Under the pieces are notes generated by a model, which did not search any database, was not told where the DNA came from, and was given only the letters and a program-made list of their open reading frames with translations. A program made the position numbers and the translations under genes. A stretch of DNA of 64,000 nucleotides from Hondaea fermentalgiana (lineage: Eukaryota > Sar > Bigyra > Thraustochytrida > Thraustochytriidae): contig NPFB01000049.1 in NCBI GenBank assembly GCA_014084085.1, forward strand, positions 25,659 through 89,658. The letters are read 5' to 3'. Below are positions 1 through 64,000 of this stretch, piece after piece. Position 1 is the first letter of the stretch. Each line of letters begins with the position of its first letter.

Positions 1-819
1 GTGCTCATGATCAATATCCGCGCAGCGTTGTCGAAGCATCGCGCAGATGTTGGCACTTGTGCGTGTCTGAGCGTCACGGAGACGTTGGTCAATCTGTCGC
101 GCGTGTCTGGCTTTACGCGGGCTCGGGCGACGCGAACTGGAATCTTTTGGCACCATATCGGCCGTCATTGCCTCATGAACCTTGATGGCCCGGGCGAGCG
201 AATCGTTCTCGCAATGGACGTGCATGAGGGCCTCGTGCTTGCGCAGATCAGAAGCTGTGTCTGCAAAGGTTGGAAGCTTGCGAAGAATCTCTCGCAAAGA
301 GTGTTGCGCAGCCCGAATCTCTTCACGAAGTTTCTCCTCTTTGCGCCGAATTGGCTCATTTTGCGCATCCTCACGTGCGAGCTCTGCCGCGAGGTGCTTA
401 TTCATTTCGGAAACTGTGCGATTTTCCTCGCTCAGTCGCGCAATTTCGAGATCAAGATTTGCAGCACGCTCACGAAGCCGAACACCGTCCTTTTGCACCT
501 GACTTTGTGCAATCGTCCCCGCGTCCTTTAAGAGATGGCCGTGTTCGCGTTGCGCTGCAGATAAGTTTGCAAAGAGCAAGGTCTCCTCGGTTTCGAGTTT
601 CCCAAGTGCGATCTTTGCTTCGCTGGGATCTATGTCTTCCTCGCACCGCTCTCCTGACATTTCCACACTCGACTTTGCCACTGCCGCCTTTTTGGCTTGC
701 TCTTTGATCTTTTTCCCAGGATGATCCTCGCGCAGCTGCGTCATTGCTGCACGACATCGTCGCCTCAAAACACGGTTCCTGGCCACAAGTTTGCCCAGCT
801 CTGTGGACTCTTGCAACAT
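1..819 (-). CDS. Coiled-coil protein, 5' part only (3' end outside window)
   Basis: Reading leftward from an ATG at 819, the frame stays open for 273 codons to the window edge, so the C-terminus is missing. An in-frame TGA lies just upstream of this ATG, which fixes it as the first possible start unless there is an upstream exon. The predicted protein begins MLQESTELGKLVARNRVLRR and is rich in Glu, Lys, Arg, Leu and Ala. Heptad-like stretches such as LDLEIARLSEENRTVSEMNK and IRRKEEKLREEIRAAQHSLR predict a long coiled coil from about residue 110 to 185. No catalytic motif, signal peptide or membrane segment is visible. I do not recognise the family; the taxilin-like look of the helices is too generic to name. 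It is divergently oriented from the RING gene. The plus-strand frames over this interval are Arg/Ser-rich antisense reflections of the coiled coil. Confidence 0.7.
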   Translation of the reverse strand, partial: MLQESTELGKLVARNRVLRRRCRAAMTQLREDHPGKKIKEQAKKAAVAKSSVEMSGERCEEDIDPSEAKIALGKLETEETLLFANLSAAQREHGHLLKDAGTIAQSQVQKDGVRLRERAANLDLEIARLSEENRTVSEMNKHLAAELAREDAQNEPIRRKEEKLREEIRAAQHSLREILRKLPTFADTASDLRKHEALMHVHCENDSLARAIKVHEAMTADMVPKDSSSRRPSPRKARHARQIDQRLRDAQTRTSANICAMLRQRCADIDHEH

Positions 820-1274
820 CTTTCACCTCGAGTCCCGTCGCTAGACCGCTTCGCTCCCACGGTCGCCGTGCTTGGCGAGCTCGCGATCTATGCAGCTCAT
901 TGTCGATTGTTTCTCCACGGCTTTCTTCGCTACCTAGGCCTAGTATTTTGCTCACGTCCGTACCGGATTTGTCGAGGGGGCAGGGTGGGCGCGTGGGAGC
1001 AGTCTGTTCCGACTCGGTGTGCGGGCCAGGGGCGCCGTCGGAGGCGAGTACGTCTCGCCTGCACCCTCAGCGCCAAGGGCGCAGCGCAGCTAGTCCGAGC
1101 AAGCGAGGCCTGAGAGAGCGAGGAGCTCGTGCCAGTCCGAGTCACCGACGCTGCGCGGCAGCAGAACGATCGCGCGAAGCGCCGGCGCTGCGGTCGCGGG
1201 GAAGGGCTCGCGAGGGAAAGGGCCCGGCGCGGGCGCGAGCGCAGCGAAGCGCGATCTGGGCGAGGCGGCGCGAG
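820..1274. promoter_or_regulatory. Divergent intergenic region between the coiled-coil and RING genes
   Basis: This 455-bp GC-rich stretch separates two divergent start codons and presumably holds both promoters. No TATA box or clear motif is visible. Open frames across it (for example the upstream extension of the RING frame to 744) are Arg/Ser/Ala-rich and look like GC-driven chance frames. Confidence 0.4.
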
Positions 1275-2210
1275 ATGGGAAATGTCTCGGGACAAGCGCG
1301 CGACGCAGGCTCCGGCGCGCGCAGCTGGGCAGACGTCGAGGCCGCGCAACAGGCCGCGGCGGCGAGCCAGCGGCACCGCATGGTAAACGCGGCGATCCGC
1401 ACAGCGAATGGCGGGAATATTGTGAGGGCGGGACCCTCGCTCAGACGTGCAGGCGGCGTACGGGTCGGCGCAAGCTTGGTGCCCGGTTCCGCGCGTCTTG
1501 ACGCGGAAAATCGGGCGCTCATCTTTGACGTGCGATCTGATGTGCGTGCACATGCTAGTGTCATTTTCGCGCCTCGTGAGCAGGACGAAGCGCCGTTTTT
1601 TATTCCTAGCGCGGACTACGAAGTTGCGCCTCCCCTCACGATTGTACCCGGTGAGAGCTGTCAGCGCGTAAATCTGCCACCTACGGCTACAACAACAAAT
1701 CTGGATGCGCTTGCGCGTGGAGTGCTTATTCGTATTGATCAAGACGACCACGAAGACTGCGCGCGTGCTCAATGCACCATGTTGAGCCCCGACCTATCGG
1801 AGAAAGAGCAAAGCATCATTACCCGTCAAGGTCGTCTCTATAAACTTAAGACCGTCTTTGGCGGCGAAAGCGGAGAAATTTCGCAGGAATGCGTCATTTG
1901 TCTTTCCAATCCTCAGAACACCACGATACTTCCCTGTATGCACATGTGTCTCTGCACAGATTGCGCCAAACAGCTTACCACGTCAAACCCGTTGTGCCCT
2001 CTTTGTCGAACCCACGTGGCCGAATTCTGGGAGCTTCCCAGTGTGAAGTGCTCCGAAGTCTCTGCCACTTCTGATCATCATGCGTCTCTTCCATCAAGCG
2101 TCAAGGACGAGGCACCGTCACCATCTGCTTCTGCTTCTGCTTCTAGAGCAACTGCAGCTGCTGCTTCTTCTTCTTCTTCTTCTGAACCAACATTGTCGTC
2201 CTCAACCTGA
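1275..2210 (+). CDS. Mahogunin/LOG2-type RING E3 ubiquitin ligase, 311 aa
   Basis: Probable E3 ubiquitin ligase. The C-terminal RING is C3HC4: C206-x2-C209, C221-x-H223, C227-x2-C230, C241-x2-C244, with the segment ILPCMHMCLCTDCA close to that of animal MGRN1/RNF157 and plant LOG2. Residues about 80-155 (strands ALIFDVRSDV and ASVIFAP, then PPLTIVPGESCQ) fit the 'domain associated with RING' that precedes the RING in this family. I chose the ATG at 1275 over the open frame from 744 because it gives MGNVSG, a plausible N-myristoylation start like the MGN start of family members, which would place the enzyme at membranes. The last 50 residues are low-complexity Ser/Ala (TCT/GCT repeats). In this family the ligases target receptors or transporters for endosomal sorting; the substrate here is unknown. 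Confidence 0.85.
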   Translation: MGNVSGQARDAGSGARSWADVEAAQQAAAASQRHRMVNAAIRTANGGNIVRAGPSLRRAGGVRVGASLVPGSARLDAENRALIFDVRSDVRAHASVIFAPREQDEAPFFIPSADYEVAPPLTIVPGESCQRVNLPPTATTTNLDALARGVLIRIDQDDHEDCARAQCTMLSPDLSEKEQSIITRQGRLYKLKTVFGGESGEISQECVICLSNPQNTTILPCMHMCLCTDCAKQLTTSNPLCPLCRTHVAEFWELPSVKCSEVSATSDHHASLPSSVKDEAPSPSASASASRATAAAASSSSSSEPTLSSST

Positions 2211-2212
2211 CA

Positions 2213-2460
2213 GTGAGTCAACAAAAACGCTCCAACAATCTGACCAACCAGAAAAAGGATTGTGTGGTGATCACCACAGCGCTCCAACAAACTGACCAAC
2301 CAGGAAAAGGATTGACTATTGATCACCACAACCGTGTTTCGAAGTAACAGTAAGTTGAAGTTGATCATTGTTGACGCCCCCACCTCCCCCTTTGCTCTTG
2401 AGTCGATCGAATCTTTCAACTGTTCACTATCAATCAATCTTTTTGTTGCGTTTTTTTTAG
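2213..2460 (+). other. Possible 3'-UTR intron of the RING gene
   Basis: A GTGAGT donor begins 3 nt after the stop codon, and a strong acceptor-like tract (T8 followed by AG at 2459-2460) lies 248 nt downstream. Most neighbours appear intron-free, so this is only a candidate. The distance from stop to junction is too short to trigger the usual nonsense-mediated decay rule. Confidence 0.3.
2229..2330 (+). repeat. Two 50-bp direct repeats with a 16-bp palindrome
   Basis: Copies at 2229-2278 and 2281-2330 share the core CCAACAA, CTGACCAACCAG and AAAAGGATTG and both end in TGATCACCACA. The first copy contains a perfect 16-bp palindrome, TGTGGTGATCACCACA, at 2263-2278; in the second copy only the right arm is kept. 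Confidence 0.8.
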
Positions 2461-2660
2461 GCCGACGTATACCAAACCGCAAGCAAGCTGCCACCGCTGC
2501 CTGCCAATGAGCAAATCTTTTTTCTTTTCTTTCATCGCCTTTCGTTCAAATCGGTTCAAACTGCCTTCTCAAGCACAGACGTTGGCGTCTCGTGCGCGAC
2601 GGGGCTGGCAGCAGACGGGGCGACGGCGCAGCGGTCTCTCCCGCGAGAGCGATCGGGCCC

Positions 2661-4064
2661 ATGGCCAGGCGCGCGAGGGCAGCAGCGGCCCCGCTGCTCG
2701 CGGTCGCAGCAGGCCTGCTCGCAGTCGCAGCGGCCCGTAAGACCGGTGGTGGCTTGGAAAGCGGCCTGCTCGTGGACCTGCACGGCGGCATCGCGAGCCT
2801 GGGCGAGTACTGGGCAAGCGTCGAGGTGGGCAACACGACAGTGCGTCTCCAGGTCGACACGGGCTCGAGCTCTCTGGTGCTTGCGTCACAAAGCGGATAC
2901 GCGGGGGGAGACCCCGTGGCTTGTGATAGTGATCGGTGCGGGCTCAACACCGCGGGGACCTGGATCTGCCGCAACGGCGCCGAAAATGATACGCACTGCT
3001 GCGCAGGGCTCGCACCCTCGTACTGCGGCTTTTATCTCGAGTACGGTGGAGATTCTGACTATCATGTAACCTCTGAGGGAGTCCTTGCCATCGACACACT
3101 TGGGATCGCCAATCAAAGTTTCGGCGAGGTGGTCTTTTACAGAGCTTTGCGGGAGACAGGCCCTTGGCCCACGCGTGTCGATGGCATCTTGGGCCTTGGG
3201 CTGCCGCGTCTTAATTGCAACCCGACGTGCTCCCCGCCAGCATACGAAGCCGTCTTGGCTGCTCATGCAGAGGAGACGTGGGGTTTTGGAATGTGCATGG
3301 GCGACTCTGGCGGCAAAATGATTTTCGGATCAACGGGCGAAGACCATCGGCTTTTTCGAGGCTCATTACGCTCGGTGCCCATGCTGAGCACAGGCCTCTT
3401 TGGCACATACTACTCGGTGGGCCTCACCGGCATTTCCGTGGGAAGCGAAAAGGTCTTTTCCGGCAGCATGGCCCCTCCACGACAGGCCATTGTCGACAGC
3501 GGCACAACGCTGCTCTTGCTCGAGGAGGACCTCTGGCAGGATCTCGTTCAATTTTTTCAAGGGCGCTACTGCCGACTCCCAGGCATTTGTTCCGAGGAAA
3601 CCATTTTTGAACAGGGCGTTTGCCTGACGAGACCGCCACAAGGATTCCCAACGCTCAGCTTTGACTTTGCGGGTGTCCGCCTCGACCTCCCGCCTTCAAT
3701 GTACTTTATTCAGTACAAGGAAACCGCCTTCTGCCTTGGCATCCAGCCTGCCAAGGACCGAACCGTCCTCGGCGACACCTTTATGCGCGCCTACTACACA
3801 TTTTTTGACCTTGCGCGACGAAGGGTTGCTTTTGCCCGCCCGAATCGCCAAGTCTGCGGTGCCGTGCGCTCCGAGAATCTCACGAGTAAAGGCGTGCATG
3901 CCGCTGTCCATTCGCATCCAGGCATGCTCACGTCTACGTCGCGGGCCACGGAGGCCTTTCAATTTTCCGTTGGGGCAATTGTAGGCATTGCGGCCATTCT
4001 AGGCCAGGTATTTATCTGTATCGAGGGAACGAGACATTTGCACCCGCGCTCCTTTTCTCATTAA
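2661..4064 (+). CDS. Membrane-anchored pepsin-family (A1) aspartic protease, 467 aa
   Basis: Aspartic endopeptidase of the secretory pathway. Both catalytic motifs are intact: D66-T-G-S-S and D279-S-G-T-T, with the expected hydrophobic-hydrophobic-G motifs (DGILGLG at 174-180, VLGDTFMRAYY at 369-379). A Cys-rich insertion between about C88 and C122, followed by EYGGDSDY (127-134) that would form the flap, resembles nepenthesin-type and protist membrane-bound enzymes. The ATG at 2661, in good context (gcccATGG), starts a signal peptide (MARRAR then Ala/Leu-rich to about residue 26); the frame is open to an ATG at 2592, but that adds a charged leader with no function. One hydrophobic segment (about 433-454) near the C-terminus suggests type I anchoring with a short cytosolic tail. 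N-glycosylation sequons include N58-T-T, N109-D-T, N151-Q-S and N406-L-T. No separate inhibitory propeptide is obvious; the mature part seems to start soon after the signal. Confidence 0.92.
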   Translation: MARRARAAAAPLLAVAAGLLAVAAARKTGGGLESGLLVDLHGGIASLGEYWASVEVGNTTVRLQVDTGSSSLVLASQSGYAGGDPVACDSDRCGLNTAGTWICRNGAENDTHCCAGLAPSYCGFYLEYGGDSDYHVTSEGVLAIDTLGIANQSFGEVVFYRALRETGPWPTRVDGILGLGLPRLNCNPTCSPPAYEAVLAAHAEETWGFGMCMGDSGGKMIFGSTGEDHRLFRGSLRSVPMLSTGLFGTYYSVGLTGISVGSEKVFSGSMAPPRQAIVDSGTTLLLLEEDLWQDLVQFFQGRYCRLPGICSEETIFEQGVCLTRPPQGFPTLSFDFAGVRLDLPPSMYFIQYKETAFCLGIQPAKDRTVLGDTFMRAYYTFFDLARRRVAFARPNRQVCGAVRSENLTSKGVHAAVHSHPGMLTSTSRATEAFQFSVGAIVGIAAILGQVFICIEGTRHLHPRSFSH

Positions 4065-4651
4065 TTCCCATGCCGACCGACTAGAACAACAACTATATGA
4101 ACTGGCATCATTTCTCCCTTTGTGCACTGCTCGCCTTGGTGCTAGTATGTATACAATGAGGTGTCGCGAGCGAGCGCTGAGACTAGCATCGGGGCGAGTC
4201 TAATTTTTATGCGATGCTCTCTTGCGCAACGTCAGCCAGCCAGCCCTTCTGCCTGCCGGCCTGCCTGCTTGCACTGCCAGAAAAGGAGACTATCGCATCG
4301 TCTCGTTTCGTCTTGTCTCATTCTCCCCCTGCGTGTCAGAGGACTGTGAAGTAATGAGCGAGTGCGCAAACCGACGCGTTGGCAAATGATGCACTCACTC
4401 TTGATAGTACTTCTCCCTCAATTTTTCCTTCTCTCTCACTTTTTCTTGTTGCTAAAAAGGGTTGTCCACGTTGGGACAAGTACTGGCAGATCTTGATGAT
4501 CCGGGGGGCGGGCAATTTTTCGCCGGGACACCACGCGGCACATCGGGACGTGCCGGCTGGTCCGCGCTCAATCGGAGCCTTGTGCAGCGCGCAAGAGCCA
4601 CGCGCGTCACGTTCGCAGCAAAAAGCAATTCCATTTGCCCGCACGAAGAGC
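4065..4651. other. Intergenic region before the SLC10-like gene
   Basis: This 587-bp region holds a pyrimidine-rich tract around 4400-4450 and no convincing gene. The transporter frame is open back to an ATG at 4379, but the extra 91 residues lack membrane or signal character and would bury the signal peptide. Confidence 0.45.
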
Positions 4652-6055
4652 ATGCGTCAATTTGCAGCGTGTCTTGCGCTGGCCTGGTTCCTGGTGCTCG
4701 ACGGCGAGTCACATACCGTGGCCGCAGCGCACATTGCTCGGCGGCAGCTCGCCTCGGGTCTCGTGCCCTGCACCAAGGCTACGTGCGTGCAGGAGACGAA
4801 TGCTGGAAACAACGATCCAGTGCTGCTCGATCTCTCGTGCGGGGATTCTGGCGATACAATCGAAAAGGTACTCGACGCCGTCTATGGCGTTCTCGAGAGC
4901 GATGCAGCGGGGTGTCCGAGCGCAAACGGAGATGACTTCGTCGACTCAGACGTAGATTTCACGGTTGCAAATGAAAGTTGCGCCGCCGAGAGCGACGCGG
5001 TCAAGACATTCGTTGCGGCACATTGTCTTGGAAAGGAAACATGCACTCTTGACCTCCTTGATGCAGCATTCAATTTTACGGGGTGCTCGGGGCAAGCACG
5101 AAGCTTCGCTGTGCACGTCCAATGCTCGACGCCCTTTGACTTCTTCCAGATCGCCATCTCTGCCGTAATTGTCCTCATTGGTGTAGGGATGGGCGCAGCG
5201 ATTGAGCTGGACGTCCTTCGCGCCGTTATCAATGAACACCGCTTTGCGCTCATTCTCGGCGTCATGGCGCAATTTGGTTTCATGCCACTTATTTCGTATA
5301 TTTTCACGTTGGTCCTCGATGTCGACCCATATGTGGCCGTGGGCATGATCATTGTCGGGAGCTCCCCAGGTGGGGTCACCAGCAACTTGATGACGTACTG
5401 GGCCAAGGGATCGACGGCTCTGAGCATGACCATGTCAGCTTTTTCAACCGCATGCGCCCTCTTCATGATGCCCTTGCTCATCTACCTCTACGTGGACTCT
5501 GCATTAGGATTTGATGGCATTGTGCAGATTCCCTTTCTCAGCATCTTCACAACGCTCCTTCTCGTTCTCCTTCCTGGTGCTTTTGGAGTCATCGTGCGCG
5601 CGAAACGACCTGTAGCGGCAGACTACTTGGAAAGGTTTGGCTCCATTCTCGGTGCGATCTTTATCGCAATTGCCCTTGTCCTCGGCGTTTTAGAGGACAA
5701 AGCCCTCTTTAGCAGTGCGTATGGGGACTTATGGATTGCTGCCTCTCTCTTGCAGCCCCTCGGCTCCCTCTTGGGCTACGCATCGGCGACGTTCGCGCAG
5801 CTCCCTCGACCGGAACGACGCGCAGTATGCCTCGAGGTAGGCGTCCAGAACACCACCTTGGCGATATCGGTGATTGTCTTGTCATTCTCGGATAGAACAT
5901 GCACGCTCAACAACGTGCTTCCTTATGGACTTATTGCGACCTTTATGTATCTCGTCAACAGCATCATCATCACCCTCTTTTTACGATTTGTTGTGGCTCC
6001 GCGTGACCCTTCTCCGAGTCAAGTTCAAGTCGACGACTCCAAGCTCACGTACTAA
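4652..6055 (+). CDS. SLC10/BASS-type carrier with N-terminal SUEL-lectin-like ectodomain, 467 aa
   Basis: Predicted sodium-coupled organic-anion (bile-acid-type) symporter. Residues about 164-450 contain 8-9 hydrophobic segments and the SLC10 signature: GSSPGGVTSNLMTYWAKG (236-253) followed by STALSMTMSAFST, and E396-V-G-V-Q-N400-T-T in a late helix, matching the family's crossing-helix substrate and sodium site. Before the membrane region is a signal peptide (1 to about 25) and a Cys-rich domain (about 55-158) whose spacing fits a D-galactoside/L-rhamnose-binding SUEL lectin: LSC63, A-x-YG (77-79), C88, C110, C125-x-G-K-x-T-C131, F-x-x-x-x-C145, SFAVHVQC158. Start chosen at 4652 because it gives the signal peptide. 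The transported substrate cannot be told from sequence. The lectin-transporter fusion is not one I know. Confidence 0.85.
   Translation: MRQFAACLALAWFLVLDGESHTVAAAHIARRQLASGLVPCTKATCVQETNAGNNDPVLLDLSCGDSGDTIEKVLDAVYGVLESDAAGCPSANGDDFVDSDVDFTVANESCAAESDAVKTFVAAHCLGKETCTLDLLDAAFNFTGCSGQARSFAVHVQCSTPFDFFQIAISAVIVLIGVGMGAAIELDVLRAVINEHRFALILGVMAQFGFMPLISYIFTLVLDVDPYVAVGMIIVGSSPGGVTSNLMTYWAKGSTALSMTMSAFSTACALFMMPLLIYLYVDSALGFDGIVQIPFLSIFTTLLLVLLPGAFGVIVRAKRPVAADYLERFGSILGAIFIAIALVLGVLEDKALFSSAYGDLWIAASLLQPLGSLLGYASATFAQLPRPERRAVCLEVGVQNTTLAISVIVLSFSDRTCTLNNVLPYGLIATFMYLVNSIIITLFLRFVVAPRDPSPSQVQVDDSKLTY
4811..5125 (+). other. SUEL (galactose/rhamnose-binding) lectin-like domain of the SLC10-like protein
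   Basis: Covers residues about 54-158 of the transporter. Seven cysteines and the order LSC, YG, C-x-G-K-x-T-C, F-x(4)-C-S-G and V-x-V-Q-C follow the SUEL pattern seen in sea-urchin egg lectin and latrophilins. Sequence reading only; the sugar-contact residues cannot be assigned with confidence. Confidence 0.65.
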
Positions 6056-6550
6056 CCTAGGCCTAACACAGAATTTCAAGCGAAGCGTGTTGTCAAATAA
6101 AAAAGTTGGAAAGCTTATATAAAGAACGATCGTTTGCAGTATGATCGAATCATGCTGCCGGTGTCCGGGGATGGTCGAGCCTTGCATAGGAAGCTTGATG
6201 CCATGTACAAAAGAGACTCGTCGCGTGGCCCACGAGATCTGCCAAGCAGGTGCACCTTCGACATTTGAACATATGATAACGTGCCCTTGTCTCCGAGTTA
6301 TTGTTGTTGTTGTTTTCTTTCTCGTCATCCTTCCTTTCACGGAATCGGCTTGGTGATGCATGCAGCCTGATGTACTTTATGATAGCGCAAACGAAAAGGA
6401 TTCGATGTCTTGGGTTTTTCCTCTCGGAGTAAGTTGTCTTTGCAGCCAGGAGTCTTGTTTTGCGTGAATAGAATAGATTCGCCCCCGCTCCGCAGTGCCA
6501 ACATGTTTGTGCACGGCTCAAAGAGAAGAGATCATGATGACCGTTTGCCT
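6056..6550. other. Convergent 3' flanks of the SLC10-like and PP2C genes
   Basis: No gene is supported in this 495-bp stretch between two convergent stop codons. It is AT-richer than its surroundings, as expected for untranslated 3' ends, and holds the poly(A) signal at 6096. Confidence 0.6.
6096..6101 (+). terminator. Poly(A) signal AATAAA for the SLC10-like gene
   Basis: A canonical AATAAA lies 41 nt after the stop codon. Confidence 0.6.
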
Positions 6551-7840
6551 TTAGCGCAGCCAAATTACAATCACGGTGACGTTGTCAGCCGTGCCGCGGC
6601 GGAGGGACTCCTCGACGAGATACTTTGCAATTTTAGCCTTACGCGTATCGAGAACGGCGCGTACCATATTTGTATCCCCCGAGTATTGGCGCATCCATTT
6701 CGTGAGGGAGCGCGAGGGTCTGCGTGTTTTCTTTTCTCCCTGACCCAAGGCGCCAACGGACCCAGTCATGACCTGCGTGACAAATTTGACGGCCTCCTGA
6801 CTGGTCATGACGTCCCATAGCCCATCCGAGGCGAGAATGATGAATCGATCCCCATCGTGGTCACGGTCAAAGCGTACAACATCTGGTTCGTCCGACACAT
6901 ACGGCGTCTCGAGGCGGTCGCCAAAGGCGCGCGATACAGCGAGGTTACCGTTGATGCGATATGCGCCCATGCCCTGCACTGGCTGGCGGTCAGGGCCGAG
7001 ATATCCGTACCAGCGCACATTTCCACCGAGGTTTTCGATGCGAGATTTTTCCTCTGGGGAATTGGGCTTATGGTCCTCTGTGAGGTCCACTGCTTCCCCG
7101 TCGCGGCAGAGAACAGCTCGCGAGTCGCCAAGATTGGTTGACCATAGTTCATCGCGTCCAAGAAGCACCGTCACAGCCGTCGACCCTTGCATGTCGAACT
7201 TGTTGTTCTCCAAAATTCCACGAGAGACCTCGGCAAAGGCCTGTCGCAAGGCTGCTTCAGGCCAAGAACCAGCATTGCCCTTCTCCGCCACGCCTTCGTC
7301 CTTTGTTTCGCCTGGATTCCATGCCTGAAGCTTGTCGTAGAGATGTCTGCGCACATACTTGGAGACCTTGGCGCCTCCGTGGCCATCAAAGACGCCGAAA
7401 AAACTCTCGTCGGGCGAGATAAAGTATTCGTCCTCCATGGCGCTACGTGGGCCTCGCGACGCATAGACGGACACCGACTTGCAGAGGGGCTGTTCGGCAT
7501 CTGTGTCTCCTCTCTTTGAGGGCGTTACGCTCGTGTAGCACGCCGCAGCCGCAGCGCCTCCGGCACCCAGAATCCCGAGCCTTTGCAGGAGAAGGAGGTA
7601 TCGTTCGTCGCCCCGCGGTGGTCGTCGTCTCCCGCCCGAGCTGCTCGTGTGCTGGTGATGCGAAGAAGGCGCGTCCAGTCGCGAGGCGTGCGCAAGTCTT
7701 TCGCTGCAGCTGCTGCTGCTGCTGCTGCTGCTGCTGTAGTTCTTGCCCGCGCCCTTGGCGCTGCCCACGAGGCCGCTCGCGCGCTGACGCCGTCCCAAGC
7801 GAGGGAGAAGAAGTCCCAGGCCTTCCAGACCGCGCCGCAT
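6551..7840 (-). CDS. PP2C-family (PPM) Ser/Thr phosphatase, 429 aa
   Basis: Metal-dependent protein Ser/Thr phosphatase. All metal-site motifs are present: E136-D137 (MEDEYF), D152-G-H-G-G, D339 in LASDGLWD and D419-N in GTADNVTV. Other family blocks are GSTAV (219), NLGDSRAVL (236) and NLAVSRAFGD (299-308). The catalytic domain spans about 120-429; the segment GYLGPDRQPVQGMGAYRING is an insertion before the SRAFGD block. Residues 1-115 are an Arg-, Ser- and Ala-rich leader that could be an organelle presequence, with a hydrophobic patch at about 81-101 that could be a membrane anchor. It also contains a poly-Ser run coded by an (AGC)n microsatellite. A Lys/Arg-rich loop (about 369-386) interrupts the late part of the domain. 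The ATG at 7840 gives the longest plausible protein; a shorter start is possible since the leader is not conserved. Confidence 0.9.
   Translation of the reverse strand: MRRGLEGLGLLLPRLGRRQRASGLVGSAKGAGKNYSSSSSSSSSCSERLAHASRLDAPSSHHQHTSSSGGRRRPPRGDERYLLLLQRLGILGAGGAAAAACYTSVTPSKRGDTDAEQPLCKSVSVYASRGPRSAMEDEYFISPDESFFGVFDGHGGAKVSKYVRRHLYDKLQAWNPGETKDEGVAEKGNAGSWPEAALRQAFAEVSRGILENNKFDMQGSTAVTVLLGRDELWSTNLGDSRAVLCRDGEAVDLTEDHKPNSPEEKSRIENLGGNVRWYGYLGPDRQPVQGMGAYRINGNLAVSRAFGDRLETPYVSDEPDVVRFDRDHDGDRFIILASDGLWDVMTSQEAVKFVTQVMTGSVGALGQGEKKTRRPSRSLTKWMRQYSGDTNMVRAVLDTRKAKIAKYLVEESLRRGTADNVTVIVIWLR
7703..7737 (+). repeat. (CTG/CAG)n microsatellite inside the PP2C leader
   Basis: About 11 trinucleotide units, in frame with the PP2C gene on the minus strand, where they encode the poly-serine run at about residues 36-44. 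Confidence 0.85.
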
Positions 7841-8294
7841 GGTGGCAGGCTAGGCCAGGCCAGGTGGACAGGCGCTCCGAGAGCCGTCCGGTTTAGCGCC
7901 GCGCCTCGACGCGGCCTTGTGCCGGTCCTGCGACGCCCCTCGCGCCGCCCGGGAGCTGCGCCGTCCCTCGCCACGCGCGCGTCGCAAGAGCTTCGGTTTT
8001 GGAATGCTTCTACTACAGACAACCTCAGGCTTTGTTTGGGTGGATCTTTTTTTCAGCTTCTTTGACCGGTATAAGACAGGAACGCGTTTTTTTTTGGCAA
8101 ACTCATCATCAGGAGATCACTGACGATAAACCAAGCCTAGTAGGCATAGACCTGGGCATAAGCCGAGTTGGTCGCAGGCTAGTGCGTGGACTACAAGCAA
8201 AGAGAAACGAAAAAAGTAGTACATCATCTTCTAAATAGAAAATCAACGAAACGAAGAGGAGAAGAAACCCCCAGCTGCAGCCAGCGTTAGCTAG
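7841..8294. other. Intergenic: PP2C promoter and BART-gene 3' flank
   Basis: 454 bp between two genes both read on the minus strand. The half next to PP2C is very GC-rich; plus-strand frames crossing it are reflections of the PP2C leader. No further gene is supported. Confidence 0.5.
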
Positions 8295-8933
8295 CTAGCA
8301 CTTTGCCTCTGCGGCAGCGCGATCCGCATCGTCAATGATTTCTTCGAACCGCTCCGATGAGGATTCAAGGTGTTGACGCTTTGATCTCATAATGTCAACA
8401 AAACACTCAAAATCGGCGCAGCTCAGAACGAGCTCAATAATCATCTGAGAAAGCTCACTCTGGTCCGTAGCCTTGCGTACTCGCTTGTAGAACTCGGCTT
8501 CCGAGATGCCTTCTTGCTTGCGGAAATTCTGCAAATGCTTTTCCATGATCCGCTCATACTTTTTATGAATCTTGGTGTAAACGAGTTTGTTCTCACTATC
8601 GTCGTCAAACTCAGAGCAATACTCTGCAAAGAAGGTGTCGATATCATCTGAAAGAGCTTGACCCCAAAAATCGATCAGTTTGGCAATGATGAGGTCGTCG
8701 CCAAAGATGCTCGACGCCAAGGTCATTTGGGTCTCGTCGGCGGGGGCATCGTCCCCATCTCCCGTAGCCGGTTCTGCAAATTTGGACTCGCCGCCCTCGT
8801 TCTCGCCGTCGGCGTGCTTGCACTCGCTATGACTTCTCGAACCCCTGGGCTTGTCATCGACTACGTCTTCATCCGCAAACTTGCTCTCGCGCGGGGCGCC
8901 GGACTCGGCGTTGTCGGCGAACTTGGACTCCAT
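8295..8933 (-). CDS. ARL2-binding (BART-domain) protein, 212 aa
   Basis: Predicted effector of the small GTPases ARL2/ARL3, which act in ciliary trafficking, tubulin folding and mitochondrial events. Residues about 75-190 form the all-helical BART domain: LIDFWGQALSDDIDTFFAEY, then EFDDDSENKLVYTKIHKKYE, which aligns with the human ARL2BP segment around its conserved E-N-K-L-x-Y-T, and finally the C-terminal helices to FECFVDIMRS. The first 70 residues are acidic and carry four copies of an E-[SC]-K-[FH]-A-[DE] motif (at about 2, 16, 37 and 49). Start set at 8933, immediately before the first copy; an in-frame ATG at 9056 adds a Cys-rich leader with no family similarity. It lies head-to-head with the OTU gene. 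Confidence 0.85.
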   Translation of the reverse strand: MESKFADNAESGAPRESKFADEDVVDDKPRGSRSHSECKHADGENEGGESKFAEPATGDGDDAPADETQMTLASSIFGDDLIIAKLIDFWGQALSDDIDTFFAEYCSEFDDDSENKLVYTKIHKKYERIMEKHLQNFRKQEGISEAEFYKRVRKATDQSELSQMIIELVLSCADFECFVDIMRSKRQHLESSSERFEEIIDDADRAAAEAKC

Positions 8934-9260
8934 CGTCGTGCTAAGTAGGCAGACAGATACCCTATCCTGCGAGGCGTGCTTCGACACTCGCGCCAAATGA
9001 GATCTGCAGCCGCAACATTCTTTTAAGCTAGCTGCAAGACATCCCCGCGCGCACAAAGTGGGACTCGCCCTCTCTCTCTCTCTCTTGAGGATTACGAATC
9101 AATCCATGGACAGAATGGACTCCGCGCAGCAAACGACGTGATTCCGTGCACGATAAGTATCAACGGATACATTGAGTGGGGAAAGAAAACCAAGCCGTCT
9201 GACAGTCTGCCTGCCCAATTTCAAGGTCCAGACCTCTCAAACGAGAGCAGAGCGAGCGCG

Positions 9261-9321
<61 letters not shown>

Positions 9322-9643
9322 CTCGGGGCCAAACGGCCACGATATTCCATTGGTTCATACACCCTCCTACCTCTATCGCTGTGCTTCGACGCGAAGCGCC
9401 TCGATCAACCTTTTGTTGGCAACAAAGCAGAGAAAGCTGGAAGGAAGCTCGAAGCGCTTTGTACAATAACGCTCGCATCGTCGACAGCCTTTGCCGAGGA
9501 AACGCTTGCCGCTCGCGAAAGCACATTCTTTGCCGTTCACAAAAGCACTTTGCAGCCACTTGTATATTGGCCAAACGCGCTCGTCACCAAAATCCAAAGC
9601 TGTTTGTGAAAAGGAAGGCTTGCAGAGGAAACATCGTGGAGGT
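8934..9643. promoter_or_regulatory. Divergent promoter region, BART and OTU genes
   Basis: 710 bp between divergent starts. It contains a CT-rich tract (9068-9086) and the compound GC/GA microsatellite at 9256-9319. Open plus-strand frames at 9138-9950 include the GA repeat read as Arg-Glu and are probably not coding. Confidence 0.45.
9256..9319 (+). repeat. Compound (GC)n(GA)n microsatellite
   Basis: An uninterrupted (GC)10 run at 9256-9276 passes directly into about 21 GA units ending at 9319. Alternating GC can form left-handed DNA and GA/TC tracts can form triplex (H-DNA); both lie about 325 bp upstream of the OTU start. Confidence 0.95.
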
Positions 9644-11491
9644 ATGGACCACAGGCATAGTATGCGTCGCGCACAAGATGGCCACAACTTTGACGATACG
9701 AGTTTCTTACGAGCCATTGAGCTTTCTCGCGAAAATGCTCGAAATTCGCTGTCGACGCATTCTTCTGGGAAAGCCAAGCTTCTTCGTGCAGACAGCGCCA
9801 GACGTAATCACAGCGTCGAAGACTATTCGCCTTCGCTTGGATCACCAAGAGCGTCACTTCGGCGGTCGGACTATCATGAGTATGCGGCAAACTCGTATCA
9901 ACATTCCGTGCCCATGTCAAATGGCGGATATATTCATGTTCCGAAGATGATTCGACCGCAACAGCCCAGCCGAGTGTCATCAGCGGAAAACAGCAAATCA
10001 TCTGTCTTCAATCTTCAAAGTGTGACACCTCCTCTGTCAGCTGGCGCACGACAATCACATCTTCAAACGTCGTACAGGAGGTCGAGCGATACCGTATCGT
10101 ACCCGTACCAGACTGCAGAACACACAAATCTAATTCCTTCTTCGGGATCGAGACGGCGTGAAAGTCAGCCTCGCGCACATTCTGAACACTCTCGCTTAAA
10201 TCGCCGCCAAGACCCGCATTATTCCACGCAGAGCTCGCGATACTATGATACGAGCCAATACCTTGCTCAGACTCAGCGCCAGTATCGAGTTTCACATGAA
10301 AATCAAGCCTATTCACAAACGTCGAGAGCTCAATATAAGAACGAGGGGGCCTTGCAAGCATCACAGCATGCTTCCTATTCCTACCACCATCAGTACCAGC
10401 ACCAGCAACAGCAGCAGCAGTACAACCACCACCACCAAGTCTCAAACGCCCCATACCGACGCCACACAAGCAGCTATGAGAATGGTTTTGTTGAAGAGGA
10501 AAAGAAAGAGAACGGTGACTTCAGAGACCACGGTGCGCTGATGCGATGGAAAGATACCGACAACGCCCTCGCCGCAGATTCTCGCTCAGATCGAATGCAC
10601 ACAACGCATGATGCTATTGACAGCTCGGCAGCAAATAGCTATGAAGAGCCTAGGAGAAGCAGCAAACATAGCAAAGCTGTTAAGATCGAGAAGAATAGCA
10701 AAAATAGCAGGAGCAGGAGCAAGAGCAAGACTGAGAGCAGCAGCAGCAGCAGCAGCAAAGCCGCCGAAAGAATGTACAAAAGTAGTTCTAGCACTGGCAA
10801 CATGAACGATTCTGCGGGCATATCGAGAAGTACAAGCAGTCGAATGCGAAGCGAAAGCACAGAGTCCAAGAGCGATGAAGTCGTGCATCTCTCGTGCGAT
10901 CGATGCGACAGCTCAGAGCATACGACTGACGCCTGTCCCTGGTTTAAAAAGGGCCGCGACAAACACCCGGACGCGCAACGCCGTAAAATGCTTTCCATGG
11001 GCGGAGACAGCGACGGCAAGGTTGTTTACCTTCAGAACGCGCGCATCGTGACCATGCCTGGGGATGGGAACTGCCTCTTCCACTCACTTTGCTATGGTCT
11101 TGGCGGCGTGGAAAATGCAGGAACTCTCCGGCGCAAAATTGCCGACTTCATCGCAAGAAACCCAAAGCTCCTCATTGCCGACACCCCTCTCGAGGATTGG
11201 GTAAACTGGGACAGCAACAAAAGTGTACGCGAGTACGCGCAACGAATGGCCCGATCAGGGTGGGGAGGCGGCATCGAGTGTGCCGCCTGTTCGCATCTCA
11301 TGCATGTCAATGTGCACATTTACGAGCGCGAAAAAAAGGCGTCCTCTGCTTCATACTTTTCGCGCTCAAGAAGCTCCCGTGCGAGTGGCGGCGGCTTTAA
11401 GCGAATTTCCTGCTTCAATCTGCCTGGTGCGACGCGCACCGTCCGCGTTCTCTATTGCGGCGGTATTCACTACAATGCCCTGGTGGTGTGA
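9644..11491 (+). CDS. OTU-family deubiquitinase with UIM and CCHC zinc knuckle, 615 aa
   Basis: Predicted cysteine-type deubiquitinase. The OTU core is C-terminal: D474-G-N-C477 in MPGDGNCLFHSLCYGL, with the catalytic His at H609 in GIHYNALVV. N-terminal residues 17-31 (DDTSFLRAIELSREN) match a ubiquitin-interacting motif, with A-I-x-x-S at its core. A CCHC knuckle, C418-x2-C421-x4-H426-x4-C431, comes just before the OTU domain. Between lie about 380 residues of low-complexity Ser/Arg/Tyr/Gln/His sequence, including an HQ tract (about residues 255-285) and poly-Ser, probably disordered. The ATG at 9644 places the UIM at the N-terminus; ATGs at 9491 and 9662 are alternatives. The UIM and knuckle would let it engage ubiquitin chains or RNA/protein partners while the OTU domain cleaves. 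The last hydrophobic residues follow the catalytic His closely, typical for OTU domains. Confidence 0.88.
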   Translation: MDHRHSMRRAQDGHNFDDTSFLRAIELSRENARNSLSTHSSGKAKLLRADSARRNHSVEDYSPSLGSPRASLRRSDYHEYAANSYQHSVPMSNGGYIHVPKMIRPQQPSRVSSAENSKSSVFNLQSVTPPLSAGARQSHLQTSYRRSSDTVSYPYQTAEHTNLIPSSGSRRRESQPRAHSEHSRLNRRQDPHYSTQSSRYYDTSQYLAQTQRQYRVSHENQAYSQTSRAQYKNEGALQASQHASYSYHHQYQHQQQQQQYNHHHQVSNAPYRRHTSSYENGFVEEEKKENGDFRDHGALMRWKDTDNALAADSRSDRMHTTHDAIDSSAANSYEEPRRSSKHSKAVKIEKNSKNSRSRSKSKTESSSSSSSKAAERMYKSSSSTGNMNDSAGISRSTSSRMRSESTESKSDEVVHLSCDRCDSSEHTTDACPWFKKGRDKHPDAQRRKMLSMGGDSDGKVVYLQNARIVTMPGDGNCLFHSLCYGLGGVENAGTLRRKIADFIARNPKLLIADTPLEDWVNWDSNKSVREYAQRMARSGWGGGIECAACSHLMHVNVHIYEREKKASSASYFSRSRSSRASGGGFKRISCFNLPGATRTVRVLYCGGIHYNALVV

Positions 11492-11773
11492 TGGGTGCTC
11501 AATGATGACCAATAATAATGAACTAATGTGGCCTTGAAACGTTGTCCAAGTCAAAAGGTCGGTCCGAGGTGCTTCGAAAAATATCTTCGGCCAAATGGCC
11601 AAACTCGCAACCTGAACGCCCGACCCCGACCGAGAACAAGCTTCTCCACGCACAAGTAGGGTCAGGTCCGCAGAGTATCCGCTCGCCCGCCCGCACGCAC
11701 GCCCCGCACGCACGCACGTTCTTCGCGCGGCTACTCTACGCGCTTGCAGTGCTCCACAAAAGTTCTCCCAAAG

Positions 11774-12517
11774 ATGACAAAGCCCATCGTCTGGGGCTCG
11801 GTCATGAGCCAGCCGACGCGCGCCGTGCTGTGGACGGCGCTTCTTTCGCGGGTTGAGATCGACTTTCGCCCCATCGATACGGGCAAGGGCGACCACCTCA
11901 CGCCGGAGTTTCTTAAGCTCAACCCGAACAAAAAGTTCCCAGTCGTCCAGGATGGCAACTTTGTCCTCCACGAAAGCCACGCTATCATGAAGTACCTCCT
12001 GGAGAAATATGCCCCTGCGGACGTGCGAGAGCAACTTTATCCACCGTCTGATCTCGAGGCTCGTAGTCGGATTGACACCTGGCTCGATTGGAAACACAAC
12101 TTTCTTCGTCCTGGAGCTTGTGGGCTCATTCGTCGTCGCGTCATGCGTCACTTGCTCCCTGATGTGAGCAAGCACTCGATGGTATGGGATCTCAAGGAAA
12201 TTCCCGCCGAGCGCGAGGAACGCATGCTGTTGGACTCGCTCAAGGTGATGGATGATCAGATCGCCGCAGGTTCGTACATTGCTGGAACTAACTCCGCTTC
12301 TCTCGCCGACATTGCCTTATTCACGGAGATTTCCCAGCTCGACCTTCTTCCGCAAGATGTATCGCCTCCTCACGGTTGTGACTTTTCCAAAGACTTTCCT
12401 AACGTTCATGCCTGGTCGCAGCGACTTCGTGCACTCGAAGGGTATGAGACGATCATTTCTGGCTTCACCCGGGCTCAACCAAAGGTGGAGGCATTGCGCT
12501 CGCAAGGCAAGCTCTGA
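11774..12517 (+). CDS. Theta-like glutathione S-transferase, 247 aa
   Basis: Glutathione conjugation enzyme, cytosolic type. The N-terminal thioredoxin-like half has S12 in MSQPTRAV, aligning with the catalytic Ser of theta-class GSTs, the cis-Pro at P56 in KKFPVVQDG, and E67-S68 in LHESHAIMKYL for binding the glutamyl end of glutathione. The helical half carries IDTWLDWKHNFLRPG and the N-capping motif SLADIALFTEI. The length is typical of theta enzymes. I chose the ATG at 11774 (aagATGa) since the family start lies a few residues before the first strand; the ATG at 11744 adds 10 residues. It lies 282 bp after the OTU stop on the same strand. Confidence 0.92.
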   Translation: MTKPIVWGSVMSQPTRAVLWTALLSRVEIDFRPIDTGKGDHLTPEFLKLNPNKKFPVVQDGNFVLHESHAIMKYLLEKYAPADVREQLYPPSDLEARSRIDTWLDWKHNFLRPGACGLIRRRVMRHLLPDVSKHSMVWDLKEIPAEREERMLLDSLKVMDDQIAAGSYIAGTNSASLADIALFTEISQLDLLPQDVSPPHGCDFSKDFPNVHAWSQRLRALEGYETIISGFTRAQPKVEALRSQGKL

Positions 12518-14006
12518 TACAAATCGGTCTTCATCTCTTTGCTGAGCAAGACCTGGCCCCTTCTATCCTTTCTTTATATCATAATATCTTCAAGCAACAC
12601 AGTGACAGTATTTGCACTTACATGGCTTTAGGCTTAACTCTAGTCCCAGGGTTCTGCTTACTGTTAGAACAATACACGAGCTACGTTTGGTATAAGATGC
12701 ACACATGCGGGCTTGCTTACAATGGGTTCACACGCACAAGTGTTCCACAATCACAGCCTTCTTGCGCTCTTTCTTCATCCAATGCCGAAAGCGTCCTTCC
12801 GCTCGATACCAAGCCGCCTGCCTCTCTCCACTTCACTCCAACTCTCTCAGCCTGCACTCTCCCGCCCGTTCACGCCCTCGTCGCACGCCGCAGCCGCTGC
12901 CGGGCTTTGAGTCTCGCCTCTCTTTCCAACAATCTCGGAGGCGGCACGCGCTTCGGCCGTTAGGGAAAAAGATTGCTGCCACACTGACAGTACAAGAGCA
13001 CTGCACTGCAGTGCCCGGAGCCTGCAGTGGCTTGCAGGGTCCGATTATGCAAGGCCCTACTCACCGTGGACCACTCCTCCCTCGCCGTCGGCCTCTGTCT
13101 CCGGACCGCCGCCAATGCGATGGGCCTCGGCCCAACTGCAAGCAGCAGCAGCAGCAGCAGCCAGGCAGCTGCTGCGCAGGCGGGTCCTTCACGGTCGCAA
13201 AATGGTCCCATCCATGATGGCCGCCCTGTCATAACAATGAGTGCCACGGCCACCAAAGCACGAGTGGGACAGCCAAAGATGGCGCTCGGAGGGCGCCGCG
13301 GAGAGCGGTGAAGCTGTTCATGCCGAGCGACCGCGGGAGGAGAGAAGGGTGGCTCGCTTTTGCGGCGCGAGCGGCTGCGGCTGCTGGCAGTGGCAAGGCC
13401 GAGTGGAGCGGAGCCTCGGAAGTGGAAGGGAAAAACCTGGCCTCGACGGCACGGATCGCGCAGAGAACTAACGGACGTTCCCCAGTGACCGAGTCCGGTA
13501 AGAGCAACTAAATGTTTTAACCATATTTCACGCTTAGCGGACTTGGAAAGTGGGACGCGTCGGTTAGGTGGGCCACGCCCGCGGCGTGGGGCGCGGATAA
13601 CCGAGTGGGTGCGTGCCTCTGCAAGCGGAGAATGGGGGCGCGGCAAGTGGGGTATAGGCGGCAACAAGTGGGTAATGGGATGGGCCAGATCGCTCGCAGT
13701 GCAACACGCGCAGCCAACGGCGACGCGGACGCGGGCTAGGAAAAGCCTGACAAACAGATCCTATTGCGCTCCAGGCCGCGCGCGAGGCGCGGCGGCAGGA
13801 GAGGCGGAGTGGCGCCAGGCGTGCGCTGCGTCGCCAACGAAGCTGAGTTGAGCTGGCTTGAGCTGGGCGGAGCTGAGCCGAGCTGCGAGCAGCTGAGCGG
13901 AGCAGAACTGAGCTTGCGAGCTCGCGAGTGCGCGAGCCAAGTCACCAGTTAGCTGCTTCGCCTGCTTGGTATATCTATCTGTCTCGCTTGCCCAAGGAAG
14001 GGCAAA
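12518..14006. promoter_or_regulatory. 1.5-kb upstream region of the giant gene
   Basis: No protein gene is convincing here: frames at 12622-12963, 12960-13667, 13308-13511 and 13543-13851 overlap each other on both strands and show only compositional bias. Visible elements are a (AGC)7 run at 13141-13161 and eight 10-bp repeats at 13841-13920. A TATATCTAT stretch at 13971-13979 lies too close to the ATG to be a confident TATA box. Confidence 0.5.
13841..13920 (+). repeat. Eight tandem 10-bp AGCTG repeats
   Basis: Eight consecutive decamers, each starting AGC and six of them AGCTG, run from 13841 to 13920 with exact 10-bp spacing: agctgagttg, agctggcttg, agctgggcgg, agctgagccg and so on. The array ends 86 bp before the giant gene's ATG. 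The period is close to one helical turn, so bound proteins would sit on one face of the DNA. Confidence 0.9.
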
Positions 14007-14081
14007 ATGACCAAGATGATGGCCGCGTGGATTGTCGCGGTCAGTGCGATTGCCGCTGCGTGCCAACTGGGCGCTTTGGCA
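14007..14081 (+). other. Signal peptide of the giant protein
   Basis: Residues 1-25: a short basic start (MTKMM), a hydrophobic core (AAWIVAVSAIAAA) and the small-residue site GALA before VEVPSAP, which begins the first FN3 domain. Confidence 0.8.
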
Positions 14082-17000
14082 GTTGAGGTTCCAAGCGCTC
14101 CGACCGATGCACGTCTTCACCTGCGCTCGGGCACGAGCCTTTTCGTTGACTTTGCCGCACCTCTCAACGACGGCGGGTCGGAGGTCACCTCCTACGCGGT
14201 CGAATGGGACACTGAGCCTGGGACTCGCGAGGTTCAGATTGTCAAGACCGACGTCTATCTGGGACCCAACGAAGTGCAACAAATCACCACCTCGGCCACC
14301 CATGTCGATGAGGTACAAGTCGTACGCACCACGGCGACTGAAGTGCGAGAGGTCCAGACCATCACCACTTCCGGTGCCCCGACAGTCGACGGTGGCTGGT
14401 TTACCGTCGTCTTTGATGCTACGGCCCTGGGCCTCGGCTTTCATACCTCGGGGTACATTGATCATGATGCCGTGGCCATGGCTGGCGACGATGGCGCTCC
14501 TCTGCATTCCAGTATGCAGGAGATCATCGAGGCCATGCCCAATGTCCAAGGCGCCGTCAACGTCGTGCGAACGGCTGATGGAAATGGTGGCTACACCTGG
14601 ACGATTACCTTTTCTGATATGGATGGTAATCTTCCAGAGCTAGAGATCGGCACGCAGGAGCTCATTGGCAGTGGCGCAGAGGTTACCTTTGGTACCGATA
14701 CCGACGGCAATGAGATTTCCGGCACCTTCACTCTCACCTACGAGGGCGATGAGACCGCCAGTCTCCCGTACGATGCCACAGACGCCGAAGTCAAGGAGGC
14801 CCTCGAGATTCTTCCCTCAATCGACGTGGTCGAGGTCACGCGCTCTGGACCTGACGGAGAGCGGGGATTTGCGTGGTCCATCACCTTTGTCTCGGACGTC
14901 AATGCAGGCGACCTCGCTGCAATGACGCCGGCCTCTGATCTCTCTGGCGATGGTGCCAGCATCGTTGTATGCACAGACGCTGACAGCGTTTCTCCCTGTG
15001 ACGGCTCAAGCGTTGCCGGCAATCATCTCAGCGGCTCGTTCAAGCTAACATATAATGGTGAAGAGACAGGCACGATCGCATACGACGCCGATGCAAGTGA
15101 GATGCAAAGCGTGCTTGACTCGCTCTCGAACCTCGGGAGCGTCTCCGTCTCCTTTGACGAAGCTTCTGTTGATCGCAATCAAGGCAGGACCTGGTTTGTG
15201 ACTTTTCTTGATGACGCTGGAGACCTCTCTGACCTTGTAGCCTCCGACGTGAGCGGTCTCAATGGCGTTGGAAAGAGTGTCACCGTCTCAGAGACTCGTA
15301 AGGGTACTGACAAGCAGATCTTCACCATCACGGCAACTGCTACCGGTACGGCTACCGGCTCCTTTCAGTTGGAGCATGACTCGGTCGTTACCAATGGTAT
15401 TTCCGTCAATCCTGCTGACCACGGTGCCGGCGCAGATTGCGATACGGTCGCCGCGAGCATGGCCACGGAGCTTCAGGCGCTAAGTGTCGTTGGATCGGTC
15501 TCGGTCACTTCGCAGTCGGCTGCTCCTGATGGAAACGGCGCGTGCGTTTGGGACGTCACCTTTGACACCAAGGCAGGGACCGGCTTGGTGCTTAGTGCCA
15601 ATGATGTGGACCTCTCAAACGTTGCTCTTAGTGTGGGCGACTTCCAAACGAGTACATCCGAAGCGCTCGGTGGCCACTTCACTCTGGCATACGAAGGTCA
15701 GGTCACAGGCTACCTGCCCTTTGATGCCACCGCCCTTGCTGTGAAGGAAGCTCTCGAGCGCCTTGACACAATTGGTGAAGTTGATGTCACAAGAAGCGAT
15801 GCGGATGAAAATGGCGGCTACGAGTGGAGTGTCACTTTCCTCTCGGAGCTTCTCGGTCCTCTCGACGACGGTGACCTTCGTCTCTTAGACATGGACACCC
15901 GTGCTCTCACAGGTACCTTTGCGGACGTGGCCAGTAGCGTTACCGAAGATGTCAAGGGCATTGCGCCTCCCTTCAACAGCCAAGGTGCCAACGCACCGAT
16001 CGGTTCTCATGACGTCACAGACATGTCCGCCTTGTACTATGAGATTCCTGACCTTAAGCAGGGCGTGGAGTACTGGGTACGGGTTTCGGCCATCAACGAT
16101 CAAGGAAGCGGTCGCTATGCTATGACCTTGCCCGCCAAGCTCGCACCAGCGAATGTCCCACCGGGTCCTCCAGCTGATGCCACCCTCTCCGTGGTTGACG
16201 GCACCACGCTTCGTGTTTCCATGAGCGAGCCCACCCTTTCTGGTGGAGGTATTCTTGATGCTTTTCGTGTCGAATGGGATACCGTTGAGCTGAATTCAGA
16301 GGTGCAGAGTGTCCAGCTAGATGTACCGGTCCAGCCCGAGATTCAAGTGATTTCGACCTCCGCCAACAACGTCGACGAGGTTCAGCATATTCGCATCCTC
16401 GGTCAAACATCTGGGAACGCTGTCACCGAGGAGCAAGCCATTCGCTGTGATGCCACGGGCGGTACCTTCCGACTGGGTTTCGACGGCACCTTTACAGATC
16501 CAATCCAGTGGAACGCAACCCTCCTCGATCTCGAGAGTGCTCTCACCAGGCTTTCTGCCATCAACGCTGTCACTGTGAGCATCAGTACTGCGACGACGAC
16601 AACACAAAGTGTTCTCTGCAGACCTTACAATGCTGTGCTCAACGAGGAACCTGAAGAAGTGAGCATCCTTTTTGACGACGTCGCCACATACACTGGCAAG
16701 CTCCCTCTCCTCGAGACTGATCTCGAGGGTCTGGAGGGCAACCGGATTATTGACGTCTCCAAAACGACCGAAGGAGAAGCTGATGTCTCGGGTTCCTTTA
16801 TGCTCGCATTTCAAGGGTACACCACTGGCACGATTGATGTCAACGTCGACGCGGCGACCCTTGCGCAAGCCCTGGAGAGTCTCCCTTCGATCGGGACAGG
16901 AAATGTTGCAGTTTCGGGCTCTTCCATGGAATTCGTTGTTACATTCACAAGTGCGAGCCTTGACGGAGACCAGCCAGACATCACGGTTGCGAACGCGGCA

Positions 17001-20000
17001 GGACTTCGCGGCAACGACGCGCGCGTGGTGATCTGCACGGATGGAGCAGCCGATGGCGACTGCTCGGGCATCTCTAGCGTTCAAGGGAACTCTGTTCGCG
17101 GAGATTTCACGCTCGAGTTGCGCGGTCACACCACGCGAGCGATCGAGTACAATGCTGCAGCGTCCGTCATGAAGAGCAGACTCGAAGAGCTTCCTAACAT
17201 CGGCGTCGTCGACGTTGCGCGTACGGGGCCAGATACGCCTGGAGGCACATACGCCTGGACTGTGATGTTTACGAGTAATCCGGGCGCCTTTCCCTTTGCC
17301 AGCTTTGACCGTGCAGATCTCATTCCTGATGGAAGCGGTCTCTTGGCCACGGCCACAGGTGAGACAGTCTCCGTGGGGATGACACCATCACAGGAAGGAT
17401 CGGACCCGCTCGGTGGAAGCTTCCAGCTTGCTTTTACAGACAATTTGGGAGCCACGGTCACGTCAGCGGCTATCCCGGCCACTGCTTCCGCGGACCGTGT
17501 CAAGGCGGAGCTCGAGAGCATGTCTGGGATCGGCACAGTCGAGGTTGACAAGACTGTGGATGCCATTGACGGTGCATTCATTCGCTGGGACATTACCTTT
17601 GCGTCCTGCAGAGGAGATGCCTCTCCCACGTGCAATATCGGCAATCTGAATCCTCTCTCTCCTGATTCTGCCGGGCTCACAGGCGGCTACACAGCCAACC
17701 CGCCCACAATCACTGTTACGCAATCGACGGTAGGTACGGGCGGGTCGGGATCAGCCAACTACAACACGGCCGAGATTTCGGATCTCAGCGCTGGGGCACC
17801 GTACACGTACGATATTACCGGGTTGGATCTGGGCGTGAACTATTATGTACGCGTCTCTGCCAAAACGACATGCGAGGAAGTGTGCCCAGACTGCTGCTCG
17901 TATGGTGTACCGATCGCAACCACCCCAAGGGTGGCGGCGCCCATGCACGGCGCTCCCGGTCAGCCGGCGCCACCCGTACTTCGTGCTTCAACCCAAGACA
18001 GCCTTGTGATTGCATGGTCGCATCCGCCGAGTACAGGCGGATCCCCCGTGACAGGCTACGAGCTCTGGATGGACGAATGGGCCGGCGGAGACTTTGCCAT
18101 GATCTACGATGGCACAGGCCAGGACCACGTGACTGCCTTTGACACAGCCTCCAAGTTTGCTCTTGTTCCCGGGCGCCGCTACCGCGCAAAGTACCGAGCT
18201 CTCAACGCAATCGGGGCTGGTGAGTTCTCCGACGAGGCTATCTTTGTGGCCCGATCTGCCCCTAAAGCGCCAGCTGCGCCAACGCAACCCAAGCGAGACC
18301 CCACCATGACGCACGATGGCACGGCACTTGCAGGAGATGCCATGGCCGGTATTTACTGGACCACTCCGGTTGATAATGGAGGAAGTCGAATCACTGGCTA
18401 TGAAATCTACCGTGATGATGGCAGTGGTGGAAATTTTAACCCGCCTCTCCCTTTCGGCCAGCTTCCAGTGCAGCAACTTCGCGTGACGGACGTCACTGGT
18501 GTTACGGGTAATCTCGTCTTGATCTACCAAGGAGAATCGACGTCCACGATCGATTTCTCCTCTCCTCCATCGGCTGATGATGTGCGCGACGCGCTAGAGC
18601 CTGTTGTTGGTTTGGTTGACGTCACAACTTCGAATCCGAGCGGAAACGAGCACGAGTGGACAATTACCTTTTTTGAGCTTCATGGTGAAATCGAAGCCTT
18701 GACTCCGACTGGTCTTACCATCTCTTCAGGTTCCGTCGCTGTGAGCATCGTACAAGATGGTGCAGGTGACCCCGCCGTGCAGATTGTGCAGCCTTCTTGC
18801 GATGGAGAAACGATTACAGGTGAATTTTCGCTCACGTTCTCGCACGGGGAGCTCTTTTCGGTTTCTTCTGGCGACAGTCTCGTGGCAGATCCAGTCACGA
18901 TCGGTCCTTTTAATTATGACGCCAATGCCGCGACAGTCAAGAGTGGCATCGAGGCAGCTTTGGCTTCGGCTGATGGCGGTCAAGTGACAGTCGAAGTACA
19001 CCGACGCGAGATCGATGCTAGCACAAACCAGTACATGTTCGCCATTGCCTTTACGAGTGGACTCGTTCCTGGCGCGCGTGGCGTTTACGAGACAATTCCT
19101 CTCTTTGCGCCTCTCGCAAATGACTTATTGTGTGATGCTGGATCTGGAAGCAACTCGCCAAGAGTAGACGCCTCGCGTCTCGTCGCTGGCTCGCTTTCCC
19201 ACGTATCGGGTGATCTGAACGAAGGCAGGCCGTACCGTTTCTACATCCGAGCAATCAATGCACAGGGCACGTCTGTGCGTTCGCCAATGTATGCGGTCCT
19301 CACTGCGGCGCTTCCTGATGCATCTGCGGCCCCAATGATTACCGATGTTGAAGCCTCTGCAATTTCCATTGGTTGGACGCGTGCAACCAACATGCGAGGC
19401 TCGCCGGCAACTGGATTCAAGGTGTACCGTTTCGATTCTGTGGCACCGGAGACTGTTGCAGACCCGACACCCGTGAAGAATGAGGTCCAGCGCGTCGTTG
19501 TCGCTGCGGATGCAGAGCAGCCCGAGATTCAGCAAATTTCTATCTCTGCCACTGCAGGCGACGTTCGACTGAGTTTTGCGGGAGAGACAACGAGCAATAT
19601 TGCTTACAACGCAGACGCAGCAACAGTACAAACTGCCTTGAATGGTCTCGCTGCGCTCACCAGTGCGGCTGATGCAGCCTTGGGTGTCACGGTTGCTCGC
19701 TCGGGAGGAGGTTCTTCGTTTGTGTGGACAATCATCTTTGATGCCCTTCACGGCGACGTTGAGACAATTCAGGTGGACGAGACGCCTTTGACGGGAAGCA
19801 CCAGTGTGGAAGAAGTGCAGTCTGGTATCGCCCCTCTTGCGGGAACCTTTACGTTGAGTTTTCGGGGTGCCACGACACAAGAACTGTCCTTTGATGCGTC
19901 ACCCACTGCGATGCGACGCGCGCTTGAGCGTCTGTCAACCATTGGAAAGGTCGACGTTGATCGAACGGCCGTTACGGGCTCGAGACCTGGTTTGCAGTGG

Positions 20001-23000
20001 GACGTCACGTTTCTCACCGAAGCGGGTGATCTTCCACTTCTCGAGGGCACCTCGGGTCGTCTTGTGGGCGTCAGGTATGACTATGTACCTGGGGCAAATG
20101 ACAACAATGCTGCAGCGGTACAATGCTCTGAGGTTCAGGCTGGCACTCCAGCCGTCTTGGTGTATGACGGCCACGAGGACCCTTCTCTGAAATCCCTCAC
20201 AGCAACCGGTCTTCAAGTTGACAACACGTACGCTTTCAAGGTAGCAACGCTGAGTGCCGCCGGCGATGGCGTTCTTTCCCCAGCGACGTCTACCATCATT
20301 GCCCGCGCTGGCGCCAGCCCTGCGGAAACAACCGCAAGTGGTTCGGCCCTGATCTATGGCATTGCAGGTGTTGTTTTTGAGGAGCAGCAAATCACCATCA
20401 CAGCATCAAGTTCTACCTCTGGTTGGTCAGGAGATCTTTCTCTCCGCGTCGGCGGCGCGAGCGCGGACGCTAGCAGCAACATCGACCCAATCAATGACAC
20501 ACCAGACACGATTGCGGCAGCTTTGAGTGTTCTAAACGACGCAAGTGGGGCCCTTGTTGGTACCGTGCATGTCACCAGGACGCTCATCGATGGCGAGAAC
20601 AGTCTGTATGGATGCGTTCTTTCAGTAACGTTCGTTGGCCGCCATGGCGACGTAGACACGGTCGAAGTCGCATCCAACACGCTCGATGCTTCGGGAAACG
20701 CCGTGTCTGTGAGTGTGTCAGAATTTGTGCAGGGAATGGCGAATCAGTTCATTATCGAGCCCAAGAAGCTCTCGGGCAGCCCTGTCAAGGATGTCTCGGC
20801 ACACTCTGGCTTCCAGGGTCAGGATGTGTTCTTCACGGAGCTTTGGACAACGGATGTCAGCGTCGTGGACGGCACGCACGAATGGGCGAGGGATGGCGGC
20901 GTTGCGCAGTATTCGCCTGTTCGATACGAGATCCAGCGCGTTTACACGTCGGTCGATGACACCATCACCGCTGGTAGCTTCGTGTTGGACTTTGACACTA
21001 CCTCTTACAACAAGCAAAGCGGCACTTCAGAGACAACCGGAGCGCTAGCTTATGACGCAAGTGCAAAGGACGTCAAGGACGCTCTCGAGCTGCTCTCAAA
21101 TGTTGCTTCGTGCGATGTGACGCGTAGTGACCTTGGAGATGGCACGTACGAGTGGATGATCACTTTTACCGGAGACTTTGGACCGTTGCCACTGTTGGCG
21201 GAGAATGTCGCGACATCCTTTACCGGAACTAACGCTGCACTGCACAGGGCGCGTGTTCAAACTGGCGTCGCAGAAGTCCAAACAATCACTGTCTCGGCCT
21301 CTGAACGCTTCGTCTCTGAGGAGCAGGTCATCACCTTGACTGGTGCGAGTTCGGGGACATTTACGCTCAACTTTGACAGCGCTCCGGTTCCCGTTACGGT
21401 TGCTTTCGACGCTACAGCTTCTGCTATTCAAACGGCGCTCAATAGTCTCGAAACTATCACGGAGGTCTCAGTATCTGGTGCTGCCCCGCAGTGGGTCGTA
21501 ACCTTTGCCAATCCCGTTGGCGATGTCGGTCCCCTCGTGGTGGATGATGCGAACCTCGATTGCTCTGACTGCGCCGACGTTGAAGAGATTCAAAAGGGGG
21601 TGAGCCCTCTCGACGGTACCTTTGTGCTTGCTTATGAGGGCGAGTACACGGGTAACTTGGACTTTGACGCAAGCGCCGATGCCGTCGCAGCCAGTCTTGA
21701 GGCGCTCTCGACCGTGGCCTCCGTCAGTGTCGAACGCGAAGATCTTGTGTCGGGATTTCGCTGGACTGTCACCTTCTTACGCAATTTGGGTAACTTGCCA
21801 CTGCTGGTTGCGGAGCCGGTTCGGCATGAGATTCAGTACATTGAGCTCCGAGGCGGAGACCCTACTCCGCTCGGAGGCACTTTTACCGTTTCCCTCGCTG
21901 GTTCGACAACGCCTGCTTTGGCCTTTGACTGTACCGCGGAGGAGATGCGTGTAGCGCTTGAGGACATGTCCGCGCTGGCTGGTACCTCTGTCTCGGTGGC
22001 CCGTGAAGGACCCCTGTCTCCTGGCTTTGGTCGCTACAGATGGCTCATCACCTTCCACAACGACCTCGGCAACCTTGAGGACCTTTCAGTTGATCTCGAG
22101 GGCATTACCGGAACCACCCCGGACAAGCTCATTTCCGAGGAGATTGCGGGTTCCGTGGCAGCTCTCAGTGGATCAGACCCAGCCTTGCTTGTCGAGGAAA
22201 AAGAACCTGGCCTGCCTTCGTACACTGGAACGTACACGCCAGAGCATACGGGCAGCTATGCCTTAAGCGTTCGCCAGCTCACACGTGGCGGCCTGGCCGC
22301 GGATTATTTTGACAATCAATGGCTTTCCGGAGTACCCAGCATGTCGCGAGTTGACGCCCACGTTGATTTCAACTGGGGGGACGGCGTCATTACTCCTTAT
22401 GGCCGTGACTACGTGTCGGCTCGCTGGCAAGGCAAGGTCCTCGCGCCAAGCTCCGAGAACTTTACGTTCTATGTGCTTGTCCACGACGGTGCCCGTCTCT
22501 GGATCGATCACGAACTTGTCATTGACGCCTGGGACACTAGCGCACGCAGCGAGGACGAAACCAACGAATTTCGAGCTACGCATGTACCGCTTATTGCTGG
22601 CAACTATCATGACGTGCGTCTTGAATTTAAGGAACTGACGGGCGTCGCTTCGATTCGTCTTCAGTGGTCTTCCTACAGTGTTGCTCGCCAGGTGATTCCT
22701 CGAACGCGCTTGTTTCGTGCCGAACACATTCAAGGATCTCCTTTTGCCGTGTCTGTGGTCCCTGGCGCTGCCGATTATCCGTACTCAACGGCATGGGGCC
22801 CAGGTCTCGAGCCTTCGGGTGTCGCAGCGGGCATCGAAACTACTTTTGAGATTCAGAGCAGGGACAACAGCGGCAATGATCGTCTCACAAATGATGAGAC
22901 TGGTGAAGATCCCTTTGAGGTTACTCTTGTTGGCCCTGAGATTCTCACTGTATCCCCCGAATACGTGGGTAGTGGCAAGTTTTTCGGCCGCTACACGGCC

Positions 23001-26000
23001 ATGATTGCCGGTACTTACATGGTGTCGGTCACTACCAAGAGCGGAACCCACATTTATTGTGGGCTTGGCGCCGCAGACAAGTGCTCTCCCTTTCAGGTCG
23101 TGGTAAGCCCTGGTCCAACGTCTCATGAGACCACGGATGCTGCAGGCGGCGGACTGAGCGCTGCTGTCGCGGGACGTGTTTCGACCTTTACGATCACCAC
23201 CAAGGACACGTACGGAAATCTGCAATCGGAGGGCGGCGAGCTTGCGGACATCAAGGTCAAACTGGTGGGCACGGGTGGCATTGCGGGACGCGAAATCTTT
23301 GCCAATGTTGTCGACAATGCTGACGGAACCTATCATGTCACATACACGCTTCGGGACGCGGGGACCTACGAGGTGCTTGCGACATACAAGGACCAAACCA
23401 TTCTTACCGATGGTACCTTCACCGTGCCCCAGGTTGTTTGTCAACATGCTGAGCTCCATGCGCCGAGCTCGATCGCGTCTGGTTCGGGACTCATGGCGGC
23501 CACCTCTGGGTCCACGGCAAGCTTCCAAGTTTTCGCTCGTGACGCTTTCTCGAACGCGCGCGACGGGACTGGTATTGACATCACAGCTGACGGCGATCTT
23601 GACACCTTTGTGGTCTCTGTCAAGTCCGCAGATGGCCCCGAAGAAGTTGTGTCGTCCTCTGCGGTGATTACACTTCGCGTCGGAGCGGATAGTGGCTCCA
23701 TTACAGGCAGTTTTACGCTGACTTGGGGGGATCGAACCACTCGCGCTCTCCCGCACGACGTCTCTGCCTCGACTCTTCGCGTTGCTCTCGAAACCCTCTG
23801 GGTCGAGTACGATTATTCTTCGGGTGACGGGATTGGCGAGGAAATTGCCGGCACCCGTCGCACGGTGCTCGTGGAGCGCGCAACGACGGGAACCGGAGTC
23901 GGGTTCGAGTGGGCCATCACCTTCACTTCACACCTCGACCAGTGGATTCCATCTATGCTCAGCGCCACAGACACAAATCTTGGTGGAACAGGTGTTGCCG
24001 CATCTCTTTCAACCCTCGCAACTACCGGGACATATCCGATCAGCTACGTGTACTGGCTTGCTGGTGAGGCAGATCTCTTCGTTCGCGGCGCCAAAAGCGG
24101 GCTTAATATTGAGGGAAGCCCCTTTGCTCTCACTGTCTCAGAAGGCGTTGCGGACTACTCGGATTCCTCGTGTTCAGAGACCGTTCTGAACAGTGGCGTG
24201 GCCGGTGAAGTGTTTTCGTTCGATGTACTCGTTCGGGACAGCCCTCGATTCGAGGAGCAAGTTATCTTCGTTGACGCGGAGATCGTTTCCGAGACAAGTG
24301 AGGAGATTTATATCAACTGTGTCGGCACGGCCGGTACTTTTACTTTAAGTTTGTATGGTTACAGCACTGGCCCTATTAACTACAATGACGATGAAGCATC
24401 GATCGAAAGTGCGATCGAAGCATCTTCCGCGATCGGAGATGTCACCGTAACGATTGGCGGTATGCAGACCACGGCATGCGCCGCTGGTACATCGGAAAAT
24501 ATCGTCATTACTTTCGTTTCCCCCACGGGTGATCTTCCGGACGTCGCTCTCGAAGGTTGGGATGCTTCCATGACCATCAACATTGGAGAATCCGTGAAGG
24601 GAGCCACCAATGCACGTGCAGAGGTCCAGGAGTTCTCGTGCGATGCCACAAGTGGCGGAATTACTCTGTCACTTCCGGGATACACCGGAACTTCGTCTTC
24701 CATTGATCTCTCCAGTGCAACTGTGGAGGCTCTGCAGAATGGATTCGATGAGATCTCTAGCGGGGCTGTTTCTGTGAGTATCTCAGACGGGTCCGATGTG
24801 ACATTGACAACTTTATGCCAAGCCACGCCTCCGCTGGTTTGGATCACTTTCCAAGAAACTGTGCAAGATGTTAATGGGCTGGTCTCATACACAGAGGATA
24901 CCGCTGTAAGCGGTGGCTCCATCACGATCCGAGAGCTTATCAAGGGCGTCTCGCCGGCTTCGGGTTCATTCACGTTGTCCTTTGACGGCGAAACGACTAC
25001 GAGTCTGGACGTCTTTGCATCGGAATCTGATGTCAAGGCAGCACTTGAAGCTCTTTCCACGATCGACACGGTTTCTGTCGCGCGAGATGACTATGGATAT
25101 GATGACGTCACAGGAAACCCTCTCGGGTCGATGTGGACGGTTCTCTTCGATATTCCGGGTCCTCACGTAGGTGCATCCCAGCCGCTTCTGGTCGGAGACG
25201 CGAGCGGTCTCACGACGTCAGATAATGGTCAGCTTGCCCCTCGTGTTTATGTGCAGCGAACTGTTTCGGGTCTTGCTGGAAACAAGCGTGCTCTCTTTGA
25301 TGATTCCGGGGACATTGAGGTGTTGCTTACTCGAAAGGCGACACCTTACGCGCACAGTATCGCCTCGCAGTCGAGTGAGGTTCAGGTTCTCACGTGCGAT
25401 GCCTCGAGCGGATCTTTCATCCTTCGTCTTCTCGGTACGAATACAGCCGAAATCCCGGCTACTAGCACTCAAACACAGTTGCAAACGATTCTCGATAATG
25501 CGTTTGCCTCAGGACCGCTGAGTCTTTCGATTACGGCTACCTTTGATGTATCATGCACAAATGTGTGTAGCTCTAATTGCGAGGTGGAACTGGCAATGTC
25601 ACGCTTTCCTGGAGGCGTCATGGAAACTCTACCCTATGAGGACGATCTTCTCGCGGGAGGCAGTGCTTCCGTCTCTGTGGTGGAGCGCGTCAGAGGAACC
25701 GTTTCCACATCTGCGCTTGGAGACGCGCTCTATCGCGTTTCGTACGTCCCAGCTCTTAAGGGCGAATACGAGATCTCCGTGCAGGTCGCAGGCGGCGACG
25801 TCAAGACGAACCTTGATAGTGGCGTGCTTGTTTATCCTGCTCGATCGCATCCCCACACATCTACGCACGATGCGCGGACGATTGCAACCGAGGGTGTGAC
25901 AGAAACCTTTACGATTCAGGCATTCGATCAGTTTGGTAATGAACTCGATGGTCCTCTAGTCTATCCAGATGTCCTCACGGCTCAGCTGGTTGGCCGCGCG

Positions 26001-29000
26001 CACAAGCTTTCCGGTCACAGCACAACTTCTGCGATTGTCATTCCCGCTACAGTATCGAGCAATGAGCCTAATACCGATGGCGTGTACACTGTCACATATG
26101 AGCCAACGCTGGCGGGCACATATTCCTTGGAGCTAAAGCAGCGAACGCAAGGTGGTCTACTTGCAACATACTTTCTTCGTGAGGATCTCACGGAACCTGT
26201 GACTGCGGACCTCATTTCTTCGGCTGAAATTGCTCTGCACCAGGAGGCAGCCTTGCACTGTCCTGGCCTTCTTCTCGATAGCTGCACATCAACGCGCGTT
26301 GACGCACAAGTCAATTTCGATTGGACCACGCAGGCACCGATGGAAGGTTTTGCAGCTGACTTTTTCTCTGTGCGCTGGGAAGGATATTTGCTTTGCGAAG
26401 AGTCCGGCGCTTATGAGTTCGTGATTGAGTCCGATGCGCGCGCACGGGTCTATGCTGACGACACGATTGTCATCGACAAATGGTCCGACGCCTCCGGCGC
26501 AAGTCGTGTGTCGGCAGTTGTGGATTCTCTCGAGGGTACTACAACCCTTCCTATTCGCGTCGAATACGCTCAGAGTGACGGTGCCTCTCACGTGCGGCTG
26601 CTCTGGCGCACGCCTGCCATGCGGGCTGCGGGCGAAGCTGCCGTGCCCGTACCTACCGAGAATTTCCTCTATGAAAGGCACCTGCGCGACTCCCCGGCGG
26701 AGGTCTTCATCTATCCTGGAGATATCGACGCGTTGACCACAACCGCGACGGGAGACGGCTTGATCACCGGTGTGTCGAATGTTCGGAGTAGCTTCGTTGT
26801 TTTCCCTCGCGATTCGACAAACAACCTTCGGTTTCACGATGCTTCAGATACTTCTCCCTTTGAAGTCACCATTGTTGGCGTTGACGGTTGGGCACTTGAG
26901 GGCCGTGTCGACGAGGTCACAAGTGGGTCGCCCATCGCTCTTTCCCCAGTCATCGTTGCGGATGACTGGGTTGAGCTCTGCAGTGCGTGTGGAACAATGA
27001 ACGCTGGCGACTCTGTTCTGCAGACATCGTCATCTTTGGCTCTCGCGCGTGGTGACAACTTTGTCATCGGGGGTGAGCGCTATACTGTGGCCTTGACTGG
27101 TACACTTGACGCATCAGCAGTGCCCGCGACCTCGCCTCGGCGAGGACTTGGAGTCACAGGGGCTGCAGTGTATCGTGTTGGCCCCGACACGGGCTCGTAC
27201 GTCGTCGAATACGACCCGGTTATTCGCGGCACGTACGAGATCAGCGTTGAGCTTTCTGCCGTCGCTGAAGTACAGACAATCACGTCATCAGCAACCTCAA
27301 CGATTGGGGGTGACTTCCGGCTCGAATACGATGGCAGCAAGACTGGCTGGCTGAGCCATGACGTGTCTTCTGCAGACCTCGAGACTGCAATTCAGGACAG
27401 TTTTGCAGCACTTGGTACTGTCAGTGTCAGCCGTACGGGCCCCGGGTCATTTGGTGAGTATTCCTGGGCGGTCACCTTTGCGATCGACGATGGCAATGTC
27501 GCCCCTTTCGTGCCTGAATCCGAGCTCACAGGAGGCGCAGCGGCTCTTGTGGTAGAGGAGACTGTACCTGGAACAAGCAAGTCTCACATCGCTGGATCGC
27601 CCTTTCGTGCGGAAGTTGTCCCTGCTGCCGCGGATTCTGGCATGAGTCTCGGCTTTGGCAAAGGTCTCATGCTCGGAGAAGCGGGTGTGTCGTCAACATT
27701 TTACGTTCAGGTCAAGGACGCCGCGGGTAACAACCGTCTCGAGTCTCAGGCGCAGAGCCTGCTGACTGCGACGGCGCGGCTTCCGAACGCCGCGCGTGGT
27801 GAGAACGAAAAGATTCTCCACGCAAACATGGAGTATATCCGTGATGGCTTGTATCAGTTCACCTTTCTGCCGACTATTGCAGGTTCGTACAACGTGGCTG
27901 TTCTCATGGGCATTGTTCTCGAGGAACAACGCGTCAGCATTTCCTTCAGTGATGAGACTGACCGAAGTGGCTCGTTCAAGCTGTCTTTCGACGGGGAGCG
28001 TGTAACCTCTGCTCTCGCATGGGATACGAGCGCCGCTGATCTCGCGCGGGCGTTACGCACTTCTCTTGTGTCCTCACATTTGGCCTCGACCGGACTGCTT
28101 ACTACACAGCACCTTGGCGGTATCCAGGTTACGCGCACCGCGACCTCGACAGGATTTGATTTTGATATCACCTTTGCAAGTTTTGCCGGAGATATTGAGC
28201 CTTTATCCGTTGTGGAGTCATCTCTTGCGTCAACAAGCGGATCGGCATCAATCTTAGTGTCTGAAGAGATCAAGGGAGAAGCCGCACACATCAAGACGGC
28301 GCGAGCACCACTTGTCCGTGAGGTCCAATCGGTTTCGATTGCGGGAAGTGACGACCTTACCGGCAATTTTGAGCTCATTTTCAATGGAGAATCCACGGGC
28401 GCGCTTGACATTGACAGCGTTGATGCTTCAACTCTCTCGACTGCCTTGAACGCACTTCATACCGTTCAGCGCGTCGAGGTGGCTGAGACATTGAGTGGAC
28501 CGAACGGCTATGCTTGGGAGATTACCTTTATTGCGGAAGATGATACAGGCGCTGCAGTGAGTGCGCTGGCCTACGGCAAGCTCCCCGAGTTGAGTTATAC
28601 TCACACGCTGACCTCGAACGGGGTAGATGATGTGACAATCACGATTGCAACAGACACATCGGGCTTTGCTCCATTCGACGAGCTCGTCGTGTCGCCCACG
28701 ACTCTGAGCGCAGAGCACTCGACACCTGTTGACTCTGCTCCATCTGATCTTTGCCCGGTCTTTGCGGAGGAGTGTCCTTCTGGTCTCGACACAGGCCTCT
28801 TTGAGCGTCTTGCAACTTTCCAGATCGAGTCTCGCGATCGATACAGCAACCGTATTTTCACTGGTCCTGCAGCAGAGGTTCAAAAGGTGAATGTCTATGC
28901 CAGCAGTGGTCTCTCGGGAACCTTTAAGCTCTCTTTCCGTGGCGAACAAACATCTGCTCTTTCTGCAACGCAAGTCGACGCAAGCTTGCTGGAAGGTGCT

Positions 29001-32000
29001 CTGGAGAGTTTGTCGTCGATTGGTGCAGTGAGTGTCGCTCGCTCTCTCGAAGGTGAGACGCTCAGCGCCGTAGCGACAGGAACTCTTGACGTCGTGGCAG
29101 GTAGCACCGCCGCAGCGACGAGCGCGGATCTGACCGGGGATATCAGCCAAGGAGATCTTCTTCGCATCCCCGGGGATGATGAGCTCTATCTAGTGTCCGC
29201 GATCGACTCGAGCTCGGTCCACTTTGTGCAGAGCTGGCGTGGCGACAGTGCATTTGAATTGTCTGTGGAGATCGCCACAAGCTCGTCTGTGGGTTCTATC
29301 TTCCACGTCACTTTTGACACGGAGCTTGGCGATCTTGAGGCACTCGAACTCGATGCCTCATCTTTGAGCGGAACCAGCCTTGAGGCCTCGGTCTCTGCTT
29401 GCGAGAGCAACTTCATCCAGACTGTAACTCTTGTGAGCTCTTCTACGCTTGGTGGCAGCTTCAGACTTCATTACGAAGATGAGGTGACGGAGGATCTGCC
29501 ATATGACGCCTCAAGTGCGGACGTGAAGGCTGCTCTCGAAGCTCTCGACAACATCTACGCAGTTGCTGTGACTCTCAGCGCGCAGACTTACACGATTACT
29601 TTTTCTTCGACTAGCTCCAGTGGTGAGGATGGCAGTGAGCCCCTTCTGTACGGTGAACCCCATCTCTTGACCGGGGAGTCTGTGCGCGTCGATGTTCAAA
29701 GCATCTGTCCCGCGGGGACTGTTGCCGGCGTCCAGGGCGAAGATTTTATTGTGGAGCTGACTGGGCCGACTATTGTTTCTGGCGATGTATCTTATTCTGG
29801 CGCAAGTGGCATCTACGATGCTTCGTACCAGGTGCCTCGGGAAGGCGCGTACTCGCTCGAAGTGAGCCGCGGCAATGTCGGTGGTCTCACGGGTCAGTAC
29901 TACAACAATCGCTGGCTCTTTGATACGCCTGTCCAGGTGCGCGTTGACAGCACTATCGACTTTGAATGGGATACCTTCATCACGGACACGGGTCGCGATT
30001 ACATTTCTGTGCGTTGGTCTGGCTTTGTCGAGCCGCGCTTTGATGAGGTCTATGAATTTGTTGTGCAAGCAAACGATGGTGCTCGACTCTGGGTGAATGA
30101 CGAGCTCCTCATTGATGAGTTTGAAACCCAGGCAGGCTCAGGCGAAGTTAATGAGTTCGTTGGTCAGACGTCAAGCGCTCTCGTTGCGGGACGACTCGTC
30201 ACGATTAAGCTAGAATTCAGAGAGAATGTTGACGATGCCGTCTGCAAGCTCTTGTGGCGATCGGGAGCGCAACCGGTACAAGTTATTCCAGCAACGGCTC
30301 TCTATCATTCGACAGAGCCACTCAGCGGAAGTCCATTTGCCGTGTCGCCGCGTGCGGTGCCGCCCACGGTACCAACGAGCCTTTCGCTCAGCGTCGTAGA
30401 CGATGAAACGCTTCTTCTCTCGTGGTTTCCTCCTCTTAATGACGGCGGTGCTTCGATCACCAAGTACAAGGTGACGTGGTGGTCTGCTTTGAACACGCCT
30501 ACAGAATTGACATTGCGTCTTTCGTCGGTCTCTGATGGCACCTTCAAGCTGGCCTTTGGCGCGCATGTGTCTCCCGCTCTTCCTTACGATCTCGACGCAT
30601 GGGAGCTCAAGGCTGCTCTTGAAGCTCTTCGTGGAGTTGGTCTCGTAAGCGTCAGCAAATCCTTGAGTGGCTCGGACGTCGACTTTGCAATCGTTTTCGA
30701 AGAGTATCCAGGTGACGCGACAAGCTCACTTTCCATTGACACGGACACGTTTAGTACTGGAAGTGCATCGCTCATTTCGAGTACAACTGGAATTGCTCCA
30801 TCAGACCTCGTTTCAACGGAGATTACAAATGCGCACGAGAGTCTTGACCTGAGTGACATCACTGATCCATATCAGCTGGAGATTCCCTCATTAACTTCTG
30901 GAACAGCCTATTCGGTCAGCGTGGCAGCATATACCGGAAATTCTGAGAATGGTCTTGACTATGGTCCTCGGGCCACACCCGTTGTGGAGACGCCTCGCGC
31001 AGTTCCCGAAGCACCCGCTCAAGTAATTACACGCTTGGTTGCCGGTAGTGCGACGCGCCTCAAGGTCTACTGGGATGCTCCAACGGACGATAACGGCGCC
31101 AGTGTAGATTCGTACTCTGTGAATTGGGCGACAACGAGTGACGCAGAACTCGATCGCTGGACACAGAGCATTGTTGATACCCCTTCTGCCTTCCAGAGTA
31201 CTCTGGGCGTTGCTTCATTTGGATACACGATTGCGGATCTCATTCCAGGACAGACATATGTTGTTCGAGTGGCTGCGGGCAACTCTGAAGGTACCGGACC
31301 TTACGAAACCGCCGATGCAACTGGATCACTCACGATTCCCACCTCACATGCTCCTAGGCGCGCGCTTGATGCAATTGCCGATGGCAGCGTTATCCTCTCG
31401 ACGATTCCTGCATCGGCAGGATCCTCTGGTGGCTCTCTCCGCATTGCTGATGCTGTTCAGTCTCTGCAGGTCTCCTGGTCGGCACCACTCGACTCGGTCG
31501 GGTCTTCGCCCTCGGGATACCTTCTCGAATGGTACACGCTGCCGGCTGCAACGCTGCAGACGCAGACTATCACTGTGGACAGCACGAGTGCCATTTCTGG
31601 GAGTTTTACCCTTTCATACGAAGACGAGGAGACGGACGCGCTCCCATGGGATATCTCGGCGGAAGACATGAAGGCCGCTCTTGATAATCTTTGTGGCTTG
31701 CGGTCTGTCTCCGTTTCTCGTTCTGCCGAAACGAATGGCTTTACATGGACAGTCGTGCTTGATGCTGACATGGGCGCAAAATCAGAGATCGTCCTTGATG
31801 CCGCTCGAGTCTCCACTTCAGGAACCTTGTCATCAAGCACAAGCGTGACTCTGGGAGTTCTCCCCGGGGAGTATGGCGCCGTAGAGCTCTCTGCGTCGAC
31901 TACGGAGTACGTAATTACAGGACTTTCGGCCGGAACCTCTTACTTTGCACGGGTGAGCACCGGAAACGATCGCTGCTGGAGCGCGCCGCAGACTTCCACA

Positions 32001-35000
32001 CCATTGTCAGCGGCTCCGCCCCGGCAAAAACCAGACGTCGTGCAGGACGCGCAGCTTGCTGTGCAATCCGCGAGCGCTCTCAAAGTATACTGGAATGCAC
32101 CCGAAAGTGATGGTGCAGATCTCATCACCAAGTACAAGATTGAGTGGGATGTTCGGTCCGACTTTGCTTCGGACGCCTCCTCCGGAAAGGGATACCACGA
32201 GGTGTCCAAGTCACTTGCGTCAGAGTGCCAGTCCTCGCCTTGCTCCTACATTATCAACTCTCTTCCTCAAGGCGTGGACATTTACGTTCGAGTTTTCGCC
32301 TACAACTCATTTGGGTATTCTGTCCGGGGCACTCCGACGGTGCCAGCTTTCGCCAAGCCGTGCACTCAGCCTCATGCGCCAACTGGTGTCGCCGTTGACT
32401 CGAACGCCGATGGAACACTTAGCGTTCGCTTTGCGGCACCTGAAAATGATGGTGGCGAGTCGATCACAAAGTACAAGATCGAATGGGACGTCCTGGGCCA
32501 ACACGCAGTCGATCATGGCGCGACTGACGCGGTACCTTACAGTTTGAGGGAAGTTCAAACGATTACGACTTCCACGACGAATGCACTCAGTGGACACTTT
32601 GTACTCCGCTACCGAGAGCACGCGACAGGGAGCCTTGCCCACGATGTCAGCGCTCAAGACCTTGAGGACGCCCTTCGCGAGCTGCCAACGATTGCAAATG
32701 ACATTCACGTCACCCGCCGCAAGCGCGTGGACGATTCGATTCAGGCGACGGAGAACAAAGGCTATGTTTGGCTCATCACTTTCGGCGAAGCGCACGGAGA
32801 TGCGTACGAGCTTGAAGTTTCTGTCGATGACGGGAACACCTACTCATCATCAGGCTCCGGTGGAACGCTTTCCGGGGCGGATGCGCAAGTTGATGTCGCA
32901 ACCTCGGTCATTGGCCTTGATGGATTTGCAAAGCAGAGCGTTACCATCAACGCGGACGCAGATGATCTTGGTGGCACCTTTTACCTCTCTTTTGCTGGGC
33001 GCGGAACCGGTTCCATTCCGTTCGATGCTTCCCCGGAGGTGTTGCGGGCATCTCTCGAGACTATTCCGGCCGTCGGAGAGGTTCGCGTTCACCGCGAGAC
33101 GGTTGACAATGGCTTCACCTGGACGGTTATTTTCCTCACGAGTCTTGGCGACCAACCACCTCTCACGCCTCACCACGAGAATGTGCAAGGGACAAACCCA
33201 ACATTGACTGTATCTGAAGTCGAGGCGGGTCGGCTTCCGAGCATGGACTCGAGCCAAAAGGACGTAGCTGAAGTCGACATTGCTTCGCTTGGGTCTGGAA
33301 CCGCATACTCGTTCACACTGCCGAGTGATTTGATTCGTGGTGCCCGCTACCATGTGCGTGTATCGGCTTGGAACGGCGTGGGCCATACCTATGGCCCCTC
33401 AGCGTATGCCGTACCGGCTTCGACTCTCCTTCATGCTCCGTTCACAGAGTTCAACGATCTCGCGGCCAAAGCTCTTGGACCTGATGCCCTTGAATTCAGC
33501 TGGGCTGCACCTCCTCGGAGTGTTGCAGCTTCGACGGAGCAGCTTGTAGTCGAGTGGGACACAAACGCTGCTGCCAAAGAAGTTCAGATTGTGTCGTCGT
33601 CGTCGACCGGATCTGAAGGAACCTTCACGCTATCGCTCGGGACATCGACGACAACACCTATCCCCTATGATGCTTCTTCGACCGAAATGCAGGCCGTGCT
33701 GGAGGCGCTGTCGTCAGTCGGTGCAGTTTCGGTCACCCGTGAGTCTCTCGGAGCCGGTGCCTTCAGCTGGAGTGTTACGTTCGTTTCCAATGTTGGTGGC
33801 ATGCCTCTCATGAGCGGGAATGCCGGTGGTCTCGTTGGGACGAATGCTCTCGTTTCGGTCGATCGTGCTGTTGCGGGAACGATTCCTGCCTTCGATCAGG
33901 GAACCATTGGAATCACTGTGCTTCCGCTCGGATCGATGCTGCTTGGACGCAGTGCAAATGAGCAGCGTATTCGCGTCGTCACATCTGGCGCCGATGACCT
34001 TGGTGGGTCTTTCCGTGTTTCGTTGCATGGCGAGGTTTCCGCAGACATCCCGTTTGATGCCAGTGAAGCTGTTCTCAAATCGAGACTAGAGGACTTGGCT
34101 GCTATCGACGAGGTTGAGGTCACGCGTGTTACTCTGACACAGCACACGGGATCCGTCAATTCTGATGCTGGCTTTGAATGGACAGTTCGATTCACTGGCG
34201 CAATGATTGCGCAACCCAACCTGCTTGTTTCTACGCGAGCAGACGGGAGTGACGCTCATCTCTTTGCATGCCATGGCCAATTGACGGGCACGAAACCGTG
34301 CGTGCATAGCGAGATTGTTGAGGTGGGCGGCGAGCTGCCCACTCGTACCGTTATCTATGGCTTGGCGGACGGAGTTGGCTACTATCTTCGTATCTCAGCA
34401 CAGTCATACGACTCTGCTTCTAAAGAGGCTACGACCATCGCCCCACTTCTCGTTTCCCCCTCGCCAGTGGCACCTTCGTCGCCGCAAAACGTCTTGGTCC
34501 GCGTCCTAGCTGGAAGCGAGCTCGGCATTGCGTGGGACCCGCCTGCGCATGATGGCGGCTTGCAACTTCAAAATTATGTCGTTCAGGTAGACACGAGCGT
34601 GTCGTTTGGTGCAGGTGCTCGCAAAATCACGGTCAATGGAAATACAACCTCAACGGTGGTAACAGGGCTCTCGACTTCTTTGCCTTACTATGTCCGTGTT
34701 CTTGCATACAATGGTGAAGGGTACAGTGAGCCTGCAGCGGGCCTTGCGGTGCACGATGCTGGCGAAATTCAGACTTTTACACTTACCGCTTCCGGTACGA
34801 CCACCACGGGGCAGTTCACCATCGATTGCAGTGGTGATACGACAGTGGGCCTTGATCACGACGCCACTGCTGCGGACGTCGCGAACGCTCTAGCGGAGCT
34901 GGACACTTTCAAACATGCACATCCTCGCGTGAGCGTGCTCGATGTCGACTCCGTTGACTCTGGAATCACCTATGGTATTCGCTGGACCGTGAGTTTCCCT

Positions 35001-38000
35001 GCGAGCCTTGGAAGTCTAGCTCAGTGCACATCTACTGTTTCGGGAATTGACCAGAGCGGAACTATTGCTGATGCCACGGTAGTCGAAGGCCGTACCTCGT
35101 ATGAAACGGTGCAAACAGGCCAACGCGCGCCAACTGAGCCGCTACTGCCCACCCTCACCGTGGTGAGCGACGATTCTCTCGGCATTTCATGGAAGATGCC
35201 GTCTCACACGGGAGGTTCGCAGCCGACCCATTTTCTTGTGGAGTGGGCCAACGAGTATGACTTTGTGACCTCGACGTCTTCTGTTCTCTCCACCTCAACG
35301 TGTTGTCTCGTGGATGTGAATGCCTGCACGGGTACCGAAGACTGTCGACTCAGTTTTACTGCTGCAGGGACTTCCCAGTTGAAAATATCATCCCTGACCG
35401 CAGGCGCAATCTATTATGTGCGTGTCGCAGCTTATAATGCAAACGGTTTGGGGACTTGGATTCGGAGCGCTCCGGCAACAGCACAGCCCGCTACGCAGCT
35501 GCCTCCTCGGCCCGCGAGTTTTTCAATCGCAGTGAGCGAAGCAGATGTTCCGGGTCATATCCATGTCAGGTACGACGCACCTGTTCACAACGAGCTCATG
35601 TACCCCACCACCGATGGAGGAGCTTCGATTACTGCATACAGGTTTGAGTGGGATGTCACTTCCAGCTTTGATTCTATTGCTGGTACGGCCCCGCTTGGAA
35701 CGTATGATGCGTCCACCATCACCGATGACGACGGGTACGACGATTGCAGCTCGGGTGCATGCGTCATGGATACCCTCGGTGCCGAAGTCCAGACTGTGAT
35801 GGTCTTTGCCGGCGAGGGAACCATTACGGCCGGCGGATTCAAGCTCGATCTTGGCGCTCAGACGTCTGCCTGCATCGATCATGATGCCACGAGTGCAGAT
35901 ATGAAATCAGCTTTGGACCTTATCTCAAGCGGTGTGACCGTCTCACGAGAGACGACTACAAGCCCTGGCAACGGCTTTTTGTATCGGATCACCTTTTCCA
36001 GCTCAGATGCGGATATTCCAGAGTTAGTGCATTCTACTGACTCGTCGAGCTGCGTTGCTTTCAGTGGAGCCGGCCTTACGGACCCGCAAGTGGTCGTCGG
36101 CACGTCTTTGAATGGAGGGGCTTTCACGCCTGGGACGTCATACCATCTTCGGGTCCACGCGATCAATAGCGTAGGAGTTGGTCTTGAGACACTCGCGAGC
36201 CCGGCGCTCCTTGTCCCGCGAGCGCCTTCTGAGCCACCACAGTCGGTTCGAGCCCGCTCCGTGGCAGACGATGCAACCGCTCTCTACATTGAGTGGGTTC
36301 CGCCGGCAACAACGAACGGAGCCCGAGTGAGCTTGTACCGTGTCGAAATTAGCGAGTCCTCTGACTTCAGTGTGCTTGCAGCAACCGAAAATGTGGCGAT
36401 TTCCACTGGCGATGACGGACTGTCGCTCTTTAGCACGACCATTACTGGCCTTACCGATAGTACCGAGCATTTTGTGAGGGTTTTCGCGGTGAACGATCAG
36501 GGCGACAGCGCCACTGCAGAGGAGGCGACGGCATTTTGCGAGACCGGACTCGAAGCTTGCGAGGCCTCGCAGATTCTCACGCGGGCTCTTCCCGAAGTTG
36601 TCGCGAACGTGGCTCTTTCCAATGAAGCTTTCAATGGGCAGAACTCATTCTCCGACTCCTCGCTTACCATTACATGGGAGTCTGGAAGTGTTGCAAACAA
36701 CATTCCCAACACAAGATATCGCGTGGAATGGGACATCAGCCCGAGCTTTGCATCTGTTGATGGAAAGCCGCTTTCTTTCGGCAGCTCGAACTCGGATGGC
36801 GACGGTATGGATGGCTCACCATACCGAGACGAGGCCACGCCTGGTGATGAGCTTTCGCTGACGGTGACGGGCCTCCAAGCTGGAACCACGTACTACTTTC
36901 GCGTGACTCCTCGCAACTCTCTGGGATATGGAACAGCGTCAGTTGTGCACAGTGCAGTGCCCATGAGGGCGCCGGATGCGCCGACTCATGTTGGTGTGCG
37001 CTTGCTCTCTGCTTCAGAAGTTTCTGCGGATCCTGCGTTGTTGGGTACAAGTCTTCACGTATCGTGGTCTAGCCCGCCAAGCGACGGTGGCGATGATCTT
37101 GACGGCTATGTTGTCGAGTGGTCCACTACGCCGTGGAATGATTTTGCTCTGGAGATGCAAACGGTGACAGTGGGCATCCAGGATGGCGACGGCGACCTTT
37201 CGGGCACTTTTCGTTTGACCATGAACACACTTGCATGTGATCATTGCCGCGTACAAGGTAATTATCAAACGGCGCGCATCCCCAGCGGCGCAACTGGCAC
37301 TCTTCTCAAGGCGGAGCTTGAAAATCTGCCGAACATCGACTCCGTCACCGTAACGCAAACATCGACTTCGACTTCGCAGACCGTTTGGGAAGTGACCTTT
37401 GACAACATGGTTGGCCCTGTGCCAACATTGGCTGCAGACGGCTCGGAATTGGTGGATTCGACGGTAACTGCGACCCTGCCCTCTGCGGAGGTGTCACCTA
37501 CTGACGCTGCCACGGTTCCATTCCAAGAGCAAAAGGTCGTGGTGTCCTCTCTGTCAGCGATGCATACCACAACTGAGGTGCAAACTATCACTACGTACGT
37601 GGACTCTGGGAATACAATCTCGGGCAACTACGCTGTTACGGTCGATGCTTCCTCAGATTGTGGACTGTGCACGATTTCAGGTGCTCAAACTCCCGTTAGT
37701 GTCAGTGCTGATGGAAGCGATCTTGAGGCGAAACTCCGTACGCTGTTCTCGAATACAGATATCACAGTGAGTGCTGCCGACGGGTCAGGGGGCTCCCACG
37801 AACGGATCTACACGATCAGCTTTCCTGACCTTGGCAACGTCCCTCTCTTGACAATCTCCGATGATTCGGGATTGAGTGGACCGAGCGCCTCTGTAACGGT
37901 GGCTCCTGGCACGGACGGAAACCGGGGTTCATATGTCTTGCAAACCCCGAGCGGTGTGTCCACGGCATGTATTCCATACGATGCGACGGCAGCCGAGATG

Positions 38001-41000
38001 GATGCTTTCGTGCAAGCGCACGCAGAATTTACGACTGTCAGCACGTCACTTTCCACGAGCGCAACAGACCGCACATACACAATTTCGATTTCAGACCCGA
38101 GCAGTGATGCTCCTTCGCTCAACGCAGTATATCCGGCCATCAGCGCACGCTGTGATCCGATTCAGTGCGGCGCAAGCGCTGGCACAGACTGTACTACGGA
38201 ATCCATCACCTCCTTCGACTTTAGCAGATGTGCCAGCACGTCTGATGGCAACTGCCCATTTGTCGCAGCTGGTGTCAATTCGTACAGAATTACAGGTCTG
38301 ACGCCTGGACGCTCGTACTACACGCGCGTCGCCGCAAAGAACCGAATTGGCTATGGCGAGACGATTGCAACAACACCGAGCGTACTTGCGCCGCCATTCC
38401 AGACACCGGATGCGCCGTGCAACCCGTTCGATTCATCTACTGCGTGCGAGAGCCCCATTCTCAGGCTTCGCTCTAGCACTGAACTCGAAGTTCATTTTGC
38501 TCTGCCACAGTTTGACGGTGGACGGGCCGTGAGCCAGTTCAAGGTTGAGTGGGACAGCACCAATGCTTTCAGCAGTTCTGACTATGGCAGCGCTGTCGTT
38601 GCTGCGGCGGAAACTGTCAAGTACGTGATTAGCGGCCTGACGACGGGCACGGCCTACTATGTCCGTGTGTCAGCGTACAATGCTGAGAAGGGGTTCGGTG
38701 CCGCGGCCACGACGCAACCTGCGAGCGAAACGCCTCGGGGACTTCCTGGGCCGGTTCAGTCCGTCTCGTTGACGAACACTGGCACAGGAAATTCTCTTCA
38801 GGCGAGCTGGTCGGCTCCAGTTCTCCCCTCTGGATTGACTGTGGATAGGTACTTTATCGAGTGGTACCAGCGCTCTGCTTCGACGCCTCACTTTGGTGTG
38901 CAGAATGAACAGACCGTGGCCGTAACAGGGGCTACCTCTGGGTCCTTCACCCTTTCCTTTGGCAGCAGCTTCGACGTTGATCTTGGCACGGTGACCGTCA
39001 CGCAGGGCGACAGCTTTCTGGAGCCTTTGAATGGCTCCGATCCCACTGTTGCTCTTGCTCGCGGCGACACGATCCTTGTCGATGGCGTTGAATTCACCAT
39101 TGATACAGATCCCACATCGGTCTTCGGGGCTTCACGAATCCCGTTGGCTACAAGCTTTTCTGGGGACTCAGGAATCTACACTGTTCTTGGCAAGCCAACG
39201 ACGACGGATATCGCATATGATGCGTCAGCAGCACGAATGGAAGAGGCGCTGGAGTCACTTTCGTCTGTCGGTGACATTAGTGTGCAAAGGTCTTCGAGCG
39301 GCAGCGACTACACGTGGACGATTTCCTTCTTGTCGCAACGAGGCGCACAACCTTCGCTCGCGTACAACACCGAGCTATTGTCGACCGGAGCATCGTTGAC
39401 GATCGACAGCACTCATGTCACGGGAGTGGATCCACTCAACTACCGCTCCGCACTCGTCACGGCCCCGACATCCACCTACACGATGGAAGGTCTCAGTGTT
39501 GGCGAGGTGTACTTTGTACAAGTTGCTGCGCAGACAGACCGAGGCCGTGGACCACTGGTGGCATCATCGCCGGCGTCTCTTTCTCCAAAGAGCGTACCGA
39601 TCGCCTCGACCTCAGTCGAAATGCGAATTGTTGACGATGACTCCGTGCTGGTGTCCTTTGAGGAGCCGGAAGAGCATGGCGGTGAGACCGTGAACTCGTT
39701 TCGCGTCGAAATTGACCGCAGTGCCGGCTTCAGCTCTTCAGACAAGGTTTCGCAGACGTTGCCGATTGACTATACTGTGCAGCGCATTCGCACCAGCGCA
39801 TATGCTGCGGGGATCAGTGGTACCTTCTACCTCGCTTATGGAGGCTTTGATGACTTTGGTGCTTACACGCAAAGGTTGTGTGGTGATTTGCTTGTGAGCG
39901 TAGCGAACGGTGCCTCGTCGCTCGTCAAGGTCTCTGGCGCGACTGATTTAACTGACTGCGTTGCTCGGGGAGACTACATTCGCATCTTGGGACACACCTA
40001 CCGCGTGCACCTGTCAGACACGCTAGATGCAAACAATCTTCCTCTTGCAAGTGTTGCGGATGCGAGCATATCGGCGACCTTTGAAGGCGAGACGGTGTCT
40101 GTGGGAACTCCTGTTTTCCAGCTCGACACGGCTTTGGGAGGGTGCTCTGTGGCACCTGGCGAGACAGATTTGTCTGGGCTTTTCGGCGCGGGCATTGCGA
40201 ATGGAAACCTTGCTCCACCAACGCTTATTGAAGGCGACTTTGTTCGTGTTGGCGATATCGTCAATGGCCCGACGTATCGGATTCATCTCACCAATGCATG
40301 GGGCACCTACACCGCGCCTCTTGCGGACAGCGAAGATGCAAGCATGGCAGCCTCGCACGAGGGTGATACATACGCGTACGTGCCTTGCTATCGTCTTGCG
40401 CGCACAGCCGCCATTAGTGCGGATGCAAGTGCTGGTGATGTCAAGTCTGCGATTGAGGATCTGGGACTGGTTGGCACCGTTGACGTCACGCGCAAGTCTG
40501 TGGACAACGGGTACGAATGGGAAGTCACATTTACAAGTGTTCGTACGAGTTCTCCGCGAAAACTTGTTGCAATCTTTGAGGACACACTTTCCGCTCCATC
40601 GAGCGACGCAACGGTAACGATCAAGGCGCTTGGTCGCGCGCAATTTGACGGCCTTCTGAGCGGTGTGCCTTACTACGGTCAGGTTGCTGCTGGTAATCAG
40701 CTTGGCTTTTCAACACCCGAAGCAACGGTTCCCGTCTCCGTCTCGCCCATTCTCTTGGCGCCGCGTGAAGTAAGCCATCCTACAGTGAGCACCATCTCGA
40801 ATACTGAACTGCTCGTGGAATGGACGGCCCCGCTCGAGAATGGTGGCGCAGCTGTCACGCAGTATGAGCTCGAATGGGACGTGAGCCCGCTCTTCGACTC
40901 GCCTTTGCTCGGTTCGGCTGTGGTTCTGAGTACTTCGTCGGCTCAGGTTCTGGAGGTCCGTCGCATCACGTGTGAAAATGCGGCCGCGGGTACTTTTCAG

Positions 41001-44000
41001 CTCATCTTTGATGGTCAACGCGCGGACCCCATTCCTGTCGACGCCACTTCTGATGAGGTCAAGACTGCACTCGAGTCACTGATTACAGTGAACACCGTCC
41101 ACGTCACGCGCAACCTGCTGGCAGCGACCTCGGGATACTCCTGGGAGATTACCTTTGCGGACATTCTTTACCCGGGCAAAGTTGGCGCACGCCTTGCAGT
41201 TGATGATGCAGGTATTCCAACTGGAGCACTGGCTGTGGAAGACGTCCGTGCTGGCGTAGAGGGTCGCAAGGCCTACAGCTACCATGTGACCGGACTTTCG
41301 CGGCAACTTTACTACGTGCGAATTGCTGCTTACAATGCAAAGCGTGGCACTGGCGAGTTTGCGGCTTCTCTTCCTGCAGCTCTTACGCCAGCGACTGGAA
41401 TTCCGCTGCCGCCAACTAATGTTGCGGTCGCGGTCGCGACAGAGAGTTCGGCAGAGGTCACCTTCGGCTTTCCTCTGAGCAGTGGCGGTGCACAGATCTC
41501 GCACTTCGTTATCGAGATTGATGTCATTGACTCCTTCAACAGCGATGAGCTTCGCACAGTAGACGAAGTGGTTAGCGCTGGCACCAGCTATCCCGTCACT
41601 GTCCCTGTATACGATCTCATTCCCGGCAAAGAGTACTACTTTCGCGTGTACGGCGTCAACAGTGAAGGTGATGGAAAGGTTCAGGTGGCAACGAATTCCC
41701 CACTCAGAACCCTTGATGTTCCGGACCGTCCTGGCGCCGTCACACTGCGGCGCAATTTCATGGACGGGGACGGAGCGCTTCTCGTCGAATACTCGTTGCC
41801 TCCAGGTGTGAACATGTTTGGATCAAACGGAGCGCGCGTCGAAGGTGTTCAAATCGAGTATGCAACACGCATTGACGAAGTGCAGGCAATCAATATCTCG
41901 GGCGCCGATACCGAGCCTGCCGCGTCGTTTAAACTTGGCTTTGAAGGCGCGTACACTGACTGCATTCGTGTTGATGCTTCTGCGTCGGTTATTGAACTGG
42001 CCCTTAACAGCCTCGCGACGATTGATGGTGTAACCGTGCAGCAGGACACGGACGTCTGCGACACTTGCTTCCTCGTGACCTTTGTTGGATCTCATCTTTG
42101 CAATGGAAACGTTGCTGAGATGGAGGCTTTGGATGTTGGATCTGGATCTTGCCAGGCTCCTCTCACGGACTCGGTCTCAGTATCCCTCGGAACCGAGATC
42201 GAAGGAGCCGCTGGCTTTGTGCCTCATGTTTTCGAGATTCAATCCACGGCGACATCTGGAACCCTCGCAGGCACCTTTCAGCTTTCGTTTGACTTTTTGG
42301 GAGACTTCGTCACTGCGTTGCCCGGCACAGTCAGCATCGCGGCCAAGTCTCGGGAAGCGACGACCTCTAACGATTGGACGTCTTCCATCAATCGCGGAGA
42401 CTTGATCAAAATTGGGGACGAGATTCACCGCGTTGCAGAAACTGACGCCACCTTTTCGTCAACCAAGATCACGCTTGTCGATATCCACAACGCCGGCGCT
42501 TCGGGCGCAACAGCCTATGTGATGGACACTGCTCTCGGGAACGTGCAAGTCTCGTCTGGCGCGTTTAGCGTGTCTTCGGACGATGATTTGACGAGCGAGG
42601 TTGCCGAGGGCGAGTTCGTTCGCGTTGGTGCTCACGAAAGTGAGATTGGCGCCTCCACGCTTACTACTAGTGGCTTTGCCTTTGTCGATGCCTATCCTGA
42701 TGCCACCGACACAAGTGTAACAGCGTACAAGCGTAAGCGAACCTCTTCGCTTGCAGCGTCGAGCTCAGCGAGCGATATGAAATCGGCTTTAGAGGCTCTT
42801 CCTGGAGTCGGGTCTGTGGACGTGAGTCGCCGTGGACCGGATGCCCAAGGCGGCTTTGTTTGGAGCGTCACGATGACATCGCTTCTTGGCAAGGCTTCTT
42901 GCGCGGACGCCGGCGCTCAGGCATCGGGGTGTCTTGCTGTGCATTCCTCGCTTACTGCAGGAGCTGGCGCGGCGCTGACAATCACCACCTCGCAGAACGG
43001 CGTCAGTCCGGACTTTACCGTGCTGGCCTCCACTCTCGTGGATGTCTCTACAGTCGGCGAGGTTCAAAAGATTACTTCCACGGCAACCGCGGGTACCTTT
43101 ACGGTCGACTTTCAGACTTCTGGGAGCCCGTTCTCGAGTTCATTTGATGAGTCTGCCAAGGACATGAAGTTTAAGCTAGAACGACTGTCCTCAGTTGGGC
43201 GCGTCGATGTAACCGCTCAGACGAGCGTGACGGGATCTCGCGAATGGCTCATTACCTTTTTGAGCAATATGGGTGACCTCCCTGACCTGGAGATTGACGA
43301 CACCGGGGTCACGGGTGGAAGCGTCTTTTCCGAGGAAGTGTCAGCAGGTGTGGTCCTTACGGGTCGCGCCGCGATTGGCGCGGGCCAAGAGTACGACGTG
43401 GGCTCTTCTGTTCATGTCCGCGTGGCGGTGCAGAACGAGGCCGGTCTTGGGCCCTACACGACAGTGGCGCAAGTCCCTTTCCGTTCCACTTCAACGCTTT
43501 GCCCCACCACGGCCCCCACCGCGGTGGGTTGTTCGGTGGCTCCTCTTTCGGGTGCTCCGGGTGTCGTGCCGCTGAGTCTGCTTGCTGAGCCGCAGCTCGC
43601 TTCGCCCGAGGCCCTCTCTGCACAGCCGTACTCGGCATCTCAGCTCTTGGTGTCTTGGGATGCTCCAGCTGGCGTCCTTGGGGAAACCTTTGTCGACCGC
43701 TACATTGTCGAGGCGTTTCCGCAAGCGAGCGTGACGTCGGAGACGCAGACTGTGACGATCTCAAGCGACGTAGACAATGTGTTTGGAACCTTTACGATGA
43801 CGCTCGGAAGCGAGACCACGCGCGTTCTTGCGCACGATGCCTCTGAAGCAGAGATGGAGGCTGCTTTTGCCGAGCTCACGACGCTGCGCGGCGCTGTCGT
43901 TACCCGCACAACCGTCACGTATGGATACTCTTGGACAATTTCATTTGCGGACGACCTCGGCGACATTGACGAGGTCACTGTGGACGCTGCGGGCCTGATC

Positions 44001-47000
44001 TCCTATGGAGGCACGATCACGGTGTCTATTTCGACGCCGACTGATGGTGTCTTGCCTACCGACTATGTCTCAACAGAAGTCGTTGCGCAGGCTTGCGAAC
44101 AGTGGACCGACGGTTCGTACGTCGGAAGTTGTGTTGAAGGCTCGAGCGACGTCCAAGTTCTCGTCCTCGAGGCCAATGTTGATCCAGTGGCGGGATCCAT
44201 TGTCCTTGTTCGGGATGGGAACTCGGCGACGGTCTCAGCGTCTGCTGACGCCTCCGAGATTTCCGACGCAGTTCTTGCTGTGACGGGTCTCGATCCGGTC
44301 AAGGTCGTCAAGGTGGATGAGACTTCCGGTCAAGACACCTTTGTCCAATGGCACATCACCTTTCCAGCTTCTGCAGGTGCTCAAGATGTCCTCGTTGCGC
44401 ATTCTGAACACCTAGAGGGTCTTGATTCGACCGCTCAAGTGTATCGCCGCGCCGTAATTGTGTCGTCTGCCGACCAAGACAACATTGCCGGCACCTTCAA
44501 GCTCGAAATTGGGTCAGAATCAACCTCAGCACTCGCTTATAATGCCTTGCCCGCTGATATGGAGGACGAGCTGGAGCTCTTGAACAGTATTGGGCGCGTT
44601 CGTGTGTCTCGCGCGGTGTCGCGCCGAAGTGTCAACGCTCAAGTGTCCGTCGCCAACGGCGACCAAACTGTCATTACGACTCGGGATCTTTGCGATGAAA
44701 TTGCGGCGGGTGACTACTTTTGGATTGACTCGGTGTATGTTCAACGGCATAGCAGCACGGCATGCACGGCATCCGCACTGCCACTTGCTGCAGCATGGAC
44801 CCAGTCCGACGTTTCCGGGACTTCGGAAGTTCAGGTCAGCGCTCATGGCTACGAATGGACAATTCTGTTCAAGGTTGTCGTCGTCGAGAATGATCTTCAC
44901 ATTCTCGAGTCCTTCCGCGCCGTTCCGGAGACCGATTGGACCGGCACTGGAGTTTCACTCAAGGTCCTGTCCGCTGTTGGGCATGCACCTCGGACACTTG
45001 TTCTTGGTGCACGGAGCGAGGTGCAAACAATCCGCACGCGAGCCGATGCCGATCCTGGAACGCCTGGATTCAAGCTTAGCTACGCGGGCGCATCAAGCAG
45101 CTGCATTAGCTGGGGCGCTTCCACGAGTGATATGGAGACTAAGTTGGAGCTGCTCACGGGTCTTGATCAGGTTACTGTCACACGTTCAGGAGATGGGACT
45201 GCAGACTCACTGTTTGGATATGCCTACACGATTTCGTTCTGGGGTGATGAGTACTCTACAGGGACGATTCCGCTTCTCGTCTTGGATGGGATTGGCTCAG
45301 GTCAGTCCTGCACGAATCCCTCTGGGGGCACGCCAGAGGTTCTGATTGATACTCCGCGGGACAGCTATGTGCTCCCTCGCTATGGGCCAAGCTATCTTGC
45401 TTTGGCCGAGGACACGACCTACGAGGTGCGCGTTACGGCAAAGAGTATGACGAGTGGCTTCGGCCTGAGCGCGATCACGACCGCAAAGACTGCGGCGGTT
45501 GGTACCACGCCGCTTGCTCCAAGCAGCCTCGTTGCGGGCCGTTTCATCACGGCAACATCGGCGATGATCGAATACGAGGCTCCGCTGCATGACGGTGGCG
45601 CGGAGGTGACGTCGATCGAAATTGAGTGGGACACACTTGCGTCCTTTTCGTCTCCGTACAGGCAGAGCACGCGAGTTTCCGTGGTAAACGAGGTTCAGCG
45701 CGTTTACACGTCTGCCCAAGCAGACGACATCGCCGGTACCTTCACGTTGACTTGGGGTGGCCGCGAGACGAGCGATCTCAACTACGATATTAGTGCTGCA
45801 GCTCTTGCTGAGGAGATTCAAATCATCACCGGTGCTTACTCTGAAGGTTCGAACCCCATTCAGGTGTCGCGCGTGGCTCTCGGTAATGGTTACGAATGGC
45901 GTATTACCTTTACTGGAGTTCGTGGCAATCTTGGAACTCTCGAGGCTGACTATACTAAGCTGACCGGATACGATGCCAGAGTCACCGTGGAAGAGCTCGT
46001 CTCTGGCTCGGCCGATCTGTACCCTGGTGAATATACGCTTGAAAAGCAGTCGGTGCGCACATATGCGCTTTCGCCTCTTTCGGGTAGCTTTACACTTACT
46101 TTTGAGGGCCACACGACTGGTGCGATTCTTTACGATGCCGATGCGAGCACTGTGAAAGCCGAGCTCGAAGCACTCGTTTCGATTCACACGGTCAATATTG
46201 AGCGGACCCTAATTGGTACAGACCCAACCGAAGGCGTTGTCTGGACCGTCGAATTCACGCATTTGGCCGACGAGATTGTTCAAGGTGCTGGAAATATTGG
46301 TCTTTTACAGGCTGATGCTTCAGGCTTGAGCGGACTCGTTCGTGAAGTGCGTGTTTCTGAGATGATTCAAGGTACCAATCCCCTCGAGCTCTGGATCGAT
46401 GGTCTCACCACTGGGTCCACGTATTACGTGCGTACCTCTGCTTTCAACGCGATTGGATTTGGCGCAGTGTCCCCCGTGGCAAGCGTCACACCCGTCGCGC
46501 GCCCAGCTACGCCAGCAGCACCGACGCTGACGGTGGCTTCCGCAACAGGCCTCACGCTTGGTTTTGACGTACCAGAGCAGGGCTCTACCGGACTTCCCGT
46601 GACGTCGATGCTTTTGGAGTGGTTTACCGCAGACGGCGTGCCTGCAGAGCAGACAATCACAACATCTGCATTGGCTGGAATCACAGAGGTTCAGCGTATT
46701 ACAAGCTTTGCGGACGGCACTATCCAAGGCAACTTTAGGGTATCCTTTCGCGGTGAGGTCTCTGAGCTCATTGCTTGGGACGCAAGTGCGAGCCAAGTCA
46801 AGGCAACGCTGGAGCGTATGGGAACCATTGGAACGGTCGAGGTGGTTCGGACACCTTCAAAGGTGGCGCTGCCGGGCACGGTGACAATCGATTCTGGTGC
46901 TCTCACGATTCTCACGTGCACAGTTGCAGATTGCTTTTCCTCCCTTTCCGCCGGAGACCGCATCTGGGTCGCCGACCAAGAGTTCTCCGTTTGTCAAGGT

Positions 47001-50000
47001 GGTTCATGTGCTACTCTTAGTAACACGGTGCTTCCGCTCGCGGAGGCCGGTGACTCTTCTGCTCAGGACTCTTTCGTCGCTCCGGTGCCAACGGACCCGA
47101 TCAAGGTGTTCACGTGGGGCTATGGCTACGACTGGACCATCACATTTGCTGCAGGCCATATTGGTGACCAGCCTGCCCTTGAACCGGTGGCGGCATCTGG
47201 GTGGGTTGGTCCAAACGTTGTGTTGTACACGATCACCGAACGCGAGGGCCTGCAGCCGCTGAGTGGCACATTCACACTCGGCTTCATGGAGACTGGGGCG
47301 AGTGTGGAAGACCGGACGCCACCTTTGGCGCACGATGCTTCTGCACTCACGGTGAAGACCGCGCTTGAGCGCCTCACAACCGTCTCCGTGGTCGACGTCA
47401 CACGATCTGTCAATGGATATGGCTTCGATTGGCACGTGACATTTGTAGGCTCGAGCGGCCCCGTTCCTCTCCTCAGCGTCGACTACAGTCAACTGACAGG
47501 TCCCAGTGCTCGTGCAATGGTTTCCAGCACAGTGCTCGGCATCTTGCCAACCTCGTACGGAAGCTATAACTTCCCCGTTTCGATGGCAGGCTCCGACACC
47601 TATGAGATCACAGGTCTCACAAAGGGCAAGTCGTATGTGGCCCAGGTGACTGCAGTCAACGCAATCGGACGAGGACCTGCTAGCGCGCGCTCGGCCTCGG
47701 AGGAACCTTCCGGAGTCCCGGATGCCCCTCTTGGTGTGTCGGTCGTGACCATGAGTGACTCGCAAATCAAGATTGTCTGGAGCCCACCGGGGGACGATGG
47801 TGGGCTTCCGATCGAGTCGTACCGCATCGAGTGGGATTACGATGTGAACTTTGGGAACATTCAAACGAGCAACTACTTTGTCTCGTACACGGTGGCTGAC
47901 GACACTGTTGGCCCATACTTTTACAACATTGACCTCACCACGAATCACGCGTACTACGTACGTGTGAGTGCGGTTAATCGGCGTGGAGCTAGTGCGTACA
48001 CAAGCAGCGCCCCTCAATCCGCCACTCCCAAGCTCAGGCTGCCCAGCGTCCCAGAGACTGCTACATTGACTGTCGTGAGTGGCGGCCAGCTCCTTGTCGA
48101 GTGGACTGCGCCGAATCCTGATCTCGCAGTCTATGGCGGCGACGGTGGCAGCCCTATCACAGCCTACCTTGTGGAGTGGGATACTGACTTTGGCCAGCCT
48201 CCAGCGGCGCAGTATGCAATGGTGGACGGCAACACTTTTTCATATGTCATTGGTGACCGTAATATTCTTACTGGGGCCGTTGACACTCCCTTGGTCGAAG
48301 GACAAACCTACTCTGCGAGAGTCACCGCAATGAACGCGCTCGGCTATGGACCTCCGCTCGTAACTACTCCATCGACAGCCATTCCTTCGGATCAGGTTCC
48401 ACCCAAGCCTACCGACGTTACTGCCACGGTGATCTCGGAGAGCTCGGTTGAGCTTACTTGGACGTTGCCATTCAGTGACGGCGGAGAGTCACTCGAGTCC
48501 CTCGAAGTGGAATGGGATCCTAGCACCTCCTTTGACTCTCTTCAAAGCGTCACCGTGGCTGCAGATGGAACCCTCACTGACGGTGCCTTCCGTCTTGAGT
48601 TTGGGCCTGACACTATGACAAATTGCATCTCCTGGAGCGCAACAGCAAGTGAGTTCGAGACCGCTCTCGAAACAGAACTTGCCTCGATTACAGATGTCAG
48701 CGTCACGCGTGTGGATCAGACGTCCTCCTCGAATGGTTACACCTGGCAAGTGCGTTTCCACAATCCAGTGGATCCTCCCTATAGTCTCGTCATCTCTGAG
48801 GATCAATCTGGTTGCACTGCATTTGTTGGGGCAACCGAGACACTCTCCATCAGCACGGAGAGCCTGGGCAGCGCCACGGTTCCTATTCTGCACGAAACAC
48901 AAGTGGTCGCAACCCGGGCGACAGTTGTCAACGAAGTGCAGGAAGTTCGTGCAACGGTTCAAGTCACCAATGAAAGGCAGACAGTGACAAGCAGTGTGAC
49001 TGGCGTCGATGAAGTCCAAACGATTACTACAGACGCTGACAGCGTTGTTGCGGAAATCCAAACCATCACTACATCAACGCCCGACGTGAATGAGGAGCAA
49101 GTTGTGGCCATTATTGCCGATGACATCAACGAGCTCCAGACCATCTACACCACAGGTGATCATGTGGACGTTGTGCAGCGTCTAATTATCACTGGTGACG
49201 ACGAGGACGAAGAGCAGGAGCTCGTGCTCACTGAGCCGCGTCGAGAGCAGCAGATCACCGTCTCTGGCAACGCGGCGATCGATTCGAGCTATGAGGTTCA
49301 AGAAATCGCCGTCTCGGAGCCTCGGCGAACACAAACGGTCAGCGTCACGGCTGCTTCAACTCTCGGCAGGACAGCCGAGGTGCAGCAGATTACCATCAAC
49401 TCAGACACCTCAGGCTCTTCCATGTCGGGAACTTTTGTTCTACGGATTCCCGCCAACTCTGCTTCGGACCATCTTCTTGACGATAATTCTGCGGATGTTG
49501 ACATCACGTTTAATATCGCAAGTGATGATGGTACGGCCATTGCGGCTGCTATTAACAGCGCTTCTGGTGGTGTGAGCGTGCACGGAGGTACTATAGTGTC
49601 AAAAACCGGTAGCCTTGACGGTACCATCGTTCTAGACATTACGTTCGACGCAATCTATGGAAATGTGCCACAACTCACAGTGCCAAGCAACTCGCTCACT
49701 TTCCTCGGTTCAATTTCATATTCGACAACAACTGAGGGCAATCATGGTGCATTCAAACTTAGCTATGGAGGTGAAGAGACTCGGTGCATCCGATTCGATG
49801 AGCCGGCCGCCTCTTTGGAGACCAAGCTTGAGGCGCTGACCGGTATTGTGGACGTGGCAACAACTCTTACCGAGCAAACTGCAGACCTTGACTACCTGCT
49901 TGAGGTCGTGTTTTCAGATCCGACTGCCCCTGATGCTCTTGTGATTGTTAACAACGGTGGATGTGACACGATCGAATGCGGTGGTGCAGAATGCAATTCC

Positions 50001-53000
50001 GAGAGTCTCACGATTGATTCGACGAATCTTGGTGGAGATTTTACTCTGCAGTTCGACACCTCGAACGAGGCAGACTGTGAGCTTTGCAATGAGCACGTTG
50101 TCGCCACTACAGGCGTCATCGACCCGACAAGCCCGACAGATCTTGAAGACAAACTTTCTGCTCTGGCAAATATCGGAAGCGGTCAGGTCTCAGTAACACG
50201 GACCGATCAAGCCGATGGCGAAGGATACATCTTTACGGTAACGTTCTCGGGAGCAAATGTGCGTGGCAACGTGCCAGTTTTGACCGTGGGGACCGACAGT
50301 CTCACGGGCGATGGCCCAACGATTGCGGTCACCTCTGTGGACGGTCACTACTCTGGCTTTAAGCTTGAGTACGGTACATATGGAACGCCCCGTGAAACTC
50401 GTTGCATTCCCTGGGATGCCGACGCGGAGAGTGCCGACAAGCTTTCTGTCCAGTATGCGATCCAGCAACTGCTTGACTCGGGCGGCACCGATAATCTCGC
50501 TGTAAATGTGGCTCGAAACACGCACACTACTTCTGTGGCCGACTACGCCGTGACTTTCACCTCGCCATCAAGCCCTGAAGACCTCTCCCTCTCCTCGACT
50601 TCATGCGGTTCTACCTTTACTTGCGGTGGCTCTGCATGCAGCCCTGCAATCCCTGTGACGGTTGAATCGACGAATCTTGGCGGTACCTTCAAGCTCACTG
50701 CAGATACGACTGATTGCACATTGTGCACTGTAAAGACCAGCGAAACGACCGATCCTATCGACGTAACTGTGTCCGGCGACCTGGAGGCGAAGTTGAATGC
50801 ATTGTCAAATATTGTCGTGACGGTTACGGAGACTCCGCACGTCGGCGAGGAAGGCGAGGGTATTACATGGCGCATGGTCTTCAGTGATTCAAGCATGTCT
50901 GGCAATCTGCCTGCGGCTATGCTCACCGTTACAAGTAATGCGCTGACTGGTGATGCCGTTGCCCTTCCATTGAACCCCACCACGGAGGTTGAAGGAAATG
51001 AGATCGACCAACAGGGTACTTACACTATCCAATACGATGATACCTCGGCGTCGGTTGTGTTGATTGGGTCCGCGGAAGACTCGAGCAATATCCAAATTAA
51101 TGCTCCAGATGAGACTGCAGGTGATGGAACATCGATCAAGGAGAAGCTTGAGCTTATGGACAGCATGGTCGCTCCGATCGCAGTCATGAAAACGCTTCTG
51201 AACGACGGCGTCGGAGGTGTTCAGTACGATATCACCTTTATCGGCAACTCGGGCGATATGCCGACATTCTCTTGTGTTGGCGTTGGTCCATCTCTGGCTG
51301 TTGACGACCCCACGTATGGTACTTCCACTGGAACCAACATTCGCTACAGTGTTACAAAGACTTCCTTTGGCAACTTTATTGGTGGAACCTTTGATGTGAC
51401 TTGGGATGGTGGCAGTAACTCTGTGACTGTTGACTGGGACGAGACGCCAGAGAACCTCAAGTCAAAGCTCGAATCCCAGTATTCTGGCATGGGTACGCTT
51501 GGAGTCACACGGACTCAATATCGGCCTTCTCCGGATGATGACGACAGCTGGACTGGTGGTTACGTATGGACAATCGAGTACCAGACGCTAGCATCCGACG
51601 TGCAGCAGCTGGAAATTCATAGCGACTCAAGCTTGACGCATACAAATGTAGGAGCTTCCGTCAGCGCGCAACATACAGAAGAGAGGCCAGGCAACGAAGT
51701 CGGTGGCTTCTTTAAGCTCTCGCTTACGCACGGAGGGTCAACAGAAGAGACCGGATTTATCTCGGCAAACGCCGCCGAGGGGGACGTCGCGACTGCATTG
51801 AATGGGCTCAGCAATGTTGGCGCAAGTCAAGTCTCTGTGACTCGAAGCGCAACCGGCCCAGCTGGCGGATCGTCTTACACGATTACTTTCGAGGGAAGCG
51901 ATGTTGGAGGTGACGTCGCCGAGCTCACCGTGCCAGATACGTGCCAGAGCGTGCAGATGCTCTCTCTAGCCGCGGATGGCCCAGTGCAGAGCGGGACATA
52001 CAAAGTCACGTACAATGGCGACTCTACGAGTTGCTTGAGCTGGACTCTCTCACAATCGGACTTTCAGTCTGCGCTGCAAAGTACTTTTGGTGCCGACATT
52101 CCGTCTCTTTGGGTCTCGCGTTCTGGTGATGCGACAAGCTCGACGTCCTCTTACGGGTACACGTATACTGTGAACTTTGTTGATCCTGAATTTCCCACAT
52201 ACGACTTTGGCCTTGACTTCACGTCATGTGCTTCATTTGTCTGTGACACGACCGGAAATGTGTGCAATGAGCAGCTCTCGTGGTCACCGGTTGGCTCGTG
52301 CGATGAATTGACTGGAACAGGTGCTTCAATTGACGTTAGCACCCAAGTGAGCGGAAATGAGCTTGATGGTTCGTTTATCATCGAGTACCAAGGCGAGGAC
52401 ACAGCCCCGTTGTCGCACGCAATTTCCGCCAGTGACTTGAAAACTGCTTTGGAGCGCCATACATACATTGACGAGGTCGAAGTGTCGCGCACACAAGACG
52501 CGGCAATGGCTCAGACGCAAAGCTATGTTTGGTCAATCACCTTTGTAAATGGTGCTCAGCATGATGGCACGGACCATGGAAATGACAACTGGGACTCTGG
52601 TTTCTCGACGGCTTGGGGCCAGAATGTCGGTGACATTCCGCTCCTTGGTTGTAATGCTGGAGGACTTCAGGCCAAGACGGTGGCCCAATCGGTTTCTTGC
52701 GTTCCTGCCGAGTTTTTAGCGGGTAGTTTGCCGCTCTCTGGAAGCTTCACGGTCACACTCGATTCTACGAACTCGGACTTTATGTACGTTAAGGCCTCGC
52801 ATACGTCCGGTGCGATTGCGCACAATGCACCCTCTTCAGCTGCCAATGCAGCACTCACGTCGCGAGCCGGAGAGAGCATCGAAGAAATACTTGAGGCGAT
52901 GGCGAATATCGGAGATGTCGTCGTAATTCGGGATGATGTCGACTTGCACCACGCCGGTCCCGGACAGGCTGGTGCTTATCGCTGGTCAATCACCTTTCTC

Positions 53001-56000
53001 CAGGATGTATGCACCCCCGGAGACGCTGTGTGTTTGAGCGCGGGAGATATTCCGGACCTCGTTCCAAATGATGGGTCTTTGATCGGGACCAATGCTGCCG
53101 TTACCGTCAATGAAGTTCTCAAGGGCAACATTATGCGCGGCACCTTTGTGATGCAGCTTGGCAGCATCGATTCGCTACCACTGTCGTGGGACGCAAGCGC
53201 GACCGAGGTCAAGGCCGCTCTCGAGGCACTTCCTGAAGTCACTAGTGTGGACGTCACTTCGGCGCGAGTCAGCAAATATGGAGCGCGATACTGGTCCGTT
53301 CGCTTCACCGAAAATCCCGGAGAGACACCTCCAGGTGCTGGTGACAGACCTGATATCACCCTTGATACAACGTTTATGATCGAAACAGACACCGGGTCGA
53401 ACACAATGGTCTTTTCTGTCGACGAAGACCAGGCCGGATCGACAAGTCTTTCGGGCGATTTCACGCTCGAGCTCCCTGACACTTCGGACATTCTCCGCAC
53501 GATTAACTTCGATGCTGATCCTGTCGAGGTAGAGCGAAAGCTTCGTGAGATCGATCCTCTCATGGACGTGCGGGTCACACGGGAAGTTTACCCGTCTCCC
53601 GGTGCAGGCGGTTGGGGCGCCGTCGCCACCTCAGATGGCGAAGTGGGCGGTTACCTCTGGCGCATTTACTTCCTTCGAAACCCTGGCGTTTTTGAGGGAG
53701 AGACGTGGCCACCTGGATCGGGCGATGTTTCCACACTGGCGTGGACAAGCTCGGGTCTTGGCGGGACCGGCGCCGCCGTGGCGGCTGACCAGACACAAGC
53801 TGGAAGCACCCCGCTTTCGGGATACTTTCGAATCTCCTACGATGGACAAGAGACGGACGCGCTTTCCTATGACATTAGCGCGACGGATATCAAGACGCAA
53901 CTCGAACTCATTGACAGCATCGGTGCAGTCAGCACTCATCGCTCGCTCGCGATGATGGAACCATTGCCAGGAACCGTCACTGTGGAGAAGGGCATCGCAT
54001 ACATGGACGCGACGGCTGACCTGTGGTCACATATCTCTCGTGGGGACATTGTACGTATTGGTGGTGCTGATGGTCTCGGCCTTAACGGCATTAATGACAT
54101 TGGCGTCACAGGAGACGAACTCATCACGCAGGGCACGGGATCGATGACCGTAGGATCCGCTACTGTGACCACGAGCGCGAACCTGCGCCCGTACATTGCC
54201 GAGCTCGACTACGTCCGCATCGATAATGGTGTGTATCAGGTGCTCAGCACAGGCGTCGAGATCCAATCTGTGGCCATCGGCAATTCGCCGACAGCTGGCG
54301 GATACACGCTTCAATATCTGGACGAGACGACCACGTGCTTGAGCTTTGATGCTACCGCGGCAGATGTTGAGGCCGCCATTGAATTTCTGGACGGCATTGA
54401 TGACGTTATTGTCACTCGCGAGTACATCACTGGCGATGGTTACTTGTACTCCGTCTTCTTTGTTGGCGACAATTTCGACGGCGACGTTGATGATCTGACA
54501 GCCGCTCTCGGAGATCCCGGCTGTGCAGCGCTCGATAACTCTGGCACCGTCACACCAACAGAAGTCCAAGCTGGCACTGCCGCGAATACGCTGACGCTTG
54601 ATCGGGTTTTTGCAGGCGAGACAAACGCAGACGCATACATTTACGCTGTCCCTCCGACGTTTTCCATTCTCAACGAAGGCGTCGAGATTCAAGAGCTTTC
54701 TGTGACAACGGCTTCCGGCACTGGAACGCTGACGGGTGGCCAATTCAAGATTTACGATGCTAGCCACACGGGTGGCACTTCTTGCCTCTCTTACCAGGCC
54801 TCTGAAAGCGAGGTACAGGATGCAATTGAAAGCCTTCACTCCACATCGAGTGGTGATGTCCGCGTGACCCGACGCCTTGCAAGTGCGTCAGAGCCTAGCG
54901 CAGGCTATGTGTACTCCATTTACTTTGAAGGGAGCACATACGCAGGAGACCGAGAGCAGCTTCAGCTCACAGAGACAGGGTGCACAGCCTTGACGCCAGA
55001 CAGTCTTCTTCAAGAATCTACCATTGTTGAGGGTGATACCACCTTGGCGGGCCCGCTCCGTAAAGAAGTTCAGCGCATCACGCTCACAGACCCGCTTCGT
55101 ACGCAATCTTTTACATTGCAGCTTGCAGATATCTCTGCGCCAGAGACCTTCGACTTCACCTACAACGGCGCTGCGTACGGAACCTGTCTCAGTACAGATA
55201 CCAGCGAAATTGATATGCAGACGGCAATTGAGGCTAGGACCGGGGGGGGGACAGTGACAAGCGTGACGCGATCCACAACATCGTCAACTGTAACGTACAC
55301 GGTTGTCTTTGCTAGCGCGAGTGGTCTTTACCCTCTTCAGATCATCGAGGGCAGCTGCACCTGGACAAATATGGTTGATGTCCGAACAAGCCCTGGCAAT
55401 CTCGGATCGGGTATGACTGTCACCTTTGATACAACGTCTTGCAGCATGTGCACAGTCAAGGGTAGCTACACGAGTGGCGCAATCGATCCAACCCTGGACC
55501 ATGGGCCGAGCTCACTGGTGGAGCAGCTCTATGCACTTCCAAACATTGGCGCCTATCAAGTAGAAGTCTCGCGCACGGACGCATCTGCAAGCGACGTAAC
55601 TGAGGAAGGTTCAACCTGGGATATCACCTTTGTGGGCGATGCAGTGATGGGCGATGTTCCTCAGCTAATCGCGAATCAGGGTTCACTCGTTGGCGACAAC
55701 CTTGTTCTCAACTACGAGACACTTACGGAAGGCACGGAGAATCGTGTGTACCTCGGCGCGGTAACACGGGTGGACGGGGAGGTCCTGAGTGGCGATGCAA
55801 ACGTTCCTGCAACGTATTCCGGCTGGTCTCGATCTGGACTCACGGTATACAAGGTTTCTGGGCACCGCTGGACAGTAAACTTTGGCACAAACCTCGGCGA
55901 TCTTGATGATTTGACGAGCGACGTGAGCAACCTTTATGGCTCTGATGCTGATGTGCTCAGTTTCGAAGCCATCAAGGGCGTTCTTCCCGACGCATACACT

Positions 56001-59000
56001 GTCACTGGACTCGATACGGGTCTCCCATACGCCTTCCGTGTGGCTCTTCGGAATAGTCTTGGCCTTGGGGCCTTTTCGACAGAGAACCCTGTCGAATACC
56101 CTCGTGGGGTCCCGGCGCCTCCTGTTCCTTTGGCGGTAGACATTGCTCTTCACCAAGACGAGATTCAGCGGGTAACTCTTGCAGCTTCGCACATTGATGA
56201 AATTCAGACCATCACAACGGGCTGCACCGATTTGCGTGAGGTGCAAACGATCCAGACGACTAGCTCGAGCAGCATCTCAACTGGAACAATTGTACTTTCA
56301 TTCACAGGAGAAGTGAATGGCGTAAGTCACACATTTACCACAGCACAGGAAAAGCAGGTCGTACGTCTCTATCAGAGCTCCGGCGATGGTGGGGCTGCAA
56401 CAGTGGGCGGTTTCCGTCTCGAGTACAATTCAGCTACAACGGCAACTTGTTTGAACCATGATGCTACTGAAGCTGAAGTCGAGTCAGCACTGGAGAGCCT
56501 CGCCGGTATCACTGACGTGAAGGTGGTTCGAACCTGGGTTGCGGCAGATGCAGGTTACTCCTTCACAGTCGTCTTTGTTGACCCTGTATCCCCAAGTTAC
56601 GACATCACGGTTGCCAATGGACCGGGCAGTGGTTCGGCGTGCAAGGCGTGGGTGCCACTGACAAACACGTATGCAAGTGCTGTGAGCGTCTTAGATGCAG
56701 CTGGCGAGGACTTGTCATTTGATATGACAGCTGCAGAGCTCCAAGCCGAGCTCGAAAAGTTGCCCAATGTCTTTGGCGTCCATACGCAACGTTCAATTGC
56801 TGACGAATTTGGCGGCTTTCTTTGGACTGTTGCTTTCGAAGGCAATGGTGGAAATCTTGTAGAGATGTCATGCGCCGCTGGCGGGGGCTTCGATGGTGAT
56901 GCCTGTACTGTGCAGACGATCTCGAACGGCAACGAGATCGGCGGATTCTACACGCTCACTTTCGGTTCCGCCACAACCTCAAATTTGCAATACGATGCAT
57001 CTGCAAATGATGTGAAGCTGGCAATTGAGGCTCTGAATGGAGGCAACACCCATAGTGTTGATGTCACACGAAGCACGGTGGATGCGGCGACAAATGCATA
57101 TGTATGGTCGGTCACTTTTACCTCTGACATTGGAGATCTCGGGGCTATGACATCTGTCAGCTCTCTGACAGGATCTGGCGCAGTGGTCACCATTGACGAG
57201 TTACAAAAGGGTAACTGGCTGTCTGGCGAGTTCACCTTGAGCTACCAGCATGCGACAACGTCTGCTATTGCGTATGATGCGAGCGCTGCGGACATCCAGA
57301 CTGCCTTGGAGGCCTTGAGCACGGTCAAGTCGGTCGATGTTTCAGAGACGACGACAGATTCGCAGCGCGGCCGATCGTGGCTCGTGACCTTTACGAGTCC
57401 AAGCAACGGCGGCGACCTCGACGCTCTAACAGGGTCTTCGACGCTCCTCACAGGGGTCGGTAAAACCGTCTTGGTGGAGGAGGTACAAAAGGGCTCGGAA
57501 GCGACTGGCTCCCAGGCCTCGATCACCTTTGATGCCTCAACGGACGATGGCGGGGAGTCCGTCTCGGGCTACCGTGTCGAGGTTGACACGGTCGGTACTT
57601 TTGACTCAGGTAATGGCCAGTGGTTCATGCTCGAAGACTCCCAGATGCTCTATGGAACACAAGAAGTGCTCGTGTCAGCGTCACCTCGAGACGAAGTGCA
57701 AGAAGTTCGCATCTACAAGCCCTCTGTTGTGCAGACAATCAGCGTTGCTGCTGACACCCAAATCACTGCGGGTGAGTACGTTCTTTCATACAATAGTAGA
57801 ACTACAGCGTGTATCGCCTGGGATGCTGATACTACGACGATGGCGAATGCGATCCAAGACGCGGTTTTGGCCTACGATTCCAGCTTTACGACGCCGTCGG
57901 TGTCGGTCACGCGAACTCCGACTGCAACCGGGCACGACTACGAGGTGACATTTGCCGAAACTTCGGACATCTTTCAGCTGCAGGTGGACTCTGTGGGCGT
58001 GACCGCTTGCAGCGAAGACTTTGCATGCTCTGGCGCCTGTGGTAGTGGATCGCTCGTCTCCGTCACGCCGGAACCTGTGACTGGCTCGCTGGTCTTGAGC
58101 TGGGATACGAGTAGCGACTGTGAACTGTGCTTCTTCCAGGGCGTTGCAGATACGACCGGATCGATTGACGTATCTGACACCAGCGCTTTAGCAACGGAGC
58201 TCGAGCAGTTGACCAACATTCGTGCTGGCGGAGTCACAGTGAACGTTGTTCAACACTCTGGCGCGATCGGTCATGGTATGACGTATGAGGTTACATTTTC
58301 TGGAGGAGCCGTTCAAGGAAACGTGCCGGAGCTTACGATTGACTCGTCATCCATTGCCGACGCGACGGTGGAGATTGCGACGACTCAGCAAGGCGAAGAG
58401 CTCAGCGGAAGCTTTTCTCTCATTTATGGGGGTGACGAAACCGAGGAGCTCGCCTTTGACGCAACGGCGGACGAGGTGCGCGACGCTTTGGAAGCGCTTC
58501 CGGGTCTCGAGACGGTCTCGGTGAGCCGATCCACAGCTATGGAGGCTTTGCCAGGATTGGTGACAACCGTGCAAGGCACCGCGACAATCACAACCTCGTC
58601 GGACATGGGTGTGTCTCGGGGCGAGGTGATTCGTATCAAGGATGAGATCTTCTCTGTCGCCCGCACGGGGACCTTGGACGCGTCAATGGTACCTCTGAGC
58701 ACGGAGGGCGACTACACGTTGGCGGCACTGTACGCAGGTCTCAGTGAGAGCGGAATCCAGGCGTATCGGCAGACTGCAGGATATGTGTACACGGTGACAA
58801 TTGAGCTCGCGGCGAGTGGGGCGAGCCCGGGTCCAATTACCGCTGCGCGTCATGCGCTCGCACCGAACTCTGCTGAGGTACGTATTCGCGGCGGCCAAGC
58901 ATTCACGTTCGATACGGACGAGGGTAAATACTTTGGCTGCGACAAGTGCTTCTTTATGCCAAACCTGCAGGCAGGCACAACTTACCATGTGCGACTGCAG

Positions 59001-62000
59001 GCTCGCAACTCCATGGGCCTCTCGAGTTATAGCTCCACCATGACAGTGGTCCCGATGGAACTGCCCTCGACCCCTCAAAATGTTTACTTGAGCACCGTGT
59101 CAAGCACGGCTCTCTTGGTCGAGTTTGAACCGGGCGTCAGCGACGGCGGCGATGAGATTGTGGGATACGAGGTGCAATACGATACCTCGTCAGACTTTAG
59201 CACGGCTGAGATTGTGACAGTTGGACAAAGCGCCATTCAGGGCTCTCCGCCGTATCACGCTTTTGTGACGGACTTGAGTGTTGCGACCGAGTACTTTGTT
59301 CGGGTGGCTGCGTTGAACAGCGTGCCTCGGCAGATTGTGGATCCGGAACTCAATGCGCCCAATTACGGGTACAATACGAACTGGCAGACCTCGACTCCCG
59401 AGTCGATTCTCACGGCCGACCAGCCCCCTCTCGCGCCCTTTGACGTGGACGTTTCGCTGGTTTCAGGCAGTGTCATCCGCGTCATTACTACATCACCGGA
59501 CCGCGATGGTGGTGTCGAGCTCACAAAGCTCCGCATCGAGTGGGACACAAGTAGCACGTTTCAGTCGCTCGAGGGCAACCTTCCTCTCTGCTCGACGGAG
59601 CAAACCATTGCGGGCAACGACAACTTGCGTGTGTTGACACTCGTCCCTAAACGCTGGGTCTTTGACATCGGTGCGACCACCATCATTCATGCGTTGACGG
59701 GACTCGTGTGCGATCCCCTCGAAGAGGGCACCTCGTACTATGTGCGAGTCGCTGCTTACAATGGTGTCGGCGAATCCGGCTACGGCGAGTACTACACAAC
59801 AGCTGTCCCCGTGGCACCAAAACAAGCACCTGCCGCGCCAACGAGCCTTGAGGCTACGGTTGTTGAGGAACAGGACACGCCCATCACGAGCGTTCATGTC
59901 GAATGGGAGGCTCCGGCCGACGAGGGCGGTAGCCCGGTTACAAGCTACCGTATCGAATGGTACACAATGGAGCCGATTTATGAGGTGCAAACGTTGACTA
60001 TCGTGAACTCGATTGCTGGGGAGACAGATGGAACATTTTCCTTGCTCTTCAACGGAGCAGCTACAGCAGCAATCCAGCATGACGTGAGCGCAGCAGATAT
60101 GCGTCTTGCGCTCATGAATGTGAACTCGTGGGGCTCGATTGGTCACATCGAGGTGTCTCGAAGTGCGATCACGGACAAGGGCTACCGCTGGGACATTACA
60201 TTTGCTGATGAGTCAATGAACCCAGGAAATCAGCCCCCGCTTCTCATTGACGCACAGAATCTTAACGCCAACAGCGGAGCCTTGAGCTACGCTATTACCG
60301 AGAATACGATTGGATCGCGAAGTGCTGGCAACAAGGAGGTCCAGAAGATCGAGACGAGCGCCAGCGCTGGAGCTACTGCGATTCAGGGCTACTTTCGACT
60401 TTCCCTCGACGGAGCGGCGTGGTCGCCTCTCATTGCGCATGACGCCAGTGCTGCGGATCTTGAAGATGCTCTGGAATCTTTGGTGTCCGTGGGTCGCGTC
60501 ACGTGTTCGCGATCAAGCGTGGGTGCAGCTGGGGCGTACACTTGGCACGTTACTTTTGACACGCTTGGATCGCAGACGAGCTGGGATATTTCCGAGCTGC
60601 AGGTGGATGCGAGTTCGCTTGGCACCGATGATGATGACCTTTATAGCGCGTCTGCCACGGTTTCGGATGGCGACAATGCTGTGAACAACATGAACGCGTC
60701 GCCTCCGTCGAACTCGGACTCTACCATTGCTTGCCCAACGTGTGTCATCGGCGAGACGCCATCCTCATTTGCCTATGCTGTCATTTCCTCTGATGCGGCA
60801 GTGCACGAATACGACATTGAAGGTTTGGTCACTGGCGTAGAATACAAGATTCGAGTCGTCGCGGCAAACGAGCGTGGCTACGGTACAATGTCATCTACAG
60901 TGAGCCAGACACCACCACTCCAGGTCCCGAGCGCGCCAACGGACGTCGCTCTCGCGGTCAAGGACGGCGATTCGTCCGCCCTGGAGATTTCCTTCAATCC
61001 GCCAACGAGCGACGGTGGCGACGAGGTGGTCAAGTATGCCGTGCAGTTTGACACGGAAGCAGGATTCAATTCTCCGGCCAGTGCCGGCTTCGCGGGTACA
61101 ATGCAGCTTCGCTGCCCTAACTTTCCAGTGCTGGAGGTGATCACTGTGGAGACGGTACCAAATACGAACGGGGAGGAGATCCAGTCGGGCTTTTTCGAGC
61201 TTGAACTTGGCTATGGAGGCATGACATCGTCGGTCACAAACCCTGCTGCCGTGAGCTTTGAGGCGGAAGCAATGGCTGATGAGGAGGATGGAAACTCAGG
61301 CCGCGTATACTGTGTTGACACATCGCTTTCAATTTGTAACATCAATGGTGCGACCAGTCGCTACGACCAAGGTTCGATGCAGTCACACATTGAAGCGATG
61401 GCATCATCGCTTGGACTTACCGGCGGCGTTTCTGTCACGCGGACAACCAAGGCCAGCAACGCAGGTTACGTTTGGACCATCACGTTCCTCGATACGGTCA
61501 ACGGCATCACGCTGACATCTCCCACGGCAGCCATTACGACGAACGGGGCGAACGGCGGAGCGACTGTCTCGATCAATACGATGACGTCCGGGGCAACGTA
61601 TTCGGCATGCACTGGAACTCACACCATCGAGGGCTTGACGCAAGGCAGGACGTACTTTGCGCGTGTATTTGCGTACAACTCGGTGGGATACAGTGTCGGA
61701 GCTGCGGCGTCAGCAGGAACGAAACCGATGAAGGTGCCCGCTCCGCCGACGGATGTGAGGTTGAGCGTGCTGAGTGGAACATCGCTACGTGTGGTGTTTT
61801 CTCCCGATGATGATGGCGGTGACACGATCACCAAGTACCTCATTGAGTACGACACGGAATCGACCTTTGACACGGTCAACAAACAGCAAAAGGAGCATCT
61901 CTATCTGGAAGGAGGCGCGCCGTTCTCGGTGTCACTGACGCAGCTGACGATGGGTCAGCTGTACTATGTGCGAGTCGCTGCGTACAACTCGCAGGGTTAC

Positions 62001-62810: not shown

Positions 62811-62967
62811 ATGCAAGTTTTGTATGACAGAACACAGCATAAATAAGATCATAAATGATTTTTACAATGAATAAGCAAGTATGCAACCTTGAGAGTGCAT
62901 GACCAAGTTGGTTTCTTTTGGTGGGTTGGGGTGTAATGAATGGAAAACTTTCATCCTCTATTCATGT

Positions 62968-62973
62968 AATAAA
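62968..62973 (+). terminator. Candidate poly(A) signal of the giant gene
   Basis: AATAAA in an AT-rich stretch 158 nt after the stop. Closer AT-rich variants (ATAAATAAG at about 62840) could serve instead. Confidence 0.45.
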
Positions 62974-63108
62974 GGTGGCCAAGTTCGAGGAGTTTTTCGG
63001 TGAGACGGCGAACAACAAGCTACAGAAACAAGACAAATTTTTATTTCTCAGAGTAAAATGACGCCTCATTGCAGCCAATCGTGGGTGTCTTTGAGTACCC
63101 GGCAGAAG

Positions 63109-63138
63109 CACGATCACGATCACGATCACGACCACGAT
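63109..63138 (+). repeat. (CACGAT)5 hexamer repeat
   Basis: Five consecutive hexamers, four CACGAT and one CACGAC, between two convergent genes. Confidence 0.9.
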
Positions 63139-63341
63139 GGCATGGATAGTTCTTCTCAAACGCTCTTTCCCCCACCTTGTGAACAATGAAGAAAGTTGCG
63201 GGATGCAACAGCATGAGAGTCCTCTCGTGGATTCTCTTGACTCATTGCAGGCCAATCAGGCGGAGAACTAACAGTAAACGCATGAACAATGAATCACACA
63301 TTTCGAACAGGTCCATTCGCCGATTTGATCTGTTCACCTCA

Positions 63342-63347
63342 TTTATT
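63342..63347 (-). terminator. Poly(A) signal AATAAA for the RRM gene
   Basis: Reads AATAAA on the minus strand, 26 nt after the RRM stop codon. Confidence 0.6.
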
Positions 63348-63372
63348 TTCGAGGTTGCGAGCGCAAACGATG

Positions 63373-63684
63373 TCATGACGATGCCACGCCGAGGTCTGCA
63401 AAATCTTGAGGGCCAGCAGCTTTGACTCGGATCACCTTGCCGAAGACCTCTGAGTTATGTAGGTTCTCGCTGGCCGCGACGGCGTCCTCTGCCTCAGACA
63501 TGGTCACAAGTGCGTCTCCTGAGCAGACGGGTCGTCCACCCGGGGCTCGGGCCACGCCCAGCCGGACGCCGGAGACCTCGCCAAAGGGGACGAAGAGCGC
63601 GCGGAGCAGCGCCTCGGACGCCGTCTCTGGCAGGTCGCGTACCCGCACGCTTCGCGCGACCACCGTCGTCGGCGCCGCCTCCAT
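63373..63684 (-). CDS. Small single-RRM protein with degenerate RNP motifs, 103 aa
   Basis: One RNA-recognition-motif fold fills the protein. SVRVRDLPETASEALLRALF (12-31) covers strand 1 and helix 1; FVPFGEVSGVRL strand 2; GDALVTMSEAEDAVAASENL strand 3 and helix 2; FGKVIRVKAAGP strand 4. The second half resembles the N-terminal RRM of the cyclophilin PPIE/CYP33, but no PPIase domain follows; the frame stops 10 residues later. RNP2 (VRVRDL) has Arg where an aromatic is usual, and RNP1 (SGDALVTM) has Asp and Leu at the usual two aromatic positions, so standard RNA stacking is doubtful. Start taken at 63684; the frame is open to 63987, but that adds a leader made of HAQ repeats coded by a 9-bp tandem repeat. 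An upstream exon cannot be excluded. Confidence 0.7.
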   Translation of the reverse strand: MEAAPTTVVARSVRVRDLPETASEALLRALFVPFGEVSGVRLGVARAPGGRPVCSGDALVTMSEAEDAVAASENLHNSEVFGKVIRVKAAGPQDFADLGVASS

Positions 63685-63780
63685 CGTGCGCGACTTCTCG
63701 GGCGACGACGGCCTCTGCTGCCTCGCTCGCTCGCCCGCTCGCTCGCTCACCTTGCGCGGCGCTCTCCGCGCGTGCGCGTG

Positions 63781-63825
63781 CTGTGCGTGCTGTGCGTGCT
63801 GTGCGTGCTGTGCGTGCTGTGCGTG
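63781..63825 (+). repeat. Five 9-bp tandem repeats (CTGTGCGTG)
   Basis: Five exact copies, followed by GCGT repeats to about 63838, upstream of the RRM start on the minus strand. Read as protein on that strand it would give HAQ triplets. Confidence 0.9.
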
Positions 63826-64000
63826 CGTGCGTGCGTACGTGTCTGCCGCCTTCTCTCCCTCTCCCCCGCTCGCCGCCGTGTGCGCGTACAAGGCGGCCCC
63901 GCAGCACACGGCGCGCGAGGAGGTGCATACGGCGCGCGAGGGGGTCCCCACGTACGAGGAGCCCCATCCTCGGCCGCGCGGCCTCACTCGGGGCCGAGCC

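Follow-up and report, generated by a model that had tools for sequence, protein, structure and literature searches.

The question raised by this locus of Hondaea fermentalgiana is whether the FN3 domains of one giant protein are opened at a common loop to hold modules of another kind (EVQ), or whether FN3 pieces and EVQ modules only follow one another along the chain. In the present study, we analysed a window of 64,000 nucleotides from contig NPFB01000049.1, part of an assembly of 36.0 Mb in 238 contigs. ORF analysis showed that a single uninterrupted frame on the plus strand (14007..62810) encodes a protein of 16,267 aa, 1.70 MDa and pI 4.2; all domains described below lie on the same strand. 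Its N-terminus (14007..14081, plus) appears to be signal-peptide-like. The hydrophobicity scan placed there the most hydrophobic 19-mer of the protein (2.04), while the next separate hydrophobic stretch, at aa 4620 (1.72), lies inside a filamin repeat.

Split and intact FN3 domains

Half-domain profiles made from this protein's own domains detected 37 first halves of FN3 and as many second halves, alternating strictly, and none in 20 shuffled copies of the protein. Sixteen domains are intact, and the other 21 are split by 1 to 20 EVQ modules; the first-pass annotation had given this same count, with intact domains interspersed among the split ones. A profile built from the intact domains only still recovered 19 of the 21 split first halves and 18 of the 21 second halves at E≤0.05; both halves of domains 5 and 23 and the second half of domain 24 were weak or missed. 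In addition, PF00041 (FN3) exceeded its cut-off in all four stretches scanned. Among the halves recovered by the intact-only profile, the breaks lie between profile columns 38 and 69 (94 in all), with strand C (..YKVEWDT) ahead of them and strand E (YVITDL) behind. The earlier claim that the break is nearly always in the same loop holds for this C-E region.

From the N-terminus, the profiles place FN3-1 at 14091..16145, with five EVQ modules and four short EVQ strand repeats between its halves (also covered by a predicted structure), FN3-2 at 16161..17939 with four EVQ modules, the intact FN3-3 at 17955..18251, and FN3-4 and FN3-5 at 18309..20291, each split by two. After a filamin block, one EVQ module splits FN3-6 (30363..30986) and FN3-8 (31437..32012; profiles and predicted structure), two split each of FN3-10 and FN3-11 (32370..34451), one splits FN3-14 (35544..36212) and three split FN3-17 (36972..38390). 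FN3-19, 20 and 21 (38745..41384) hold one each, those of FN3-19 and 20 being themselves cut by R modules, and FN3-23 to 26 (41721..47699) are split by 3, 5, 2 and 3 EVQ matches. The longest inserts reach about 2,500 aa; FN3-29 (48399..56093) carries about 20 EVQ modules and a run of short EVQ strand repeats. FN3-33 (two EVQ modules) and FN3-34 (one) are the split domains of 59829..61718, and FN3-35 to 37 form an intact C-terminal tail (61737..62768).

Two sites are exceptions to the common break. FN3-30 is opened twice, by an A-B loop insert of four EVQ modules and strand repeats (56160..57494) and, in the remainder of the domain (57498..59051), by three EVQ modules at C-E; the A-B loop insertion announced at 56.15 kb is therefore real and spans 56.16-57.49 kb. 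The other exception had been described as an F-G loop insertion near 34.75 kb. An EVQ module is indeed inserted there, between strand F of FN3-12 and FN3-13 (34752..35126), and its position can be given as after strand F, which covers the FG loop, the last strand or the linker.

The fold of these domains is shared with titin, fibronectin and the LAR/PTP receptors, and titin and receptor FN3 domains were among the top matches of spine domains both in sequence and in structure. Those proteins are plain tandem FN3 domains, whereas 21 of 37 in the Hondaea giant are opened by other modules; the statement that it is not beads on a string is borne out in that it departs from the unnested succession of titin-like giants. 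The insulin/IGF-1 receptor offers one FN3 domain with a large insert, which sits in the C-C' loop and is largely disordered and processed. This domain (FnIII-2) appeared in our comparison as 4zxb_E, where 95 residues were aligned across a chain range of 216 residues. The receptor is a single case, while the Hondaea giant has many cases and folded modules. FN3 domains with an insert, FN3 giants and phage accessory modules are thus already known; systematic nesting at three levels and its conservation were found nowhere in the literature searched. No paper on this protein or its nesting was met among titles and abstract beginnings, a search with subscription papers mostly outside its scope, and the main text of PMC12221091 does not contain the words 'fibronectin', 'PA14' or 'filamin'.

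The inserted modules and the filamin block

The EVQ profile gave 86 matches in the giant and 5 chance matches in 20 shuffled copies. Sixty-five matches fall within FN3 domains, and the other 21 comprise 16 from the filamin block, four in the A-B loop of FN3-30 and one after strand F of FN3-12; at least three modules are counted twice in these figures because an R module interrupts them. The 79 modules longer than 60 aa are diverged, with a median identity of 30% and a best value of 56% over 52 columns, as calculated from the 2,242 pairs that share at least 50 aligned columns. Short EVQ strand motifs numbered 53 against 3 in the shuffles, their runs being mostly spaced by 13-14 residues, and the strand repeats in FN3-1 are predicted to be beta strands. 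At 48912-49406, such repeats open the largest insert without full modules (four by pattern, more by eye), and comparable runs stand at other insert starts.

The relatives of EVQ were found in phages. A PHROGs search led to tail sheath and major tail families, and against solved structures the EVQ profile matched Bxb1 gp23 (E 4.2e-37) and the Bxb1 capsid (5.5e-7), and more weakly the tail tube (0.0021) and, in phage Patience, a minor capsid protein (0.0097). The phage-like EVQ pair was present in 402 of 50,697 phage records, of which 372 belong to Mycobacterium phages; among the 25 matches listed of these 402, 22 are minor tail, two major tail and one hypothetical proteins. In bacterial and archaeal genomes, 87 stretches fitted a pattern and none was confirmed by tblastn, so the prokaryotic side of EVQ rests on phages. 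Both the sequence and, in predicted models, the fold match the phage tail/capsid accessory module of the Bxb1 gp23 type. EVQ is therefore predicted to have the gp23 fold and, being already known in phages, is not a new module. In phages the module sits on virion proteins (the Bxb1 tail-tip cage gp23, tail tube and capsid; PHROG 10909 and 2839), whereas in the Hondaea giant it is nested within eukaryotic FN3 and filamin domains. It merits attention, since it has these phage relatives, yet no Pfam model in the whole protein (weak POTRA and HMA matches fall on part of it) and no NCBIfam match in aa 1-4800 and two homologs.

From 20.3 to 30.3 kb the spine is made of filamin repeats, interrupted by EVQ and PA14, a block that was absent from the first-pass annotation. 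By Pfam and our own profile, it spans 20304..30326 and comprises about nine full or partial repeat matches, several of the partial ones being weak (2 to 12 bits or less), together with 16 EVQ matches and three PA14 domains. In aa 1-4800, both Filamin (PF00630, E 9e-50) and PA14 (PF07691, E 4e-45) were above the Pfam cut-off. The partial filamin matches end or start near columns 34, 58-76, 88 and 100 of 113, with EVQ between them. PA14 follows filamin column 100-101 in three of three cases, with the last filamin strand (..SPF..) visible by eye behind it: PA14-1 (22287..22679) and PA14-3 (29880..30263), both detected by Pfam and the own profile, start at column 100, and PA14-2 (26151..26612), detected by the own profile, at column 101. 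By Pfam the giant thus shares Filamin/ABP280 repeats and PA14 with known proteins, and it differs from them in this insertion of PA14 into filamin. Much the same order of filamin, PA14 and EVQ was seen in diatom P0003 and P0006, and part of it in P0002.

The third module, R, has about 52 aa and 12 copies in the giant, against 2 chance matches in 20 shuffled copies. Nine copies are found within seven EVQ regions, close to EVQ column 20 or 58; one sits in a filamin repeat and two come after a truncated EVQ. The R profile placed two copies in one EVQ (39894..40328), and the others start at 26994, 29091, 38991, 42330, 42543, 44643, 46881, 53976, 54141 and 58560. Excision of R raised the best EVQ score in all seven regions and each time beat the mean of 30 random excisions, although the best random excision was slightly higher in six of the seven. 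No convincing relative of R was found among solved structures, the best E being 0.021. As judged from these profile matches, the nesting is of three levels, namely FN3 or filamin, then EVQ, then R. RGD occurs in five of the 12 R modules (26994-27137, 38991-39155, 39894-40052, 42330-42479 and 53976-54065), and stands immediately after a sixth (29091-29237); the protein has eight RGD in total.

Conservation and origin of the pattern

Eighty-seven homologous proteins were retrieved, 11 of them species-named and belonging to ten species, all stramenopiles: Aphanomyces euteiches (2), A. astaci, Nothophytophthora sp., Phytophthora megakarya, Thalassiosira profunda, Thalassiosira sp., Aureococcus anophagefferens, Phaeothamnion confervicola, Tribonema minus and Hondaea (a different, Kelch-named protein). 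This points to an apparently uncharacterised giant protein common to stramenopiles. In 13 homologs mapped by sequence alone, split or intact status agreed at 151 of 159 domains, compared with 36-56% when the register was shifted by 1-3. Over the 48 of 87 homologs that could be placed, it agreed at 394 of 411 orthologous domains, while the register-shift controls gave 165/403, 185/408, 170/401 and 151/391 (39-45%); the module count was identical at 323 of the 411. The 39 homologs omitted had fewer than four domains or an order not above 20 shuffles, and the counts do not represent independent events, because many homologs are fragments, possibly from related sources. Three short homologs outside the count (P0015, P0018, P0019) have the same start, FN3-1 with five modules and FN3-2 with four. 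P0001, a homolog of 7,591 aa, has 47 EVQ matches, 15 R modules and only one FN3 half.

Of the 17 disagreements, seven concern domain 22, five domain 4, two domain 6, and one each domains 12, 14 and 29; domain 4 has no insert in five of six homologs, and domain 22 has one in seven of 14. In 12 of 13 homologs the EVQ order was collinear with that of the giant above all 30 shuffles, P0062 being within the shuffled range. In an FN3 tree built without the inserts, the ortholog groups cluster (66 changes; minimum 35, shuffled mean 167), and a tree of 196 rows gave 30 split/intact changes; the trees could neither date nor count insertions. Read from these comparisons, the insertion pattern is old, largely fixed and not ongoing.

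How the pattern arose can be explained in more than one way. One founding FN3-with-EVQ unit may have been duplicated many times, in which case the break would be shared through common descent instead of a loop rule; we consider this origin a serious possibility, though we would sooner bet against it. On the FN3 tree the split domains show some clustering, with 9 changes against 12.3 after shuffling and a value as low in 20 of 500 shuffles, on a tree of 84 columns with 27 of 34 inner branches open, which cannot settle this question. Against such a founder, the starred branches force at least three changes, single orthologous domains gained or lost inserts, and the filamin hosts are opened at other loops.

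It is improbable that modules are still being inserted, or were inserted recently, at a preferred loop in the manner of the insertion rule proposed by the first-pass annotation. Such a rule would account for the same loop being used in 21 of 37 domains and for the few domains that differ between lineages (4 and 22), and that part of the proposal stands. Recent insertion was rejected on the conserved split or intact status (394 of 411 positions), and the divergence of the modules within the giant and the EVQ order shared with 12 of 13 homologs also speak against it; furthermore, a rule of this kind has to be broader than FN3, since filamin and R are included.

Proposed architecture and possible role

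We suggest that the protein is a secreted giant scaffold of stramenopiles, with a conserved FN3/filamin spine opened in tolerant loops, EVQ and PA14 protruding from it and R nested in some EVQ modules, and we give this reading a probability of roughly 0.7. The profiles and homologs demonstrate the domain order, the nesting and its conservation at the sequence level. In the beta-sandwich spine, 37 FN3 domains and about nine filamin repeats would be strung in single file, and most of these domains would keep their fold despite an opening in a loop that tolerates it (C-C'-E in FN3, several places in filamin). EVQ modules of the phage tail/capsid accessory type, or PA14, would protrude at the openings, and some EVQ modules would in turn be opened by the small third module. 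In the FN3 fold the C-C' loop and the C-terminus are at the same pole; therefore, each insert would emerge at a spine joint. Most insertions would predate the split of the sampled lineages, mainly the module number having changed since then. Domain nesting is usually seen as occasional; here it is the building principle of a 1.7-MDa protein, kept across distant lineages, and the 37 FN3 domains provide a natural set for studying loop tolerance.

The N-glycosylation sequons bear on export. N followed by S/T at +2 occurs 8 times in the giant, against 81-112 at 11 other offsets and 99 predicted by composition, an avoidance of about twelve-fold over 14007-62810. Among 19 homologs the deficit is strong in four (P0004, 4 vs about 56; P0006, 5 vs about 53; P0012, 11 vs about 70; P0013, 17 vs about 66) and less marked in most others; P0067 shows none (33 vs about 35), and Aureococcus P0011 shows the reverse (61 vs about 28). 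From such scarcity we suspect that the protein passes through the ER and is densely packed; we read it as probable selection against N-glycans on closely packed surfaces, and export of the giant is likely. The scaffold would then leave through the ER and assemble into a dense extracellular polymer or coat where N-glycans would obstruct, with a mechanical or adhesive role, and the near absence of sequons is a testable clue to this assembly. Against this reading, the models for STT3, OST48, ribophorin I and DAD1 had no match in the 36-Mb assembly, in which SecY/Sec61 was found. The eukaryote-only models matched no control either, the controls being without eukaryotes, and the cause of the missing oligosaccharyltransferase matches may lie in the search or in the assembly.

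A bolder version is a comb-like or dendritic polypeptide of three levels (FN3/filamin, EVQ, R). A phage-tail-type surface module already present in an early stramenopile would have been turned into the side branches of an extracellular giant that is poor in sequons and assembles by itself; this giant, conserved from thraustochytrids to oomycetes and diatoms, might belong to the flagellar hairs. We regard this version as unlikely in its full form. Nearly all named homolog species have flagellate stages, and Aureococcus is non-motile. The tripartite flagellar hairs (mastigonemes) mark the stramenopiles, to which all ten named homolog species belong, and a tubular polymer could well be built from a secreted protein with few sequons and phage-tail-like modules. 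That the giant is a mastigoneme component is nevertheless speculation, to which we give little credence: three stretches (14,400 of 16,267 aa) matched no solved mastigoneme chain at the set limits, the EVQ profile reached a weak E of 0.72 against a tubular mastigoneme chain, and Aureococcus has a homolog. Also against this role, PMC11412368 states that mastigonemes were lost in some clades and names diatoms.

The scaffold with an opened spine also demands that the FN3 halves pair. We built AF2 models of two split units (FN3-1 and FN3-8) on shallow alignments (14 and 9 sequences; pTM 0.47 and 0.64), and in each the two model ends jointly superpose on individual FN3 domains of known structure. 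The prediction is thus that the halves pair into one domain, as the first reading of the sequence had expected. The seven-strand sandwich formed by both halves was found in these predicted models of two of the 21 split domains; the whole-model Foldseek TM-scores were low for both, because the models contain many domains, and the domain-level matches come from VIA-align. A 20-module insert must return its two ends together, which we counted against the scaffold reading, as we did the shallow alignments behind the models, the weak partial filamin matches, the second hydrophobic stretch inside a filamin repeat, and the two homologs (P0067 and P0011) that do not avoid sequons. That the halves are instead independent small domains or linkers, unpaired among EVQ modules, is very improbable and was rejected on the two AF2 models and the strict alternation of 37 with 37 halves, for all that some inserts run to the lengths given above and that domains 5, 23 and 24 are weak by the intact-only profile.

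Two other EVQ giants exist in the same genome, a frame of 12,342 aa (C14:53504 on, L017-L021) with 17 EVQ matches and one of 7,999 aa (C25:28550 on, L024-L027) with nine. The half-domain profiles found no FN3 halves in either; TIG was found in 2,340 aa scanned of the former, and bacterial Ig/cadherin-like domains in 6,666 aa scanned of the latter. They share EVQ and a giant single frame with the FN3 giant, and differ from it in lacking FN3 halves and sequon avoidance (64 and 42 sequons). Around the FN3 giant gene, the upstream neighbours (11001-13000, plus strand) presumably resemble glutathione-transferase-like and OTU-like proteins, and the downstream neighbour (62811-64000, minus strand) is taken to resemble an RRM protein, both by eye from the six-frame translation.
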